Assembly (NCBI RefSeq): GCF_031085155.1 | Contig: NZ_JAVHUL010000003.1 | Span: 1-64,000 of the forward strand | From: Mesonia profundi | GTDB lineage: Bacteria > Bacteroidota > Bacteroidia > Flavobacteriales > Flavobacteriaceae | Reading direction: 5' to 3' | DNA length: 64,000 nt | Shown: positions 1 to 64,000 of the stretch, piece after piece | Layout: every line of letters begins with the position of its first letter | Position numbering within the stretch: the first letter of the stretch is position 1 | Made by a program: the position numbers and the translations under genes | The notes under the pieces: generated by a model | Seen by the model: only the letters and a program-made list of their open reading frames with translations | What the model was told of the DNA's origin: nothing | The model's database searches: none

Positions 1-590
1 AGCAATTGCTTCAATGTGTCTCCATTGTAGAGGAGTTCTGGAGTGTATTTTATAGATTTACTTCTGGCGTGCTCTATAGCTTCATTCTCTGAGTCGAGAA
101 CTTCCCATCTATGCTTGATTCGGATTTCCTGCAGTGCATCCAATGCCAGTTTCTGGACGTGAAAACGGTCTATCACCAAGGTTGCGCTTGGGAATGTTTT
201 TTTGACGATAAGCCCCATATTGCCTGCCATATCTAAGGTTACCTCTTTAACTTTCTTTCTTTGTTTTAGGGGGATTTTATGGAGTATGCTTATAACTACT
301 TCGGCTTTGGTTCCTTTAATCATAGCTACTAAAGCTCCTTTCTTTCCTTTTGCTTTTTTATTGGTTAGTATGGTGTAGAGATCTCCGTTAGAGAAAGCTG
401 TTTCATCAAGAGATAGATTACTTCCAATATTTTCGGCAAATAGAATCCAATCTGTTGCGTGTTGTTTTTGATCCCAAGATTTAAAATCGCTTAGATAATC
501 TTTATATTGCCTTTGCAGGCTTCTAGGGTTGACACCAAAGAATTTAGCTACAACCGCTGTGCTAGTAGCATTATTACCTACAGACCTCTT
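1..590 (-). CDS. IS transposase, catalytic (second) frame, partial at window edge
   Basis: This is an open frame on the minus strand that continues past the left window edge. I translated it by hand. It contains a helix-turn-helix-like start (VAKFFGVNPRSLQRQYKDYL), then LSLDETAFSNGDLY and EVTLDMAGNMGL...LVIDRFHVQKL. The acidic residues in SLDE and LDM fit a DDE transposase of the ISL3 type (ISAon1-like elements of Bacteroidetes). The frame has no convincing start codon near its beginning, and a stop codon closes it at 591-593. It therefore needs a frame change from the upstream N-terminal frame (574-930), one base apart, near the run TTTTTTAAAA (minus sense, 589-598). The family is recognised from memory, and the IS subgroup name is less certain than the transposase call. 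Confidence 0.85.
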
Positions 591-930
591 TTAAAAAAGT
601 AGCAAACTCACTAGTTATCCTAGTTCCTTTTGCTACTAAATCCCAATCTCTGGTAACTACTTTCCCAGTAGCTTCATTAAACCATCTACGCCGGGTTATA
701 TGTAAAAAAACGCTCTTACCTCGTATGGGAAAATCCTGAACCGTAGCTTGCGCAAAGAAGCCTTTAGAATGAAGCTTGGCACCGCTATATTCGTCAGGAA
801 CTGTGTTTAGTTCTGTGAAATAAAAGTGCAGTTCTTCGCCTTTAATCTCATGCTTTGTTAAATCAAAATAGGTGACCAGTACTTCTGGAAGTAATAAATT
901 GGCAATAGCTAATAATGAATCTGAGGACAT
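574..930 (-). CDS. IS transposase N-terminal region (first frame)
   Basis: This 118-residue protein matches the N-terminal part of two-frame ISAon1-type transposases: an amino-terminal segment of beta strands and basic residues (FPIRGKSVFLHITRRRWFNEATGKVV) followed by TRDWDLVAKGTRIT. It ends in FATFLKEVCR at a stop that overlaps the catalytic frame by about 17 bases. The overlap contains a T6A4 run in the sense strand, a typical place for programmed slippage. Moving into the second frame requires +1 (or -2). The right end of the IS must lie between the start codon and the ahcY terminator at about 1001, but I could not define the terminal inverted repeat without the other end. Confidence 0.8.
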   Translation of the reverse strand: MSSDSLLAIANLLLPEVLVTYFDLTKHEIKGEELHFYFTELNTVPDEYSGAKLHSKGFFAQATVQDFPIRGKSVFLHITRRRWFNEATGKVVTRDWDLVAKGTRITSEFATFLKEVCR

Positions 931-1000
931 AGAAATCTTTATTTCAAAGTTCCCTAATTTTTAGTTACTCCACAACTTTTTGTGTTGAGCCGTTTTAAGC

Positions 1001-1038
1001 AAAAAAAATCCCTTCAAGTTACTTGAAGGGATTTTTTT
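1001..1038. terminator. Bidirectional intrinsic terminator after ahcY
   Basis: An 11-bp perfect stem (1009-1018 region with 1022-1032, loop TTA) is flanked by an A run on the left and a T run on the right. It can therefore end transcription of ahcY on the minus strand, and also anything entering from the IS side. Confidence 0.85.
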
Positions 1039-1057
1039 ATGATGATAATACTCTTAA

Positions 1058-2374
1058 TTAGTACCTGTAATATTCTGGTTTGTAAGGTCCTTTTACTTCA
1101 ACTCCAATATATTCTGCTTGGTCTTGAGACAAATCAGTAAGCTCAACACCAATACGTTCTAAATGTAATTGGGCTACTTTTTCATCCAAGTGCTTCGGTA
1201 ACATATATACGTCGTTCTTGTATTGATCTGTATTTTTCCAAAGCTCTATTTGTGCTAACGTCTGATTCGTAAAGGAATTACTCATTACAAAACTAGGGTG
1301 TCCAGTGGCGCAACCAAGGTTAACCAGTCTACCTTCAGCTAATAAAATAATATCTTTTCCGTTAACGGTATATTTATCTACTTGTGGTTTAATTTCATCT
1401 TTGGTATCTCCAAAGTTGTCATTTAACCAAGATACAGCAATTTCATTGTCAAAGTGACCAATATTACAAACGATAGTTTTGTCTTTCATCGCTTCAAAAT
1501 GTTCTCCTCTTACAATGTCTTTATTTCCAGTAGTGGTAATAACGATATCTGCTTTTGGTAAAACTGTTTCTAATTTCTTCACTTCAAAACCGTCCATTGC
1601 AGCTTGTAAAGCACAAATAGGATCAATCTCTGTAACGGTTACAATAGAACCAGCTCCTTTAAAAGAAGCGGCAGTTCCTTTACCAACATCTCCATAGCCA
1701 CAAACAACTACACGTTTACCTGCAAGCATCACATCGGTAGCACGGCGAATAGCATCTACAGCACTCTCGCGACATCCGTATTTGTTGTCAAATTTAGATT
1801 TGGTTACCGAATCGTTTACGTTAATGGCTGGCATAGGAAGCGTTCCGTTTTTCACACGCTCGTATAAACGGTGAACTCCAGTAGTCGTTTCTTCAGAAAG
1901 ACCTTTAATGTCTTTTGCCAATTCCGGATAACGGTCTAAAACCATATTGGTTAAATCTCCCCCATCATCTAAAATCATATTTAGCGGCTTGCGATCTTCT
2001 CCAAAAAATAAAGTTTGTTCTATACACCAGTCAAATTCTTCTTCGCTCATCCCTTTCCAAGCATAGACCGAAACTCCAGTATCTGCAATGGCAGCAGCAG
2101 CTTGATCTTGTGTAGAGAAAATATTACAAGAGCTCCAAGTTACTTCGGCTCCTAAAGCGGTAAGCGTTTCAATTAAAACCGCAGTTTGAATGGTCATATG
2201 TAAACACCCAGCGATTCTTGCACCCTTTAAAGGCTGCTCGTCTTTATATTCTTTTCTTAAAGACATTAATCCTGGCATTTCTGCTTCAGCAAGCTCCATT
2301 TCTTTTCTACCCCATGCGGCTAGAGAAATATCTTTAACTTTATATGGCGTGTATGTTACCGTTTTCGTACTCAT
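1058..2374 (-). CDS. ahcY: Adenosylhomocysteinase
   Basis: The enzyme hydrolyses S-adenosylhomocysteine to adenosine and homocysteine, removing the product that inhibits methyltransferases. The 438-residue protein has the standard family layout: an N-terminal substrate-binding domain ([23 protein letters not shown], the Asp in [10 protein letters not shown] and the Glu in [12 protein letters not shown]), an NAD-binding Rossmann segment ([13 protein letters not shown]), and the C-terminal tail ending KPEYYRY, where Lys and Tyr reach the partner subunit. I chose the ATG at 2374 (MSTKTVTY) rather than the upstream in-frame ATG at 2419. The extra 15 residues are unlike the family, and the upstream start lies in the promoter. 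It is transcribed alone, divergently from the phosphopantetheinyl transferase gene, and ends at a strong terminator. Confidence 0.97.
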
Positions 2375-2408
2375 ATTCTTATATTTGTGATTAAGCAATT
2401 TTGTGTGA

Positions 2409-2416
2409 CAAAAATA
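2409..2416 (-). promoter_or_regulatory. Bacteroidetes -7 promoter element for ahcY
   Basis: The minus strand reads TATTTTTG, an exact TAnnTTTG match, 34 bases before the ahcY start. No clear TTG -33 element was found at the usual distance. The element lies in the 62-bp divergent spacer. Confidence 0.5.
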
Positions 2417-2436
2417 CATAATATCTATCTAAATTC

Positions 2437-3066
2437 ATGGCTCTTTACAAAACAATAACAATTGATGAGGCTACTAAAGTTCTCATTTGGAAGATAGAAG
2501 AAAGTTTTGAATGGCTTAGTGAGGGGATTGAATTGACTCCGCATTGCCGAAACCGAGTAGATAGCATGAAAAGCGATCTTCACCGCAGAGGTTTTATGTG
2601 TATTAGGCATTTATTGGCTGCGGAAGGCTATGTAGATCACGATTTGTATTATGATGATCACGGAAAGCCTCACCTTAAAGATGGTAAATTTATTTCGATT
2701 ACACATTCATTTACCTTTGCCGGAATTATTATTAGTGATCAACCCATTGGTATCGATATCGAAAAGCAGCGAGAGAAAATCATGAAGATTGCGCATAAAT
2801 TTACACCACTTAAGGAATACCGTACCTTAGCAAATGACGACGCGATTATTAGAAAGTTAACTATTGTTTGGGGTGCAAAAGAATCTATTTATAAGTATAT
2901 GAGTGTTCCCGGATTGCTTTTTTTACATCATATCTATGTAGATGATTTTGATTTTGATGAAATGAAAACGACTGCCAAGGTGAATTACCAAGGAAAAGAA
3001 GAATCCTTCAAAATTGATTACTTAGAATTTGAAGGTTTTACCTGTGTTTATGCGTTGCCTTTGTAA
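2437..3066 (+). CDS. 4'-phosphopantetheinyl transferase superfamily protein
   Basis: It probably moves the phosphopantetheine arm of coenzyme A onto a serine of a carrier protein. The 209-residue protein has the two signature blocks of the Sfp/AcpS superfamily: QPIGIDIEKQREKI (Mg-binding acidic residues in IDIE) around residues 104-113 and VWGAKESIYKYM (the WxxKES motif) around 145-155. ISITHSFTFAGI upstream matches the conserved SxSH region. No polyketide or nonribosomal peptide genes are adjacent, so its carrier protein is probably the fatty acid carrier or one encoded elsewhere. It is divergent from ahcY. Confidence 0.85.
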   Translation: MALYKTITIDEATKVLIWKIEESFEWLSEGIELTPHCRNRVDSMKSDLHRRGFMCIRHLLAAEGYVDHDLYYDDHGKPHLKDGKFISITHSFTFAGIIISDQPIGIDIEKQREKIMKIAHKFTPLKEYRTLANDDAIIRKLTIVWGAKESIYKYMSVPGLLFLHHIYVDDFDFDEMKTTAKVNYQGKEESFKIDYLEFEGFTCVYALPL

Positions 3067-3140
3067 ATAAGAAGCCTCAAGAAATAACCCTTAGCAAATT
3101 CAACAAAAATTTAAGAAAGATAATTTATAAAATAGATCCC

Positions 3141-3401
3141 ATGAAAATATCAGTAGAGTTAACCCTTACTCCCATTCAAGATGAGTATGAGCCAGCGATT
3201 ATCAATTTTATCGATGCACTTAGAGATTCAGATTTAGAAGTCAAAGAAAATCCGTTAAGCACGCAAGTGTATGGAGATTATGATGAGGTGATGAAGGTCT
3301 TGAATAAAGAAATGAAAAATGCGTTAGAAGCGGTAGAACGCGGACTTATTTATATGAAAATAGTAAAATCTGACCGTCGCGATTATGAGCCCCATTTTTG
3401 A
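3141..3401 (+). CDS. Thiamine-binding protein, YkoF/MTH1187 family
   Basis: This small cytoplasmic protein of 86 residues has the beta-alpha-beta-beta-alpha-beta layout of the YkoF/MTH1187 (DUF77) family. It begins MKISVELTLTPI and closes with YMKIVKSDRRDYEPHF, where DRRD matches the conserved family end. Members bind thiamine or related pyrimidines. The gene overlaps the next one, a PnuC/PnuT permease, by 17 bases, so the two are translationally coupled. That supports a role with vitamin uptake. No TPP riboswitch was found in the 74 bases upstream. Confidence 0.75.
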   Translation: MKISVELTLTPIQDEYEPAIINFIDALRDSDLEVKENPLSTQVYGDYDEVMKVLNKEMKNALEAVERGLIYMKIVKSDRRDYEPHF

Positions 3402-4017
3402 TTGGCTTTTTTCTCAATACCAAGGAATCGATACGCACCTTATAGTCTTAGAACTGTTTGGTGTTTTTTTTGGCATACTGAGTGTGCTTTATTCTAAAAA
3501 CAATAGCATTCTGGTTTATCCTACGGGGATTGTCAGCACTTTGCTATACGTATATATTTTGTTCGTCTATGGCTTGTTGGGCGATATGATTATTAATGTG
3601 TACTATTTTAGTATGAGTGTCTACGGCTGGTATGTGTGGACGAGAAAAGTAGATGGTACACACGTTACGCCGATCACCAGCGTAACTAAGAAAGAAAACA
3701 AAACCATTGCAGCTATATTTATAGGAAGTATGATTTTGATAAGCTTGGTATATCAAACATTTGATAAATGGCAGGGCTGGCCATCTTATGTAGATATTCT
3801 TACCACGGCTTTCTTCTTTGTGGGAATGTGGCTCTTGGCTAAAAAGAAAATTGAAAACTGGATTTATTTACTCATAGGAAACATCATTTCGGTTCCTTTG
3901 TATTTCTATAAAGGACTAAGCTTTAGCGCGCTTCTATATGTCTTTTTAATCATAATAGCTATTTTAGGATATTTCTCATGGAAGAAACTCTTGTTCAAAA
4001 AGATTCAGACTGTTTAA
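3385..4017 (+). CDS. pnuC: PnuC/PnuT family vitamin transporter
   Basis: This inner-membrane permease has 210 residues and about seven hydrophobic segments. The family signature NVYYFSMSVYGWYVWTRK (aromatic YGWYVW motif in the fourth helix) is present around residues 71-88. PnuC-type proteins let nicotinamide riboside, thiamine (PnuT) or riboflavin (PnuX) diffuse in, and a cytoplasmic kinase then traps the substrate. The gene lies between a thiamine-binding protein and a NadR-type kinase and overlaps both by 17 and 40 bases. Context favours thiamine, but the kinase type leaves nicotinamide riboside open. The symbol names the family, not the substrate. Confidence 0.88.
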   Translation: MSPIFDWLFSQYQGIDTHLIVLELFGVFFGILSVLYSKNNSILVYPTGIVSTLLYVYILFVYGLLGDMIINVYYFSMSVYGWYVWTRKVDGTHVTPITSVTKKENKTIAAIFIGSMILISLVYQTFDKWQGWPSYVDILTTAFFFVGMWLLAKKKIENWIYLLIGNIISVPLYFYKGLSFSALLYVFLIIIAILGYFSWKKLLFKKIQTV

Positions 4018-4550
4018 AAGTTGTGGTTTACGGACCAGAATCTACTGGAAAAACCACTTTGGCACAACAATTGGCAGCTTATTTTAATACCCAATGGGTG
4101 CCAGAATTTGCTAGAAATTATTTGCAAGAAAAATATGATAACTGCAGCGAAGCTTGTGAGCAAGAAGATCTAATTCCTATTGCGAAAGGACAAATAGCTG
4201 CTGAAAACCGACTAGCACCAAAGGCAAATAGAGTATTGTTTATAGATACCAATGTGCTTCAAACCTATACGTATGCGCAAGTATATTATGAAGGTTTTAC
4301 CTCTAAAGTTTTTGAAGAGGTCATAAAAGCGCATCAATATGATTTATATTTGCTCACGTATATAGATACGCCTTGGGAAGAGGACGATTTAAGGGATAAA
4401 CCCCAAGAAAGAGAATATATGTATAAGGTATTTAAAGCTTCGTTAGAGGTTAATGAAAAACCTTATCAAGTTTTAAAAGGAACAAAGCAACAACGCCTAG
4501 AAAAGGCTATTGCGATGGTAGAAAATTTATTGAAAGAGCATGGAAAGTAA
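3978..4550 (+). CDS. NadR-type P-loop kinase (AAA_28), vitamin-trapping kinase
   Basis: The 190-residue nucleotide-binding protein has the Walker A motif VVVYGPESTGKTTLAQQLA at about residues 15-33, then VPEFARNYLQEKY, which matches the ribosylnicotinamide kinase domain of NadR, and LFIDTNVLQTYTYAQVYY as the Walker B region. The nucleotidyltransferase domain of full NadR is absent. It probably phosphorylates the substrate brought in by the preceding PnuC-like permease (thiamine or nicotinamide riboside). The start at 3978 overlaps the permease by 40 bases, and the next gene overlaps its end by 11 bases. Confidence 0.8.
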   Translation: MEETLVQKDSDCLKVVVYGPESTGKTTLAQQLAAYFNTQWVPEFARNYLQEKYDNCSEACEQEDLIPIAKGQIAAENRLAPKANRVLFIDTNVLQTYTYAQVYYEGFTSKVFEEVIKAHQYDLYLLTYIDTPWEEDDLRDKPQEREYMYKVFKASLEVNEKPYQVLKGTKQQRLEKAIAMVENLLKEHGK

Positions 4551-6048
4551 CACTTGGAGAGACGAGGATCTTTTGCAGATGAAAGCAAAAGGAATAGCGG
4601 TAGAGCAGGTAGAGAAACAATTGCAAGAATTTGAAAGAGGAATTGCTTTTGAGAATTTAAAAGCTCCAGCTTGTATTGGAAGCGGAATTATGAAACTAGA
4701 TGATAATCAGCTTCAAAGTTGGGTGGATCGTTTAGAAAAGGCTTCCGTAAAGAAAGTGAAGTTTATTCCCGCCAGTGGAGCAGCAACCCGAATGTTTAAG
4801 AATTTATTTTTCTTTTTAGAAGAATTTGATTCCGAAAAGGAGAGCCTGCAAGAGTTTATTGCCAGAACGCGTAAGAATGAATTAACCAAGTTTTTTCATC
4901 AGCTAGAGAAGCTTCCTTTTTATGAAGAAGTAATCGATTATGCGCAATTAGACAAAAAGTCAAACCTAGATGATTTGGCATTTCCTTTTGTTCAAAATTT
5001 ATTAAATGAAGCTAATTTAGGCTACGGAAGTTACCCTAAAGGTTTGGTGCCTTTTCATAAGTATAGAGATGAAATTCTAACCGCTTTCGAAATTCATTTC
5101 TTAGAAGCGATGAATTATACTCAAAATGAAGAGGTGGCTCATTTGCATTTTACGGTGGCCAAAAAGCATCTTGATAAGTTTGAAAAAGCACAAGCCCAGA
5201 TAGAAAAGAAGTATCCCGAGAATGATTTTTGTGTGGACTATTCCTATCAACAGGAAAATACAGATACACTGGCGGCAACCATAGACAACCAACCTTTTCG
5301 AGAGAAAAATGGAGAAATCCTGTTTAGACCAGGAGGTCACGGCGCTTTAATCGAAAATCTTAATCAAGTAGAAGCCGATCTTGTTTTTATAAAAAACATA
5401 GACAATGTATGTGTACACGAATATTTGAATGAGATTGTTGATTATAAAAAAGCCCTTGGCGGAATTTTATTAGAAATTCAAGAAAAAGTGTTTCAGGTTT
5501 TAAAGAAAATCGATGCAAAAGATCCTGAAGCTTTAGCCGAAGCTAACCAACTTTTGTCTTCTTGTTTTCATTCAGAAGAACAAATTAAAAGTTTTACGGA
5601 AGCGAAAGAACTTCTAAACCGTCCTATTCGCGTTTGTGGAATGGTGAAAAATGAAGGCGCTCCCGGTGGTGGTCCGTTTTGGGTATTGGATGCCGCAGGA
5701 AAAGCATCATTACAAATTGTAGAAGGAGCACAAATCGATGCTAATAATAAGAGTCAGCAAGATATTGCTGCAAAAGCGACGCATTTTAATCCGGTAGATT
5801 TAGTGTGCGGATTAAAAAATTACCAGGGTGAGAAATTTGATTTATTAGATTTTGTAGATGCTTCGAAAGGATTTATTTCAGAGAAATCTAAAGACGGAAA
5901 AGCTTTAAAAGCTTTAGAACTTCCAGGTTTATGGAATGGTGCGATGGCGCATTGGAATACTATTTTTGTAGAAGTGCCTTTGGTTACTTTTAATCCGGTG
6001 AAAACAGTAGTCGATCTATTAAAAACATCACACCAACCTCAAACTTAA
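4540..6048 (+). CDS. DUF4301 family protein, putative nucleotidyltransferase-like
   Basis: This 502-residue protein is of a family I recognise as DUF4301, confined mostly to Bacteroidetes and without an assigned reaction. The segment VKFIPASGAATRMFKNLFFF (about residues 73-92) resembles the glycine-rich nucleotide-binding loop of sugar-phosphate nucleotidyltransferases, and EILFRPGGHGALIENLN around 261-277 and VKNEGAPGGGPFWVLDAAG around 368-386 are conserved-looking glycine-rich loops. That similarity is my inference. It sits at the end of the vitamin uptake operon, overlapping the kinase gene by 11 bases, and arfB follows after one base. Confidence 0.75.
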   Translation: MESNTWRDEDLLQMKAKGIAVEQVEKQLQEFERGIAFENLKAPACIGSGIMKLDDNQLQSWVDRLEKASVKKVKFIPASGAATRMFKNLFFFLEEFDSEKESLQEFIARTRKNELTKFFHQLEKLPFYEEVIDYAQLDKKSNLDDLAFPFVQNLLNEANLGYGSYPKGLVPFHKYRDEILTAFEIHFLEAMNYTQNEEVAHLHFTVAKKHLDKFEKAQAQIEKKYPENDFCVDYSYQQENTDTLAATIDNQPFREKNGEILFRPGGHGALIENLNQVEADLVFIKNIDNVCVHEYLNEIVDYKKALGGILLEIQEKVFQVLKKIDAKDPEALAEANQLLSSCFHSEEQIKSFTEAKELLNRPIRVCGMVKNEGAPGGGPFWVLDAAGKASLQIVEGAQIDANNKSQQDIAAKATHFNPVDLVCGLKNYQGEKFDLLDFVDASKGFISEKSKDGKALKALELPGLWNGAMAHWNTIFVEVPLVTFNPVKTVVDLLKTSHQPQT

Positions 6049-6049
6049 T

Positions 6050-6454
6050 ATGTTTTCTAAAGAAGAACTCGTAAAGGAAGTAGATTTTAAAGCGGTGCTT
6101 AGCGGTGGTCCAGGAGGGCAGCATGCCAACAAGACGAGCACGAAAGTAGTGCTGAGTTGGAGCTTAGAAAATACTCAACTCTTTACGGAAGAAGAAAAAG
6201 AACGTTTACAGGATAAGTTATCGGCTAAGCTTACCAAAGAACAAGTGCTTCAGCTTTCTTCAGATCACAGTAGAAGTCAGCATAAAAACAAGGAAGTAGT
6301 TATTAAAAAGTTTTTAAAACTCATAGAGCAAGGTCTTCATATTCCGCGGAAGCGTAAAAAAACAAAACCGAGTAAGGCTTCCAAAAAGAAGCGCTTAGAA
6401 AATAAAAAACGAAAATCTCAATTAAAAGTCAATCGCAAAAAACCCAAATTGTAG
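6050..6454 (+). CDS. arfB: Ribosome-rescue peptidyl-tRNA hydrolase ArfB
   Basis: It releases ribosomes stalled at the end of broken mRNAs by hydrolysing peptidyl-tRNA. The 134-residue protein carries the catalytic loop LSGGPGGQHANKTSTKVVL (GGQ at about residues 22-24) and a long lysine/arginine-rich tail (RKRKKTKPSKASKKKRLENKKRK) that threads into the empty mRNA channel. Length and layout are normal for ArfB/YaeJ and distinguish it from RF1/RF2. It is translationally coupled to the DUF4301 gene (one base between stop and start) and is the last gene of the operon. Confidence 0.93.
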   Translation: MFSKEELVKEVDFKAVLSGGPGGQHANKTSTKVVLSWSLENTQLFTEEEKERLQDKLSAKLTKEQVLQLSSDHSRSQHKNKEVVIKKFLKLIEQGLHIPRKRKKTKPSKASKKKRLENKKRKSQLKVNRKKPKL

Positions 6455-6475
6455 TTTTTAGATTTAAAAGTGTGT

Positions 6476-6508
6476 AAAAATTCTACAGTCAACTGTAGAA
6501 TTTTTTAT
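6476..6508 (+). terminator. Intrinsic terminator after arfB
   Basis: A 9-bp stem (6481-6489 with 6492-6500) is preceded by A5 and followed by T6, which fits the end of the 3141-6454 operon. Confidence 0.85.
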
Positions 6509-6694
6509 TTTCTACAAGTAGCATCAATGTCTCAAATAGATGTGACAATAGTGTAGAAGGTTTATTTTTAGGGGTTTGATTTGTTTTAAGTGTTTTCGAA
6601 ATTCTGTGGCATAGTATTCCTATTGTATTAATTGAAATTAACCAACAAAGAATAACCAACTAAAACTTTAATTTAAAAACTAAAACAGAAGATT

Positions 6695-7012
6695 ATGAAA
6701 AAGTTAATGATGACCGCCGCAGTAGTAGCAATGTTTTTTGCAACAGCCAATACAAATGCACAAACCGAAAAAGTACAAAAAGCTCCAGAGAAAGTACATG
6801 AAACTGTACAGGATGGATTTCAGGAGATAGAGGCCAATAAGCTTCCAGATGCTGTTAAAAAAGCGATAGTTAAAGATTTTAGAGGCGCAGACGTTGAAAA
6901 AGCCTATATCAATAAGAAAAGAGAGTTTAAGTTAGTTCTTAAGGCTGAAGGAGCAGAGGCTAAAACAGTTTATGCTAATGCAGATGGAGAGTGGATTAAA
7001 CCAACCGCTTAA
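6695..7012 (+). CDS. Small exported PepSY-like protein
   Basis: The 105-residue protein has a clear signal peptide (MKKLMMTAAVVAMFFATANTNA, probable cleavage after NAQ). The mature part contains IEANKLPDAVKKAIVKDFRGADVEKAYINKKREFKLVLKAEG, a pattern like the PepSY-like (DUF2874) fold: a helix with LPxxVKxAIxKdfxGAxVxKA followed by two strands. Function is unknown; such proteins are periplasmic and often lie next to two-component systems, as here, where an NtrC-type regulator follows. It has its own terminator, so it appears to be a single-gene unit. A 240-bp upstream region leaves room for regulation. Confidence 0.75.
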   Translation: MKKLMMTAAVVAMFFATANTNAQTEKVQKAPEKVHETVQDGFQEIEANKLPDAVKKAIVKDFRGADVEKAYINKKREFKLVLKAEGAEAKTVYANADGEWIKPTA

Positions 7013-7056
7013 ACCCGAAAGAAAATTAACTACCCCCAGTTAATTAGATTGAGATG

Positions 7057-7090
7057 AAAAAGACCCTTTATTGTAAAGGGTCTTTTTTTA
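7057..7090 (+). terminator. Intrinsic terminator after the PepSY-like gene
   Basis: Stem AGACCCTTTA with TAAAGGGTCT (7061-7070, 7074-7083), flanked by A and T runs. Confidence 0.85.
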
Positions 7091-7148
7091 TGATAAATTT
7101 GAGGCAGACTATTAAGCTTATTAATAGATTTGTAAAAAAATACTTTTC

Positions 7149-8516
7149 GTGCAGCACATTTTAATTGTAGAAGATGATTTGGCATTTGGTAAAATGCTAG
7201 AAACCTTTTTGAAGAAAAAAGGATATCAGGTAACCACTTGCTCTAGTAGTGAAGATGCTATTAGGAAGCTGAATGATGCTGTATTTCAAGTTATTCTAGC
7301 CGATGTAAGATTGCCAGAGAAAGAAGGTACGGTGCTGTTAGAAATGGTAAAGGAAAAGCAATTGGCCACAAAAGTGATTCTTATGACGGGTTATGCCGAG
7401 GTAAGCAAAGCGGTTGAAGTGATGAAAAAGGGAGCTTTCGATTATATTTCGAAACCTATTAATCCAGAGCAAATGCTGGATTTGATTCAAAAAGCAGTAA
7501 AGGCATTGCAAGAAGACTCTTCTGCAGAGAGTGTTTCAACTCCTCAAAAAAATAATAAAGAAGAACCTGTTCAAAAAGAAGAGGGAGTAGGCAACAGTTA
7601 TGTGGCTGGAGTAAGTGATGCTTCTAACAAACTAAATGACTACATCAAGTTGGTGGGGCCTACAGATATGTCTGTATTGATTATTGGAGAAAGTGGAACG
7701 GGAAAAGAATATGTCGCCAAAAACATACACAAAAAAAGTAAACGTAAAGAGAAAGTGTTTATCGCAGTAGATTGCGGAGCCATTCCCAAAGAAATCGCTT
7801 CTAGTGAGTTTTTTGGACATGTAAAGGGGTCTTTTACAGGTGCGATTAATGATAAAATAGGTCATTTTGAGGCCGCCAATCACGGAACACTTTTTTTGGA
7901 TGAGGTAGGGAATTTAAGCTATGACCTACAAATGCAACTGCTACGTGCATTGCAAGAAAGAAAAGTGAAACCCGTAGGGAGCAATAAAGAAATAGAGGTA
8001 GATATTAGGGTGATAACGGCCACCAATGAGGATCTAGAAAAAGCGGTAGAATTGGGTGACTTTAGACAAGATTTATTTCACCGTCTTAACGAGTTTTCCA
8101 TTCAGGTGCCGGCGCTTAAAGATAGAAAAGAAGATTTGTTGTTGTTTGCTAATTATTTTTTAGACAAAGCAAATCAGCAGTTGGGGAAAGAAAGCTTAGG
8201 CTTTTCTGATGAAGCTTTAGAGGCGTTAAAAAATTATGATTGGCCTGGAAATTTGCGAGAATTGCAAAACAGCGTCAAACGTTCGGTTTTACTATCGGAA
8301 ACCAAAGTGATAGAAAAGAAAGATTTACCCGAAAATATTGTAACCCACACTTCTAAAGCCTCATCTTACAAGTTGTTTAAAAATCATAATGAGGAACAAT
8401 TGATTTTAGATGCTTTAGAAGAAGCAGGCGGAAACAAGAGCAAAGCCGCACGAATTTTAGATGTAGATCGCAAGACGCTTTACAATAAATTAAAGCAGTA
8501 TAACATCGAGCTTTAA
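7149..8516 (+). CDS. Sigma-54-dependent response regulator, NtrC family
   Basis: This cytoplasmic transcriptional activator of 455 residues has three domains. They are a receiver (residues 1-120, HILIVEDDLAFGKML, phospho-acceptor Asp in VILADVRLPE, Lys in ISKPINPEQ), an AAA+ domain (Walker A GESGTGKEYVAKNIH at about 177-191, the sigma-54 contact loop as GSFTGA near 227, Walker B GTLFLDEVGNLS) and a C-terminal Fis-type helix-turn-helix (GGNKSKAARILDVDRKTLYNKL). The start codon is GTG. It converges with, and overlaps by 4 bases, the hybrid histidine kinase gene, a plausible phosphodonor. Its targets are unknown. Confidence 0.94.
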   Translation: MQHILIVEDDLAFGKMLETFLKKKGYQVTTCSSSEDAIRKLNDAVFQVILADVRLPEKEGTVLLEMVKEKQLATKVILMTGYAEVSKAVEVMKKGAFDYISKPINPEQMLDLIQKAVKALQEDSSAESVSTPQKNNKEEPVQKEEGVGNSYVAGVSDASNKLNDYIKLVGPTDMSVLIIGESGTGKEYVAKNIHKKSKRKEKVFIAVDCGAIPKEIASSEFFGHVKGSFTGAINDKIGHFEAANHGTLFLDEVGNLSYDLQMQLLRALQERKVKPVGSNKEIEVDIRVITATNEDLEKAVELGDFRQDLFHRLNEFSIQVPALKDRKEDLLLFANYFLDKANQQLGKESLGFSDEALEALKNYDWPGNLRELQNSVKRSVLLSETKVIEKKDLPENIVTHTSKASSYKLFKNHNEEQLILDALEEAGGNKSKAARILDVDRKTLYNKLKQYNIEL

Positions 8517-10933
8517 ACTTCTTTTTTGATTTCTTCTAATAAGTTTTCTAAGGCTTTTTTAGCCTTCTCTAGCATCGTCATCACTTCTTCTGCTTGCAGG
8601 TTATGTTGTTGCTGGTGCTCTAATTTTTCAAAGAATACGACCACTTTTTCGGCTTTTAATTGACGCAGCATAGGTAAGACTCTGTGTGCGATAAAGGCAA
8701 TTTGTTGAAGATTCGCTTCCGCGGAAGCTTTTCTTAAAGCGTCTAAATTTTGCTGAGAACTTTCTATAAAACTATTCAAAATCACTTTTAAGGAATCTCG
8801 ATCTCCTTCGGTGAACCGAAGTAATTCCGACACATCATAAGACTCGGAAGATTTTGCAAGCTTTTCTTTTACCAAACTTCTAGACACTTCCAAATCAAGA
8901 ATATTGGCAATTTCTAAGTAAAGTTCGTTCGCATTAAAAGGTTTTATAAAGTTGGTCGTAAACCCTTTTTTGAGGTAGATTTCATCGGGGACATCGGTTT
9001 TTCCAGATAATGAAATAACCGGAAGCGTTTTAAATTTAGGAATCTTCCGCAGCTTTCTAATCAATTCAAAACCGTTCATTTTTGGCATTTGTATATCGGT
9101 AATCACCAAATCAAAGACTTGCTTTTTTAGAATCTCCAAAGCCTCTTTTCCGTCTTTGGCAGTCGTTACCTTAAACCCAGCTTGAGAAATTACTTCTTTG
9201 GTGAGCATTAGCTGCGACGGTTCATCGTCAATAATCAAAACTCTTTGTCCTTGCGTGTTTTTGATAGAGATTTCTTCGGTTTCAATACTGGTTTGTGAAG
9301 TGGTTTCTATGGGGAATTCAATATAGAAAGTGGTTCCTTTATCCAGTTCACTCTCCATACGTATGCTTCCCTTAAGTAGATCAACAATCTTTTTTGTGAT
9401 TGCTAAGCCTAACCCAGAACCGCCATATTGCTTTTCGATTCGAGAATCGGCTTGGGAGAATTCTTCAAAGATATTTTTTTGTTGTTCTTGAGAAATGCCA
9501 ATCCCAGTATCGCTAATTTCTATATGAAGTTTTTTTATTTTTCTAGTCTTGGAAGCAATAGAAGCTTTGATGTGAATACTGCCTTCTTCCGTAAATTTAT
9601 AGGCGTTGCCCAATAAGTTAGTTAACACTTGCTGAATCCTAAAAGGATCGCTCATAAAAGTTTCTTCTGTGGTTTTGTCTAAGGAAGTGTGAATCACCAA
9701 GTTGTTTTTGATACTCGTAGGGATACTGGTCTGGATGCTATCTTCAATAATACTTTTAGGCTGAAAAGGTAGTTTTTCTATGGTCATTTTTCCAGCTTCG
9801 AGTTTTGAAAAATCCAAAAGGTCGTTCACCAAATGCAAAATATAGAAAGAGGATTTTTTAAGATGATCCAAGTGATATTGCTGCTTGTCAGATAAAGAGG
9901 TTTTCTTCAGTAAATCTGCGTAGCCCATAATCGTATTTAGGGGAGAGCGTAAATCATGGGTTACCGTCGCCATAATTTGTTTTCTTCTTTTGAGTAAGAA
10001 TTCCGCGTAAGCTTTACTTTTTTCCAACTCCTCTTTGTAACGCTGGCTACTATTGGTGTCTCTAATAATGAGGACAACAAAAAAAATAATCGTAAGAATA
10101 CAAGCAATTCCCAATACGGCAATGATGGTTGCTGTCTCCTCGATTACGGCACTAGAATTGTTTACCTGCTCCACCGATTTTTGTATTTGCTCTCGCTCCA
10201 TCTCCGACCTGATTTTTCTTAACTGTGAAGAAAGTTCTTGGTCATTTTTTAGTAGTTCATTCTCTTTTTTAATCACCTCTTGTTGATACCTTCGTTCTTC
10301 AACTTCGAGCTCACTCAGCACGTTTTTTACGGTGTTAATCAAGGAGTCTGCCGACTGTTGCGTTAATCTTTGTGCGTTGTCTTTCTTGGCGTATTCCAAC
10401 CATTTCACCATCGCATGTCTGGCTTCGGGATTGTAATCTTTAAGAAGCTCATTGTAATTGTCTTCTTCAAATAGATAATTTACTTTTTGAAGATTGTTGA
10501 GCACGCGATCATAATAATTCTCACTCGAATTGTTTTTTCTCACTTTTAGGAGTTCGTGCAAGTTTTGCTCTTTAAGAAGCAAAAGGTTTTGCAAACTATC
10601 CAGCTCGTTTATAATTTCATTCTCTTTATAAACTTGTTGAAGATTTTTTATGAGAGAAGAAATAGTGTCTAATTGTTGCTTAAATTGAGGTAAGTTTTCG
10701 GGCTTTTGATTTTGAATAATGTCCCTACTAATGGCTTCGGCAGCGTATACATTGGTCACGGCCTCATTCATGAGTAACAATTTTTGTTGGTTATCGTTGC
10801 TTAGTTTATTAGCGCTGTTTAAACCAATCACATTGCTGTAAATAAACCAAATAGAAATAGCGGTAAAGGCAGTTAAAAGGAGGTATCCTATAACAACTTT
10901 AAAGGTGATGGAGCGTTTGGTATTTCTAGGCAT
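8513..10933 (-). CDS. Hybrid sensor histidine kinase with receiver and Hpt-like domains
   Basis: This inner-membrane signalling protein has about 806 residues. In order it has a transmembrane helix (near residues 14-35), a long helical extracytoplasmic region, a second membrane helix (IIAVLGIACILTIIFFVVLII, near 270-290), and a HisKA domain with the phospho-acceptor in TVTHDLRSPLNTIMGYADLL. These are followed by an HATPase (ISDTGIGISQEQ, GGSGLGLAITKKI), a receiver (VLIIDDEPSQ, DLVITDIQMPKMNG) and a C-terminal Hpt-like helix bundle with FIAHRVLPML. I chose ATG 10933 (MPRNTKRSITF) over the upstream in-frame ATG at 10966, which adds only a hydrophobic tail. It is convergent with the NtrC-type regulator, overlapping by 4 bases at the stop codons. 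Confidence 0.92.
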   Translation of the reverse strand: MPRNTKRSITFKVVIGYLLLTAFTAISIWFIYSNVIGLNSANKLSNDNQQKLLLMNEAVTNVYAAEAISRDIIQNQKPENLPQFKQQLDTISSLIKNLQQVYKENEIINELDSLQNLLLLKEQNLHELLKVRKNNSSENYYDRVLNNLQKVNYLFEEDNYNELLKDYNPEARHAMVKWLEYAKKDNAQRLTQQSADSLINTVKNVLSELEVEERRYQQEVIKKENELLKNDQELSSQLRKIRSEMEREQIQKSVEQVNNSSAVIEETATIIAVLGIACILTIIFFVVLIIRDTNSSQRYKEELEKSKAYAEFLLKRRKQIMATVTHDLRSPLNTIMGYADLLKKTSLSDKQQYHLDHLKKSSFYILHLVNDLLDFSKLEAGKMTIEKLPFQPKSIIEDSIQTSIPTSIKNNLVIHTSLDKTTEETFMSDPFRIQQVLTNLLGNAYKFTEEGSIHIKASIASKTRKIKKLHIEISDTGIGISQEQQKNIFEEFSQADSRIEKQYGGSGLGLAITKKIVDLLKGSIRMESELDKGTTFYIEFPIETTSQTSIETEEISIKNTQGQRVLIIDDEPSQLMLTKEVISQAGFKVTTAKDGKEALEILKKQVFDLVITDIQMPKMNGFELIRKLRKIPKFKTLPVISLSGKTDVPDEIYLKKGFTTNFIKPFNANELYLEIANILDLEVSRSLVKEKLAKSSESYDVSELLRFTEGDRDSLKVILNSFIESSQQNLDALRKASAEANLQQIAFIAHRVLPMLRQLKAEKVVVFFEKLEHQQQHNLQAEEVMTMLEKAKKALENLLEEIKKEV
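8715..8728. repeat. Example of a dispersed GC-rich palindromic word
   Basis: GCTTCCGCGGAAGC, a perfect 14-bp palindrome inside the hybrid kinase gene. Exact or one- to two-base variants recur across the window in unrelated genes and on both strands (see findings). Confidence 0.6.
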
Positions 10934-10996
10934 ATTCAAAAATAAAATCCTTTGCTTAAAAAGCAATTAAAATTATGATAAATTAAAAAATAAGAT

Positions 10997-11004
10997 TAAT
11001 TTTG
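10997..11004 (+). promoter_or_regulatory. -7 promoter element ahead of the TPP riboswitch
   Basis: TAATTTTG matches TAnnTTTG exactly and lies about 10-15 bases before the riboswitch begins, which is where transcription should start. Confidence 0.6.
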
Positions 11005-11011
11005 TTTTATA

Positions 11012-11090
11012 TCTCAAAGGGGTGTCTTTTTAGGCTGAGATCATACCCAATGAACCTGGGCAGGTAATGCTGCCAAGGGAAATGCAAAAG
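11012..11090 (+). ncRNA. TPP riboswitch (THI element)
   Basis: The conserved aptamer blocks occur in order. GGGGTGTC is at 11019-11026, GCTGAGATCATACCC at about 11034-11047 (pyrimidine-binding core CUGAGA), GAACCTG at 11052-11058, and GGTAATGCTG then AAGGGAAATGC at about 11063-11084. This matches the TPP aptamer consensus with a very short P3 region. It is followed by a terminator hairpin and then by a TonB-dependent receptor gene, so TPP binding should stop transcription of the receptor. Confidence 0.97.
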
Positions 11091-11117
11091 TTTGCTAGCG
11101 ACTTTTGTAGTATGCGC

Positions 11118-11154
11118 TCCTGAACGACTTTTAAAAAGTCTTCAGGATTTTTTT
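11118..11154 (+). terminator. Riboswitch expression-platform terminator
   Basis: A stem of TCCTGAA plus GACTTTT (one bulged C) pairs with AAAAGTC plus TTCAGGA, followed by T7. It lies between the TPP aptamer and the receptor start, the expected position of a ligand-controlled terminator. GCAAAAGT at 11084-11091 can pair with ACTTTTGT at 11101-11108, a candidate part of the switching helix. Confidence 0.85.
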
Positions 11155-11211
11155 ATTTAATTTTAAACCAAAGAATAATCGCCCCTTTTATTCGTAAAAA
11201 ATGTATTACGA

Positions 11212-13608
11212 ATGAAAAATGTATTATTTGCAGTGTCTTTACTATTTACGACACTTGTCTTTGCTCAAGACAAAATTATTATTTCTGGAACTGTCGTTCA
11301 AGATGCTAACGAATTACCAAATGTAGCCGTAGAAATAATAGGAACTAGCCAAGCTGCGATTAGCGACCTTAATGGAGCTTTTAAATTTTACGTTTTCCCA
11401 GGAAATTATCAGCTAAAATTTACCTACGGAAACTCAAAAACTCTAGAAGTCAAAGCATTTAAAGATCAACACATCATCGTTAATATGTCTAACGCGCAAG
11501 AACAATTAGATGAGGTTTTCCTTTCTTCTATTCGGGTCGCTGCCGACTCGCCCATTACTTATAGCAATTTGAGTAATGAGGAAATTGCGCAGCGTAATCT
11601 AGGTCAGGATATTCCTGTGTTGATGAATTACCTGCCTTCTGTGGTGACTACTACAGATGCTGGAAACGGAGTAGGTTACACCAGTTTGCGCGTTCGCGGA
11701 AGCGATGCTACCAGAACTAATGTAACCATTAACGGGATTCCTTATAATGATTCTGAAAGTCAGGGTTCATTTTGGGTCAACTTAGGCGATATCGCCTCTT
11801 CGGTAGAGAACATTCAGTTGCAGCGCGGCGTGGGGACTTCTACTAACGGAGCCGGAGCCTTTGGTGCCAGTCTTAATATTTTGACAGACCGTTACAGGGA
11901 AGAAGCTTACGCAGAAATTTCTAATAGTTACGGCTCTTACAACACGCATAAACACACCGCAAAATTTAGCACAGGTTTATTTAATGAACATTGGGAATTC
12001 GCCGGAAGGGCTTCTCTCATAAAAAGTGATGGTTATATAGATCGCGCCGAGTCTGAATTGAAATCTTACTTTTTACAAGGAGCTTACGTGAATAACAATA
12101 CGCTGGTAAAAGCTCTCGTTTTTGGCGGAAAACAAAAAACTTATCAAGCTTGGTACGGGATTGAGGAAGATCAATTGAAAGAGGATAGAAGACATAATCC
12201 TGCCGGGGAATATACCGATGAAGATGGAAATACCAAGTACTACGACAACCAAACCGATAACTACCAGCAAGATCATTTTCAATTGCTGTGGGATCAAAAA
12301 TACGATGCTAATTGGTCCACTAATTTAGGTTTGCATTATACGATAGGGAAAGGCTATTATGAAGAATACCAAGAAGATGCCGTGTTAGTAGATTTCGGTT
12401 TACCCGATTTTAATTCCGAAGGAACTGAAATAAGTACTTCAGATTTGGTGAATAGAACTTGGCTGGACAATCACTTTTACGGACTTACCTTCAACGGAAC
12501 TTATAAAGACCAAAGAATGGAATTGATTTTGGGTGGAGGAATTAATAAATACGAAGGCGATCATTTTGGAGAAGTTATTTATACGCGCTTTGCCCAGAAT
12601 CTAGATCCTGATAACGAGTATTATTTTAATGTAGCCAATAAAACTGATTTTAATATCTACGGAAAAGCAACGGTCGCTATTTTTGAAAACTTTAAAGCTT
12701 TTGGAGACTTGCAATTAAGAACTCTTAGTTATTCCACCAGCGGCTTGTTAGATGAAGGCGTAGATTTGCTTATAGATGATAGCTTTACTTTCTTTAATCC
12801 CAAAGTGGGATTGACTTATAAATTAGATAAAGCCAATCAGTTGTACGCTTCTTTGGCGATAGCACATCGGGAACCAACAAGAACCGATTATAAAAATGCT
12901 CTATTTAATAATGCCAATAAGCCAGAGGAAGAAAAACTAACCGATTATGAGTTGGGATATCGTTTAAAAGCGGAAAAGTTTCAGCTAAATGCGAACCTAT
13001 ATTATATGGATTATAAAAACCAACTGGTACTAACGGGAGGTATTGATAATTCGGGGGAACCGGTACGCGAAAATAGTGGAGACTCTTACCGTTTAGGAGT
13101 AGAAATAGAAGCTTCGGTAAAGCTCTTACCTAATTTGAGCGTTCATCCTAATGTGGCTTTAAGCCGAAATAAAAATAGAGATTTTAATACCAAATTTGAT
13201 GGCGAACTTCAAGACTTTGGAGATACCAGTATTTCTTTTTCTCCTGAAATAGTGGCGGGAAATAGAATTAGTTATTCGCCCATTTCTAATTTACAGTTCA
13301 ACTTCCTAAGTAAGTTTGTTGGCGAGCAATATATGAGCAATATAGAATCTGAAGCCTCTTTACTAGAAAGCTATTTTATCAATGATCTTAGCATCCAATA
13401 TGTGTGGAAAAAATCGTCTTTATTTAAAGAAGTAGTTTTCACGGGAATGGTCAACAATATTTTTGATGTAGAATATATCTCTAATGGATACTATTATTCT
13501 TTTGAGGATGATTATTCTAATCCAGGAACAATAGAAACTAAAGAAGGCGCAGGATATTACCCACAAGCGACGATTAATTTCTTAGCGGGAATTACATTAA
13601 AATTCTAA
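11212..13608 (+). CDS. TonB-dependent outer-membrane receptor, probable thiamine receptor
   Basis: This 798-residue outer-membrane protein has a signal peptide (MKNVLFAVSLLFTTLVFAQ), an N-terminal carboxypeptidase-regulatory-like beta domain (IISGTVVQDANELPNVAVEI), a plug domain (QDIPVLMNYLPSVVTTTDAGNGVGYTSLRVRGSDATRTNVTINGIPYND) and a 22-strand-type barrel ending in NFLAGITLKF. The C-terminal aromatic residue is typical of barrels. The TPP riboswitch directly upstream is the strongest clue to substrate. Riboswitch-controlled receptors in Bacteroidetes are known as thiamine transporters (OMR1 group). It ends at its own terminator, so it is monocistronic. Confidence 0.93.
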   Translation: MKNVLFAVSLLFTTLVFAQDKIIISGTVVQDANELPNVAVEIIGTSQAAISDLNGAFKFYVFPGNYQLKFTYGNSKTLEVKAFKDQHIIVNMSNAQEQLDEVFLSSIRVAADSPITYSNLSNEEIAQRNLGQDIPVLMNYLPSVVTTTDAGNGVGYTSLRVRGSDATRTNVTINGIPYNDSESQGSFWVNLGDIASSVENIQLQRGVGTSTNGAGAFGASLNILTDRYREEAYAEISNSYGSYNTHKHTAKFSTGLFNEHWEFAGRASLIKSDGYIDRAESELKSYFLQGAYVNNNTLVKALVFGGKQKTYQAWYGIEEDQLKEDRRHNPAGEYTDEDGNTKYYDNQTDNYQQDHFQLLWDQKYDANWSTNLGLHYTIGKGYYEEYQEDAVLVDFGLPDFNSEGTEISTSDLVNRTWLDNHFYGLTFNGTYKDQRMELILGGGINKYEGDHFGEVIYTRFAQNLDPDNEYYFNVANKTDFNIYGKATVAIFENFKAFGDLQLRTLSYSTSGLLDEGVDLLIDDSFTFFNPKVGLTYKLDKANQLYASLAIAHREPTRTDYKNALFNNANKPEEEKLTDYELGYRLKAEKFQLNANLYYMDYKNQLVLTGGIDNSGEPVRENSGDSYRLGVEIEASVKLLPNLSVHPNVALSRNKNRDFNTKFDGELQDFGDTSISFSPEIVAGNRISYSPISNLQFNFLSKFVGEQYMSNIESEASLLESYFINDLSIQYVWKKSSLFKEVVFTGMVNNIFDVEYISNGYYYSFEDDYSNPGTIETKEGAGYYPQATINFLAGITLKF

Positions 13609-13630
13609 GTTTTAGCCCATGTTGAATTTT

Positions 13631-13672
13631 AAAAAGCGGTTTAGATTTTTCTAAACCGTTTTTTTTTTTTTT
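13631..13672 (+). terminator. Intrinsic terminator after the thiamine receptor
   Basis: The 9-bp stem CGGTTTAGA with TCTAAACCG (13637-13645, 13650-13658) is followed by a long T run of about 14. Confidence 0.9.
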
Positions 13673-13703
13673 ACCTTTATAAGGCTAACACAACCAGTTA
13701 ATT

Positions 13704-14408
13704 ATGAAAAAAATTACCTATTTGATTATTTTATTGTTCAGTTTTAAGGGTTTTGCGCAAGTAGCTCCTTTACAAGACTATACATGGTATTTAGAAAAAC
13801 TGGTCATTAACGGCAATGATTTTCCACCACCTGTAGCTTATCAAAATTCTTACACTGTAATATTTGAGGACAATAATCCTTCTTGTTTATTTGATGCTCC
13901 TTGTTATCCATTAAATACGGATCTAACTTACAACCAAAATCAAAGTTTTAATATCAATAATACTGGTACTCCTCTAGATTGCGGCGGTGTGCCAGCATAT
14001 GCTATAGACTTTGAAGAAATATTTATGGAAGATTTTACAAATCTAGGTTTACCAGGGTTTAATCCCTATGTCTACACTTTTAATAATCAATCTACTTATA
14101 TAGAATTAACTATAACAAACGCTAATGGTGTTCAGGCTATTTACAGTAATGAGCAATTGGTAGTGGTAAGTAAGAACAAGCTTCAGGTTCAACTTTCTCC
14201 AAATCCTGTGGTGAGTAACTTTCAGTTGGAGATGGAGCAGGGAAAAGAAATAAAATCAGTGCGTATTTTTTCCGTTAACGGAAAAGAAGTATTAAAATTT
14301 AATGAAACTCAATCTATTTATGATGTTTTACAGTTAAGTCAAGGAATTTATTTTGTACAAACAGAAACCGAAAAAGGAAAAAGTATCATTAAAATAGTGA
14401 AACGGTAA
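13704..14408 (+). CDS. Secreted protein with T9SS type A sorting domain
   Basis: The 234-residue protein has a signal peptide (MKKITYLIILLFSFKGFAQ), a central domain with four cysteines (SCLFDAPCYP, DCGG) of unknown role, and a C-terminal type A sorting domain of about 75 residues (VQLSPNPVVSNFQLEM...VRIFSVNGKEVLKF...LSQGIYFVQTETEKGKSIIKIVKR). The last domain directs export through the type IX secretion system, after which it is cleaved and the cargo released or attached to the cell surface. The start of the mature part (VAPLQDYTWYLEKLVINGNDFPPP) resembles small flavobacterial secreted proteins without known function. Confidence 0.88.
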   Translation: MKKITYLIILLFSFKGFAQVAPLQDYTWYLEKLVINGNDFPPPVAYQNSYTVIFEDNNPSCLFDAPCYPLNTDLTYNQNQSFNINNTGTPLDCGGVPAYAIDFEEIFMEDFTNLGLPGFNPYVYTFNNQSTYIELTITNANGVQAIYSNEQLVVVSKNKLQVQLSPNPVVSNFQLEMEQGKEIKSVRIFSVNGKEVLKFNETQSIYDVLQLSQGIYFVQTETEKGKSIIKIVKR

Positions 14409-14419
14409 ATAGAGATAAA

Positions 14420-14458
14420 AGCAAAAAAACCTGAAATTTAATTTCAGGTTTTTTTGCT
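14420..14458. terminator. Bidirectional terminator between convergent genes
   Basis: A nearly perfect palindrome (AAAAAAACCTGAAATT paired with AATTTCAGGTTTTTTT) separates the T9SS cargo gene and the convergent lipoprotein gene. Confidence 0.9.
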
Positions 14459-14487
14459 TTTTAATTTTATACGAGAGGAAAGAAAAT

Positions 14488-14928
14488 TTAATTTCTTACA
14501 TTCAGTAAGCCGTTACCATTTTGAACCACGCGGTATCTAAATAAAGGATATCTTAAATTTTCTTCGTCTCCTTCAACCACTCCGCCTGTAAATAAGTCGT
14601 AGGTATTGCCTTCACAACCGCAAAAGATGTGAATACCGTTCAGCTCCATGGCTACACATTCATTTTTTCTAGGATGATTGGGATCGGCGGCATCGAAAGC
14701 GACAAAGGAGTCGGCTCCATTTTTCATAATCACGATACCTGCATTTCCATAATTGGGAACATAAACAGGACTAGAAGGAAAATTAAGGCTATTGTATTGT
14801 GGTAAGCTTAAATCGATTTGGAAGTTGACATTCACATCCAATAAATTAGGATTGTTGTTAAGCGTATCATCACTGCTGCAGGCGGTGATCACGGAAAGAA
14901 ATAAAATTCCGATAAGGAGTTTTTTCAT
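14488..14928 (-). CDS. Lipoprotein with a degenerate Rieske-like domain
   Basis: About 146 residues from the ATG at 14928 (MKKLLIGILFLSVITAC). The lipobox Cys near residue 16 is followed by SSDD, typical of flavobacterial lipoproteins. The mature part ends in FVAFDAADPNHPRKNECVAMEL...HIFCGCEGNTYDLFTGGVVEG, which aligns by eye with a Rieske [2Fe-2S] fold. The usual CxH box is replaced by DPNH and the usual CPCHG by CGCEG. The cluster ligands are thus incomplete, so it may bind no cluster. The upstream in-frame ATG at 14952 was not chosen because the signal peptide fits the later one. It shares a bidirectional terminator with the T9SS gene. Confidence 0.75.
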   Translation of the reverse strand: MKKLLIGILFLSVITACSSDDTLNNNPNLLDVNVNFQIDLSLPQYNSLNFPSSPVYVPNYGNAGIVIMKNGADSFVAFDAADPNHPRKNECVAMELNGIHIFCGCEGNTYDLFTGGVVEGDEENLRYPLFRYRVVQNGNGLLNVRN

Positions 14929-14962
14929 GAGAAAGGGGTTTTTAGACCGCAATTTAATATAA

Positions 14963-14993
14963 TTGCTAAGCTTGTTAAAATTTATTATCTTTG
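14963..14993 (+). promoter_or_regulatory. greA promoter
   Basis: TTG at 14963-14965 and TATCTTTG at 14986-14993 are separated by 20 bases, matching both parts of the Bacteroidetes -33/-7 promoter. The predicted transcript begins near 15000, immediately before a hairpin. Confidence 0.65.
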
Positions 14994-15003
14994 TTTGTTA
15001 CAG

Positions 15004-15030
15004 GAATCCCATGTGAGTGGGATTCTTTTT
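15004..15030 (+). promoter_or_regulatory. Terminator-like hairpin in the greA leader
   Basis: A perfect 8-bp stem GAATCCCA with TGGGATTC, loop TGTGAG, is followed by T5. It lies between the predicted transcription start and the greA ATG at 15051, so it can act as an attenuator or as a 5'-end stabiliser. Confidence 0.6.
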
Positions 15031-15050
15031 GTTATATAAACGATGAAGTT

Positions 15051-15527
15051 ATGAGTAAAGTATCTTATTACACAGCAGAAGGTTTAAAAAGATTAAAAGA
15101 CGAATTAAACCAGTTAAGAGACGTAGAAAGACCAAATGCTTCTCAGGCCATTGCGGAGGCTAGAGACAAAGGAGATTTAAGTGAAAATGCCGAATATGAT
15201 GCCGCCAAAGAGGCGCAAGGCTTGTTAGAGTTTAAAATTTCTAAATTGGAAGCGGTGGTTTCTAACGCAAGAATTGTTGATGAATCACAATTAGACACTT
15301 CAAAAGTATTGATTCATAGTACGGTAAAAATAAAAAACACCACCAATAAAATGGAAGTGACTTATAAGTTGGTGGCTCAAAGTGAAGCCGACTTAAAGTC
15401 GGGGAAAATCTCTGTAGATTCTCCCATTGGGAAAGGTTTACTGGGAAAAGTGGTAGGCGATAAAGCGGAAATACAAGTTCCTAATGGAACAATGACTTTT
15501 GAGATTCTTGAAATTTCTAGAGTATAA
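15051..15527 (+). CDS. greA: Transcription elongation factor GreA
   Basis: GreA enters the secondary channel of RNA polymerase and stimulates cleavage of backtracked RNA. The 158-residue protein has an N-terminal coiled coil with the family tip residues (ARDKGDLSENAEYDAAKEAQG, acidic residues D and E) and a C-terminal FKBP-like domain (ADLKSGKISVDSPIGKGLLGKVVGDKAEIQVPNG). I chose ATG 15051 (MSKVSYYTAEGL). The in-frame start at 14991 falls inside the promoter and would read through the leader hairpin. Monocistronic, with a strong bidirectional terminator downstream. Confidence 0.97.
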   Translation: MSKVSYYTAEGLKRLKDELNQLRDVERPNASQAIAEARDKGDLSENAEYDAAKEAQGLLEFKISKLEAVVSNARIVDESQLDTSKVLIHSTVKIKNTTNKMEVTYKLVAQSEADLKSGKISVDSPIGKGLLGKVVGDKAEIQVPNGTMTFEILEISRV

Positions 15528-15566
15528 TACCAAGTTAATTGCGACATTACGTATTCAAATTGATAT
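15527..15566. repeat. Short internally deleted copy of an ATACCAA-ended repeat
   Basis: This 40-bp segment begins ATACCAAGTTAATT, contains GCGACATTAC and ends AAATTGATAT. Read on the minus strand it aligns with the left end of the 180-bp element at 39541 (ATACCAAATTAA...GTAATGTCGCATTT). The first base overlaps the greA stop codon. Confidence 0.55.
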
Positions 15567-15597
15567 AAAAACTAAGCTTTACGGAAGCAAAATAAGA

Positions 15598-15628
15598 AAG
15601 CCTTTTCAAGAAATTGAAAAGGCTTTTT
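15598..15628. terminator. Bidirectional terminator between greA and arsM
   Basis: Stem AGCCTTTTCAA with TTGAAAAGGCT (15599-15609, 15614-15624) and T5. It serves greA on the plus strand and the arsM operon on the minus strand. Confidence 0.9.
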
Positions 15629-15656
15629 ATTTTAAACTGTTTGGTTTGAAAACTTT

Positions 15657-16625
15657 CTAACAGCAACCGCCACCATCATAATGATACGTAGATTCACTGA
15701 AGAAAATATCATCTCTATCTAAGCTTTTTAAAGCCTCAGTTGTTTTGTCACAAATGGCGATAGGCTGATTTTTAAGTAAAATGTGCCCTTCTTTATCATC
15801 AAAAAAATCTTCATCACCGTAATAAATAGCTGCTTTTCCCGTAAAAATACAAGGTCCGTCTTTGGGCATAGGGTCCTTAATGGCAGCCACTTCTATACTT
15901 TCAATATAGATAAGCTCGTCTGTAGGATAGTTTTTGGGATCTAAAATTCGATAGGGTTTCTTGGCTCTTATTTCTATGGTTCCAAAACCAGCATCAGTAA
16001 GCATTTTTACATATTCTTTTAAGGGAAGGCTTCCGCTTAAGCAAAGGGCACGCAAACGTTCGTCATTCCGTAAAGTATCATTCATTTCTTGCTCACAAAT
16101 AGGATCGCTCATGACCAATCTTCCGTGAGGCTTTAGCACACGATACATTTCGGCAATCGCCATTTTAAGTTCTTCAGTTTTAAAAATATTGAATAAGCAA
16201 TTTTGAGCGGCAACATCAATACTTTCATCTTCTACAGGTAAATTTAACGCATCTCCTTTACGTAAATCTACAAATCCCGACTTGAACCAAGGATTAACTT
16301 CCTTGGCTTCCTTAAAATTTTTGCGAGAAGCTTCCAGCATTTCATCTACCACATCAATCCCAATTACGCCTTGTTCTTGTCTAGAAAAGTACGCAAATTG
16401 TAAAAGCTCCATTCCGCCACCCACACCAACATATAATGTTTTGGGTTGGTTGGCTAAATCTCTTGCATGAACGGTACTGCCACAGCCGTAGTTCATTTCT
16501 TGCATAATTTTCGGGATTTTTAAGCCCGGTAATTCCCAAACAGGATTGGTGGTACAGCATAAACCTACATCTGGGCTAAGTGCTGCATCTTTATAAACGT
16601 TTTTAGTAGTTTCTAAATAGCTCAT
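15657..16625 (-). CDS. arsM: Arsenite methyltransferase, arsenosugar-biosynthesis type
   Basis: It probably methylates arsenite using S-adenosylmethionine. The 322-residue protein opens with VYKDAALSPDVGLCCTTNPVWELPGLKIPKIMQEMNYGCGST, whose CC and C are typical arsenic-binding cysteines of the arsenosugar-type ArsM. It continues with the SAM loop LYVGVGGGMELLQFAYF and IGIDVVDEMLEASR, and DPICEQEM later. It ends in YHYDGGGCC, a further thiol pair. An ATG at 16625 is preferred over the GTG one codon earlier. It is last in a four-gene operon with purine nucleoside phosphorylase, a TIGR04282 glycosyltransferase and a rhodanese, an arrangement I know from arsenosugar biosynthesis loci. The radical SAM partner ArsS is not in the window. 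Confidence 0.88.
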   Translation of the reverse strand: MSYLETTKNVYKDAALSPDVGLCCTTNPVWELPGLKIPKIMQEMNYGCGSTVHARDLANQPKTLYVGVGGGMELLQFAYFSRQEQGVIGIDVVDEMLEASRKNFKEAKEVNPWFKSGFVDLRKGDALNLPVEDESIDVAAQNCLFNIFKTEELKMAIAEMYRVLKPHGRLVMSDPICEQEMNDTLRNDERLRALCLSGSLPLKEYVKMLTDAGFGTIEIRAKKPYRILDPKNYPTDELIYIESIEVAAIKDPMPKDGPCIFTGKAAIYYGDEDFFDDKEGHILLKNQPIAICDKTTEALKSLDRDDIFFSESTYHYDGGGCC

Positions 16626-16628
16626 CAC

Positions 16629-17438
16629 TTATAAATCTTTTATCAATTCTTTAAAAAGTTGAATCATATGAGGTTCAGCCTTTGCGGCCATAGCCATAAT
16701 CTCTTTAATGTTCACAGGCTCTAAATGCTCTGGATCACATTCATCTGTCAATACCGAAACTGCTATCACGGGTAAGTTGAGGTGATTGGCGACAATAATT
16801 TCGGGTACGGTGCTCATTCCAACGGCATCGGCGCCAATAATTTTTAAATACCGATATTCTGCTTTGGTTTCTAATTGAGGCCCCACCACGGAAGCATATA
16901 CGCCATCGTGCAAAGGAATGTTATTTTCTTTGGCGATGTGACGCAGCTTATCGCTCATTTTTTTATCGTAAGGCTCGCTCATATCTACAAAGCGCTCTCC
17001 GTATTTAGAAACGCCTTTAAACGCGAGAGGAGAATCGCCTAATAAATTGATATGATCATTAATAAGCATGAGCTCTCCTTTTTTAAAGTTGAGGTTAATG
17101 GCGCCCGAAGCATTGGAAACCAATAATTTTTTAACGCCTAATTGATGCATAATTCTTACGGGAAACGTCACATCTTTTAGGCTGTAACCTTCGTAGTAAT
17201 GAAATCTACCTTGCATGACGACTGCTTTTTTTCCTTCAATAATTCCGTAAATAAGTTTTCCTTTATGGAATTCTACCGTAGCGGTAGGAAAATGAGGAAT
17301 GTGGTTGTAGCTCACTTCATGAGTGATTTCCATTTCCTCTAATAGCTTTCCTAAGCCAGTTCCTAAAATAATTCCTATTTCGGGATTTTCAAATCCTTTT
17401 TGTTTTAAATAATTGGTGGTTTCTTCTATGTGTTGCAT
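16629..17438 (-). CDS. Purine nucleoside phosphorylase
   Basis: It splits purine nucleosides with phosphate into base and ribose-1-phosphate. The 269-residue protein fits the trimeric PNP-I family: IGIILGTGLGKLLEEM (phosphate loop), MQGRFHYYEGYSLKDVTFPVRIM, VSNASGAINLNF, HINLLGDSPL, and VYASVVGPQLETKAEYRYLKIIGADAVGMSTVPEIIVAN with the purine-site Glu and Met. Just after it, 3 bases separate its stop from the arsM start. In arsenosugar loci this enzyme is thought to remove adenine from the dimethylarsinoyl-adenosine intermediate. Ordinary purine salvage is the alternative. Confidence 0.93.
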   Translation of the reverse strand: MQHIEETTNYLKQKGFENPEIGIILGTGLGKLLEEMEITHEVSYNHIPHFPTATVEFHKGKLIYGIIEGKKAVVMQGRFHYYEGYSLKDVTFPVRIMHQLGVKKLLVSNASGAINLNFKKGELMLINDHINLLGDSPLAFKGVSKYGERFVDMSEPYDKKMSDKLRHIAKENNIPLHDGVYASVVGPQLETKAEYRYLKIIGADAVGMSTVPEIIVANHLNLPVIAVSVLTDECDPEHLEPVNIKEIMAMAAKAEPHMIQLFKELIKDL

Positions 17439-17439
17439 A

Positions 17440-18039
17440 TTATAATAAATTCATTAGTGTGGGGTGCTTTTGCATATCTTCATATTCGTCAATATCGTTA
17501 AGTGTCTCCAACAAAGTTACAGATTTATCTCCCATACTGCTTAAGGTATCGTTAAATACGCTGGGAGTGCTCCAATTTTTATTTTCAAAAATTTCTTTAC
17601 GGAAGCTTTTCATGCCTAATAAATAATAACCACCATCTTCTGCAGGGCCTAACACGAAATCGGTTTCATCCAGCTTTGTAAACGCATCTTCAACGCGTGC
17701 TGCGTTGAGATCTATTAAATCGCTGCCTAGAATGAGAATTTTATTGTAGCCTTTTTGAAAGCCTTCCGCGAAAGCGTAAGCCATACGTGCTCCTAAATTT
17801 TCACCTTGCTGAGCCTTTTTCGTATAATATCTAGGGTTCCAAATATCATTTTCTAAGGGTTGGGTGGCATACCAAACTTGCTTTTCTGCATTTATATTTT
17901 TGGTGACATTCGCCGTGTGTTGAAGCAAATAAGAATACACTTCTAAGGCTTTTTGATCTCCGATTTTTTGGGCAAGACGGGTTTTACATTTTCCCAATTC
18001 TGGGTGTCTAGTAAAGAGTAGTAATAAGTTTTTAGACAT
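17440..18039 (-). CDS. TIGR04282 arsenosugar-type glycosyltransferase
   Basis: The 199-residue protein is of the GT-A fold (DUF2064/TIGR04282 family), which includes enzymes associated with arsenosugar biosynthesis. Motifs seen: LLFTRHPELGKCKTRLA (nucleotide loop), GENLGARMAYAFAEGFQKGYNKILILGSDLIDL (metal-binding acidic residue in GSD), and VLGPAEDGGYYLLGM. It probably transfers a sugar or polyol headgroup, but the donor is not known from the sequence. Its start codon directly follows the rhodanese stop, and its stop lies one base from the PNP start. Confidence 0.85.
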   Translation of the reverse strand: MSKNLLLLFTRHPELGKCKTRLAQKIGDQKALEVYSYLLQHTANVTKNINAEKQVWYATQPLENDIWNPRYYTKKAQQGENLGARMAYAFAEGFQKGYNKILILGSDLIDLNAARVEDAFTKLDETDFVLGPAEDGGYYLLGMKSFRKEIFENKNWSTPSVFNDTLSSMGDKSVTLLETLNDIDEYEDMQKHPTLMNLL

Positions 18040-18537
18040 TTAAAATACGGGTTTTCCTTGATGTAAGTAACGGCTCCATTTTTTATTGTAGGTATGAACG
18101 CTATCGGTAGGTTTAGATTGGAGGTTGTAGAGTTTGTAGCCTTTATTTTTCCATTCTAAAATGCCTCCGTATAAATTTTTTACCTGGTGATAGCCTGCTT
18201 CTTTTAGCTTCTTTGCTATTTTTTCTGATCGGACTCCAATGGTACAATAGACGATAATGGATAAAGTTTTAGAAGACATTCTTTTTTGAACCTGCTGAAT
18301 ATCAAATTCTTTATCACCTGCAAAAATGGCGTTAGGCAGGTGGCTTACTTGATATTCCTCTACTTTACGGGCATCAAGAATACTTATCAAATTAGGTTTT
18401 TCTAGTTCTTGATGAAGTTCTTTTACCTTAATGTAGGGGATACTCTCCTCATTATATTTTTGTAAAGCTTGCTGAAATTCTTGTTGTGCCATACAAAAAG
18501 AAGAGGTGAAGAGCATAAAGCTTAAAACAATTTTCAT
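18040..18537 (-). CDS. Exported rhodanese-like protein
   Basis: The 165-residue protein has a signal peptide (MKIVLSFMLFTSSFCMAQ) and one rhodanese domain with the catalytic loop IVYCTIGVRSEKIA (active Cys near residue 117) and LISILDARKVEEYQVSHLPNAIFAGD. It probably handles sulfur or arsenic-sulfur species in the periplasm. It is the first gene of the arsenosugar-like operon and is immediately adjacent to the next gene. No exact TAnnTTTG element was seen upstream. Confidence 0.85.
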   Translation of the reverse strand: MKIVLSFMLFTSSFCMAQQEFQQALQKYNEESIPYIKVKELHQELEKPNLISILDARKVEEYQVSHLPNAIFAGDKEFDIQQVQKRMSSKTLSIIVYCTIGVRSEKIAKKLKEAGYHQVKNLYGGILEWKNKGYKLYNLQSKPTDSVHTYNKKWSRYLHQGKPVF

Positions 18538-18728
18538 AAATTTTTATCTTGAGACGAAGCGCTATTTTTCAGTGTTCTTAGGAGGAAGGTATTGAAATTA
18601 TATTAAGCGAGAGAAGGTTAAGCTAAAAAAAATGATATATTTATAGAATTCCTATTCAACATACTTACGAAACTTTTGTATAAATGGTCTATTATATCAA
18701 GTTATAGCTTAAGAAATTTCTCCTATCG

Positions 18729-21029
18729 ATGAGCAATAAATTAAATGTATTTTTCTCTTGGTTTATTAATCGTCCTAAGATTACTGGTTTTGCCGTCTTC
18801 TTTGCTGTTTTATTAGTTTTTTCTTTTATTATTTATCAAGAATATTCTCTTTCTCAAGATCAAGAAAATGAAAAAGAGGCGGAAGTATTATCCTTTGTAG
18901 AACAAAATATAGAGCAGTCTTTTAAAAGTGGTTATATGGCAGCTTTAACTTTAGCCTTGACCATCAACGACAAAGGTGAGCCAGAAAATTTTAATAAGGT
19001 TGCAGAAAAGATTCTTTCTTCAAGCACTACGATTAGTAGTTTGCAACTAGTGCCTAATGGAATCATATCTCATGTCTATCCTTATGTGCCCAATCGAAAA
19101 GCTTTAAAATTAAATATACTTAAAGATTCAAAATTAAATGATGAAGCGAAAAAAGCAATAATCGATAAAAACATGCATTTTGCAGGGCCTATAAATCTAA
19201 TACAAGGAGGAGAGGCAGTGGTAGGTAGGCTCCCTATTTTTATTAAAAATGAGTTTTGGGGTTTTTCTGTAGTTCTTATCAATAAGAAAGATTTTATTGA
19301 AAATGCTGGAATTAATAAATTTTCTAAAAAAGGATTTGATTTTAAACTCTCTAAAGTATACAAAAACTCTTCTCAAGAAGCTTTCTATTATGGACAAGAG
19401 AATGCCTTTGACTCTAGTAGTTCTCATAAAGTTTATATAGAAGATGGTGACTGGAATATTTATATATATTCAAAAAATAAAGACCACTTACTCTTACCTT
19501 TATTGTCTTTAACTGTTGCAGCGTTCTTATTTTCAATAGTGATTGGCTGGTTTACTGCCAATTTTTTAAAACTACAACAAAAAGTAGATGATCAGGCCGT
19601 TAAACTTTTAAACTCTGAACAAAGATTTAAGACAATTTTTAATCGAGCTCCTATTGGAATTGTGCACATCGCTGCGAATAATCATAAGTTTATTACTGCA
19701 AATGAACACTTTTTAAACAAGTTGGGCTATAGCCTAGAAGAAATACACGGGATTACTTTTGATGCTATTTGTCAACAGCCAGAAGATTTGAAAACCTTGT
19801 TAGAAAGCGGGGGGAAGTTAGAAACTGATTTTATAAAAAAGGGGGGAGACAAAAATAACATGAGGATGGCAATTACTTGCTTGAAACACATAGATACACC
19901 TACCTATATTTTTATTATTGAAGATGTTACCGAAAGAAATAAAACTCAATCTGCTTTAAAAGAATTAAAATCTAGGATGGAAATGGCTGCTCATATTGCC
20001 CAATTGGGGTATTGGGAATGGAATATAGATACGAACGAGATTTTATGGACTAAAACCATGTATGAGATTTATAGAGTGGCAAATGACACCAAGTTGACAG
20101 GAGAGTTTGTGCTTTCAAAGGTTCACCCTTCAGATGTTCAACGCTATATAAGTAAATTAAAGACACTATTAGATGGGGGAAGTAGTTCACCTTATGAAGC
20201 AAAAATTTTAGCTCCAGATGGTAGTCTTATCTTCGTGATGGGACATTTAGAAAATGAGATAAACAAAGAGGGTAGAGTAATAAAGCTAAAAGGAACTCTT
20301 ATTGACATAAGCGGTGAAAAAAGAATTAAAGAAGAGCTGAATCAGTCTTATGACATGGTTTTGAAACAAAATCAACGCTTGATTAATTTTTCTTATATTG
20401 TATCTCATAACTTAAGATCGCATGCAAGTAACATTCAATCTTTAATTTATTTGCTTTTAGATATGGATCATGCAGAGGAACAGAAAGAAATGTTTGGTAT
20501 GTTGAGTTCTGTCTCCCAGGCATTAGATGACACATTGTTTGATTTAAATGATGTCATTAATATTCAAAATAATACCAGCATATTTATAGAGAGTATTTTA
20601 GTTAGAAAATACATACAACGCGTTCTAGAAGTTCTACAAGTAGAGATATCCCAAAAAAATGTAAAAATTCTCATCAATGTGCCTGCAGAAATAAAAATTA
20701 GTTTCAACCCGGCCTATTTTGAAAGTATTTTGCTTAACTTTATTTCTAATGCAATTAGGTATAAACACCCAGACCGCATTTCTACAATCCTTATAGATTA
20801 CTTAGTACTAAAAGACCGTCCTGTATTAAAAATTAAAGACAATGGGATAGGCATTGACCTTGAGAAAAATGGCGAAAAATTATTTGGAATGTATAAAACA
20901 TTTTCAAAAGATACTGAGTCTAGAGGTTTAGGGTTATTTATTAGCAAAGGCCAAATGGAAGCCCTAGGAGGTAAAATTACTGTTCAAAGCGAATTGGGAA
21001 AAGGAAGTGTATTTAATTTATTTTTTTAA
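18729..21029 (+). CDS. CHASE-PAS-PAS sensor histidine kinase
   Basis: The 766-residue membrane protein has a helix near residues 17-35, a CHASE-like extracytoplasmic domain (SSLQLVPNGIISHVYPYVPNRKALKLNIL... AGPINLIQGGEAVVGRLPIF), a second membrane helix near 253-275, two PAS domains (FKTIFNRAPIGIVHIA... and MAAHIAQLGYWEWNIDTNEILWT), a HisKA segment (FSYIVSHNLRSHASNIQSL, acceptor His near 558) and an HATPase (IKDNGIGIDLEKNGEKLFGMYKTF, RGLGLFISKGQMEALGG). It is 7 bases upstream of a single-domain response regulator, its likely partner. CHASE domains sense small extracellular ligands. Confidence 0.92.
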   Translation: MSNKLNVFFSWFINRPKITGFAVFFAVLLVFSFIIYQEYSLSQDQENEKEAEVLSFVEQNIEQSFKSGYMAALTLALTINDKGEPENFNKVAEKILSSSTTISSLQLVPNGIISHVYPYVPNRKALKLNILKDSKLNDEAKKAIIDKNMHFAGPINLIQGGEAVVGRLPIFIKNEFWGFSVVLINKKDFIENAGINKFSKKGFDFKLSKVYKNSSQEAFYYGQENAFDSSSSHKVYIEDGDWNIYIYSKNKDHLLLPLLSLTVAAFLFSIVIGWFTANFLKLQQKVDDQAVKLLNSEQRFKTIFNRAPIGIVHIAANNHKFITANEHFLNKLGYSLEEIHGITFDAICQQPEDLKTLLESGGKLETDFIKKGGDKNNMRMAITCLKHIDTPTYIFIIEDVTERNKTQSALKELKSRMEMAAHIAQLGYWEWNIDTNEILWTKTMYEIYRVANDTKLTGEFVLSKVHPSDVQRYISKLKTLLDGGSSSPYEAKILAPDGSLIFVMGHLENEINKEGRVIKLKGTLIDISGEKRIKEELNQSYDMVLKQNQRLINFSYIVSHNLRSHASNIQSLIYLLLDMDHAEEQKEMFGMLSSVSQALDDTLFDLNDVINIQNNTSIFIESILVRKYIQRVLEVLQVEISQKNVKILINVPAEIKISFNPAYFESILLNFISNAIRYKHPDRISTILIDYLVLKDRPVLKIKDNGIGIDLEKNGEKLFGMYKTFSKDTESRGLGLFISKGQMEALGGKITVQSELGKGSVFNLFF

Positions 21030-21036
21030 TTAGGCT

Positions 21037-21405
21037 ATGAAGATATGTATAATAGATGATGATAAAATATATCAATTTCTTTTAAAGAAAATAATCCATA
21101 TTGTAAATAAAGAAGTCACAGTCCACTCGTTTCATAATGGAGAGGAAGCGATGGAGTTTTTTAAACAGAAAGATTCTTCTTTCGATATGATATTTTTAGA
21201 TCTTAATATGCCCAAAATGGATGGATGGGAGTTTATTGAGCGGTATCAAGAATTAATTACTAATAACAGCACATCTCCCGAAATTTACGTTTCTACCTCT
21301 TCCATTTCAGAAAGTGATCAATTAAAGGTCGCTTCGTGCGATCTGGTAAAAGCTTACCTTACCAAGCCTATCACCATAGAGGCGATGGAAAAAATTATTA
21401 AATAA
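21037..21405 (+). CDS. Single-domain response regulator
   Basis: A stand-alone receiver of 122 residues, MKICIIDDDKIYQFLLKKI, with acidic pocket DDD, phospho-acceptor Asp in DMIFLDLNMPKMDGWEF, a switch Thr/Ser near STSSIS, and Lys in LTKPITIEAM. No output domain is present, so it must act through protein contacts. It lies 7 bases after the CHASE/PAS kinase, so the two are almost certainly an operon. Confidence 0.92.
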   Translation: MKICIIDDDKIYQFLLKKIIHIVNKEVTVHSFHNGEEAMEFFKQKDSSFDMIFLDLNMPKMDGWEFIERYQELITNNSTSPEIYVSTSSISESDQLKVASCDLVKAYLTKPITIEAMEKIIK

Positions 21406-21441
21406 ACCCTTTTCACTTCTATTCTTTTAATCTGCGAACCA

Positions 21442-21449
21442 TATATTTG
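21442..21449 (+). promoter_or_regulatory. -7 promoter element upstream of the T9SS surface protein
   Basis: TATATTTG is an exact TAnnTTTG match, 127 bases before the ATG, leaving a leader of about 120 bases. Confidence 0.5.
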
Positions 21450-21576
21450 CATACGTTTAGGTTAAGTGTTTATCTTTTTCAACTAATAACCCTTAGCATA
21501 GAAAAGTAAGGCTTTTACACTTTACCTCTTAAAAGTTACGTTTTATCGTTTATATTTATCGAGATTGTAATGTTAG

Positions 21577-24500
21577 ATGTCTATGAAGAAGTTGCTTTAC
21601 CCCTTGTTATTTCTAATTCCCTATGTTGGTATTGGACAAAGTATAAGTGTTGATCAAAACAATACTACTGGAGAATTAGTAAATATTTTACTAGATAATG
21701 CCTGTGCTAATGTTACAAATAGCTTGGTTTCTTCGCTGCAATCAATTTCTTATTTTAATAATAACTCTGGGGCTTTTCCAATTTCAGAAGGAATTATTAT
21801 AAGAAGTGGGAATGCAAGTTATACAGCAGGTATCTATACTGGGAACAATTTGAGTTCTCAAGAGAATACCAATAGTAGTTCCTATCTAGAAGAATTAAAC
21901 AATGCCTCGGGACAAAACACAGACATTACTGATGTTGCCTTTCTTGAGTTCGAGTTTACACCGTTATCAAAAAAATTTAGTTTCGACTTTTTATTTGCTT
22001 CCAATGAATATGGAATGTGGCAATGTGTGTCTAGTGATGTTTTTGCTTTTGTGTTGACCGATTTGACTACAGGAGAAACTACCAATCTTGCGCTAGTTCC
22101 AGGAACCCAAACGCCAGTTTCTGTTAAGAATATTAAAGATCGTTCCTACAATAATTCGTGTAGTTCAAACAATGCTTCTTTGTTTGATGTGTACAATGTA
22201 GATGAGCCTGCACTATCTACGGTGAATATGCGAGGCTATACGAAGGTGATGAATGCTTCAGCGGTAATAACCCCAGGTAATACGTATAGAATTAGATTGG
22301 TGATAGGAGATTCTAATGATTCAGAATTTGATTCTGCAATTTTTCTTTCCGCAGGAAGCTTTGATACCAATGTTAATTTAGGAGCAGATACCAGCTTTTG
22401 TCAGGGAAGTGAAAAGACTATTTCCACTGGTTTAAGCACTCAAAACTATTCTCATACTTGGAGAATGAATGGAGCTGTAATTCCAGGAGAAAACGGAAAT
22501 TCGTTAACGGTTTCCACTCCTGCTACTTACAGTGTTGTGGTTTCAGATAACATTTCGGGTTGTGAATTAACTGATGAAATTATCTTTACGGAAACTTCTA
22601 CTCAAGCACCAGAAGACCTAAGGGTTTGTTATGATGCATTAGGAAATTATACCTTTAATCTGTTAGATAATTCTTACCAGAATTTGGAGATTTCTGCAGG
22701 TGCATACGAAATAGTGTACTATGCTTCTCAACAAGATCTAAATATCAATAATCCGATTCCTGAGGATCAACTTCCTAATTATAACGGACAAGCAAACCAA
22801 ACTATTTATATCAAATTAATCTCTTTAGATACTAATTTGTATTGTGATGCGGTATACAATTTTAAACTATTGGTTAATGACCCTATTGTTTTAACCCCAC
22901 CAAATATTCAATTATGCGAAACGCCTAGTATGAATTTTGTAGTAGATTTAAATCAAAACAATTCAGATATTGTTGCCAATGCTAACGATTATAATTTCTA
23001 CTTCTACGAATCTTATATCGAAGCAGAAACTAATGCTGAGCCGATTTTAGATGCAGAAAACTATGTTCCTACAATTAGCAATAATTCACAGACAATTTGG
23101 ATGAGGGTAGAAAATAGCGATATGCCTGAGTGTTCTCAGATAGGAAACTTTGAAATTATTGTAAATTCTTTGCCTTTATTAAATCCATTTGAAAACATAA
23201 TTGAATGTAGTGAATATACTTTACCGCCAATTACATATGGAAATTACTATACAGGTTCGCAAGGGACGGGAGATATGATGTTTGCTGGAGACGTGATTGA
23301 TGAGGAGGGAACCTATTTTATTTATAGCGGTCCAGATGCCAATGGCTGCTCTAATCAGATTAGTTTCACCGTAACTTTAATGGAGCTATATACTATTGAA
23401 GAAGAATATTGCGAAAAAATGGAAGTTCCTTCCCCGCCAGCAGGAGATTTTTATACGGAACTAGATGGACCTTATGGAAGTGGAGAAATCATTGATCCGG
23501 GGACTATTTTTACGACCAATCAAATTATCTATTTATATGTAGAAATAGACGGCGTTTTTTGTAAAGAAGAAGTTTTTCCTATCACTATACTGCCTCTACC
23601 CTTAGTAGATGAACCTGCAGAGGTGGTGACTTGTACTTCACATGTATTGCCAGTTTTGCAAAACGGAACTTATTTTACACAACCAAACGGAGGAGGAAAT
23701 CAATTGTCTCCAGGAGATGAGATTACTAACTCCCAAACTCTTTATGTTTTTAATGACGATGGGAGTTGTACCAACCAGCACACGTTTCAGGTATGGATTA
23801 CTCCAGATTTTCAAGACCTTAATATTTGTGGGACTTACACTTTGCCCAACCTAGAAGTAGGAGGCTATTTTACAGAGGCAGGAGGAAACGGAGATTCTAT
23901 ACCAGAGGGAGAAGTTATCTCGAGCTCGCAAGACGTTTTTTATTTTGTAGAAACAACCACGAGTCCCAACTGTACAGAAAATGAACAATTCCATTTAGAG
24001 GTCAATCCTATTCCGCAAGTAGATAGTCTTAATGATGTATTGGCGTGTGAAGACAATCTTTATGTATTGCCTAATATAGCAAATGGGGACTACTTTACAG
24101 CGACTAATAGAGGAGGGGATCAACTTTTTGAAGGTGACGCTGTCGCGGAAACGACTACGATTTATATTAATAATCTAGAAAACTCTTGTAGCAATGAAAC
24201 TAGCTTTATGGTAGAGGTACTGGCATTACCTCCCATTGAAGATTTTACTGATATTTACTCGTGTGATCCCTACGAATTGCCTCCTTTAACTGAGGGAAGC
24301 TTCTATACAGAAGCTAACGGAATGGGTCAGCAATTACAAGAAGGAGATTTTATCAATACCACGCAGCAGATATTCATTTATAACAGCTGGCCGCAACTTG
24401 ATACCTGTGATAATCAAAATTCGTTTACGGTTTATATAAATGGTATTGATTTGGGGAATTTTGAAGATGTAGAGGCTTGTGATGCTTATGTTTTACCACC

Positions 24501-25644
24501 TTTACAAGCAGGGAATTACTATACTGAAAGTGGAGGAGAAGGTGATATGCTTCAAGCGGGACTTACAATTACTACTTCACAAGAAATCTTTGTGTATGCA
24601 ATAACTACAGACCGTTTTGCTTGTGAAAGCGAGGAAACTTTCCAAATAGAAGTTATCCCTATGCCCAATCTAGATGAATTTCAAGATATCGAAACTTGTA
24701 GTAGTTACGACCTATCAACGATTAGCGTTGCAAATGCAGAAGTCAATTTCTATAGTTCTCCCAATCAGCAAGATTTATTAACTCCAGAAGAACTCTTCTT
24801 TAATGAGCCGGGAACTTATACAATTTATATTTACGCTTCCGCGGAAGGAAACCCATCATGTGTGGTAGAAAAAACGATAGTAATTACTATTTATCCTTTG
24901 TTAGCTCTTCAAATAGACGGCGGTGTAATTTGTAAAAATCCTGAAACCGGAGAAGTGATTTCTCCCGTCTTTTTAGCATCGGGATTGTCAGAAAGTGAGT
25001 TTGAAGTTTATTGGTATTTAAACGAAACTTTAGTGCATACGGGAGAGAACTATGAAGTAACTCAGCCCGGAGAATATACGGTTGAAAGTATTGTTCTAAA
25101 CCCTATCTCAGCTTCAGATTGTGGTTATGAAACCACGACAGTTACTATAGCCGAATCGAGCGAGCCTATTATAGATATTAACGTCACCGAGCCTTTTGAA
25201 GATATAGCCGTGATAGAAGTTATTGTACAGGGTGTAATTGGTGAGTTAGAATATCAATTAGATAATGGACAGTTTCAACAAAACAACGAGTTTTATGATG
25301 TAACTCCAGGTGTCCACACGGTGCGAGTCCGCGGAGTAGAAGGTAGTTGTGGGGAAGTTGTAGAAGAAGTAGAAGTGATAAAATACCCTAAGTTCTTTAC
25401 GCCTAATACCGACGGAATAAATGATTTTTGGAACATCAAAGACCTAAGAGAATATCCTGAAGCTCAAGTTTATATTTTTGATAGATTCGGGAAATTAATC
25501 ACTACGCTTAGTCCTAGAAAAAGAGGATGGGATGGTACTTTAAACGGTAAAAACTTACCTTCTAATGATTATTGGTTTAAAGTGGTGTTCACTTATAAAG
25601 GAAATGAAAGGATTTTTAAATCTCATTTTACCCTAAAGCGATAG
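21577..25644 (+). CDS. Large secreted surface protein with choice-of-anchor L domain and T9SS type B sorting domain
   Basis: The 1355-residue protein has a signal peptide (KKLLYPLLFLIPYVGIGQ) and a choice-of-anchor-L domain (about residues 20-260, with DITDVAFLEFEFTPLSKKFSFDFLFASNEY and SDVFAFVL). An Ig/PKD-like region follows, then seven consecutive repeats of about 65 residues (23187-24660). Each repeat carries a Cys, a YxLPPLxxGxYYTE-like block and a second Cys. It ends in the gliding-motility/type B sorting domain (KYPKFFTPNTDGINDFWNIKDL...KSHFTLKR). It is exported by the type IX system and attached to the cell surface. Type B cargo is usually adhesins or degradative enzymes. No enzyme domain was recognised, so an adhesin role is an inference. 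Confidence 0.9.
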   Translation: MSMKKLLYPLLFLIPYVGIGQSISVDQNNTTGELVNILLDNACANVTNSLVSSLQSISYFNNNSGAFPISEGIIIRSGNASYTAGIYTGNNLSSQENTNSSSYLEELNNASGQNTDITDVAFLEFEFTPLSKKFSFDFLFASNEYGMWQCVSSDVFAFVLTDLTTGETTNLALVPGTQTPVSVKNIKDRSYNNSCSSNNASLFDVYNVDEPALSTVNMRGYTKVMNASAVITPGNTYRIRLVIGDSNDSEFDSAIFLSAGSFDTNVNLGADTSFCQGSEKTISTGLSTQNYSHTWRMNGAVIPGENGNSLTVSTPATYSVVVSDNISGCELTDEIIFTETSTQAPEDLRVCYDALGNYTFNLLDNSYQNLEISAGAYEIVYYASQQDLNINNPIPEDQLPNYNGQANQTIYIKLISLDTNLYCDAVYNFKLLVNDPIVLTPPNIQLCETPSMNFVVDLNQNNSDIVANANDYNFYFYESYIEAETNAEPILDAENYVPTISNNSQTIWMRVENSDMPECSQIGNFEIIVNSLPLLNPFENIIECSEYTLPPITYGNYYTGSQGTGDMMFAGDVIDEEGTYFIYSGPDANGCSNQISFTVTLMELYTIEEEYCEKMEVPSPPAGDFYTELDGPYGSGEIIDPGTIFTTNQIIYLYVEIDGVFCKEEVFPITILPLPLVDEPAEVVTCTSHVLPVLQNGTYFTQPNGGGNQLSPGDEITNSQTLYVFNDDGSCTNQHTFQVWITPDFQDLNICGTYTLPNLEVGGYFTEAGGNGDSIPEGEVISSSQDVFYFVETTTSPNCTENEQFHLEVNPIPQVDSLNDVLACEDNLYVLPNIANGDYFTATNRGGDQLFEGDAVAETTTIYINNLENSCSNETSFMVEVLALPPIEDFTDIYSCDPYELPPLTEGSFYTEANGMGQQLQEGDFINTTQQIFIYNSWPQLDTCDNQNSFTVYINGIDLGNFEDVEACDAYVLPPLQAGNYYTESGGEGDMLQAGLTITTSQEIFVYAITTDRFACESEETFQIEVIPMPNLDEFQDIETCSSYDLSTISVANAEVNFYSSPNQQDLLTPEELFFNEPGTYTIYIYASAEGNPSCVVEKTIVITIYPLLALQIDGGVICKNPETGEVISPVFLASGLSESEFEVYWYLNETLVHTGENYEVTQPGEYTVESIVLNPISASDCGYETTTVTIAESSEPIIDINVTEPFEDIAVIEVIVQGVIGELEYQLDNGQFQQNNEFYDVTPGVHTVRVRGVEGSCGEVVEEVEVIKYPKFFTPNTDGINDFWNIKDLREYPEAQVYIFDRFGKLITTLSPRKRGWDGTLNGKNLPSNDYWFKVVFTYKGNERIFKSHFTLKR

Positions 25645-25671
25645 CTTCTTAGAATTAGCCTTATGTTTAAA

Positions 25672-25702
25672 AACCCTCTAAAACTTCTTTAGAGGGTTCT
25701 TG
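25672..25702 (+). terminator. Terminator-like hairpin after the T9SS surface protein
   Basis: A perfect 11-bp stem, AACCCTCTAAA with TTTAGAGGGTT (25672-25682, 25688-25698). The T tract is weak (TTCTTGT), so termination may be partial. Confidence 0.6.
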
Positions 25703-25818
25703 TACTTCGCTTGTCTTATCACACTGAGCGATAGTCGAAGAGTTTTTTCTCCTGTCATACTGAATCTGCCCGAAGTGGATTTATTTAGGTGAGATTGTTT
25801 TAGCATCTGTTTCTTATA

Positions 25819-25882
25819 TTTAGTCCTAACATTTACAATTTCTACGAAGTAGAAATCTCATGTTTTCTTCTGAAGGACTAAA
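25819..25882. repeat. Three-tier palindromic element
   Basis: TTTAGTCCT (25819-25827) pairs with AGGACTAAA (25874-25882). AACAT (25828-25832) pairs with ATGTT (25860-25864). ATTTCTAC (25838-25845) pairs with GTAGAAAT (25849-25856). The nested helices make a cruciform or RNA structure, followed by A7. Confidence 0.65.
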
Positions 25883-25935
25883 AAAATATTTTGTCGTTCC
25901 AGACAACTTGCCACATTGAGCGCCACGAAAGAACT

Positions 25936-25959
25936 CATTCTGGCGGGCGGGCCAGAATG
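25936..25959. repeat. REP-like palindrome
   Basis: CATTCTGGC and GCCAGAATG form a perfect 9-bp stem around GGGCGG. The flank GGGAGTCGAAATG is of the interspersed TCGAAATG type seen between flavobacterial genes. Confidence 0.6.
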
Positions 25960-26048
25960 GAACGGGCAGGGAGTCGAAATGTCTTCATGCTTTCATCCAA
26001 AGACTTCTCAAAAGATTCCTCGCTCGTTTCCCTAGCTTTTCGTAATTC

Positions 26049-27014
26049 CTATTGCTCGTCGGTTAACAAACGGGAAAGCTCATCGTATTGCGGCGTTAAA
26101 ATCACTTCAATACGTCTATTTTTCGCTTTTCCTGTCACCGAAGTATTTGGTGCGATAGGAGCATATTCTCCACGTCCGGCAGCGGTTAAGCGTTTGGCGT
26201 TGATCTTCGTATTTTGTTGTAATAAATGCACAATGGAAGTAGCTCTTTTGGTAGAAAGGTCCCAATTGTCTTTAAAGACTCCATTTCCGCCGTAAGGCAC
26301 ATTATCTGTATGGCCTTCTATCAAGACATTAATATCTGGGTTTTCTCCTAAAACTTTAGCCAATTGTCTTACCGCTTGTTGTCCTTGGGTTCCTACAGCC
26401 CAGCTTCCGCTGCTAAATAAGAGTTTGTTTTCCATAGAGACATATACTTTTCCATTGCGTTGCTCTACGGTTAAACCTTTGCCTTCAAAATTCATTAAGG
26501 CATTAGAAACACTCTTTTTCAAAGCTTGCATCTTGGCATCTTTAGCGGCGATTAAACTTTCTAATTCGTCCACCCGTTGCGAACGCGAATCCAAATCTTT
26601 TTTAAGTTTTTCTAGTCGTTGCTGTTCATTGGCCAAGGCCTTTTCTTTTTTCTCTAATTGAGCTAAAAGTTCGCGATTGCGTTTAGAGTTTTCGGCGAGA
26701 TTAGCAGAACTGTTAGATTCTAAAGCGTTGTAAGAATCTTGGAGTTGATTCAGGTTGTTGGTTTTTAAACCTAACTCATTTTTTAACTCCTTAATTTCTT
26801 GTTTTAGATTTTCATTGGAGAGGCTTAAATCTTTAAAGTTTTGCCCCGTTTGTGTTTTTTCCTCTCGGCAATCGGCTAATCTACTTTCTAAAACACTATT
26901 TCTATTTTCAAGTTCGGAATATTGATCTTCAAGATCGGCTAATTTCTTGGCAGGAACGCAAGAAACCCCAAGGCATAAAATAAGTGCCGGAAGTATAAAA
27001 AATTTCTTTTGCAT
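26049..27014 (-). CDS. OmpA-family lipoprotein with coiled coil
   Basis: The 321-residue lipoprotein has a signal (MQKKFFILPALILCLGVSC, lipobox Cys 19), a long coiled coil (about 30-170, ADLEDQYSELENRNSVLESRL...) and a C-terminal OmpA peptidoglycan-binding domain (LFSSGSWAVGTQGQQAVRQLA, INVLIEGHTDNVPYG, NWDLSTKRATSIVHLL, RLTAAGRGEYAPIAPN, KAKNRRIEVIL). The Asp of HTDN and the Arg of NRRIE bind diaminopimelate. It anchors the outer membrane to the wall. It lies 11 bases after the exodeoxyribonuclease gene, so they probably share a transcript. Confidence 0.93.
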   Translation of the reverse strand: MQKKFFILPALILCLGVSCVPAKKLADLEDQYSELENRNSVLESRLADCREEKTQTGQNFKDLSLSNENLKQEIKELKNELGLKTNNLNQLQDSYNALESNSSANLAENSKRNRELLAQLEKKEKALANEQQRLEKLKKDLDSRSQRVDELESLIAAKDAKMQALKKSVSNALMNFEGKGLTVEQRNGKVYVSMENKLLFSSGSWAVGTQGQQAVRQLAKVLGENPDINVLIEGHTDNVPYGGNGVFKDNWDLSTKRATSIVHLLQQNTKINAKRLTAAGRGEYAPIAPNTSVTGKAKNRRIEVILTPQYDELSRLLTDEQ

Positions 27015-27025
27015 AGGTAATGAGT

Positions 27026-27787
27026 TTAATTGATTTCAACCAAAACAGGACAATGATCGCTGTGTTTTGCTTCTGGTAAGATAACGGCTCTTTTTATTTT
27101 TTCTTGTAAGGGAGCGCTCACTAAATGATAATCTAGTCGCCAGCCTTTATTATTTGCTCTGGCATTGGCTCTATAACTCCACCAAGAATATTCTACCCGC
27201 TCCGGATTTAGATGTCTAAAAGAATCCGTGAATCCGCTTTCTAAAAACCCGCTTAACCAAGTTCTTTCTACCGGTAAAAATCCAGACACATTCTTTAAAC
27301 GCACAGGATCGTGAATGTCTATGGCTTCATGGCAAATGTTATAATCTCCAGAAATCACCAAATTAGGAATCTCTTGCGTCAACTGATTAATGTAGGTTTG
27401 AAAATCATCCATAAATGTAAGCTTAAACTCCAACCGGTCCATATTGGTCCCCGAAGGCAAGTACAAACTCATCACCGATACCTCGTCAAAATCTGCTCGT
27501 ATGCTTCTTCCCTCAAAATCCATATAATCGATTCCTGTTCCGTAAACCACATTATTAGGTTCGGTTTTACTTAAAATCGCCACGCCGCTATAGCCTTTTT
27601 TTTGTGCAGGATACCAATAGCAATATTTATAACCAATTTCATGAAACACTTTTTCATCAAATTGCTCTGGATTGGCTTTAATTTCTTGCAGACAAACCAC
27701 ATCTGGATTTGCATGCGTCAACCAAGTGATAAATTCTTTTCTTAATGCGGCTCTAATGCCATTCACATTATAGGAAACAACGACCAT
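27026..27787 (-). CDS. xth: Exodeoxyribonuclease III / AP endonuclease
   Basis: It cleaves DNA at abasic sites and trims 3' ends during base excision repair. The 253-residue protein has all endonuclease/exonuclease/phosphatase blocks: MVVVSYNVNGIRAALRK, VVCLQEIKANPEQF (metal Glu), GYSGVAILSKTEP, SLYLPSGT, LVISGDYNICHEAIDIHDP, GWRLDYHLVS and EAKHSDHCPVLVEIN (catalytic Asp-His pair). The length is normal. An exact -7 element lies 16 bases upstream. It is followed by the OmpA lipoprotein gene. Confidence 0.96.
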   Translation of the reverse strand: MVVVSYNVNGIRAALRKEFITWLTHANPDVVCLQEIKANPEQFDEKVFHEIGYKYCYWYPAQKKGYSGVAILSKTEPNNVVYGTGIDYMDFEGRSIRADFDEVSVMSLYLPSGTNMDRLEFKLTFMDDFQTYINQLTQEIPNLVISGDYNICHEAIDIHDPVRLKNVSGFLPVERTWLSGFLESGFTDSFRHLNPERVEYSWWSYRANARANNKGWRLDYHLVSAPLQEKIKRAVILPEAKHSDHCPVLVEIN

Positions 27788-27802
27788 AAACTTATTTTTT
27801 TA

Positions 27803-27810
27803 CAAAAATA
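27803..27810 (-). promoter_or_regulatory. -7 promoter element of the xth-ompA unit
   Basis: The minus strand reads TATTTTTG, 15 bases before the xth ATG. Confidence 0.55.
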
Positions 27811-27898
27811 GAATAATGTAGGGGTTAAGATTGCTTGTTTCTTAAAAATTGATGGGCATGTCATAAAATATTTAGCAAAAGCATTAGTTTTACCTCAT

Positions 27899-30800
27899 AT
27901 GCGTGCGCTTAGCTTCATTTTTCTTTTTCTTTTGACATTTGCTGTAAAAGCACAGGTGTATGAGGGCGATTTTAAAGAAAAAAAATTAGCGGTCAGCGAT
28001 ACCATTGCTATAGATTCAGTAAGCATAAATCCTTTTAAGTTTAAAGTTTACAACTCCCAAAAGAAGTTACTTGATTCTACCGCCTACCAAGTAGATTTTT
28101 CCAAAAGTTATCTTATTCTCAATGATTCTTTACGGAAGCAAAACGATTCTATTAAAGTAGTCTATAGAAAATATCCTGACTATTTTACCAAACGCTATTA
28201 CCAATTTGACCCCAATATTATTGTAGGGAATGAAAACCGCGTTAACCGAATTTACCAATTGGGCGAAGAGAAAAATCAACGAAGTTTTGTTCCCTTTGAT
28301 GGATTAACAACTAGCGGAAGTATTTCTAGAGGGATTACCATGGGAACCAATCAAAATGCGGTCTTGGATTCTGAATTAGATTTACAAATCACGGGGAAAA
28401 TATCAGATAATGTTAACCTTCGGGCTTCCTTGCAAGACTCTAATATTCCCATCCAGCAGAGTGGATATTCTCAAAACTTAAACGAATTCGATCAGATTTT
28501 TATTGAGCTTTACGGCAAAAATTGGAACATTAGAGCGGGAGATGTAGATTTGGTACAAGACGATTCTTATTTTGCTTCTTATCATAAAAAGGTTCAGGGA
28601 CTTTCGCTTGGCGCCACGCTCAACCCCAATGGCAATACAACCGAAGTTTTTGCCGCCGGGGCTTTGGTAAAAGGGGTGTTTACCAGAAATCAATTTCAAG
28701 CGCAAGAAGGCAATCAAGGGCCATATAAATTAACGGGGCCCAATGGCGAATTGTTTGTACTTATTGTTTCTGGAAGTGAGTCGGTTTTTGTGAATGGAAT
28801 CCGTTTAGAAAGGGGAGAAAATGAAGATTATATCATTGATTATAATGCGGGAGAGATTGTTTTTAACGCAACCTATCCCATCACTTCAGAAATGAGAATC
28901 ACGGTAGAATATCAATATTCAGATCGTAATTATTCGCGCGTAGTCGCAACAGGTGGAGGAAAACATACCAGTGAAAAGCTAGAAATTGGCGCGTTTGTGT
29001 ATTCAGAAAATGACATTAAAAATCAGCCATTACAGCAAAATTTAAACGAAGAGCAAGCGCTAATCTTAGCCAGTGCAGGAGACAATATAGACCAAATGAT
29101 TGCGCCCAGTGCCGTACCCGATACATTTGATGAAAACAAAGTTTTGTACACCAAAGAACTCGTAAATGGGGAAGAAGTCTTTGTGTATTCTACGAATCCC
29201 GAAGAGGATCTTTTTCAGGTGCGCTTCAGTAAAGTAGGAGAAAATCAAGGAAATTACGTCTTAACCAATGCGAGTGCCATCACGCGAATTTATGAGTATG
29301 TACTTCCGGTAAACGGGATTCGGCAAGGAAATTATGAGCCTGTCATTAGGCTTTTTGCACCCACCAAATTACAAGTTGGGGTGGTGCATGGAAAGTACCA
29401 ACCTTCAGAAAAAACAAAGATTAATTTTGAATTTGCCGCCAGCAATAACGATGAAAATTTGTTTTCTGAATTAGATAATGATGACAATGATGGGTTTGCG
29501 GGAAGAGTGGAAGTGAATCAACGCGTGGTTCGGTTTAAAGATTCTTCGCTTGTTGAGGCTTTCGCCGGAATAAATTACATACAAAATGATTTTCAGAGCA
29601 TCGAACCTTTGTATAATGTGGAATTTAACAGGGATTGGAATTTAGTAAATCCGCTAGGGAATCAAAATTACATTCAGGCTGGAATCAATTTTAAAACCCT
29701 CCACAACGGAAGCTCCCAATACCGTTTTGAACAGTTAGATTATTCAGAAAATTATAGCGGAACTCGCCATATTATTACTTCTCAGCATCAAATTGGGAAA
29801 CTGAGAACGCAACTTTACGGAAGCTATTTAAAAAGTGAATCTGAAATCTTCGATTCCCAATTTTCACGCATGAATGCTTTTGCAGTGTACGATTTTGGTA
29901 AAGTTTGGGCAGGAACGCGCTTAAATCTAGAAGACAATCAGCAGAAAGAAAACGAGACGCAGCAACTAACGGGTATCAGTCAGCGGTTTAATAGTTACGA
30001 AGTATTTGCGGGAGAGGGAGACAGTACCGCGGTTTATGCTGAAATAGGTTATCGTCATCGGGTAAACGACAGTTTGCGCAACAATAATCTACAGCGTGTG
30101 AGCCGGTCTAACAACTACTATTTAAAATCTCAATTGATACAAAATGAAAATACGCAACTTTCTATATTTGCAAATTACAGGAAGTTGGTTAATGAGGAAG
30201 AAAATGTAGAAGATGAGCAATCGCTGAACTCTCGGGTGTTGTACAACCAGTTTTTGTTCAACAAAGTGCTAAGTCTTAACACCGCTTACGAAACCAATAG
30301 TGGAACTGTGGCGCAGCAAGAATTCACTTACGTGGAAGTAAACCCTGGCGAGGGACAATATACCTGGAACGATTACAACGATAACGGCTTGCAGGAGTTA
30401 GAAGAGTTTGAAATTTCACCTTATCCAGACCAAGCAAAATATGTAAGGGTATTGCTTCCTAATCAGGTTTTTTTAAAGACGCACCAGAATAAATTTAGCC
30501 AGGTGGTGACGCTTAATTTTATGCAATTAAGCGATGATGCGAGTGCCAAGAAGTTTTTACAACATTTTTACAATCAGACTTCCTATTTGGTAGACCGAAA
30601 GATAGAACGCGAGGGAGATAATTTTGACTTGAATCCATTTAACGATACGGGGAGTCAGGAGCTTGCTGTCAACCTTAATTTTAGGAATACGATTTTCTTT
30701 AATCGGGGGAAGCAAAATTACACCACGTCTTACACTTATATTTCTAGCCGAGCCAAAAACTTGCTTTCTACAGGCTTTCAAGAAAACGATATTGAAAGTC

Positions 30801-31312
30801 ATCAGTTAAAATTTAACCATAAAGTGCAAGAAAGCTGGTTGTTTAACTTTGATAACCAAACCACGACGACGGTAAGTACTTCAGAGAATTTTGGTAACCG
30901 TAATTATGATATTTTAAGCTACACCACCAATCCTAAGGTCTCTTATTTACTTTCTAGGAGTACGCGTTTTGATGTGTTTTACCAATACAACACTCAAACC
31001 AATAGTTTGGGAAACCAAGAAGAATTACAACAGCAAAAACTAGGTGCTTCTTTTAATTTTGCCAATGCTCAAAAATATGCGCTGAGTGGTGAGTTTAATT
31101 ATATTTTTAATGAGTTTACAGGCAGTGCTTTTTCTCCCGTTGCCTACCAAATGTTGCAAGGTTTACAACCCAATAAAAATTTCACGTGGACGCTGTTGGC
31201 GCAACGAAAACTCACCAATTATCTCGACCTCAATCTATCCTATTTTGGCCGAAAAAGCGAAAACGCCAAAGCCATCCATACTGGGAGTGTGCAGTTAAGG
31301 GCTTATTTTTAA
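27899..31312 (+). CDS. Large outer-membrane beta-barrel protein of unknown function
   Basis: The 1137-residue protein has a signal peptide (MRALSFIFLFLLTFAVKAQ). It contains LTTSGSISRGITMGTNQNAVLDSELDLQITGKISDNVNLRASLQDSNIPIQQ and later SVFVNGIRLERGENEDYIIDYNAGEIVFN, a pattern found in many large Bacteroidetes outer-membrane proteins and also in SprA. The rest is rich in alternating strands with aromatic girdles and ends in TGSVQLRAYF, a barrel-type final aromatic. No enzymatic motif was seen. It is divergent from xth and convergent with glyS. I do not recognise its function; a role in export or gliding is speculation. Confidence 0.85.
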   Translation: MRALSFIFLFLLTFAVKAQVYEGDFKEKKLAVSDTIAIDSVSINPFKFKVYNSQKKLLDSTAYQVDFSKSYLILNDSLRKQNDSIKVVYRKYPDYFTKRYYQFDPNIIVGNENRVNRIYQLGEEKNQRSFVPFDGLTTSGSISRGITMGTNQNAVLDSELDLQITGKISDNVNLRASLQDSNIPIQQSGYSQNLNEFDQIFIELYGKNWNIRAGDVDLVQDDSYFASYHKKVQGLSLGATLNPNGNTTEVFAAGALVKGVFTRNQFQAQEGNQGPYKLTGPNGELFVLIVSGSESVFVNGIRLERGENEDYIIDYNAGEIVFNATYPITSEMRITVEYQYSDRNYSRVVATGGGKHTSEKLEIGAFVYSENDIKNQPLQQNLNEEQALILASAGDNIDQMIAPSAVPDTFDENKVLYTKELVNGEEVFVYSTNPEEDLFQVRFSKVGENQGNYVLTNASAITRIYEYVLPVNGIRQGNYEPVIRLFAPTKLQVGVVHGKYQPSEKTKINFEFAASNNDENLFSELDNDDNDGFAGRVEVNQRVVRFKDSSLVEAFAGINYIQNDFQSIEPLYNVEFNRDWNLVNPLGNQNYIQAGINFKTLHNGSSQYRFEQLDYSENYSGTRHIITSQHQIGKLRTQLYGSYLKSESEIFDSQFSRMNAFAVYDFGKVWAGTRLNLEDNQQKENETQQLTGISQRFNSYEVFAGEGDSTAVYAEIGYRHRVNDSLRNNNLQRVSRSNNYYLKSQLIQNENTQLSIFANYRKLVNEEENVEDEQSLNSRVLYNQFLFNKVLSLNTAYETNSGTVAQQEFTYVEVNPGEGQYTWNDYNDNGLQELEEFEISPYPDQAKYVRVLLPNQVFLKTHQNKFSQVVTLNFMQLSDDASAKKFLQHFYNQTSYLVDRKIEREGDNFDLNPFNDTGSQELAVNLNFRNTIFFNRGKQNYTTSYTYISSRAKNLLSTGFQENDIESHQLKFNHKVQESWLFNFDNQTTTTVSTSENFGNRNYDILSYTTNPKVSYLLSRSTRFDVFYQYNTQTNSLGNQEELQQQKLGASFNFANAQKYALSGEFNYIFNEFTGSAFSPVAYQMLQGLQPNKNFTWTLLAQRKLTNYLDLNLSYFGRKSENAKAIHTGSVQLRAYF

Positions 31313-31314
31313 TG

Positions 31315-31350
31315 CAACAAAACCCGCTTATTTCTAAGCGGGTTTTGTTT
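31315..31350. terminator. Bidirectional terminator between the outer-membrane protein gene and glyS
   Basis: A perfect 13-bp stem, CAAAACCCGCTTA with TAAGCGGGTTTTG (31318-31330, 31335-31347), loop TTTC. Confidence 0.9.
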
Positions 31351-31365
31351 ATCTAGCTTTAAAAC

Positions 31366-32907
31366 TTATGCTTTCTGCATCCAATTTTTAAAGCTTACTT
31401 CTTGTGCTATAATTCCCTTTACTTCTGAAATTGGAACTCGTTTTTGTTCCATCGTATCGCGATGACGAATGGTTACTTGTCCGTCTTCTTTCGTGTCGTG
31501 GTCTACGGTAATGCAAAACGGCGTTCCGTTAGCATCTTGGCGACGGTAACGTCTTCCTACCGCGTCTTTTTCATCATAGATCACGTTGAAATCCCATTGT
31601 AGCTCCTCTATGATTTCTTGAGCAATTTCGGGTAAACCGTCTTTTTTCACCAATGGAAAAACAGCAGCTTTTATAGGAGCCAAAATAGAAGGCAGCTTTA
31701 AAAGCGTTCTCGTAGAACCGTCTTCTAAAGTTTCTTCGCGTAATGCGCTAGAGAAAACAGCCAAAAACATACGGTCTAAACCAATCGAAGTTTCGATCAC
31801 ATAGGGAACGTAGTTTTTATTGAGTTCTGGGTCAAAAAACTGTAATTTTTTACCAGAAAGGTTTTCGTGGGCTTTTAAATCAAAATCTGTTCTGGAGTGA
31901 ATTCCTTCCAATTCTTTGAATCCGAAAGGAAAATTAAATTCAATATCAGTAGCGGCATTAGCATAATGCGCCATTTTCTCATGGTCGTGGAAACGGTAAT
32001 TATCTTCTCCCAAACCTAAAGAAGCATGCCAATTTTGGCGGGTTTCTTTCCAATGTTCAAACCATTTAAGTTCTTCCCCCGGACGAACAAAGAATTGCAT
32101 TTCCATTTGTTCAAATTCTCGCTGGCGGAAAATAAACTGTCTCGCGACAATTTCGTTTCTAAAGGCTTTTCCTATTTGTGCGATTCCAAAAGGAATTTTC
32201 ATTCTTCCGGTTTTTTGCACATTCGCAAAGTTGACGAAGATTCCTTGAGCGGTTTCTGGTCTTAAATACAAATCTGTAGCAGAATCTGCCGAAGCGCCTA
32301 ATTTGGTGCCGAACATCAAGTTGAACTGCTTTACATCGGTCCAGTTTTTAGATCCGGTTTCTGGGCAGGCAATTTCTAACTCTTCAATAAGCGCTTTTAC
32401 ATCGGCAAGGTTTTCTTCCGTTAAGGATTTTGCCAAACGCGCTAAAATTGTTTTTTGTTCTTCGCGGTAACGAATCACTCTAGGATTGGTCGTTACAAAT
32501 TCCTCTTCGTTAAAATCATCACCAAACCTCTTTTTGGCTTTATTGATTTCTTTTTGAGCCTTTTGATTGATTTTTTCGGCATAATCTTCTACCAAAACAT
32601 CGGCTCTATATCTCTTTTTAGAATCCTTATTGTCAATAAGCGGATCGTTAAACGCATCTACGTGCCCAGAAGCTTCCCAGGTTTTGGGGTGCATTAAGAT
32701 CGCCGCGTCTAAGCCTACAATGTTTTGGTTCATTTGAACCATGCTTTTCCACCAATACTCTTTGATGTTTTTCTTTAGTTCTGCTCCGTTTTGACCGTAA
32801 TCATAAACTGCGCTTAAACCATCGTATATTTCGCTAGACGAAAAAATATACCCATACTCTTTGGCATGGGATATAACTTGCTTAAAAGTGTCTTGTTGTT
32901 TTGCCAT
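31366..32907 (-). CDS. glyS: Glycyl-tRNA synthetase, alpha2 type
   Basis: It attaches glycine to tRNA(Gly). The 513-residue class II synthetase of the homodimeric type opens with EYGYIFSSSEIYDGLSAVYDYGQNGAELKKNIKEYWW and has motif 2 (AFRNEIVARQFIFRQREFEQMEMQFFV) and motif 3 (TSIGLDRMFLAVF). It ends in an anticodon-binding domain (APIKAAVFPLVKKDG...YRRQDANGTPFCITVDHDTKEDGQVTIRHRDTMEQKR). The promoter element is only 5 bases from the ATG, so the mRNA should be leaderless. Confidence 0.97.
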   Translation of the reverse strand: MAKQQDTFKQVISHAKEYGYIFSSSEIYDGLSAVYDYGQNGAELKKNIKEYWWKSMVQMNQNIVGLDAAILMHPKTWEASGHVDAFNDPLIDNKDSKKRYRADVLVEDYAEKINQKAQKEINKAKKRFGDDFNEEEFVTTNPRVIRYREEQKTILARLAKSLTEENLADVKALIEELEIACPETGSKNWTDVKQFNLMFGTKLGASADSATDLYLRPETAQGIFVNFANVQKTGRMKIPFGIAQIGKAFRNEIVARQFIFRQREFEQMEMQFFVRPGEELKWFEHWKETRQNWHASLGLGEDNYRFHDHEKMAHYANAATDIEFNFPFGFKELEGIHSRTDFDLKAHENLSGKKLQFFDPELNKNYVPYVIETSIGLDRMFLAVFSSALREETLEDGSTRTLLKLPSILAPIKAAVFPLVKKDGLPEIAQEIIEELQWDFNVIYDEKDAVGRRYRRQDANGTPFCITVDHDTKEDGQVTIRHRDTMEQKRVPISEVKGIIAQEVSFKNWMQKA

Positions 32908-32911
32908 AGCA

Positions 32912-32919
32912 CAAAAATA
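32912..32919 (-). promoter_or_regulatory. -7 promoter element immediately before glyS
   Basis: TATTTTTG on the minus strand has its last base 5 positions from the A of the glyS ATG. Transcription would begin at or next to the start codon. Confidence 0.6.
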
Positions 32920-32961
32920 ATAATTATACGGACTTAAATTTAGGTTTAGCCTTGAAGTTTT

Positions 32962-33843
32962 TTATTTTAAGAAAAAAGTGCTTGTTTTCATGCGATGTTC
33001 TCCGTCAAATACATTCACAATGTAACGACCTTGAATGATATTTGCTGGTGAAACCTCAAAGAGGATGCAGGTTTCTAATTTCTTATTTTGATAAAGAATT
33101 GTATTGACAACGCTATAGTTTAAATGCTTATTTCCAAAAGAAACTAGTTCTTGGGATCCTAAAAGCTTGTTTTTAGGATTAATAACCTGAATAAATACCT
33201 GCCTATATCCTTGTGAAGCCAACTCATTTTTTAATAAAGTAAAACAAATTCGTAGTTGTTTGGTTTTGCTTGCTTTATTGGTGGGATGAAGTTCATCTTT
33301 ATCTTTGATGTAAACCCCTTCTGCTTTTAAATTGCTTAGCTGAAGAACAGAAGCTTTCTCTACCTGACTTTCCAAGACTTGTTTTTCAAAACTTAACGAG
33401 TCAGATTTTTGCTGATTGAGTTGTAGTACGCTAGAAGTGCTATCGATTACTTCTTGAAGCGCTTTGTTTTTTTGAGAAAAACTATCAACTACTTTTAGTA
33501 ATTTTTGTCGCTGTCTTCTAAGAAGTTCTGCTTCAATTTTATAACGCTGTAACTGGTTATTGGTCATTTTAGAACTATCCAGAGAGTTTAATAGCGTAGA
33601 AATACGTTTCTTTTCTTTCGTAAGTTCCTTCTTTAAAGAAGAATTGTCAATCACAATGTCTTCGTATTTTTTCTGTAGTCGGTCTAATTCGTTTTTTAAG
33701 CGATTCTTCTCTTTGGAAATAATTTCGACATTTTCTTCCTTCTCTTGGTAGAAACTGAAAGTGTAAACAATAGAAACCAATAAAAATAAGCTAAGTACTC
33801 CTATTAAGATTTTAAGTACACGATTGTCTTTTTTTTCGCTCAT
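32962..33843 (-). CDS. Membrane-anchored coiled-coil protein
   Basis: The 293-residue protein has one N-terminal membrane helix (VLKILIGVLSLFLLVSIVYTF, residues 9-29), a long coiled coil (about 35-165) and a C-terminal globular domain of beta type (KTKQLRICFTLLKNELASQGYRQVFIQVINPKNKLLG...ILYQNKKLETCILFEVSPANIIQGRYIVNVFDG). Such proteins occur beside glyS and comF in Flavobacteriaceae and are sometimes mislabelled as chromosome partitioning proteins. I do not recognise a function. Topology suggests the coiled coil faces the periplasm. Confidence 0.75.
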   Translation of the reverse strand: MSEKKDNRVLKILIGVLSLFLLVSIVYTFSFYQEKEENVEIISKEKNRLKNELDRLQKKYEDIVIDNSSLKKELTKEKKRISTLLNSLDSSKMTNNQLQRYKIEAELLRRQRQKLLKVVDSFSQKNKALQEVIDSTSSVLQLNQQKSDSLSFEKQVLESQVEKASVLQLSNLKAEGVYIKDKDELHPTNKASKTKQLRICFTLLKNELASQGYRQVFIQVINPKNKLLGSQELVSFGNKHLNYSVVNTILYQNKKLETCILFEVSPANIIQGRYIVNVFDGEHRMKTSTFFLK

Positions 33844-33859
33844 ACACAGATACTTACTC

Positions 33860-33867
33860 TATTTTTG
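33860..33867 (+). promoter_or_regulatory. -7 promoter element of comF
   Basis: TATTTTTG, exact match, 31 bases before the comF start, in the 55-bp divergent spacer. Confidence 0.5.
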
Positions 33868-33898
33868 ATTAAATTGAGGTTAATAAAAATCAATTTAA

Positions 33899-34585
33899 TT
33901 GAATGTCTTTAACGATTTTTTAGAATTTGTTTTTCCTAAAGCTTGTGTTTGCTGCGGAACAGCATTACTGGAGGAGGAAAAAATGATATGCCTGTATTGC
34001 AGGTATCAGCTTCCTACGACCAACTTTCACTACCAAAACGAAAATACTGCTAAAAAAGTATTCTATGGTAGAATTCCTTTGGTAAACATAACTTCTCTTT
34101 TTGTCTTTCACAAAAAAAATATGACACAAAAGCTTCTGCATCAATTAAAATATAAGGAAAAAGAAGAAATTAGTTTTGTTTTGGGAGATTGGTTAGGAGA
34201 AGAGTTAAAAACCGTTGCTTGGGCAAAAGCCTTCGATATAGTGATTCCGGTACCTTTACACGCGAAGAAATTGAGAGAAAGAGGTTACAACCAAGTGGCT
34301 GGCTTTGGAGAGAATTTGGCGAAACATTTGGGTTGTTCTTATTCCGATAAGGTATTGGTAAAAGAAACCCCATCGGCGACACAAGTGTTTAAAAATAGAA
34401 GTGCGCGTGCCGAAATGAAACACGATTTATTTAAACTTCAAAATGAAGCTTTAATCGCTAATAAACATATTCTTTTGGTAGATGACATTATTACTACAGG
34501 GACTACCTTAGAAACTTGTGCTCAAATATTGTTGCAAGCTCCAAATCTGCAACTAAGCATTGCGACGATGGCGATTACTTTATAA
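33899..34585 (+). CDS. comF: ComF family phosphoribosyltransferase-like protein
   Basis: The 228-residue protein has an N-terminal zinc ribbon (FPKACVCCGTALLEEEKMICLYCRYQLP, two CxxC pairs) and a phosphoribosyltransferase domain with PRPP loop ILLVDDIITTGTTLETCAQIL and VIPVPLHAKKLRERGYNQVAGF. ComF proteins support natural transformation in competent bacteria; in others the role is unclear. The start is TTG, forced by the absence of an upstream ATG in frame. It is divergent from the coiled-coil gene. Confidence 0.9.
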   Translation: MNVFNDFLEFVFPKACVCCGTALLEEEKMICLYCRYQLPTTNFHYQNENTAKKVFYGRIPLVNITSLFVFHKKNMTQKLLHQLKYKEKEEISFVLGDWLGEELKTVAWAKAFDIVIPVPLHAKKLRERGYNQVAGFGENLAKHLGCSYSDKVLVKETPSATQVFKNRSARAEMKHDLFKLQNEALIANKHILLVDDIITTGTTLETCAQILLQAPNLQLSIATMAITL

Positions 34586-34633
34586 AAGGATATTTTAGAA
34601 AAATAATCGTTTCTTTGCGTAAAATTTGTGGCT

Positions 34634-36253
34634 ATGCAAATACAGCGTGTTTTATATTTTTTGATTTGTCTTTTGGTGTTTTCGGCATTTTTTAATTGCG
34701 CCAAAAGAGGAATGCCTACAGGGGGAGATTTAGATACCATTCCTCCTGTGTTTTTAAAATCAACTCCAGAGAATTTCACCACCAGCTTTAAGGGAGAAGA
34801 AATTAGAATTTATTTTGACGAGTATATAAAGCTGGAAGATGCGCAGCGGCAAATTATTATTTCACCGCCCATAGATCCCAGACCTGTGATCTCCCCACAA
34901 GGAAATCCAAAAAAGTACGTCACCATTAAATTGGGTGATTCTTTAAAAGAGAATACCACCTACACGATTAATTTTGGAAACAGCATTATAGACAACAACG
35001 AGGAAAATGCATTGCCGTTTTTTAAATATGTATTTTCTACCGGAAGCTATATTGATTCTTTGCAAGTTTCGGGGAAAATAAAAGATGCTTTTGAAGCAGA
35101 AACAGACGAGTTTATTTCGGTGTTGCTTTATGAAATTGATCAGGAATATTCAGATTCTTTGGTGTATCAATCACCGCCCACTTATATAGGATATACGCAA
35201 GATTCTACACATACTTTTCAGATTGAAAATATGAAAGCAGGAAAGTATAAGGTAATCGCTTTAAAAGATAAAAATTCTAATTACCTCTTTAATCCTTCCG
35301 AAGATAAAATTGATTTTTTACAAGATACGCTTAGCTTACCTACAGATAAATCCTTGGAGTTTAGCATATTTATGGAGCAGAAAGACTTCCGCGTAAGCAA
35401 AACAAAACAAATGGGAGCAAATCGAGTGGTTTATGGCTATGAAGGAGAGTTAAATGACAGTATTCAACTAGAAATTTTAGATCCAAATCCGGCTCAATTT
35501 AGCACAAGACTCGTTAAAGATTTTGACAAAGATTCTTTGCATTTTTGGTTTCAACCTGCCATAGAGAAAGACAGTTTAGTGGCAACTTTAACTCAAAACA
35601 ACTATCAAGACACGCTTGTTACTAGGATGAAGGAGTTGTATAAAGATAGCTTAGAAATAAAAAAACTTAATACCAGCAACCTCGGACTAAAGGAAGATTT
35701 TGGGATTTATGTCAACATTCCTTTAAAGGAGGTAGACAGTAGCAAAATAAGCATTCTCAACAAAGATTCTGTTGCGGTGAAATCTACACCGCGTTTGTTG
35801 GCATTAGAAAATAAACTGATGCTGGACTTTGAGAAAGAAGAAGAGCAAATTTATAGTATTCAAATGCTACCCAATGCCTTTACGGATTTCTATGATACGC
35901 CAAACGACACTTTGAACTTTAAAGTGAGAACTCCCGCCATTGCAGATTTAGGTACGTTGACGTTGAATGTTTCTAACGTAAAAACCTATCCTATTATAGT
36001 AGAGTTGGTTGATACTAAGGGGGAAGTGATTGAAAAAAAGATTCATGAGGCGGAAGAGGGCAGTTCGTTTTATTTTGAATTTATAAAGCCTGGAAAGTAT
36101 AGGGTAAGACTTATCTACGATAAAAATAATAACGGAAAATGGGATTCAGGAAACTACCTGAAGCAAACCAAACCCGAAACGCTTATCTATTTTCCTAAGA
36201 TGGTAGAAATGCGTGCTAATTGGGATATTAATGAGAGTTTTATTTTAAATTAA
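34634..36253 (+). CDS. Lipoprotein with N-terminal Ig-like (Big_5) domain
   Basis: About 539 residues from ATG 34634, preferred over the GTG two codons earlier. Signal and lipobox are in LICLLVFSAFFNCAKRGMPTGG. An Ig-like domain follows (DTIPPVFLKSTPENFTTSFKGEEIRIYFDEYIKLEDAQRQIIISPPID), then beta-rich segments including YKVIALKDKNSNYLFNPSEDKIDF and a C-terminal YRVRLIYDKNNNGKWDSGNYL of prealbumin-like character. Probably a structural outer-membrane-facing lipoprotein of Bacteroidetes, without an assigned role. Its end overlaps the convergent omega-amidase gene by 14 bases. Confidence 0.82.
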   Translation: MQIQRVLYFLICLLVFSAFFNCAKRGMPTGGDLDTIPPVFLKSTPENFTTSFKGEEIRIYFDEYIKLEDAQRQIIISPPIDPRPVISPQGNPKKYVTIKLGDSLKENTTYTINFGNSIIDNNEENALPFFKYVFSTGSYIDSLQVSGKIKDAFEAETDEFISVLLYEIDQEYSDSLVYQSPPTYIGYTQDSTHTFQIENMKAGKYKVIALKDKNSNYLFNPSEDKIDFLQDTLSLPTDKSLEFSIFMEQKDFRVSKTKQMGANRVVYGYEGELNDSIQLEILDPNPAQFSTRLVKDFDKDSLHFWFQPAIEKDSLVATLTQNNYQDTLVTRMKELYKDSLEIKKLNTSNLGLKEDFGIYVNIPLKEVDSSKISILNKDSVAVKSTPRLLALENKLMLDFEKEEEQIYSIQMLPNAFTDFYDTPNDTLNFKVRTPAIADLGTLTLNVSNVKTYPIIVELVDTKGEVIEKKIHEAEEGSSFYFEFIKPGKYRVRLIYDKNNNGKWDSGNYLKQTKPETLIYFPKMVEMRANWDINESFILN

Positions 36254-37013
36254 ATTCATCACGATCTCTTAAGAAACCTAGATTCTTTCTGGCTTCCAAT
36301 ATAGATTTTTTACTTAAAGATATGGTTTGTATCAACTCGGTTTCTTGAAATGGAGCAGAGATTTGATCTCCCAAAATGTCGTAAATGGCAGAGTGGCCGC
36401 TATAAAAAAGATCATTTCCATCGGTTCCCACGCGATTTACGCCAATAGTGTAACACATATTTTCTATAGAACGCGCTTTTAGCAAGGCATCCCATGCTTT
36501 CACTCTTTTATGGGGCCAATTAGCGACAAAGATAAGCACATCATAATCTTCTACATTTCTAGCCCAAACGGGAAAACGCAGGTCGTAGCAAATAAGCGGA
36601 CAAATTTTAAATCCTTTATAATCAATACTTATTTTTTCGCTTCCCGCGGAATAGTTGGCGTGTTCCTTAGCTAAGGAGAACAAATGTTTTTTATCGTAGG
36701 TCTTATAACTACCATCAGGAAAAACAAAAAAAAGACGGTTGTAATATTTTTTGTTTTCTTCAATGACCAAGCTTCCGGTGAGCGCTATTTTTTTGGAAGT
36801 CGCCATCTGGATCATCCATTGCACCGCTTTTCCAGATTCTTTTTCGGCTACAGGAATGGGATTCATAGTAAAGCCGGTGCTAAACATTTCAGGCAATACG
36901 ATGAGGTCGGTGTTTTGGAGATCCTTTATTTTTTCGGTATACCGAAGAAGATTTTCTTCAATTGATTCCCAAAGGATTTCGGTTTGTATGAGGCTGACAC
37001 GTAATTCTTCCAT
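36240..37013 (-). CDS. Omega-amidase / nitrilase-family hydrolase
   Basis: It probably hydrolyses alpha-ketoglutaramate or a related amide. The 257-residue protein has the Glu-Lys-Cys triad: LIVLPEMFSTGFTMNP (Glu near residue 42), YKTYDKKHLFSLAKEH (Lys near 110) and ICPLICYDLRFPVWARN (Cys near 144). The text fits the YafV/Nit2-like amidase group. The length is normal. It is convergent with the Ig-like lipoprotein, overlapping by 14 bases, and divergent from ssb. Confidence 0.92.
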   Translation of the reverse strand: MEELRVSLIQTEILWESIEENLLRYTEKIKDLQNTDLIVLPEMFSTGFTMNPIPVAEKESGKAVQWMIQMATSKKIALTGSLVIEENKKYYNRLFFVFPDGSYKTYDKKHLFSLAKEHANYSAGSEKISIDYKGFKICPLICYDLRFPVWARNVEDYDVLIFVANWPHKRVKAWDALLKARSIENMCYTIGVNRVGTDGNDLFYSGHSAIYDILGDQISAPFQETELIQTISLSKKSILEARKNLGFLRDRDEFNLK

Positions 37014-37055
37014 TTTGTAAAGTTATTCAATTCTCATCAGAATTAATACGTTTTT

Positions 37056-37090
37056 AAACGACTACAAACGTTTGGAAACGAAATTAAACG
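37056..37090 (+). promoter_or_regulatory. Phased array of four AAACG direct repeats upstream of ssb
   Basis: AAACG occurs at 37056, 37066, 37076 and 37086, exactly 10 bases apart, with further ACGTTT text at 37048. The array lies about 50-80 bases upstream of a one-mismatch promoter (CATCTTTG, 37133-37140), an activator-like position. It is the kind of site a multimeric regulator would occupy on one face of the helix. Confidence 0.6.
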
Positions 37091-37188
37091 TAAACAACTA
37101 TTTATCAGACGAATAAAACTAGAGTGAGTCCTCATCTTTGTACTGTTGAAATGAACGAATGAAAATCAACATCTTAAATCTTATCATT

Positions 37189-37524
37189 ATGAACTCTTTA
37201 AAAAACAAAGTACAGTTAATCGGAAACCTAGGAAACGACCCAGAAATTATTGCTTTAGAAAGCGGTAAAAAATTAGCGAAATTCTCTATCGCCACCAACG
37301 AAACCTATAAGAACGCACAAGGAGAAAAAATAACCGATACCCAATGGCACAATATTATAGCCTGGGGAAAGCTAGCCGAAATCACAGAAAACTATTTATC
37401 TAAAGGAAAAGAAGTGATGGTGGAAGGAAAGTTAGCTTCTAGAAGTTATGAGGCCAAAACGGGAGAAAAAAGATATATTACTGAAATAGTTTGTCAAGAA
37501 CTATTGATGTTAAATAATAAATAG
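37189..37524 (+). CDS. ssb: Single-stranded DNA-binding protein, short form without acidic tail
   Basis: The 111-residue protein carries the OB-fold blocks KVQLIGNLGNDPEIIALESGKKLAKFSIATNE, WHNIIAWGKLAEITENYLSKGKEVMVEGKLASRSYE and RYITEIVCQELLMLN. It stops at LMLNNK and lacks the disordered region and acidic C-terminal tip (DDDIPF type) that housekeeping SSB uses to recruit partners. I chose ATG 37189 because the longer frame from 37159 adds nonhomologous residues. It has a phased AAACG array upstream and a long stem-loop downstream. It is probably an accessory SSB rather than the replication one. Confidence 0.92.
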   Translation: MNSLKNKVQLIGNLGNDPEIIALESGKKLAKFSIATNETYKNAQGEKITDTQWHNIIAWGKLAEITENYLSKGKEVMVEGKLASRSYEAKTGEKRYITEIVCQELLMLNNK

Positions 37525-37811
37525 GCACGTCTTTTATTTCTCTAGAACTATAAAATACAAATCATAAGTAACAGCAGCTTTATGTTAGCTCAAGGTTATT
37601 AATGATTTGTATTATTTTTTGTCTACATTTTTATTTGATTCTAAAAGATGCTCTGGATTAACTGTAAAAACAACAAGTAGTTGACTGAAAAATCGATAAT
37701 AATCACTTTTTTTAACGATAGGGATAAATAAAAAATAAAAAAATATACCTAAAATAAAACCAAGGCTTTCCTTCTTACGTAAGTTTTAATGATCAACAAA
37801 ACTTAAGTATT
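37525..37811. other. 287-base spacer between ssb and the ferritin-like genes
   Basis: It holds a long bulged stem-loop (37554-37620) that probably ends ssb, followed by very A-rich sequence. No gene or exact TAnnTTTG promoter was seen. Confidence 0.5.
37554..37620 (+). terminator. Long stem-loop after ssb, terminator-like
   Basis: AATACAAATCAT (37554-37565) pairs perfectly with ATGATTTGTATT (37602-37613) around a 36-base interior, which itself can pair AGTAAC with GTTATT and AGCT with AGCT. It is followed by ATTTTTTG. It could be a terminator or a small structured RNA. Confidence 0.5.
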
Positions 37812-38585
37812 ATGAAAAATGAGAAAATGAATGTAAAAACGGTTGATAACAACCGTAGAAGATTTTTAAAAGTGAGTGGTCTTGCTCTTGCAGGAACGGG
37901 TCTTTTAATGGCGTGTAGTAATGATGATGATTTTGTGCCAGCAGATCCAGACCCGAATCCGAATCCAGATCCAGATCCAAATGTCTTTGATTTAGGAAGT
38001 GGAAATCTTGGTATTTTAAATTATGCCTACGCTTTAGAACAGTTAGAAGCTGCTTTTTATGCTAAAGTCAGAGAAGGACAGTATTATGCAGGAACTAGTG
38101 GAACTGAACGTCAGCTTTTAGACGATGTATATTACCACGAAGCCATTCACAGAGAATTCTTTAAAACTGCCATTAGTAGTGTAGTTTCGGCAGACCAAGT
38201 ATTGCCAGAATTATCTTTTGATTTTTCTTCGGTAGACTTTAATAGTAGAGATGTAGTATTAGCTACCTCTGTAGCTTTAGAAGATACAGGAGTTTCTGCT
38301 TACAACGGAGCAGGACAATTAATTGATGTAAGTAATGATGCAGGGAAAGCTTACCTAGGACTAGCAGGTAAAATAGTTTCTGTAGAAGCTAGACACGCGT
38401 CTGCTTTTCGTGATCTTGTCAACCCAGGGTCAATGGATTTTGCTGGCGATGATATCTTAGTAAATCTTGGAGGAACTGGTAATTCTTATGATAAAGCTAT
38501 TCTACCAGCAGATATTTTAGCTGCCGTAGGAAATCTTGGGTTTATCACCACAGCCTTTACTGCCAATAATTTACCTACATCGTAA
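37812..38585 (+). CDS. Exported ferritin-like domain lipoprotein (Tat signal)
   Basis: The 257-residue protein has a twin-arginine signal (NNRRRFLKVSGLALAGTGLLMACS) with a lipobox Cys, a low-complexity linker (repeated DPNPN), and a ferritin-like four-helix bundle. Candidate iron ligands are the Glu in YALEQLEAAFY, the EAIH of DDVYYHEAIHREFF, the Glu in VALEDTGVSAY and the EARH of VSVEARHASAF. It belongs to the Ferritin_2 type of proteins that are exported folded. It heads a two-gene unit with a paralogue 28 bases downstream. Confidence 0.88.
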   Translation: MKNEKMNVKTVDNNRRRFLKVSGLALAGTGLLMACSNDDDFVPADPDPNPNPDPDPNVFDLGSGNLGILNYAYALEQLEAAFYAKVREGQYYAGTSGTERQLLDDVYYHEAIHREFFKTAISSVVSADQVLPELSFDFSSVDFNSRDVVLATSVALEDTGVSAYNGAGQLIDVSNDAGKAYLGLAGKIVSVEARHASAFRDLVNPGSMDFAGDDILVNLGGTGNSYDKAILPADILAAVGNLGFITTAFTANNLPTS

Positions 38586-38613
38586 TTAATTTATCAACTT
38601 AAAAAACAAAATT

Positions 38614-39435
38614 ATGAATTTTATAAAATTTTTAGATACATTATCAGATAGAGAAGCCTTGAGTGCCAAAGGCTCTAGAAGAGATTCTTTGCAACAATTA
38701 AAAGATATAGGGAAAAATGCCGCTATGGCTTCTATTCCTTTTGCAATGGCTGCAACAAGTAACTCTACGAAAGCCGCCACCAATTCAATGGCATCAGCTG
38801 CGTTTATGGCAGATAATAACGATGTGCTAAAATTTGCTCTTTCTTTAGAATATTTAGAGCGTGAATTTTATCAAATAGGAATGGATACTAATGGTTTAAT
38901 CCCAGAAGAAGATAGAACGGTATTCCAAACTATTCTTAATCATGAAAGTTCTCACGTATCTTTCTTTGTAACTGCACTAGGACTTTCTGATGGTGATTTG
39001 AAGCCTACTTTTGATTTTACAGGAGCACCAGGAGGATTAAATCTTGATACGTTTCAAAACTATGAAACTTTCATGGCTTTAGCGCAAGGGTTTGAAGATA
39101 CGGGAGTAAGAGCTTTTAAAGGTCAAGCAGGAGCATTAGCAAATGACAACACCTTATTGACTTATGCACTTCAAGTTCACTCTGTAGAAGCACGTCATGC
39201 TTCACAAGTAAGAAGAATGAGAGGAGAAAAAGGTTTAATTACCAAAAATGAAAATACACTTCCAGCAGCATTTAGTGCGATTTATGCAGGGGAAGAAAAC
39301 ACTTCTCAAGGAGGAGTGGAGCTTTCTGGGGCATTTGGTTCTCTGGGGGGAGACAATGCCTTAACAGAAGCTTTTGACGAGCCGTTAACTATGGATGAAG
39401 TACTTGCGATTGCAGGAACATTTATTGTTTCTTAA
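38614..39435 (+). CDS. Second exported ferritin-like domain protein
   Basis: The 273-residue paralogue of the preceding gene has an N-terminal region SRRDSLQQLKDIGKNAAMASIPFAMAA that looks like a Tat signal without lipobox. The same ligand pattern follows: LSLEYLEREFYQ, LNHESSHVSFF, ALAQGFEDTGVRAF and HSVEARHASQVR. The two proteins may form a heteromeric diiron assembly or carry different metals; the sequence does not decide. A terminator lies about 30 bases downstream. Confidence 0.88.
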   Translation: MNFIKFLDTLSDREALSAKGSRRDSLQQLKDIGKNAAMASIPFAMAATSNSTKAATNSMASAAFMADNNDVLKFALSLEYLEREFYQIGMDTNGLIPEEDRTVFQTILNHESSHVSFFVTALGLSDGDLKPTFDFTGAPGGLNLDTFQNYETFMALAQGFEDTGVRAFKGQAGALANDNTLLTYALQVHSVEARHASQVRRMRGEKGLITKNENTLPAAFSAIYAGEENTSQGGVELSGAFGSLGGDNALTEAFDEPLTMDEVLAIAGTFIVS

Positions 39436-39463
39436 TGCTAACCACTTAGGTTCTAACAAGTAT

Positions 39464-39491
39464 AAAAACGCTCCGTCTTCGGGGCGTTTTT
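39464..39491 (+). terminator. Intrinsic terminator after the ferritin-like genes
   Basis: AAAAACGCTCCG with CGGGGCGTTTTT (one G-T pair), loop TCTT, followed by T5. Confidence 0.85.
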
Positions 39492-39540
39492 CTTTATTAC
39501 AAATTTCATTTTCTTTATTCAACTGATTTCGCTATATTTA

Positions 39541-39719
39541 ATACCAAATTAACAATGTAATGTCGCATTTAAACTCGTTCATTTTCCGTTCTATTTCCCC
39601 CGCCCGTTCCGGTCGGACGGGTTGCTCATAATAGCTATGCCTATGCAAACCAATCGCAGCGTCATAGAATGAAAAAGCAGCTTCGTTTTCTGTACGACAT
39701 TTCAAAATTAAATTGGTAT
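39541..39719. repeat. MITE-like element with imperfect terminal inverted repeats
   Basis: About 179 bp. It begins ATACCAAATTAACAATG and continues TAATGTCGCA. Read on the minus strand, its right end begins ATACCAATTTAATTTTG and continues AAATGTCGTA. The two ends thus form an imperfect inverted repeat of about 30 bp. The interior holds CCCGTTCCGGTCGGACGGG, a second palindrome. There is no coding frame of transposase type. A deleted copy lies at 15527-15566. Confidence 0.7.
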
Positions 39720-39742
39720 AAATTACTGAAAATAAATAAATT

Positions 39743-40210
39743 ATGGGAATCAAAAATTTTCAAGGGAATCATGTAGGAAAAGAAGCAGCTGAGGCAGAAA
39801 AAATTACGGTGCGCGATTTTATGACAGAAGATATTACCACGTTTAAAAAAGGTCAACCTATTTTAGAGGTTATGGAAGCTTTGGTGAAATTGGGGATTTC
39901 TGGTGGCCCCGTGGTGGATGAAGATGGTAAGTTAATAGGCATTATTTCTGAAGGGGATTGTATCAAACAAATTTCTGAATCGCGGTATTACAACCAACCC
40001 ATGGAAGCCACTAATGTAGAAGATTATATGATTAAAAATGTGGAAACTGTTGATCCAGATATGCACTTATTTGACCTGGCTAACAAATTCCTTACCTTAA
40101 AAATAAGACGCTTTCCTGTTTGCCACCAAAACAAAATCATAGGTTTAGTGAGTCAGAAGAATGTTTTAAAAACGGCTTTGGCCTTGCACGGACACAATTG
40201 GAAAAGCTAA
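39743..40210 (+). CDS. CBS-domain protein
   Basis: The 155-residue cytoplasmic protein has a tandem CBS pair (TVRDFMTEDITTFKKGQPILEVMEALVKLGISGGPVVDEDGKLIGIISEGDCIKQI; VEDYMIKNVETVDPDMHLFDLANKFLTLKIRRFPVCHQNKIIGLVSQKNVLKTAL). Such stand-alone pairs bind adenine nucleotides and regulate partners. The partner is not evident. It overlaps the end of the convergent deacetylase-like gene by 4 bases. Confidence 0.88.
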   Translation: MGIKNFQGNHVGKEAAEAEKITVRDFMTEDITTFKKGQPILEVMEALVKLGISGGPVVDEDGKLIGIISEGDCIKQISESRYYNQPMEATNVEDYMIKNVETVDPDMHLFDLANKFLTLKIRRFPVCHQNKIIGLVSQKNVLKTALALHGHNWKS

Positions 40211-41109
40211 AAAAATATATTTTGCACTAGTCTATACGTATTAGCATGTGCTTCTACGATATATTTAATTTCTTTAGAATAACCGCCACCCATACTTATT
40301 TGGGTTGGGAGTTGTGCATCTTTTAAAAGTTGTAGCACAAAGCGGTCTCTTTCCTTACAACCAGCAATACTCAAGCTTAACTTTCCTAATTTATCGGTGG
40401 CTAACACATCAACACCGCTTAAATAAAACACAAAATCGGGTTTTACCAGCTCAATTAAATTCGGTAAAGTTGTTTTTAATTTTTCTAGGTAAACTTCATC
40501 TTCGGTTTCATTGGGCAATCCAATATCCAAATTAGACTCTTCTTTCTTAAAAGGGTAATTTTTTGCGCCGTGCATGGAAAAGGTAAACACCGAAGCATCT
40601 TCTCTAAAAATTTCTGCGGTACCATTGCCTTGATGCACATCTAAATCAATGATTAAGATTTGTTTCGCCAAGCCTTTGTTTAGTAGGTATTTTGCGGCAA
40701 TCGCTTGATCGTTAAGCATACAAAAACCTTCACCTCTATTGGTGTACGCGTGATGCGTCCCTCCTGCGATATTCATTCCCACGCCATACTCTAACGCATA
40801 CTTTGCGGCTTGTAAGGTTCCTCCCGCAATTAATAATTCTCTATGTACTAAACTCCGCGAAAGCGGAAACCCCGTTCTTCGTATCTCTTTCTGACTTAAT
40901 TTTAAATTGATAAAATCATAAAAATATTCGGGGTCGTGAACGGCTAGGTAATATTTATCGTTTAAAACTTCGGGTTCAAAAAAATTCTCTGCTTCGCAAG
41001 TTCCTTCATACAACAATTGCTGAGGTAGCAATTCGTATTTTTCCATAGGAAAACGATGCCGTGCAGGCAGCGGATGAATGTAACTAGGATGAAAACTGAT
41101 TTTGAGCAT
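40207..41109 (-). CDS. Histone-deacetylase-family hydrolase
   Basis: The 300-residue protein of the class II/AcuC-like amidohydrolase family contains GTHHAYTNRGEGFCMLNDQAIAA (His-His relay), ILIIDLDVHQGNGTAEIF (Zn ligands Asp and His) and PDFVFYLSGVDVLATDKLGKLSLSIAGCKERD (third Zn ligand Asp). It probably removes acetyl or acyl groups from a small molecule or polyamine rather than histones. The active site is intact. It ends 4 bases into the convergent CBS gene. Confidence 0.9.
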   Translation of the reverse strand: MLKISFHPSYIHPLPARHRFPMEKYELLPQQLLYEGTCEAENFFEPEVLNDKYYLAVHDPEYFYDFINLKLSQKEIRRTGFPLSRSLVHRELLIAGGTLQAAKYALEYGVGMNIAGGTHHAYTNRGEGFCMLNDQAIAAKYLLNKGLAKQILIIDLDVHQGNGTAEIFREDASVFTFSMHGAKNYPFKKEESNLDIGLPNETEDEVYLEKLKTTLPNLIELVKPDFVFYLSGVDVLATDKLGKLSLSIAGCKERDRFVLQLLKDAQLPTQISMGGGYSKEIKYIVEAHANTYRLVQNIFF

Positions 41110-41325
41110 GATTGTTTATTAGGGTAGATTTAAAAAAAGTCTACTATTTAATTCCGCATATATTTTCCCTTTATAAAAGCTTTTGCAGAGCCCATCTTTA
41201 CAGTAGGGTAAGCTGTGTCGCGGTATGATCTAATCGGTTTCAACAAGAGGTTTCGACTCCGCTCAACCTGACATCATAGCTATCTTTTATATTCGAGTAT
41301 TTAAGTACATAATCACCTCTACAAA
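41110..41325. other. Spacer of about 215 bases between deacetylase and metG
   Basis: No gene seen. It includes CGACTCCGCTCAACCTGACA (41254-41273), an inverted copy of the same interspersed text found near 25720 and 25960. Confidence 0.5.
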
Positions 41326-43386
41326 TTAAGAAATGACCGTTCCGTTGTTCATTTTTTCTTCATCAGGATTTACGAATACCAATTTTCCTTCAGCATTTTC
41401 GGTCATCAAAATCATCCCTTCGCTCATCGTGCCGCGTAATTTTCTAGGTGCTAAATTCGCCAAAACTGTAACTTTCTTTCCTATGATATCTTCGGGTTTA
41501 AAACTTTCGGCGATTCCAGAAACAATGGTTCTCACATCGATTCCCGTATCTACCTTTAAGACCAATAATTTTTTGGTTTTCGGCATTTTTTCGGCTTCCA
41601 CAATCGTTCCCACACGTAAATCTAATTTGGTAAAATCGTCAAAAGTAGCGATTTCCTTTTGAGGTTCTGCGGCTTTAACTTCGGCAGCATTTGCTTTTTT
41701 AGTCGCTTCTAATTTGTCTAATTGCTTCTGAATCTCTTCATCTTCCACTTTACTAAAAAGCAATTCAGCTTCTTTAATTTGATGCCCTTCTTTTAATAAA
41801 GCTTCTTCTGAAGAGATGGAATTCCAATCAAAATTCGCATTTTCTAGGGCTAACATTTTATTCAGTTTGGTAGAAGTAAACGGTAAGAAGGGCTTGCATA
41901 AAGTGGCTAAAGCTGCAGCGATTTGAAGCGCTACATACATCACAGTTTGGGTACGTGCTTCATCGGTTTTAATGGTTTTCCAAGGCTCTTCATCGGCTAG
42001 GTATTTGTTTCCTAATCTAGCCACGTTCATCATTTCGGCTTGAGCTTCTCTAAATCTATATTTCTCTATAGAACTTGCAATAACGGCAGGATAAGCTTTT
42101 AATTCGGCTAAAGTTTGCTCGTCTATTTCTTTTAATTCCGCAGCAGCGGGAACTTTACCCTCATAATATTTATGAGTCAACACCGCCACACGGTTAATGA
42201 AATTCCCAAAAATAGCGACCAACTCACTGTTATTACGTTGTTGAAAATCTTTCCACGTAAAATCGTTGTCTTTAGTTTCGGGTGCATTGGCCGTTAACAC
42301 ATAACGCAACACATCTTCTTTGCCTGGGAAATCTTCTAAATATTCGTGTAACCAAACCGCCCAATTTTTAGAAGTAGAAAGCTTGTTGCCTTCGAGATTC
42401 AAAAATTCATTGGCAGGCACATTATCGGGTAAAATATAACTTCCTTCAGCTTTTAACATCGTAGGAAAAATGATACAGTGAAAAACAATATTGTCTTTCC
42501 CTATAAAATGCACCAGTTTGGTGTCTTTGTCCTTCCAATAAGGCTCCCAATCTTTATTATTTTGTTCTGCCCATTCCTTGGTGGCAGAAATATATCCTAT
42601 AGGCGCATCAAACCACACATAAAGTACTTTTCCTTCGCCGCCTTTTACGGGCACAGGAATTCCCCAATCTAAATCCCGAGTTACGGCACGCGGACGCAAG
42701 CCATCATCAATCCAAGATTTACACTGACCGTAAACATTAGACTTCCAATCTTTTTTATGTCCGTCAAGAATCCATTCTTTTAACCAAGGTTCATATTGAT
42801 CTAAGGGTAAAAACCAGTGTCTCGTTTCTTTTAAGGTAGGTATATTTCCTGTAATCGCCGATTTTGGATTAATCAAATCGGTGGCATTGTGAGAAGTACC
42901 ACATTTTTCACATTGATCACCATAGCTTTCTTCGTAACCACATTTAGGGCAGGTTCCCACCACAAAACGATCGGCTAAAAATTGCTTAGCTTCCTCATCA
43001 TACAACTGCTCGGTTACTTCTTCTATAAACTTGCCGTCTTCGTACAATTTCTTAAAAAATGCCGAAGCCGTTTCGTGATGTGTCTTTCCCGAAGTTCTAG
43101 AATAGTTGTCGAATTCAATTCCGAAATCTTGAAAAGATTTACGGATAATTCCGTCATATTTATCCACTACATCTTGCGGAGTAATCCCTTCTTTTTTAGC
43201 TTTTATGGTAATGGGCACCCCGTGTTCATCGCTACCACAAACAAAAACCACATCTTCTCCTCGCATTTTTAAGTAACGAGAGTAAATATCGGCAGGGACA
43301 TAAACTCCAGCCAAGTGCCCAATATGAATGGGTCCGTTGGTGTAAGGTAATGCGGCGGTAATGGTATATCTTTTGGGTGTGCTCAT
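41326..43386 (-). CDS. metG: Methionyl-tRNA synthetase
   Basis: It charges tRNA(Met). The 686-residue class I synthetase has the HIGH motif as HIGH in [14 protein letters not shown], a zinc insertion ([18 protein letters not shown]), the KMSKS-type loop as [12 protein letters not shown], an anticodon domain, and a C-terminal tRNA-binding OB domain ([34 protein letters not shown]), all in the usual order. A promoter element lies 24 bases upstream. Monocistronic. Confidence 0.97.
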
Positions 43387-43409
43387 TTTTTCTGATTTTT
43401 AATAGGCCA

Positions 43410-43417
43410 CAAAGGTA
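43410..43417 (-). promoter_or_regulatory. -7 promoter element of metG
   Basis: The minus strand reads TACCTTTG, an exact TAnnTTTG match 23 bases before the ATG. Confidence 0.55.
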
Positions 43418-43558
43418 AGGAAAGCATCGTTTTAAATAAACTCCACAAAACTAAATTTCACTCGTGTTGATGCGTGTTATTTTTTATCCATCCTTCTTGA
43501 TTTGTTACTAGGGAAATGAAGAGATTTTTTTATCTTTCATTTTCTGAAATTGATATCT

Positions 43559-44455
43559 ATGAAAATACCAGCAAAACTTAATCAAGGAGACCAAATTGCC
43601 ATCGTCGCCACAGCTAGAAAAGTAACTCCAGAAGAATTGCAACCCGCAATTTCTCTTCTAAAATCTTGGGGTTTAGTTACTATGATGGGATCTAGCATTG
43701 GACTGGAAGAACATCAATTTGCTGGAACTGATCAAGAGCGGACGGCAGATTTGCAACAACAAATGGAGGATCCCAACATCAAAGCGATTTGGTGTGCTAA
43801 GGGAGGTTATGGAACGGTGCGAATTTTAGATTTACTCGATTTTTCTAACTTTTCAAAAAATCCAAAATGGATTGTGGGTTATAGCGATGTTACCGCCTTG
43901 CATTCTCAAATCAATAACTTAGGAATATCTACCTTACACGCACAGATGTGTTTGGGTGTAGAAACCAAAAGTGAAGCGAGCCGAGAAACTTTAAGGAAAG
44001 CTTTATTTGGAGAAGATTTCGATTATCATTTTCCGTCTTCGGAATTCAACAGAAAAGGCGTTGCTAAGGGAGAACTTGTAGGGGGAAATTTGTCGGTTCT
44101 TTTTTCCCTTATCGGAAGTGAATCGGATTTAGATCTGAAAGGAAAAATTTTGTTTCTAGAGGATTTGGATGAATATCTTTACCATATCGACCGAATGATG
44201 CAAAACCTGAAACGTAACGGCTGGTTTGATCAAATTAGCGGCTTGATTATTGGCGGAATGAATGATATGAATGACAATACTGTTCCTTTTGGCAAAACCG
44301 CAAAGGAGATTATCGCCGAAATCACGGCCGAATACGATTTTCCAGTAGCTTTTAATTTTCTTGCGGGACATATAGAAGACAATCAAGCCTTAATTTTGGG
44401 AAGAAAAGTAAGATTGCAAGTGGAGGCTAAGGAGAGTCACGTGAGCTACTTTTAA
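43559..44455 (+). CDS. LD-carboxypeptidase (S66 family)
   Basis: It removes the terminal D-alanine from recycled tetrapeptides in murein recycling. The 298-residue protein has the serine nucleophile loop WIVGYSDVTALHSQI and acidic/His partners in LFLEDLDEYLYHIDRMMQNLK and FLAGHIEDNQAL. The fold fits LdcA/MccF. ATG 43559 is preferred over an upstream TTG. No signal peptide, as expected for the cytoplasmic enzyme. Confidence 0.92.
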   Translation: MKIPAKLNQGDQIAIVATARKVTPEELQPAISLLKSWGLVTMMGSSIGLEEHQFAGTDQERTADLQQQMEDPNIKAIWCAKGGYGTVRILDLLDFSNFSKNPKWIVGYSDVTALHSQINNLGISTLHAQMCLGVETKSEASRETLRKALFGEDFDYHFPSSEFNRKGVAKGELVGGNLSVLFSLIGSESDLDLKGKILFLEDLDEYLYHIDRMMQNLKRNGWFDQISGLIIGGMNDMNDNTVPFGKTAKEIIAEITAEYDFPVAFNFLAGHIEDNQALILGRKVRLQVEAKESHVSYF

Positions 44456-44636
44456 TATTTTTATCAGTAGATTATTCGTTTAATTAAGTGTTTTTATATC
44501 ACCAGTATCGTGCAAGTTAGGCAGTATTTTTCGGGCACTCAACTATCCAAATCAAAAGACTTAAGGTTTTCCAATTATAATCAAATTCTGTTGAGAAGAA
44601 ATGCAGATATGATATATAAGGTGCTGGTAACTGTCT

Positions 44637-44954
44637 TTATTTCTTTCTTTTTATCTTATCTGGAAATTGTCTTGTACCAAAAACGTCAGCAATTTTAATT
44701 TTCGCATTTTTCTCATCAACAGAATAAATGATTTTGAAACTTTTATAAACCAAATAGCGATATTCTATTGTTCTTTCTTTTAAAAGCGGTTCTTTTTGTC
44801 CAACAAATGGATTTTTTCTGAGTATTTCAGGTTCGTTTAAAATACCTTCAATAATTTCTAATGCAATATCAAAATTTGCTTCTTTTTTGTAATATTCGAA
44901 TATTTTATCAAGTTGAAATTCGGAAAATTCCGCCCAGATTATTTCCAATTCCAT
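44637..44954 (-). CDS. ParE/RelE-type toxin
   Basis: The 105-residue protein opens MELEIIWAEFSEFQLDKIFEYYKKEAN, with the ParE-like helix pair, and continues with RKNPFVGQKEPLLKERTIEYRYLVYKSFKIIYSVDEKNAKIKIADVFGTRQFPDKI, which matches the RelE/ParE beta-sheet core (YRYLVYKSFKIIYSV). ParE members inhibit gyrase and RelE members cleave mRNA; the subtype is not decided. Its ATG overlaps the stop of the upstream antitoxin (TAATG), standard for such modules. Confidence 0.82.
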   Translation of the reverse strand: MELEIIWAEFSEFQLDKIFEYYKKEANFDIALEIIEGILNEPEILRKNPFVGQKEPLLKERTIEYRYLVYKSFKIIYSVDEKNAKIKIADVFGTRQFPDKIKRKK

Positions 44955-45196
44955 TATCGATATTTCTCTAAAAGTTCAGAGGTTTTCTTACATCGTTTGT
45001 TTTTGAAATCTGATTCTGATTTTTCAATTCGAGCGTTTAATTCCTCTTTTGTCATTGAATTTTCAATAGAATCATTAGAGGACTCTTTTTCCTTTTTTAG
45101 GATTTTTTCAAATTTTGATATTACCTCTTCGCTTTGAAGTTTTAAAAACTCCTGAACAAATTCTATTTTTCGTGTTTCAATGTCCATAAGTTGCAT
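44954..45196 (-). CDS. Cognate antitoxin, coiled-coil type
   Basis: About 80 residues from the ATG at 45196. A later ATG at 45187 is also possible, and the ORF start at 45205 falls inside the promoter element. The protein is charged and helical: MDIETRKIEFVQEFLKLQSEEVISKFEKILKKEKESSNDSIENSMTKEELNARIEKSESDFKN, a typical flavobacterial ParE partner. A TATATTTG promoter element lies 6 bases ahead of the 45196 ATG. The pair is probably autoregulated. Confidence 0.75.
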   Translation of the reverse strand: MQLMDIETRKIEFVQEFLKLQSEEVISKFEKILKKEKESSNDSIENSMTKEELNARIEKSESDFKNKRCKKTSELLEKYR

Positions 45197-45202
45197 TTTT
45201 AT

Positions 45203-45210
45203 CAAATATA
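45203..45210 (-). promoter_or_regulatory. -7 promoter element of the toxin-antitoxin pair
   Basis: The minus strand reads TATATTTG. Its last base lies 6 bases before the ATG at 45196, which excludes the ATG at 45205 and suggests a nearly leaderless transcript. Confidence 0.55.
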
Positions 45211-45313
45211 CAATTTATTTAATATTCAATATTTTTGTCAAAGCTATTTTTTTAGCCTGTTGCCAACTGTATTTTACCATTTTTTCCTCTACTTTAGTAA
45301 CAAATTCAATTCC

Positions 45314-46606
45314 ATGAAAACAAAATTCCTTTTTAGCAGCTTAATTATGGCCGCTCTTTTCACGTATAGTTGTAAAAACAACACCAAAATTTCTGACGAT
45401 AAGAAAGAAGAAATCGCTCAAGACAGTACTGCCACAACGGTGAAAACTGCCATTGGTGAACTTACTTTAGAGGCTCCTTTTGCAACTGAAGCAGTGGCTA
45501 AAGTTTCTAAAAACGTGGGGTGGCAAGAGGGAGAAACTCCTACCGCACCGCAAGGTTTTACCGTAACACGATTTGCTGAAGACCTAGAACATCCGCGTTG
45601 GATTTATATAGGGCCAAACGGCGATACCTTCGTAGCAGAATCTGATGGTGCTAAAACTAGTGCCAATAAAATCATTCTTTTTAGAGACACCAATAACGAC
45701 GGTTCTCCCGATGAAAAGCACGTCTTTAAGGAAGGTCTTAATCAGCCTTTTGGGATGTTGATTTATGATGGGCATTTTTATGTAGCCAATGTAGATGGCG
45801 TAGTGAAATTTCCTTATCAAGAAGGAGCAAATCAGTTGAAAGGAGAAGGAGAAACAATTATAGAGCTTCCTGCAGGAGGTTACAATCACCATTGGACGCG
45901 TAATCTCATTACTAATAAAGAGAAAAGCAAGTTTTACATTACCGTTGGTTCTTCGAGCAATGTGGGGGAGTATGGAATGGAAAAAGAGCAGCGTCGTGCA
46001 AGAATTATAGAAATTAATCCAGATGGTTCTGGCGAGAAAACCTATGCTTCAGGAATTAGAAATCCTATTGGAATCGATTGGAATCCTGTAACGGGAGATC
46101 TTTGGGCAGCAGTCAATGAACGCGATAACTTAGGCGATAATTTGGTGCCCGATTATGCAACTAGTGTAAAAGGAGGTGGTTTTTACGGTTGGCCTTATGC
46201 GTATTACGGACAAATTAGAGATCCGCGTTGGGAAGAAGATCCGCATCCAGAGATGGTAGAAAAAACGATAGTTCCAGATGTACCACTGGGGGCACATACG
46301 GCTTCGATTGGATTTACTTTTTATAGGGGAGAAAGTTTTCCTTCCAACTATAAAAACGGAGCTTTTGTAGGTCAGCATGGTTCTTGGAATCGTTCGGTAT
46401 TGAGCGGTTATAAAGTGGTGTTTATTCCTTTTGATGCCAGCGGAAAGCCTCAAAAGCCGCAAGATTTCCTTACTGGTTTTATTGCGAATGAAGAAGCTTC
46501 AGAAGTGCGGGGAAGACCTGTTGGCGTAACTCAGACTCAGCAAGGAGATCTATTGGTGGTCGATGATGATTCGGGAATTATTTGGCGCGTTTCGGCAGAT
46601 AAATAG
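45314..46606 (+). CDS. PQQ-type sugar dehydrogenase lipoprotein (sorbosone/glucose dehydrogenase family)
   Basis: It probably oxidises sugars in the periplasm using pyrroloquinoline quinone. From ATG 45314 the 430-residue protein has signal plus lipobox (SLIMAALFTYSCKNN) and the six-bladed propeller of soluble glucose dehydrogenase/sorbosone dehydrogenase: PQGFTVTRFAEDLEHPRWIYIGPNGDTFVAES, NQPFGMLIYDGHFYVAN, GGYNHHWTRNLITN (conserved His pair), EINPDGSGEKTYASGIRNPIGIDWNPVTGDLWAAVNERDNLGD and GQHGSWNRSVLSGYKVVF. I did not use the upstream in-frame start at 45191, which gives an unlikely hydrophobic leader. A TonB-dependent receptor follows 55 bases later. No PQQ biosynthesis genes are in the window. 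Confidence 0.9.
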   Translation: MKTKFLFSSLIMAALFTYSCKNNTKISDDKKEEIAQDSTATTVKTAIGELTLEAPFATEAVAKVSKNVGWQEGETPTAPQGFTVTRFAEDLEHPRWIYIGPNGDTFVAESDGAKTSANKIILFRDTNNDGSPDEKHVFKEGLNQPFGMLIYDGHFYVANVDGVVKFPYQEGANQLKGEGETIIELPAGGYNHHWTRNLITNKEKSKFYITVGSSSNVGEYGMEKEQRRARIIEINPDGSGEKTYASGIRNPIGIDWNPVTGDLWAAVNERDNLGDNLVPDYATSVKGGGFYGWPYAYYGQIRDPRWEEDPHPEMVEKTIVPDVPLGAHTASIGFTFYRGESFPSNYKNGAFVGQHGSWNRSVLSGYKVVFIPFDASGKPQKPQDFLTGFIANEEASEVRGRPVGVTQTQQGDLLVVDDDSGIIWRVSADK

Positions 46607-46661
46607 ATTTTATTTATAAACAAGTAAATAAGATTTTACCTCGTCTAAAAACCCCAATTTA

Positions 46662-48743
46662 TTGAAATCACCATTTTTTCTTTACGGATTTGTTTTCGTT
46701 ATCTTTTCTTGTTGGAATGCTCAAGCGCAAAAATACCAAGATAGTACGCTGTTGGATCAGGTTATTTTGAAAGCACCTAGTTTGCAAGGAGAACTCACTA
46801 AAACCCCAGCTGCGGTAAATCTCTTAGAAACACCCGAACTCAACCGAGGATCAACCAACCTGCTCACCGAAATTTTTAATCGGATTCCCGGAGTTTATAC
46901 GCAAGCGGGCGCTTTAAATACCAATAGAATTACGATTCGGGGGATTGGTTCTAGAGCACAATATGGCACTAATCGCGTGAAAGCATATTTTAGCGAAATC
47001 CCGTTAAGCACAGGTGACGGAGAAACCGTTTTGAACGACATTGATTTAGAAGCGGTAGATCGTGTAGAAATTATTAAAGGACCCAATTCTAGTCTGTACG
47101 GCTCTGGTTTAGGCGGCGTGATTCAAGTGATGCCTTTTCAGTCTAGCGAGAATCAATCTTTTACCAAACTTTCTAGTGTTTTTGGGAGTTATGGATTGCA
47201 AAAGCAAACGGCGAGCTTAGGATATGCGAAGAAAAATGCTTCGGTTTTTGCGAGCTACAACCATTTAAAGCAAGAAGGTTATCGGGAAAATGCCGATTAT
47301 GATCGAAAAACTTTTCATCTTAATAGCAGTATTCAAATTTCAGAAAAGTCTCAACTTCATATTTTAGGAAATTTCACGCGCTTAAAAGCTTATATCTCGA
47401 GTTCGATCAGTTTGTCGGTATTTAAAGAAAATCCGCGGCAAGCTGCTTTTACTTGGAAAACTGCTCAGGGTTATGAATCTTATGACCGTTTTCTGCTAGG
47501 AATTTCTTACGAATACCAATTTTCAGAGAAATTAGCGCAAACTACCAGTTTCTTCACTAATTATAAAGATGCTTACGAGCCTCGACCTTTCGATATTTTA
47601 AAACAAAAAGCCTATAATCTAGGCGCACGAACGCGTTTTACGTATCGAGATCAGGTGTTTCAACTTCCTATAAAAGCCAGTATTGGGGCAGAGATTCTTC
47701 AGGAGAATTACTCGGGTAGCAATTTTGAAAATTTATACGAAGAGTTTCCTAATCAAGGAAGTGTGCGTGGAGTAATGATTAGCAATCTTGAGCAAAACCG
47801 TAATTATTACAATGTTTTTGCGCAAGGAGAACTCCAAGTTTTACCAAAATTAAAGTTGGTTGGCGGGCTCAATATCAACGCGACCAATTACACGTTAACC
47901 AATCTCTTTACGGAAGAAGTCGCAACGCCCACAAGTGAAGGGAAATTTGAAAGCATTGTAGCTCCGCGAGCAGCAGCCTTGTACGAAATCACTCCGCAGA
48001 AAAATGTGTATATAAATCTAAGCAAAGGATTTTCTATTCCCACGGTGGACGAAACTTTGACTCCGCGAGGGAATATCAACAACACGTTAAAACCAGAAAT
48101 AGGATGGAATTATGAACTCGGTTTTAAAGGCTCTTGGGAGAAAAATTTATATATCGAATTGGCTTTGTATAGCATTCAAGTGAGTGATTTACTCGTGGCC
48201 GAACGTGTAGAAAATGATCAATATATAGGAAAGAATGCGGGAAAAACCAATCATAATGGCTTAGAGTTTTTATTAAGATACAACTGGAATTTAAACCAAA
48301 ATTTTCAGTTTCAAACTTACGCTTCCGCGGAATTAAATGCGTATTCCTTTGATGATTTTAACGATGAAGGAGAAGACTTTAGCGGTAATGAATTAACCGG
48401 AATGCCAGATCATAAAATTAACCTTGGAGTAGATGCCGTTATTTTTAAACATTTCAGCTTAAATACCAATGCGCTTTGGGTTGCTGAAATTCCTCTGAAT
48501 GATGAAAATTTGGTCTATAGCGATGCTTATCAATTGCTGAATCTAAAAGCATTTTATCGTTTACAGTTGCTTCCGAAAATTGAGATGGATTTTAATCTAG
48601 GTATAAATAATGTACTAAACGAAAGCTATGCGGCAAGCATTCTTCCCAATGCGGTTGGTTTTGGAGGGAAAGAATCTCGGTATTTCTACCCTGGTAACAA
48701 TCGGAATTTTTACGGCGGATTAAGTTTGAGTTATAAACTTTAA
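46662..48743 (+). CDS. TonB-dependent outer-membrane receptor
   Basis: The 693-residue receptor starts at a TTG with signal peptide SPFFLYGFVFVIFSCWNAQAQ and lacks the N-terminal beta domain of SusC-like proteins. It goes straight to a plug (TPAAVNLLETPELNRGSTNLLTEIFNRIPGVYTQAGALNTNRITIRGIGSRAQYGTNRVK, VEIIKGPNSSLYGSGLGGVIQV) and a barrel ending NRNFYGGLSLSYKL. Its size is close to PqqU of E. coli and its position beside a PQQ-type dehydrogenase suggests PQQ uptake, which is an inference. A siderophore or other small substrate is the alternative. Confidence 0.88.
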   Translation: MKSPFFLYGFVFVIFSCWNAQAQKYQDSTLLDQVILKAPSLQGELTKTPAAVNLLETPELNRGSTNLLTEIFNRIPGVYTQAGALNTNRITIRGIGSRAQYGTNRVKAYFSEIPLSTGDGETVLNDIDLEAVDRVEIIKGPNSSLYGSGLGGVIQVMPFQSSENQSFTKLSSVFGSYGLQKQTASLGYAKKNASVFASYNHLKQEGYRENADYDRKTFHLNSSIQISEKSQLHILGNFTRLKAYISSSISLSVFKENPRQAAFTWKTAQGYESYDRFLLGISYEYQFSEKLAQTTSFFTNYKDAYEPRPFDILKQKAYNLGARTRFTYRDQVFQLPIKASIGAEILQENYSGSNFENLYEEFPNQGSVRGVMISNLEQNRNYYNVFAQGELQVLPKLKLVGGLNINATNYTLTNLFTEEVATPTSEGKFESIVAPRAAALYEITPQKNVYINLSKGFSIPTVDETLTPRGNINNTLKPEIGWNYELGFKGSWEKNLYIELALYSIQVSDLLVAERVENDQYIGKNAGKTNHNGLEFLLRYNWNLNQNFQFQTYASAELNAYSFDDFNDEGEDFSGNELTGMPDHKINLGVDAVIFKHFSLNTNALWVAEIPLNDENLVYSDAYQLLNLKAFYRLQLLPKIEMDFNLGINNVLNESYAASILPNAVGFGGKESRYFYPGNNRNFYGGLSLSYKL

Positions 48744-48941
48744 AAGAATTTAGTACCTCTGTAAATGCTTTTATGATCTCCCTCAACTTGATTTATAATA
48801 ATTAGGATAAAATTAAAAAGTAATCTATAAGCAGATCTCTACAGAATATACATTATTACGTACTATTCGTACATTCTGATTAGTATATGTAAGAATAACG
48901 TGTTAAATTAGTTAAATATTTAAAAACTAAATTTTATAGTT

Positions 48942-49919
48942 ATGAAACAAAAGATACTTACTTATGGATTATTAGTTTTCGTATTACTTGCTTTTAGTGC
49001 TTGTAGTAGCGATGACGATGCTAATAATGAAATTGATGCGACCGTTGACAATTTGTTTAACGTGCAAGATGCTATTTTGCAGAATAGAGATTTCCCCACG
49101 GCAAGTTCAGAGGCTAGTTTAGAGATTCTCAACATGAATACCAATGTTATTCCTGGAGGAACTTCTTACGCAACGATTCAAACCAGTACGCCTGCAGAGA
49201 GAATATATATAGGTGCTGTAGATGAATTGGGATACTTTGAGCTTACTCCTGAGAGTAGTTCTGACTTAGATCAAAGCTTTATCTTAAAGATTAGTCAGTT
49301 AAATGAAGAGGAGAACTTTAGCGTTCGCTTGGCTTATTTAGACCAAAATAATCAAGTGAGTCAGGCTGTTATTGCTAATTTAATGGTGACCAGTGTAGGG
49401 ACAGGTACTTTACAAGTTAGTCTTTCTTTTGATAATGATAAAGATGTAGATTTACACCTTATTGAGCCCGATGGAGAACATATTTACTACGGAAGTATGA
49501 ATAGCAGCAATGGTGGAGAATTAGATTTAGATTCTAATCCAGCTTGTTCTATTGATGGGATTAACAACGAAAATATTACCTATCCTGAAGAAGCACAATT
49601 AGATGCTGGTACGTATTATGTATATGTAGATATGTACTCTAATTGCGACCCAAGTATTGCGACAAATTATGTGGCATCGGTTTATCTAAACGGAGTGGAG
49701 ATTCCAACTTCTACACAAAATCCGTTTAATGCAACTTTCCCCGTAGACTTTCCTAGTAATGGAGGTGGTTCAGGAATTGAAAATGATATAAACCCTGTTT
49801 TTTCTTTTGAAGTACCAGAAGGTTCTTCTTCAAGACCTGCACAGGTAGAAACCAACTTTCAGCCAAAACCAATGACAGAATCAGCTAAAAGAAAACTTGA
49901 ATTCTCTCAGAATAGATAA
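48942..49919 (+). CDS. Lipoprotein with DUF2135-like domain
   Basis: The 325-residue lipoprotein has signal and lipobox in LLVFVLLAFSACSSDDDANN. Its C-terminal half contains LQVSLSFDNDKDVDLHLIEPDGEHIYYGSMNSSNGGELDLDSNPACSIDGINNENITYPEEAQLDAGTYYVYVDMYS, which matches the DUF2135/YfaP pattern (DVDLHLxxPDG...GGELDxD...NENI). The acidic cluster suggests calcium binding. Function unknown. It has its own terminator. Confidence 0.8.
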   Translation: MKQKILTYGLLVFVLLAFSACSSDDDANNEIDATVDNLFNVQDAILQNRDFPTASSEASLEILNMNTNVIPGGTSYATIQTSTPAERIYIGAVDELGYFELTPESSSDLDQSFILKISQLNEEENFSVRLAYLDQNNQVSQAVIANLMVTSVGTGTLQVSLSFDNDKDVDLHLIEPDGEHIYYGSMNSSNGGELDLDSNPACSIDGINNENITYPEEAQLDAGTYYVYVDMYSNCDPSIATNYVASVYLNGVEIPTSTQNPFNATFPVDFPSNGGGSGIENDINPVFSFEVPEGSSSRPAQVETNFQPKPMTESAKRKLEFSQNR

Positions 49920-49950
49920 GTTAAACTAACTAATCAAGCTAAGCTGTTAG

Positions 49951-49990
49951 GACAGGCATCATCAATTTAGATGGTGTCTGTCTTTTTTTT
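49951..49990 (+). terminator. Intrinsic terminator after the DUF2135-like gene
   Basis: Stem GACAGGCATCATC with GATGGTGTCTGTC (a few G-T pairs), loop AATTTA, then T8. Confidence 0.85.
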
Positions 49991-50053
49991 GAGAGAACTT
50001 GGAAAGTGAATCCTAAATATACAGCAGCAATGTTTAAAATTCAGACTGCTTTC

Positions 50054-51964
50054 TTACAAAGTACCTTTTAACCAATTAAAAAATTCGTGTTGCCATACCA
50101 AGGCATTTTGAGGTTCTAAAACCCAATGATTTGCTTCGGGGAGGTATAACAATTTGCTTTTTAAACCAAGCAATTGTGCTGCTTGGTAGGCTCCCAAACC
50201 TTGCTCAATAGGTACTCGATAATCTTTTCCTCCTTGAATAATAAATATAGGCGTATCCCATTTAGCCACGTGATTGATGGGATTAAACTTTCCATACGTG
50301 TTTTGAGCATCCTCATTCTCTTTTTCCCAATAGGCACCTCCAAAATCATGGTTGACGAAAAATAATTCTTCGGTGGTTCCATACATGCTTCTGGTGTCAA
50401 AAACACCGTCGTGAGCAATAAAAGTTTTAAAGCGTTTGTTATGCATTCCGGCAAGGTAAAATACAGAATAGCCTCCAAAGCTAGCGCCTACGGCTGCCAT
50501 CCTGTTTTCATCTATAAAAGATTCTTTGGATAATTCATCTGTAGCGCTGAGGTAATCGTTTATTACTTGTCCGCCCCAATCTTTACTAATCGCTTCGTTC
50601 CACTCCACGCCGTGTCCTGGCATTCCTCTACGATTTGGTGCAATCACGACATAACCTTGAGAAGCCATCAATTGAAAATTCCATCTAAAGGAGTAGAATT
50701 GAGAAAGTGGCGATTGAGGTCCGCCTTGCGCATACACCAAGGTTGGATACTTTTGGGTGACATCAAAATTAGGCGGTAAAATAAGCCATACCAGCATTTT
50801 TTTTCCATCGGTGGTGGTTACATAACGCTTTTCGACTTTGGGTAGATCCAAGCTTTTATAAACTTCATCATTAATGTGGGTGAGTTGTGTAAAGCTTTTC
50901 GTTTTCAAATCGAAAGTAAATAACTCTGCTGCATGATTCATATCGGTTCGCGTTACGAAGAGCTTATTCTCTTTTTGCAGCACGATACTTTTTACATCAA
51001 AATCCCCTTTAGAAAGTTGTTTTACTTGGGGCATTTTTCGTTTTTTGCCGGGATAATCCACTTCAAACAATTGGATAGTACCATCTACTGGAGCCGTAAA
51101 ATAAGCGCTTTTAGCATCTTTATTCCATGTAAAGCTAGAAACCGTACCATCCCATTGTGCGGTTAAATTCTGCTTTACACCATCTTTTAAAATGATGATA
51201 TCATTTTTGTCGGCCTCGTAGCCTTCGGTTTTCATTTGTAAATAGGCGAGCGCTCCGTCTTTAGAAAAGGCAGGTTGCATGTCATAACCTTTATTTTCTT
51301 CCGTAAGGTTTTCGGTATTTTTTGTTTTAAGGTTGTACTTGTAAATATCAGTATTGGTGCTTTGTGCGTATGCCTTCCCTTTTACTTTCTTGCTTACGTA
51401 ATAAATGTGTTCGCTATCTGGACCCCAAATATAATCTTCATCCCCGCCAAATGGGCGCTGTGGACTATAATAAGGCTCCTCTGGCATCACATCGATACCT
51501 TCCTCCTCTTTGGCGTCTTTTGCTTTGTAGAAAACATGGCTATAAGTACCGTCATTCCACGTATCCCAGTGTCTAATATCCAAATCGGTATATACATAAG
51601 CATTGGATTTGGGTAGATTTTTATAACGATTTTTTCCCGTTACCTCTTCTATACGTACTGTTTTGTCAAAGAGCTCATATTTTTTATTAGGAGAAATGTT
51701 CTTGGATACTACCTCTACGGCATCTTCGCTAATTTTGGTAGCAGAACCGCCTGTAATGGATATTTTATAAAACTCGGTGTCAAAGTTATTCTCTTCTACA
51801 TTAGGAATTTTTAATTTGTAATAGATATTCTTTTGGGCTTCATCTACGCCCATTACACTTAAACGCTTTAGGCTCCATAAGGTTTCTGGGGTCATTTTTT
51901 GCTGACTCATAACTAGGTTGGTACTCAATATTAAACTTAAAATAACTAGACTTGTTCTCATCAT
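50054..51964 (-). CDS. S9 family prolyl-oligopeptidase-type peptidase
   Basis: It cleaves dipeptides or short peptides in the periplasm or outside. The 636-residue protein has a signal peptide (MMRTSLVILSLILSTNLVMSQ), an N-terminal beta-propeller region, and a C-terminal alpha/beta-hydrolase domain. The nucleophile is in AAVGASFGGYSVFYLAG (Ser in GASFGG), with Asp in PIFIIQGGKDYRVPIEQG and His in LLYLPEANHWVLEPQN, so the triad is complete. It resembles acylaminoacyl- or dipeptidyl-peptidase (DPP5-like). A TAACTTTG element lies 37 bases upstream. Confidence 0.93.
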   Translation of the reverse strand: MMRTSLVILSLILSTNLVMSQQKMTPETLWSLKRLSVMGVDEAQKNIYYKLKIPNVEENNFDTEFYKISITGGSATKISEDAVEVVSKNISPNKKYELFDKTVRIEEVTGKNRYKNLPKSNAYVYTDLDIRHWDTWNDGTYSHVFYKAKDAKEEEGIDVMPEEPYYSPQRPFGGDEDYIWGPDSEHIYYVSKKVKGKAYAQSTNTDIYKYNLKTKNTENLTEENKGYDMQPAFSKDGALAYLQMKTEGYEADKNDIIILKDGVKQNLTAQWDGTVSSFTWNKDAKSAYFTAPVDGTIQLFEVDYPGKKRKMPQVKQLSKGDFDVKSIVLQKENKLFVTRTDMNHAAELFTFDLKTKSFTQLTHINDEVYKSLDLPKVEKRYVTTTDGKKMLVWLILPPNFDVTQKYPTLVYAQGGPQSPLSQFYSFRWNFQLMASQGYVVIAPNRRGMPGHGVEWNEAISKDWGGQVINDYLSATDELSKESFIDENRMAAVGASFGGYSVFYLAGMHNKRFKTFIAHDGVFDTRSMYGTTEELFFVNHDFGGAYWEKENEDAQNTYGKFNPINHVAKWDTPIFIIQGGKDYRVPIEQGLGAYQAAQLLGLKSKLLYLPEANHWVLEPQNALVWQHEFFNWLKGTL

Positions 51965-52000
51965 ATTAGATTTAGGGAGGTGCTTTTAAAAAAGCAATTT

Positions 52001-52008
52001 CAAAGTTA
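52001..52008 (-). promoter_or_regulatory. -7 promoter element of the S9 peptidase
   Basis: The minus strand reads TAACTTTG, an exact TAnnTTTG match 36 bases before the start codon. Confidence 0.5.
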
Positions 52009-52083
52009 GCAAATAAACCTATTTATCGGAGGGAATTACAACTGAATTAATTTGAGTATCTTAGAAGAGGAAAATTAAAAAAA

Positions 52084-52443
52084 ATGGCAGAGCATAACGA
52101 TTTAGGAAATAAAGGAGAGCAGCTTGCCGCAGATTTTTTACTGAAAAAAGGCTATAAAATTTTAGAACGCAACTACCGATTTCAAAAAGCGGAAGTGGAT
52201 ATTATTGCTCAACTGAAAGATACCCTTTGTGCAGTTGAGGTTAAAACCCGCAGTACACCAGATTTTGGAAATCCTCAAGACTTTGTGAAACCTAAGCAAA
52301 TTCAGCAACTGGTAAAAGCCATTGACCACTATGTGAATGCAAATGATTTAGACGTGGACGTGCGATTTGATATTGTAGCTATTATTAAAAATAAGAGCGG
52401 CACCAGATTGGAACATCTGGAAGATGCTTTTTTACATTTTTAA
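52084..52443 (+). CDS. YraN family (UPF0102) endonuclease-like protein
   Basis: The 119-residue protein has the Holliday-junction resolvase-like fold of the YraN/UPF0102 family: GNKGEQLAADFLLKKGYKILERNYRF, AEVDIIAQLKDTLCAVEVKTRS (PD-(D/E)xK active site Asp, Glu, Lys) and RFDIVAII. Function in vivo is unknown. It is divergent from the S9 peptidase and convergent with mfd. Confidence 0.92.
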   Translation: MAEHNDLGNKGEQLAADFLLKKGYKILERNYRFQKAEVDIIAQLKDTLCAVEVKTRSTPDFGNPQDFVKPKQIQQLVKAIDHYVNANDLDVDVRFDIVAIIKNKSGTRLEHLEDAFLHF

Positions 52444-52488
52444 GCGGTTATTTTACTTTTAGCCTTTAAACAATTCCGTAAAGAAAAA

Positions 52489-55400
52489 TTAAACCTTTTC
52501 TGCTACAGCTTCTTTCGGTTTTAGCGGCTGTAAAACTTCTAAGGCTCTTTCTACCGTGGTCACTTTATCAAAGGTAAGTAAAAGACGTAAGCCTTTACGG
52601 GTGTCTTTTTCTTTCATGATGCATTGTTGCGGATGACTTTGCACAAATTGCAAAACCTTCGTAAAGGTGGTGGTTTGATAAAAAGCCGATTGCTGATCTG
52701 CGATGAAATAACCAACCATCTTGCCTTTCTTTAGAATGATTTTTTCAATCCCAATCTGCGAAGCAATCCACTTTATACGCACGCTATTTAATAAATCTAC
52801 GACCTCTGTAGGTAATTCTCCAAAACGATCTTTTAGTCCCACTTCAAATTCTTGTAGTTCTTCTTCGGTAGTTAATTCGTTGAGTTTGGTATATAAATTT
52901 AAGCGCTCACTAATGTTGTTCACATAATCATCGGGGAAAAGAATTTCAAAATCGGTGTCAATCTGCGTTTCTTTTACAAACACCTTATTTTCTGGCTTCT
53001 CTTGATCGGCGTACAAGTCTTTAAACTCATTTTCTTTTAGCTCATCAATAGCCTCACTCAATATTTTTTGGTAGGTATCAAAGCCTATTTCATTGATAAA
53101 GCCACTTTGCTCGCCTCCTAATAAATCTCCGGCACCCCGAATTTCTAAATCTTTCATCGCGATATTAAAGCCGCTACCCAATTCAGAAAATTGCTCTAAA
53201 GCGCTAATGCGTTTCCGAGCATCATCGGTCATCACCGAATAAGGCGGAGTGATAAAATAGCAAAAAGCTTTTTTATTGCTTCGTCCCACGCGTCCTCGCA
53301 TCTGATGCAAATCTGATAAACCAAAATTATTGGCGTTATTGATAAAAATGGTATTGGCGTTGCTTACATCCAAACCGCTTTCTACAATGGTGGTAGAAAT
53401 CAACACGTCAAATTCATTATTCATAAAACTCAACATCAGCTTTTCGAGTTTCTTACCTTCCATTTGGCCGTGACCTACGCCAATTTTCGCATCGGGAACC
53501 AAACGCTGTAGCATTCCGGCCACTTCTTTAATGTTTTCGATGCGGTTATGAATAAAAAATACTTGTCCGCCTCGCTGAATTTCATACGAAACCGCATCGC
53601 GAATCGTCTCTTCAGAAAAACGAATCACGTGGCTTTCTATAGGATAACGGTTGGGTGGAGCCGTATTAATGGTGCTTAAATCCCGCGCCGCCATTAAACT
53701 GAATTGCAAGGTACGCGGGATAGGCGTTGCTGTAAGCGTAAGCGTATCTACATTTTCTTTGATGGTCTTTAATTTGTCTTTTACTGCCACGCCAAATTTT
53801 TGCTCCTCATCTACAATCAGCAGGCCTAAATCTTTAAACTTGACGTTTTTATTCACTAACTGGTGTGTTCCAATAATGATGTCTATTTTCCCGTTTTCCA
53901 GTTCCTCGAGTACTTGTTTACGCTCTTTGGCGGTTCTAAATCTATTTAGGTAATCTACAGATACTGGTAAATCTTTTAAGCGTTCCGTAAAGGTTTGTTG
54001 ATGCTGAAAAGCTAAAATTGTAGTAGGCACCAAAACCGCTACTTGCTTGCCATTATCTACCGCTTTAAAAGCCGCCCTAATGGCAACCTCGGTCTTTCCA
54101 AAACCTACATCCCCACATACCAAACGGTCCATAGGGCGTTCACTTTCCATGTCTTCTTTTACCGCTTGGGTAGACGTGCTTTGGTCTGGCGTATCTTCAT
54201 AGATAAATGAAGCTTCCAATTCATGTTGCAAATACGAATCGGGGCCAAAAGCAAATCCTTTTTCCAGGCGTCTTTTGGCATACAACTCAATTAGATTGTA
54301 GGCAATATGCTTTACGCGAGCTTTGGTTTTATTTTTTAAAGTCTTCCAAGCTTTGCTTCCAAGCTTATAGATTTTTGGCGGTTTCCCATCTTTCCCATTA
54401 AACTTAGAGATTTTATGAAGCGAATGAATGCTAACGTATAAAATATCCCGCTCCCCATACATCAACTTGATGGCTTCTTGTTGTTTTCCTTCGACATCTA
54501 TTTTTTGGAGTCCGCCAAATTTCCCAATTCCGTGATCAATATGCGTTACATAATCGCCCACTTCCAGATTCGTCAATTCCTTTATGGTGATGGCCTGTTT
54601 CTTGGCATACCCATTTTTAAGATGGAATTTATGGTAACGTTCAAAGATTTGATGATCTGTATAGCAAACGGTTTTGGTATCCTCTTCCACAAAACCTTGA
54701 AACATAGAAAACACGATGGTTTTATAATGCACCTCTTCCCCTTGGTCTTCAAAAATGTCGTGAAAGCGTTTAGCTTGTTGGGCACTCACACAAAAAATAG
54801 TGTTGGTATACCCTGCGGAATGGTTTTGTCTAAGGTTTTCTATGAGTAGGTCAAAATTCTTGTTAAAAGAAGGTTGAGGTTTGGTATGAAATTCTATTCG
54901 CTGCTGCGGATTTAAATACGCCTGACTACCAAATTCTACGGTAGAAAATTCATCCAGTTGCTGCTGAATTTCTTGGGTACTGCAAAACAATTCTTTTGGT
55001 TCGCTATGCTTGATATCTTCAGAAAGATTCTGAAAAGCTTCTTCGGCCTTACCGAATAATTTATCGAGTTCTGCGCCTAATAAATCGAGATTTTTAATGA
55101 AAACGACGGTTTTATTCGCGATATAATGTAAAAAACTATCCCTAATTTCTTCTAGGCGTTTGTTTTCTACATTCGGCATCACCGAAATTTTCTTCACCTT
55201 TTCTGTAGAAAGTTGCGTTTCTACATCAAAACTACGAATACTATCTACTTCATCCCCAAAAAACTCTATGCGATAAGGTTCATCGTTGCTAAAAGAAAAT
55301 ACGTCAATAATTCCTCCCCGCACCGAAAAATCCCCAGGTTCAGTTACAAAATCTACGCGTTTAAATTTGTATTCAAACAACACCTCATTCACAAAATCTA

Positions 55401-55866
55401 TAGAGAGTTCGTCGCCCAAATTAATTTTGAGCGTGCTGCGATCCAATTCTTTTCGGGTCACCACTTTTTCAAACAAGGCGTCTGGATAGGTAACGATCAC
55501 CGCTGGTTTTTTACGCGAGTTGATGCGGTTAAGCACCTCAGACCGTAATAGCACATTGGCATTATCGGTTTCTTCCAATTGGTAAGGCCTGCGGTAACTG
55601 CCGGGATAAAACAAAACGTTTTTCTCTCCCACTAGCTGTTCTAAATCGTTGAGGTGATAAGCCGCTTCTTCTTTGTCGTTAAACACGAGTAAAAAAGGTT
55701 TTTCTGAAGCTTTAAAAGCATTGGCTACAGCGAAGGAGAGCGCAGAACCCACGAGACCTTTCGCATGTATTTTGGCAGTGATTTCTTTGGGCTGGGCAAT
55801 AGCTTTTTCCAGTTCCTGCTGTTGCGGGAGCCGTGAAAATTTCTCGGTAATCTTAGATAAACTCAT
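52489..55866 (-). CDS. mfd: Transcription-repair coupling factor Mfd
   Basis: It removes stalled RNA polymerase and recruits UvrA. The 1125-residue protein has all regions in order: UvrB-like N-terminus (NDKEEAAYHLNDLEQLVGEKNVLFYPGSYRRPYQL), RNA polymerase-interacting domain (LEVGDYVTHIDHGIGKFGGL), helicase motor with Walker A DRLVCGDVGFGKTEVAIRA, DEEQ box (LLIVDEEQKFGV), motif TLTATPIPRTLQFSLM, motif VI QMRGRVGRSNKKAFCYF, and a C-terminal domain. A promoter element lies 6 bases before the ATG. Confidence 0.97.
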   Translation of the reverse strand: MSLSKITEKFSRLPQQQELEKAIAQPKEITAKIHAKGLVGSALSFAVANAFKASEKPFLLVFNDKEEAAYHLNDLEQLVGEKNVLFYPGSYRRPYQLEETDNANVLLRSEVLNRINSRKKPAVIVTYPDALFEKVVTRKELDRSTLKINLGDELSIDFVNEVLFEYKFKRVDFVTEPGDFSVRGGIIDVFSFSNDEPYRIEFFGDEVDSIRSFDVETQLSTEKVKKISVMPNVENKRLEEIRDSFLHYIANKTVVFIKNLDLLGAELDKLFGKAEEAFQNLSEDIKHSEPKELFCSTQEIQQQLDEFSTVEFGSQAYLNPQQRIEFHTKPQPSFNKNFDLLIENLRQNHSAGYTNTIFCVSAQQAKRFHDIFEDQGEEVHYKTIVFSMFQGFVEEDTKTVCYTDHQIFERYHKFHLKNGYAKKQAITIKELTNLEVGDYVTHIDHGIGKFGGLQKIDVEGKQQEAIKLMYGERDILYVSIHSLHKISKFNGKDGKPPKIYKLGSKAWKTLKNKTKARVKHIAYNLIELYAKRRLEKGFAFGPDSYLQHELEASFIYEDTPDQSTSTQAVKEDMESERPMDRLVCGDVGFGKTEVAIRAAFKAVDNGKQVAVLVPTTILAFQHQQTFTERLKDLPVSVDYLNRFRTAKERKQVLEELENGKIDIIIGTHQLVNKNVKFKDLGLLIVDEEQKFGVAVKDKLKTIKENVDTLTLTATPIPRTLQFSLMAARDLSTINTAPPNRYPIESHVIRFSEETIRDAVSYEIQRGGQVFFIHNRIENIKEVAGMLQRLVPDAKIGVGHGQMEGKKLEKLMLSFMNNEFDVLISTTIVESGLDVSNANTIFINNANNFGLSDLHQMRGRVGRSNKKAFCYFITPPYSVMTDDARKRISALEQFSELGSGFNIAMKDLEIRGAGDLLGGEQSGFINEIGFDTYQKILSEAIDELKENEFKDLYADQEKPENKVFVKETQIDTDFEILFPDDYVNNISERLNLYTKLNELTTEEELQEFEVGLKDRFGELPTEVVDLLNSVRIKWIASQIGIEKIILKKGKMVGYFIADQQSAFYQTTTFTKVLQFVQSHPQQCIMKEKDTRKGLRLLLTFDKVTTVERALEVLQPLKPKEAVAEKV

Positions 55867-55871
55867 TCCGT

Positions 55872-55879
55872 CAAAGGTA
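55872..55879 (-). promoter_or_regulatory. -7 promoter element immediately before mfd
   Basis: The minus strand reads TACCTTTG, with 5 bases to the mfd ATG, so the transcript should be nearly leaderless. Confidence 0.6.
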
Positions 55880-55964
55880 ATTCCTTCTAACTTAGTTCAC
55901 AAGAGTACTAATTATTTTTAACGCTTTGTTTATGGTTTTTTAAGGGATTTATCTGTCCTAGTGA

Positions 55965-56288
55965 CTACAACAAAGCTTTAATCGCAACATCGGTAATGGT
56001 ATTGATGACTTTGTTTTTAAAAATACCCAGTCTAATTTTTGAGATTCCTGCACTGTATAAAGTATGCATCAAAAAAAGATCTTTTTGGCTTTTTAAAAGC
56101 CATTCATATTCTGCGGGAGTGATGAGTTCTTCCGCCAAGAGGAACGTCCATTTTCTGAGTTTTTCTCTAGCATCTTCTAAAAATTGGGTAACGGTGTCTT
56201 CTCCGGCTTTTGAAAAGTCAGCGTATTGTTCTCTTACCAGAAGCAAGAGGCTGTTGCGCATTTCTTTTAATAGTTCTTCAAAATCCAT
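55965..56288 (-). CDS. Small helical protein of unknown function
   Basis: The 107-residue protein is not recognised. It is mostly amphipathic helix (FEELLKEMRNSLLLLVREQYADFSKAGEDTVTQFLEDAREKLRKWTFLLAEELITPAEYEWLLKSQKDL) with a hydrophobic C-terminus (VINTITDVAIKALL). There is no signal peptide. It begins two bases after the upstream lipoprotein gene ends and is the last gene of the amidase unit. A lysis-cassette role is only inferred from context. Confidence 0.65.
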   Translation of the reverse strand: MDFEELLKEMRNSLLLLVREQYADFSKAGEDTVTQFLEDAREKLRKWTFLLAEELITPAEYEWLLKSQKDLFLMHTLYSAGISKIRLGIFKNKVINTITDVAIKALL

Positions 56289-56290
56289 AA

Positions 56291-56752
56291 TTAGTAGGTA
56301 TTAATGAGTTTTTGTAATTGCGCTTTGGAAGTCTTGTCTTTCGCAGCTTCATATTTTATAATCAAATTGATGGCCTCCATCACTTGGGCTTTAGATTCTT
56401 GTACAAAAGCAGGGGATAGTTGTTGTTGATTTTCCCAGCGCTTTAGCAAACCCGCGAGTAGATTTTTTTCTTCATCAGAAAGGATTTGCCACATCGCTAA
56501 GCTAATGTCGTTATAGGATTTATTTTTCTCGTATTCTATAATTTTTTGTAAGTCTTCCCGCAGTTTTTCTACTTTCTGTTCGTGTTCTGCATAAGGGTAA
56601 ACAGCGCTGTCTAATAAATTGGCGGCTTCTACTTTAATTTCGGTTGCTTTTTGGTAGGAGTATTGGTCAAATGCTGCGGTTCTTAGTCCTTCACAAGACA
56701 CTAAGAAAATACTCATGAAACAGAGGCTGTATATAATTTTTATTTTTTTCAT
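56291..56752 (-). CDS. Small helical lipoprotein
   Basis: About 153 residues from ATG 56752; the frame opens at 56773. It has a signal and lipobox (MKKIKIIYSLCFMSIFLVSCEG), after which the mature part is nearly all charged helix (AFDQYSYQKATEIKVEAANLLDSAVYPYAEHEQKVEKLREDLQKIIEYEKN). No family recognised. It lies between a peptidoglycan amidase and a small helical protein, with overlap or near-overlap on both sides. The layout resembles an outer-membrane spanin-like subunit or an immunity lipoprotein, but sequence alone does not show either. Confidence 0.7.
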   Translation of the reverse strand: MKKIKIIYSLCFMSIFLVSCEGLRTAAFDQYSYQKATEIKVEAANLLDSAVYPYAEHEQKVEKLREDLQKIIEYEKNKSYNDISLAMWQILSDEEKNLLAGLLKRWENQQQLSPAFVQESKAQVMEAINLIIKYEAAKDKTSKAQLQKLINTY

Positions 56753-56769
56753 AAGCTTTAATTGAAGTT

Positions 56770-57360
56770 TCAAAACAACTCTTCCCGCACCCGAAGGATA
56801 CTTTTTATATGGTAATCGATAATTTTTTTTCTCCCTTGAGGAGTGTTTAGAATCTCTGAAAACTCTCTCCAGTTATCCATAAAAAAATTCTCGGTAAGAA
56901 TAGCGGGCATCATGGTTTTCCGAAGCACATAAAATGACGCTTCTTTATCTAAATCGCCATCGCTATAATCGGTTCTCAATTTTTCAGAAGGAAATTCTTT
57001 TTTAAATTCTTCTCCAAAGACCGTAGCAATCGCATCGCTTTTTGTTTGACGGTAATAGGTGAAAATTTCTGCGCCTTCCCCTCCGCCAGCATTCGCATGA
57101 ACACTCAAATAAAAACAGGGTAAATGTGCATAAGCATTGGCGCGTTTCACCCGAGTCACCAATCGAACATCCCAATACTCTGGAGCAATATTGATGTAGG
57201 GTATTTGCAAACGGGTGAGTTCTTCAATAATGCCATTAACGATAGCGCGATTAAATTCACCTTCGTAAATGATGCCTTCGTTCCATTGTTTTCTCTTTCC
57301 GGGAGTTTGGTAGACTCCGTTTATGAGTCCGCCGTGACCGTTATCTAACAATACAAGCAT
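56770..57360 (-). CDS. N-acetylmuramoyl-L-alanine amidase (Amidase_3), no signal peptide
   Basis: It cleaves the bond between the muramic acid and the stem peptide of peptidoglycan. The 196-residue protein is almost exactly one catalytic domain. Zinc ligands and catalytic Glu are intact: His9 in LLDNGHGGLING, Glu35 in YEGEFNRAIV, His88 in YLSVHANAGGGEGAEIF and Glu157 in AILTENFFMDN. Unlike cell-division amidases it has no export signal. That is usual for phage or contractile-system endolysins and for cargo of other export routes. It overlaps the following lipoprotein frame. Confidence 0.9.
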   Translation of the reverse strand: MLVLLDNGHGGLINGVYQTPGKRKQWNEGIIYEGEFNRAIVNGIIEELTRLQIPYINIAPEYWDVRLVTRVKRANAYAHLPCFYLSVHANAGGGEGAEIFTYYRQTKSDAIATVFGEEFKKEFPSEKLRTDYSDGDLDKEASFYVLRKTMMPAILTENFFMDNWREFSEILNTPQGRKKIIDYHIKSILRVREELF

Positions 57361-57438
57361 AAAACATCCCTTTTAGTTGCTATTCACCTAACAATTTAAG
57401 AAATTTTTAAATATTTTCGGGTTTTTCTCTGATGAATC

Positions 57439-58674
57439 TTAGCATTCTTGTATTTTTTCCCTGACGGATTTGTACGCATTCCAGTCAAAGTTTTGAAGAA
57501 ATGCTAATCCTTTTCGTGCGCCCATCAGCAATAGGTTTTGTTGATCTTGGAAAGACATATTAAAGTTTAACCAGTTGTATTGAAGATCGGCATCGATGTG
57601 GCAAATTAGTTGTTTATAATCGGGATTGCGCAAGAGGAAATCATAATCGTGTATTTGACGCATGGTGCTAATCATCGCGCCGCCCAAACTAAATGCGCCG
57701 GAGGTAGAACTGTATTTTTCTCGGTAAACGCTTAACCTTACGCCAAAGGTAGGGAGTGAAGGAATTTTTTTAGTATGAAAAATATTGATGGGGAAGTTAG
57801 AAAGCAAACCACCATCTACAAATTTTACTTCGGGAGGGACTTCTCCGCGATAGCCAGCAAAAGTCATCCACTCTTTATGGGATTTGGTACCTGCATCAGG
57901 AATATCTTTTTTTACAAATGGATAGTAAAAATAAGGAATCGCAATAGAGGCTTTCACAAATTGAGCCGGATGGATGTTTTCTACATCCTTCCAGTATAAA
58001 TGTGCCATTCTTGGAAAATCTACTTTGGTATGCGTGGTGATTTCCGAAGAAATAATGGCTAGTCTAGGTTTAGATATTGGTTTGTTCTCGCGGTGGTAAA
58101 GTTGAGAAGCCAATGTTCGTTTTTGTTTTAAGTCGGCATAAGAATTAATTCCAGCTTCCCTGAGGTGATGATCAATCCAATTTTCTAATTTTTCGCCTGG
58201 ATTGAGTCCTAAACGATATCGTAGCTGGTAATAAATAGTAACGCTGTTAAAAAGTAAATTCCAAAATAAACCACCGCGTTCCTCTACTTTACGCTGTATT
58301 AAATGCTTGACTCTTTTTGGACCATCTACAAAGTCGAAGAAATTTTTCTGACTCAGCGCATCCAGGATTTTCATCGAAACCGGCTCTCCAATATTAGCCA
58401 TTCCTGCCATAAATAAAGCATTAATAGCTCCGGCAGAAGTTCCTCCTAAGCTATAAAACCTGATTCCTGCCTGTTCTAAAATATAGGTATAGCCTACGAG
58501 CGCAATACCCAAAACCCCGCCGCCTTCTTGTACTAAATCTACATATTGGCAGCCTTTGGCGTCATAGATATCAGAAAAAATCTTTCCGCTATTTTTTATC
58601 TCCCGCGCTTTTACCACTAACTGGGTCATTTCGGGACCTTCTAGATAGTTTTTTATGTTGGTTTGCTTTTGCAT
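57439..58674 (-). CDS. Patatin-like phospholipase
   Basis: A 411-residue lipid acyl hydrolase. The oxyanion loop is DLVQEGGGVLGIALVGYTY (near residue 46), the nucleophile is Ser80 in YSLGGTSAGAINALF, and the catalytic Asp is in EVKFVDGGLLSNFP near residue 285. The dyad is complete. No signal peptide or barrel domain is present, unlike the large outer-membrane patatins of Bacteroidetes. It lies 78 bases upstream of the leaderless amidase in the same direction. Confidence 0.92.
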   Translation of the reverse strand: MQKQTNIKNYLEGPEMTQLVVKAREIKNSGKIFSDIYDAKGCQYVDLVQEGGGVLGIALVGYTYILEQAGIRFYSLGGTSAGAINALFMAGMANIGEPVSMKILDALSQKNFFDFVDGPKRVKHLIQRKVEERGGLFWNLLFNSVTIYYQLRYRLGLNPGEKLENWIDHHLREAGINSYADLKQKRTLASQLYHRENKPISKPRLAIISSEITTHTKVDFPRMAHLYWKDVENIHPAQFVKASIAIPYFYYPFVKKDIPDAGTKSHKEWMTFAGYRGEVPPEVKFVDGGLLSNFPINIFHTKKIPSLPTFGVRLSVYREKYSSTSGAFSLGGAMISTMRQIHDYDFLLRNPDYKQLICHIDADLQYNWLNFNMSFQDQQNLLLMGARKGLAFLQNFDWNAYKSVREKIQEC

Positions 58675-58815
58675 ACGGGAAGAAACTTCTCTCTAAAATA
58701 CTTCTTTTTGATGAGTTTACCATTCAGAAATGACTATAAAAGTCGTTTTTTACCATTTCCATAACAGCCAAAACCTAGTAATACTCGTATCTTTTGTTTT
58801 TAAAAATTTAGACAC

Positions 58816-60165
58816 ATGAAAGAGTACGATGTATTGGTTATAGGAACAGGAACTGCGGGAAAAACCGTGGCTAAAGCTTGTGTAAAAGCAGGAAAAAAAG
58901 TGGCTATTGCCGATAATCGCGAATTTGGCGGTACTTGCGCCAACAGAGGTTGTGACCCTAAAAAAGTACTCGTGGGGCTTTCGGAAATATTGGATCGCTC
59001 ACAAAAAATGATGGGAAAAGGGATTACCAAAATGCCCGAGTTTAGCTGGGAAGATTTACAGCAATACAAAAGAAAGTTTGTAGATGCTGTTCCCGCTGCG
59101 ACAGAAAGTGATTTGAAGGCTTTAAGTATTCATATGTATCATCAGTCGCCTCAGTTTTTAGATGAAAACACACTTTCTGTAGAAGGAAAAACCGTACGTG
59201 CGAAAAAGATTGTGATCGCGACAGGAAATAAACCACTCGAATTGAAAATTCCTGGAAGAGATCTGGCTTTGCTTAGCGATGATTTTCTAGATCTCCCCAA
59301 ACTACCCGAAAGCATGATTTTTATTGGCGCAGGTTATATTGGGATGGAGTTTGCTCATATTGCCGCGAGAATGGGCGTAAAAGTAACTATGATAGATATG
59401 TCCCCGAGACCGCTTACCAATTTTGATGAAGCCATTGTAAACCCTTTAACCCAAGCTTCAAAAGATTTGGGAATTGAGTTTATTTTTAACGCCGGAGTGA
59501 GTAAAGTTGAAAAATTGCAGAAATACTTCCGCGTAAGCGCAAAACAAGGCGATAAAATTATTGAAGCTAAAGCTGAATTGGTGTTTAACACCGCCGGTAG
59601 AGTGCCTTCTATAGATGAATTAGACTTAGAGAAAGGAAACGTAAGCTTTACCAAAAAAGGGGTGAGTGTAGATAAACACCTGCAAAATCCCAGCAATAAA
59701 AATGTCTATGCTTGCGGCGATGTGTCAGATAGTGAAGGCTTGCCTTTAACTCCGCTGTCATCCCAAGAAGCCAAAGTAGTGATCTCGCAGCTCATTGGGA
59801 AAAGCGTAAAGGAAGAAGCTACATACCCACCACAACCATCGGTGGTGTTTACAAGTCCGCAATTGGCATCTGTCGGACTTTCAGAAGCCGAGGCTAAAGC
59901 AAAAGGATATGAAATTGTGGTAGAAGAAAAAATGGATCTGAATTGGTTTAATGCCAAACGTATTAACGAACGTCATTATGGTTATAAAACCATTGTGGAC
60001 AAGAAAACCAAAAAGATTTTGGGCGCTCATATTATAAGTCCGGAGGCTGGCGGAATCATTAATTTATTTACGATAGCCATTTGCAGCGGACTGACGTGCG
60101 AGGATTTGAAAGCCATGATTTTTGCTTATCCTACTTGGGGAAATGATATTAAGGGGATGGTTTGA
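58816..60165 (+). CDS. FAD-dependent pyridine nucleotide-disulfide oxidoreductase
   Basis: The 449-residue flavoprotein of the glutathione reductase/mercuric reductase group has an FAD loop (YDVLVIGTGTAGKTVAKACVKAGKKVAIAD), redox disulfide (GGTCANRGCDPKKVLVG, Cys41 and Cys46), a NAD(P) loop (SMIFIGAGYIGMEFAHIAARMGVKVTMID) and a dimer domain (PPQPSVVFTSPQLASVGLSEAEAKAKGYEIVVEEKMDLNWFNAKR). The C-terminal HPTxxE base is replaced by FAYPTWGNDI. The substrate is unclear: it is neither a dihydrolipoyl dehydrogenase with HPT motif nor a MerA with a metal-binding head. It is divergent from the patatin. Confidence 0.9.
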   Translation: MKEYDVLVIGTGTAGKTVAKACVKAGKKVAIADNREFGGTCANRGCDPKKVLVGLSEILDRSQKMMGKGITKMPEFSWEDLQQYKRKFVDAVPAATESDLKALSIHMYHQSPQFLDENTLSVEGKTVRAKKIVIATGNKPLELKIPGRDLALLSDDFLDLPKLPESMIFIGAGYIGMEFAHIAARMGVKVTMIDMSPRPLTNFDEAIVNPLTQASKDLGIEFIFNAGVSKVEKLQKYFRVSAKQGDKIIEAKAELVFNTAGRVPSIDELDLEKGNVSFTKKGVSVDKHLQNPSNKNVYACGDVSDSEGLPLTPLSSQEAKVVISQLIGKSVKEEATYPPQPSVVFTSPQLASVGLSEAEAKAKGYEIVVEEKMDLNWFNAKRINERHYGYKTIVDKKTKKILGAHIISPEAGGIINLFTIAICSGLTCEDLKAMIFAYPTWGNDIKGMV

Positions 60166-60174
60166 AATAGTAAT

Positions 60175-60322
60175 TAGTATTGAGTATTGAGATTTTAGTA
60201 GTGAGAGGTAAGTGGAAAGTGAAAAAATCTTCAATCTCCGATTAATAGGATTTCTCCTTTTATTGAAACTAATGAGTGGTGAGTGATATATATACTACTC
60301 AATACTATTTATCTAAAATCTC
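60175..60322. repeat. Inverted and short-period repeats in the oxidoreductase-thiL spacer
   Basis: TAGTATTGAGTA (60175-60186) has a perfect inverted copy at 60296-60307, and GAGATTTTAG (60189-60198) has one at 60313-60322. The order crosses rather than nests. AGTATTG repeats in tandem and GTGAGTGGTGAGTG is nearby, giving seven-base periodic text. No gene is supported in the 255-base spacer. Confidence 0.5.
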
Positions 60323-60420
60323 TGGCCTTATGTCAATACATGGAAGGTCAGCTCGAAAGAATTCATTTTGAAGAGCCAGATCGAGATTTTTGATTTAATA
60401 AAAACATTTTCTAAATGGAA

Positions 60421-61479
60421 TTAATCCTCTTCTTTTTCGTCGTCAAAAGAATTCCAGCCTTGAGCTTTGATCGGGATTTTTTGATTGCCTCTAGTGACCA
60501 AGTGCATGCCTTCGCGTTCTTCGGTGATATGTCCAACGATGGTAAGGTTAGGATTTGCTTTGATCTTATCAAAATCTTTCTGATCTACAGTAAATAAAAG
60601 TTCGTAATCCTCGCCTCCATTTAAAGCGATGGTGGTGCTATCGATGTTAAATTCTTCACACACCGAAATCACTGCAGGATCTAAAGGTATTTTTTCTTCA
60701 AAAATATTAGCGCCTACCTTAGAGCTCTTACAAATATGAATCACTTCAGAAGAAAGTCCGTCGCTAATATCAATCATACTGGTAGGTTGCACTTCTAAAG
60801 CCGCCAATAGATCTGGAATGTCTTTTCTGGCTTCTGGCTTTAATTGTCTTTCAACCAAATACGCGTAAGGTTCTAAATCGGGTTGGGCGTTAGGGTTCAC
60901 TTTAAAGACTTGCTTTTCGCGTTCCAAGACTTGTAATCCCATATAGGCCGCTCCTAAATCGCCAGTGACCACTAGTAAATCATTAGGCTTAGCGCCATCT
61001 CGTGAGGTCACTTTTTTAGGATCTACTCTTCCTAAAGCGGTAATGCTAATCACTAATCCCGAAGTGGAAGAAGTGGTGTCACCACCTACCACATCTACTT
61101 TGTAGGTTTTTGCCGCTAGTGTAATTCCCGCATAAAGCTCTTCTAAAGCCTCTACCGGAAAACGATTGGAAGCCGCAATAGAAACGGTGATTTGAGTCGC
61201 TTCGGCATTCATAGCATACACATCAGATAGGTTCACCATTACGGCTTTGTATCCCAAGTGCTTCAACGGCATATAAGCCAAGTCAAAATGAACGCCTTCT
61301 ACCAGCATATCTGTAGTGACTACGGTTGCCTCATCTTTGTGATGAATAACGGCAGCATCATCTCCAATTCCTTTAAGGGTTGAAGGTTGATAGATTTCTA
61401 CGAATCGGGTAAGGTGATCAATAAGACCAAACTCTCCTAATTCAGATAAACTTGTTTTGGGGCTATTATCTTCGAACAT
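60421..61479 (-). CDS. thiL: Thiamine-monophosphate kinase
   Basis: It phosphorylates thiamine monophosphate to thiamine pyrophosphate, the last step of the pathway. The 352-residue protein has the ThiL/PurM-fold blocks: GIGDDAAVIHHKDEATVVTTDMLVEGVHFDLAYMPLKHLGYKAVMVNLSDVYAM (metal-binding DD and DM), VVGGDTTSSTSGLVISITALG, LLVVTGDLGAAYMGLQVL, MIDISDGLSSEVIHICKSSKVG and ALNGGEDYELLFTV. A -7 element lies about 33 bases upstream. It fits with the thiamine uptake genes at the other end of the window. Confidence 0.96.
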   Translation of the reverse strand: MFEDNSPKTSLSELGEFGLIDHLTRFVEIYQPSTLKGIGDDAAVIHHKDEATVVTTDMLVEGVHFDLAYMPLKHLGYKAVMVNLSDVYAMNAEATQITVSIAASNRFPVEALEELYAGITLAAKTYKVDVVGGDTTSSTSGLVISITALGRVDPKKVTSRDGAKPNDLLVVTGDLGAAYMGLQVLEREKQVFKVNPNAQPDLEPYAYLVERQLKPEARKDIPDLLAALEVQPTSMIDISDGLSSEVIHICKSSKVGANIFEEKIPLDPAVISVCEEFNIDSTTIALNGGEDYELLFTVDQKDFDKIKANPNLTIVGHITEEREGMHLVTRGNQKIPIKAQGWNSFDDEKEED

Positions 61480-61511
61480 ATGCTTTCTCTATAAAGTAAA
61501 TGAATAGACGG

Positions 61512-61519
61512 CAAAAATA
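61512..61519 (-). promoter_or_regulatory. -7 promoter element of thiL
   Basis: The minus strand reads TATTTTTG, 32 bases before the ATG. No TPP aptamer is present here. Confidence 0.5.
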
Positions 61520-61676
61520 AGAGTTTTCGATAGATTAAACAGTCAAAATAATATAAAGTATAGTTTACAAGTGTTTTTCCTTAATTACGTTTTTAATTGT
61601 TTTGCTGAGTTTTAAATCTAGACTCTCTGGAGAAGCTTGTCCGTAAAATTTTGTCGGGTTAAATCTTGATGCGGAA

Positions 61677-62183
61677 TTAATCTTTATCCAAATACAGTAG
61701 AGGGATAACTTTATCTCTTGTGACAACATTTGGGTCTTCGATGAGTAAAGCTTTTGGGTTTTTTCCTTTTGCAAAAGCCGGATGAAACTCCATTAAAAAT
61801 GATCTTTCCTTATTGGCACTTAATGTTCTTTGCCTAATTTGAATATTGCGGCCATAAGCCTTTCCATATTGCATAACAAAATGCACTTTGTATTTTAGGT
61901 TTTTATCATTGAGGAGATAAAACTTACTAAAATCGATGGTTTGTTCCATGTTAGAATGATTATTAAATTTAATAATCATTCTTTTAAATCGAGATCCCTT
62001 CTTGGTAATATAAGTAGTGTCGGTAATTGAGGGGGTAACGTTTTCTGTCATTGAAATATTAGCCATTGCTTTAATTTCAAAAGTAATATCGTCTGAGTAT
62101 TCATAGGTCTTATCTTCAAACTTTTGAACTCCGCAAGAGAGTAAAATAAGCGAGGTAATCACGTAGAGTATTTGTTTTTTCAT
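61677..62183 (-). CDS. Lipoprotein of unknown function
   Basis: The 168-residue protein has a short signal and lipobox (MKKQILYVITSLILLSCGVQ). The mature part is beta-rich: YEYSDDITFEIKAMANISM, RFKRMIIKFNNHSNMEQTIDFSKFYLLNDKNLKYKVHFVMQYGKAYGR, SFLMEFHPAFAKGKNPKALLIEDP. This looks like an Ig-like fold of the DUF4352-type extracellular domains, but I do not recognise the family. It stands alone. Confidence 0.7.
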   Translation of the reverse strand: MKKQILYVITSLILLSCGVQKFEDKTYEYSDDITFEIKAMANISMTENVTPSITDTTYITKKGSRFKRMIIKFNNHSNMEQTIDFSKFYLLNDKNLKYKVHFVMQYGKAYGRNIQIRQRTLSANKERSFLMEFHPAFAKGKNPKALLIEDPNVVTRDKVIPLLYLDKD

Positions 62184-62815
62184 AAAATAGGAATTTCGTT
62201 TTTTGTTTTAATAAATATAATCATTGTTGGCTGATAAAGAACCAAGACTGCTGGGCTGTTAGAACTAAGAACCAAAATATAATTGTTCCCAATTGATAAA
62301 CAGTAATTTTTTAGTCAAAATAATCCTATCGTCCTCGATAAATCATTTTAGATTTCATAGCCTCAAAGGGTCATCAGCTTTATGCTATTTTAAATCGGAC
62401 ACTGATACATACAATTAAAAAATTATTGTATCCATTTAAACTTCTAAATTGATTTTGTCTTTATTGAGTCTATAAAAATAGGAAGCATATGCTTCATGAT
62501 TACGACTGGAATGAATTGTATGGCACGGTTTCCGTAAAAAATTTAAAATATCTTGTAACCAGCTATTTTTTAGAATTTTAGAAGAGTTTGTTATTTAAGT
62601 CTGTCTTTTTAAGATGTAAGTTCAAAGCAGTAAAACAAAGTGGTTAGTCTATGTAAAGTACTGACTTGGCAGTTGGTCTAATTTCTCAAATGATTACCTT
62701 TAAAAATTATAGCCAAATCCTATTAAACAATAACATATATTAATCTATGCAAATATGGTATTCAGGTTCTTATATTGTATATTTGCTTCTTAATTAGAAT
62801 TAATTTAAATAAAGC
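62184..62815. other. 632-base intergenic region
   Basis: No gene, tRNA or clear terminator is seen. AAGAACCAA occurs twice 30 bases apart near 62237 and 62267, text of the kind often found near flavobacterial repeat remnants. The right end holds the sufA promoter at 62778. Confidence 0.6.
62778..62785 (+). promoter_or_regulatory. -7 promoter element of the suf operon
   Basis: TATATTTG is an exact TAnnTTTG match 30 bases before the sufA ATG. Confidence 0.55.
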
Positions 62816-63145
62816 ATGATAAAGGTTAGTCAAGAAGCTAAAATAAAGCTGGGTCATTTGATGGCAGAGGAAGGTTTTGACTCCCAGAAGGACTTTGTTC
62901 GTGTAGGTGTTAAAAGCGGTGGCTGCTCTGGTTTATCTTACGATTTAAACTTTGATCAAACTCGAGTAGATGAAGATAAGGTGTTTGAAGATAACGGAAT
63001 ACAGCTTATCGTAGATAAAAAAAGCTTTTTATACCTGTTGGGAACCGTTTTAGAATATTCGGGAGGCCTTAACGGAAAAGGATTTGTATTTAATAATCCT
63101 AATGCACAAAGAACTTGTGGTTGCGGAGAGAGTTTCTCTCTATAA
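62816..63145 (+). CDS. sufA: Iron-sulfur cluster assembly scaffold/carrier, A-type (SufA/IscA)
   Basis: It receives or carries [4Fe-4S] clusters. The 109-residue protein has three A-type cysteines: GVKSGGCSGLSYDL (Cys near residue 39) and the CGCGESF end (Cys near 104 and 106). QLIVDKKSFLYLLGTVLEYSGGLNGKGFVFNNPNAQRTCGCG matches the family. It heads the suf operon, but a four-helix-bundle gene separates it from sufB. Confidence 0.93.
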   Translation: MIKVSQEAKIKLGHLMAEEGFDSQKDFVRVGVKSGGCSGLSYDLNFDQTRVDEDKVFEDNGIQLIVDKKSFLYLLGTVLEYSGGLNGKGFVFNNPNAQRTCGCGESFSL

Positions 63146-63172
63146 ATAGTTTGAAAGTGAAAAGTTGAAGGT

Positions 63173-63544
63173 ATGGCAAGGTTTAGTTCTTTTGAAGAAA
63201 TAGATTCTTGGAAGAAAGCAAGGGAGTTAAATAAAGAAATATATCAACTAACGAGTAAAGCCAATTCTTTTTCGAAAGATTTTGCGCTAAGAGACCAAAT
63301 ACGAAGATCGAGTATTTCAATTTCTTCCAATATTGCCGAAGGATTTGAAAGAGAAACCAATAAAGAGTTTATTAGGTTTCTATATATAGCTAAAGCATCT
63401 GCTGGAGAATTTCGTTCTCAATTGTATTTAGCTTATGATTTAAAATATGTTGATGAAGAGCAGTTTGAAATGTTAAACATAAAAGTTACGGAGATATCAA
63501 AAATGATAAGTGGACTGATAAGTTATTTATCAAAAGCACTTTAA
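63173..63544 (+). CDS. Four-helix-bundle protein (S23/IVS family)
   Basis: The 123-residue protein matches the four-helix-bundle family related to the 23S rRNA intervening-sequence protein and to diversity-element Avd: WKKARELNKEIYQLTSKANSFSKDFALRDQIRRSSISISSNIAEGFERETNKEFIRFLYIAKASAGEFRSQLYLAYDLKYVD. Basic residues in RDQIRRSS suggest RNA or DNA binding. It sits between sufA and sufB, an unexpected place, flanked by short-period text such as ACTTGATAACTTGAT (63546-63560) and CTTTAAAACTTTAAAA (63563-63578). No reverse transcriptase or rRNA gene is in the window. Confidence 0.9.
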   Translation: MARFSSFEEIDSWKKARELNKEIYQLTSKANSFSKDFALRDQIRRSSISISSNIAEGFERETNKEFIRFLYIAKASAGEFRSQLYLAYDLKYVDEEQFEMLNIKVTEISKMISGLISYLSKAL

Positions 63545-63578
63545 AACTTGATAACTTGATAGCTTTAAAACTTTAAAA

Positions 63579-64000
63579 ATGAATAAGTTTACAGAAGACG
63601 ACTTAAGAGAAGAATTAAAGACCAAAGAGTATGAGTATGGGTTTTATACTGATGTAGAATCTGATACGTTCCCCGTGGGCTTAAATGAAGATGTTGTAAG
63701 AGCTATTTCTAAGAAAAAGGAAGAGCCAGAGTGGATGACTGAATGGCGTTTGGAAGCCTTCCGAGTTTGGCAGAAAATGGAGGAGCCAGATTGGGCTAAC
63801 GTACATTACGAGAAGCCAGATTTTCAGAATATATCTTACTATTCTGCGCCTAATAATAAACCCAAATACGACAGTATTGATGATGTAGATCCAGAGTTGC
63901 TGGATACCTTCAAGCGGTTAGGGATTTCTTTAGATGAACAAAAGAAATTAGCGGGAGTAGCAGTAGATGTGGTGATGGATTCCGTTTCGGTAACTACAAC
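63579..64000 (+). CDS. sufB: Fe-S cluster assembly protein SufB, partial
   Basis: The 5' part of sufB (140 codons visible) runs off the right edge. MNKFTEDDLREELKTKEYEYGFYTDVESDTFPVGLNEDVVRAISKKKEEPEWMTEWRLEAFRVWQKMEEPDWANVHYEKPDFQNISYYSAPNNKPKYDSIDDVDPELLDTFKRLGISLDEQKKLAGVAVDVVMDSVSVTTT follows the SufB pattern closely. SufB forms the SufBCD scaffold for cluster building. ATG 63579 follows the four-helix-bundle gene by 34 bases of A/T-rich repeat text, so translation is probably still within the same operon. Confidence 0.95.
   Translation, partial: MNKFTEDDLREELKTKEYEYGFYTDVESDTFPVGLNEDVVRAISKKKEEPEWMTEWRLEAFRVWQKMEEPDWANVHYEKPDFQNISYYSAPNNKPKYDSIDDVDPELLDTFKRLGISLDEQKKLAGVAVDVVMDSVSVTT

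Follow-up and report, generated by a model that had tools for sequence, protein, structure and literature searches.

The genome of the window's bacterium is iterated with a bipartite word, TTCCG-N2/3-AAG, which exceeds what codon use would produce and appears to be maintained because the DNA sequence as such is under selection (the window being the whole 64-kb stretch of DNA that was analyzed). The first-pass annotation had described a dispersed GC-rich palindrome at 14 positions, and each of these holds the word as given there or in a closely similar spelling; 13 of the positions are genic and one, at 15576, is intergenic. The observation is confirmed and is larger than described there. The mechanism that we tentatively place first is that the word tags self DNA for uptake and recombination, in the manner of the Haemophilus USS.

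Definition of the word and its sites in the window

The palindrome exists, as GCTTCCGCGGAAGC, but it consists of two overlapping copies of the bipartite word, of which it is one face, and the unit in Mesonia is mostly non-palindromic. In a spacing scan of the TTCCG and AAG halves, spacings of 2 (6-fold) and 3 (3-fold) were prominent, and TTCCG-N2/3-AAG is a better definition than the palindrome alone. Spellings of the spacing-2 form include TTCCGTAAAG and TTCCGTTAAG, and the spacing-3 form is spelled TTCCGCGNAAGC. The commoner unit in Mesonia, TTCCG-N2-AAG, is not a palindrome, whereas a simple short palindrome is the iterated unit in the genomes G010 and G190, the latter a related complete genome.

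The sites in the window are summarized in Table 1. TTCCG-N2-AAG was found at 20 sites, compared to a mean of 2.6 and a maximum of 8 in 200 third-order Markov copies, and TTCCGCG-N-AAG gave 10 hits at eight places, two of them palindromic (0.17, maximum 2, in third-order Markov copies). Allowing up to three mismatches, GCTTCCGCGGAAGC matched 12 times (mean 1.2 and maximum 5 in 100 dinucleotide shuffles), and GCTTCCG was present 20 times (4.5, maximum 13, in shuffled controls).

Table 1. Sites of the word in the window and their state in the sister species G200 (lost, word not kept there).
Sequence	Position	Strand	Form and setting	State in G200
GCTTCCGTAAAG	4741..4752	+	spacing-2, core 4743-4752; inside gene 4540-6048+	lost
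TTCCGAAAAG	4830..4839	+	spacing-2	lost
TTCCGCCAAG	5455..5464	-	spacing-2	kept
TTCCGTAAAG	6181..6190	-	spacing-2	lost
TTCCGCGGAAGC	6342..6353	+	spacing-3	retained as TTCCGCGAAAG
GCTTCCGCGGAAGC	8715..8728	.	perfect palindrome, two overlapping spacing-3 words	both strands kept
TTCCGCGTAAGC	10001..10012	+	spacing-3	kept
TTCCGATAAG	14907..14916	+	spacing-2	kept
GCTTTACGGAAGC	15576..15588	-	spacing-2; intergenic	alignment gapped
GCTTCCGCTTAAGC (TTCCGCTTAAGC)	16029..16042	+	off-consensus variant from the first-pass annotation; exact fit to neither refined class	
TTCCGTAAAG	16066..16075	+	spacing-2	kept
CTTTACGGAAGC	17595..17606	-	spacing-2	kept
CTTCCGCGAAAGC	17763..17775	+	spacing-3	kept
TTCCGTAAAG	22584..22593	-	spacing-2	lost
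GCTTCCGCGGAAGG	24835..24848	.	palindromic core, two overlapping words	lost
CTTTACGGAAGC	28128..28139	-	spacing-2	kept
CTTTACGGAAGC	29813..29824	-	spacing-2	retained as TTCCGTGAAG
TTCCGTTAAG	32416..32425	+	spacing-2	kept
TTCCGATAAG	34342..34351	+	spacing-2	kept
CTTCCGCGTAAGC	35386..35398	+	spacing-3	kept
TTCCGATAAG	44108..44117	-	spacing-2	kept
TTCCGTAAAG	47906..47915	-	spacing-2	kept
GCTTCCGCGGAATT	48321..48334	-	spacing-3	lost
TTCCGGCAAG	50446..50455	+	spacing-2	region without alignment
TTCCGTAAAG	52474..52483	+	spacing-2; intergenic	region without alignment
TTCCGTAAAG	53983..53992	+	spacing-2	lost
TTCCGCCAAG	56130..56139	+	spacing-2	region without alignment
CTTCCGCGTAAGC	59526..59538	+	spacing-3	kept
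TTCCGTTAAG	63068..63077	-	spacing-2	region without alignment

Genome-wide excess, placement and conservation

A large excess was also observed in the whole genome of the window's bacterium (G000; 3,077,385 bases in 76 contigs). Counted on the two strands, TTCCGNNAAG is present 410 + 384 = 794 times and TTNCGCGNAAGC 137 + 123 = 260 times, compared to 61 + 56 = 117 and 4 for the reversed controls, and TTCCGCGGAAGC is found 72 + 63 times, compared to 0 for the reversed word. In the coding sequence of a 464-kb sample of this genome, the spacing-2 form was counted 130 times vs 15.0 in synonymous-codon shuffles (8.7-fold) and the spacing-3 form 38 times vs 1.4 (28-fold); three control words reached only 1.2-1.3-fold under the same shuffling. 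A codon-usage or dinucleotide artefact, the refutation foreseen in the first-pass annotation, is contradicted by the shuffles, the Markov copies and the codon shuffling, the last with respect to the 464-kb sample rather than the full genome. The selection on the DNA proposed there is supported by the codon shuffles, by the conservation in G200 described below and by the use of the word on both strands and in several codon frames.

Within the same 464 kb, 130 of the 140 spacing-2 sites lie in genes and 10 between genes, and there is no intergenic enrichment. A strand bias, also raised in the first-pass annotation, was not seen in this sample, with 64 forward and 76 reverse sites (p 0.35); the leading strand was assigned from contig GC skew only. 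The spacing of the Mesonia word is clumped (CV 1.30), and no shared flanks were found around the Mesonia sites. Core sequence holds 59 places in 145.5 kb and non-core sequence 5 in 26.5 kb, which is the expected direction (p 0.12). The one-off spectrum of TTCCGTAAAG in this genome (46 perfect and 110 one-off copies, 57 expected) was dropped as support for uptake, since in at least 41 of the one-off copies the mismatch falls on one of the two free positions, which leaves the word intact.

Full conservation in the sister species G200 was observed for 28 of 46 spacing-2 and 11 of 15 spacing-3 hits. For the controls, near-miss and wrong-spacing words taken together, the figure was 26 of 105 (Fisher p 4e-5 and 4e-4, respectively), although one of them, TTACG-N2-AAG, equalled the real word in its rate of conservation (6/10). 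Only 1 of the 46 spacing-2 and none of the 15 spacing-3 sites were gapped in the alignment, and the words thus seem to be gained and lost by substitution.

Distribution among genomes and possible roles

Among the 16 Mesonia genomes, the four species with high counts of one word form also have high counts of the other; they represent only two lineages, and the first-pass annotation was right to treat the palindrome and CTTTACGGAAGC as related. In seven of the 16 genomes the palindromic form is almost missing, and in three or four further species it occurs without the spacing-2 form. The preferred spelling shifts between species, and the distribution is patchy and dialect-like within one genus, with copy numbers from hundreds to more than 1000 in the window's bacterium and some relatives. 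A related word is also found on some phage contigs.

TTCCG-N2/3-AAG may be a genome-wide recognition word that marks the cell's own DNA, with a spelling that depends on the species. In the flavobacterial transformation machinery, a DNA receptor on the cell surface would prefer DNA bearing the word; ordinary point mutation would make the copies, which transformation and recombination would keep and spread. We infer that the word has a protein reader, for which a DUF5689 surface protein together with an outer-membrane barrel is the candidate, and that uptake would be the selecting step. Dialects occur between relatives for the Haemophilus USS and the Neisseria DUS also, and carriage by phages of the host group is a further likeness, as Haemophilus phage HP1 has 17 USS in 32 kb. 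Because of these HP1 copies, the word on phages is compatible with an uptake signal, and phage carriage was withdrawn as an argument against uptake. Like USS and DUS, the word numbers hundreds to more than 1000 copies without strand bias, and the G010 word shares their even spacing (excerpt of PMC1939737). It differs from them in having two parts, two spacings and palindromic doubles, and in its candidate uptake machinery. Uptake sequences are described as intergenically enriched in the excerpt of PMC1939737, unlike the word in G000 but like that in G010, and the uptake sequence tabulated there has 438 perfect and 947 one-off copies, with 86 expected. By this yardstick one-off variants are scarcer here: G206 has 38 perfect and 47 one-off copies (15.2 expected), G211 has 32 and 32 (12.4), and G010, in which one-off copies are almost absent, has 42 and 3. 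The excess of one-offs was not above the perfect copies in G206, G211, G190 or G010.

That the sites bind, chromosome-wide, a nucleoid-architecture, segregation or chromosome-compaction protein is possible, but we consider it rather unlikely. In its favor, CTTTCGCGAAAG, present 586 times in G010, is evenly spaced; the 38 sites in a 200-kb sample lie at a mean of 5.4 kb (CV 0.43 vs 0.95 for random placement), 21 of them are intergenic, compared to ~10% of the sequence, and the scarcity of one-off copies is joined by a further weak, symmetric T-rich/A-rich signature in the flanks. A terminator was rejected as a general role, with convergent genes at 2 of the 21 intergenic sites and at 12 of 119 in the background, which is no excess. 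The sites in G190, of which 8 of 47 are intergenic, are likewise under-dispersed (0.66), and the word is present in all 34 sampled 20-kb segments (14 contiguous and 20 spread). The short palindromic or directional protein sites matS, Noc and KOPS are similarly spread on chromosomes; however, the word is far more numerous, and the 34 G190 segments show it neither confined to a chromosomal domain nor kept out of one, unlike matS or Noc sites. This uniform placement weakens the chromosome-organizing role suggested in the first-pass annotation. The clumped spacing in Mesonia also argues against an architectural protein, and a basic chromosomal function would hardly be expected of a word that close relatives nearly lack.

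A HIP1-like process, in which a methyltransferase-linked mismatch-repair bias makes or keeps a word with little function of its own, is possible too, if unlikely. The GC-rich palindromes of G010 and G190 resemble HIP1 and the alternate HIPs of cyanobacteria in being highly iterated and sporadically distributed (excerpt of PMC4390886), one-off forms are fewer than perfect forms in both genomes, as for the HIP1 10-mer (5648 perfect and 1830 one-off; excerpt of PMC1939737), and the word is also found on phage DNA. The sequence differs from HIP1, however, and the mostly non-palindromic, two-spacing form in Mesonia is unlike the HIPs in the excerpt of PMC4390886. Moreover, C5 DNA methylase (PF00145) had no matches in G000, G206 and G211, three of the four word-rich Mesonia, in which a C5-methylation target is thereby contradicted, and it is present in six of the seven word-poorest species.

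A Chi-like recombination signal, read by AddAB/RecBCD, appears improbable: the word is short, non-palindromic and mainly genic like Chi, its two forms together reach ~1 per 2.6 kb in G000, and phage contigs carry a relative of it, but it has no orientation bias, comes in two spacings and as palindromic doubles, and is patchy in one genus, where close relatives almost lack it. Small mobile palindromic repeats (MITE or REP-like) or a codon-usage artefact are very improbable, since the copies, although dispersed and some of them intergenic, have no common flanks in Mesonia and, where not kept in G200, differ there by substitution, with only 1 of 46 gapped, and codon shuffles do not reproduce the counts. 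C5 methylation, domain-restricted organizer sites and mobile repeats fit poorly, and an uptake signal is in our judgement the best fit of the uptake, chromosome-organizing and methylation options of the first-pass annotation.

Candidate uptake machinery and outlook

For the self-DNA uptake signal, matches to ComEC, DUF5689 and HhH (289-308 residues) were identified in all 16 Mesonia genomes, rich and poor alike; their presence or absence, being uninformative, was rejected as the switch for the word. In Riemerella, like-named genes are essential for transformation (excerpt of PMC8459023). In each of 15 species examined, a CarboxypepD_reg-type barrel shares a stretch with the DUF5689 gene, which it directly adjoins in the nine species with gene maps; the barrel model gave some match in all 199 family genomes, and barrel presence is thus weak evidence. 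One DUF5689/barrel type is common to all four TTCCGNNAAG-rich species, and the word-poor G199 has the same type. For the DUF5689 protein, structure prediction (mean pLDDT 73.9) led only to generic matches of the adhesin and carbohydrate-binding kind.

It is conceivable, though doubtful, that this represents the first uptake-signal system of Bacteroidota, with a two-spacing bipartite word read by DUF5689 and the barrel, and with dialects that track the receptor type and have been copied by phages. These words were undescribed in a literature search by title and start of abstract, the scope of which mostly excluded subscription journals and preprints. To our knowledge, only two bacterial families have well-established uptake signals. 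If the word is an uptake signal, self-DNA recognition would occur in a different phylum and with different machinery; if it is not, these highly iterated words form a large set that would await a reader. A marine genus in which the word is patchy and forms dialects, with rich species beside poor sisters and a pair of candidate receptors, makes the questions of uptake and of HIP1-like selection directly testable.

Definition, selection and conservation of the word

All 14 positions at which the first-pass annotation had placed a dispersed GC-rich palindrome bear the word or a near variant, and the window holds 12 copies of the palindrome (≤3 mismatches), where its shuffled versions average 1.2. 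In order to define the word, we used 464 kb of the genome containing the window (G000; 3.08 Mb, 76 contigs), consisting of the window and 20 stretches of 20 kb. K-mer analysis showed that the related words form one family, TTCCG-N2/3-AAG, and a spacing scan gave 140 matches at spacing 2 and 67 at spacing 3 (23 expected in each case), with a smaller excess at spacing 0 (40 against 16) and a slight one at spacings 9 and 10 (31 each against 20 and 21). The main spacing-2 fillers were TA (46 of 140), TT (27), CT (15), CC and AT (12 each). At spacing 3 they were CGG (27 of 67), CGA and CGT (7 each), usually with CG next, and GCTTCCGCGGAAGC is thus two overlapping spacing-3 words. Outside the core, the Mesonia sites show weak A/T enrichment alone; since a common flank is absent, the element is a word, and a copied repeat was ruled out.

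Across G000, we counted 794 copies of the spacing-2 form TTCCGNNAAG and 117 of its reversed control; for the palindromic spacing-3 form TTNCGCGNAAGC the counts were 260 and 4. The first-pass annotation had ascribed the word to selection on the DNA, and an excess over codon use was indeed observed: in genes of the 464-kb sample, called by a crude ORF finder that gave coding fractions of 0.89-0.92, we counted 130 spacing-2 sites and 38 copies of TTNCGCGNAAGC. Thirty synonymous-codon shuffles yielded 15.0 and 1.4, respectively, and three control words had observed/shuffled ratios of 1.2-1.3. The sites lie on both strands, as also proposed (spacing-2 counts 64:76), and their sense/antisense split of 41:89 matches the shuffle null (3.7:11.2) and is therefore attributable to codons. 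Intergenic enrichment of spacing-2 sites was absent from this sample (10 of 140 non-coding, p 0.22).

The sister species G200 is word-rich too, with aligned identities to G000 of 0.775 and 0.805 in two regions. Full conservation was observed for 28 of 46 spacing-2 and 11 of 15 spacing-3 matches, each palindrome being counted twice among the latter, against 26 of 105 for control patterns (Fisher p 4e-5 and 4e-4, respectively). The controls were 18 near-miss or wrong-spacing patterns, 17 with alignable matches; TTACG-N2-AAG was conserved in 6 of 10 cases, and the remainder ranged from 0 to 5/14. Flank identity was 0.79 and 0.76, and an alignment gap fell at one of the 46 spacing-2 sites.

Distribution in Mesonia, the family and phages

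Four of the 16 Mesonia genomes are rich in TTCCGNNAAG, namely G000, G200 (914), G206 (1176) and G211 (1261), with controls of 74-117; G207 (319 against 92) and G201 (205 against 120) are intermediate, and ten are at about control level. TTNCGCGNAAGC reaches high counts in these four genomes (282, 170 and 182 in G200, G206 and G211) as well as in G207 (207). Intermediate numbers were obtained for G053, G208 and G212 (76-82) and for G201 (29), and the other seven genomes have 1-10 each. With TTNCGCGNAAGC raised and TTCCGNNAAG near control, G053, G208 and G212 thus carry the palindromic form but lack the spacing-2 one. The preferred single spelling in G206 and G211 is TTCCGTAAAG. In the family survey, read by hand, at least 40 TTNCGCGNAAGC matches were found in 16 of 199 genomes, some controls reaching 11-17, and the highest counts were in G010 (1245) and G190 (1190). 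CTTTCGCGAAAG occurs 586 times in G010, by a genome-wide count. In three other genomes it is clustered in islands, with few or zero copies beyond them, as if the islands were DNA from a word-rich donor.

Features located in the genomes analysed
Genome	Contig	Position	Feature
G000	C1	39782-68805	longest wordless stretch sampled, 29 kb (L149-L151)
G000	C12	112103-112420	second, weaker DUF5689 protein, with Por_Secre_tail sorting domain; same contig as comEC (L286)
G000	C34	~7790	intergenic word at centre of terminator-like hairpin, GCATCTTC TTTAC GGAAGATGC, then T run (L167)
G000	C64		neighbouring nuclease-family gene, CarboxypepD_reg barrel, and DUF5689+DUF5017 protein with lipoprotein-like start
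G200	C4	359953-374297	CTTTCGCGAAAG island, 4 of 5 places listed
G012	C18	74148-174391	CTTTCGCGAAAG island, 7 of 7 places listed
G021	C1	729030-757693	CTTTCGCGAAAG island, 3 of 3 places listed

An IMG/VR scan for GCTTTCGCGAAAGC matched at least 120 stretches, mostly single-copy among the matches listed. Twelve contigs picked for multiple copies among those matches hold 2-4 CTTTCGCGAAAG each in the parts examined, where base composition predicts roughly 0.001 per contig; some have identical flanks and are thus the same phage or close kin, giving fewer than 12 independent phages. Proteins of four word-bearing contigs match head, terminase, portal or tail families, and tblastn, run on two contigs, placed them nearest to Cellulophaga phage Ingeline. 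The word was absent from phages Ingeline_1, P2559S, P2559Y and P12024S, whose hosts may differ in word status. HP1, a phage of a known uptake-signal host group, carries 17 Haemophilus uptake signal sequences.

Candidate mechanisms

The leading mechanism, tentatively, is an uptake signal. Transformation of Riemerella anatipestifer requires, among others, ComEC, DprA, ComF and a helix-hairpin-helix protein, as well as a DUF5689/DUF5017 protein and an adjacent CarboxypepD_reg protein (portions of PMC8459023), and R. columbina shows a preference for self DNA (portions of PMC7965970). All 16 Mesonia genomes have matches to ComEC and DUF5689 and helix-hairpin-helix proteins of 289-308 residues. DUF5017, searched in G000 and G207, was found in the former and gave no match at threshold in the latter. 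A similar barrel lies within the same stretch as the DUF5689 gene in the 15 species examined, directly adjoining it in 9 of 9 mapped. One DUF5689 type is common to the four rich species and the word-poor G199, with identities to G000 of 55-60% (G200, 69%), against 30-45% in the other 10 of 15 species; this association with word richness is suggestive, but draws on two rich lineages, with G199 as counter-example. A barrel match at E = 0 was obtained in 16 of 16 family genomes with at least 40 words, and also in ~134 of 199 family genomes (hand count). In most other Mesonia as well, a second DUF5689 protein is encoded on the comEC contig. ComEC of the word-poor G204 (L300) is open for 535 codons, against 672-684 in the other 15 Mesonia.

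That the words are architectural sites is less probable. In G010, sampled over 220 kb, the palindrome is longer, reading TT.CGCTTTCGCGAAAGCG.AA, and is bordered by T-rich and A-rich shoulders; 38 sites in 200 kb are evenly spaced (CV 0.43 against 0.95), 21 of them intergenic. The effects are milder in G190 (CV 0.73; 8 of 47 intergenic), where domain restriction was not seen, words occurring in 34 of 34 windows (14 contiguous, 20 spread) of a single contig. The longest wordless stretch sampled in G000 matches ribosomal-protein operons in gene sizes and order (layout only), and codon selection may exclude the word from it; the second longest, of 21 kb, has few genes.

A HIP-like element, after the highly iterated cyanobacterial palindrome HIP1, is doubtful. 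We counted 42 perfect and 3 one-mismatch copies in G010, 47 and 20 in G190, 38 and 47 (15.2 expected) in G206, 32 and 32 (12.4 expected) in G211, and, for CTTCCGCGGAAG in G000, 12 and 13 (1.4 expected). The part of PMC1939737 used here gives 438 and 947 (86 expected) for an uptake sequence and 5648 and 1830 for the HIP1 10-mer. Mesonia falls between the two and G010 lies past the HIP1 end; a single mechanism may not cover both. A C5 methylase had no matches in G000, G206, G211, G205 and G053 and was present in the other 11 Mesonia, including G200. A Chi-like word is the least probable of these readings.

Other repeats were also observed. G010 (L168-L174) has an over-represented string set around GAAACTAAGAAACTAAG that is unrelated to the word, and 10-mers occurring ~60-100 times per 47-60 kb in G209 (L206-L208) and G204 (L214-L216) suggest possible long CRISPR arrays.

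A literature search, judged from titles and abstract openings, found no description of these words. Some Flavobacteriaceae carry a real, selected and highly iterated word system with dialects.
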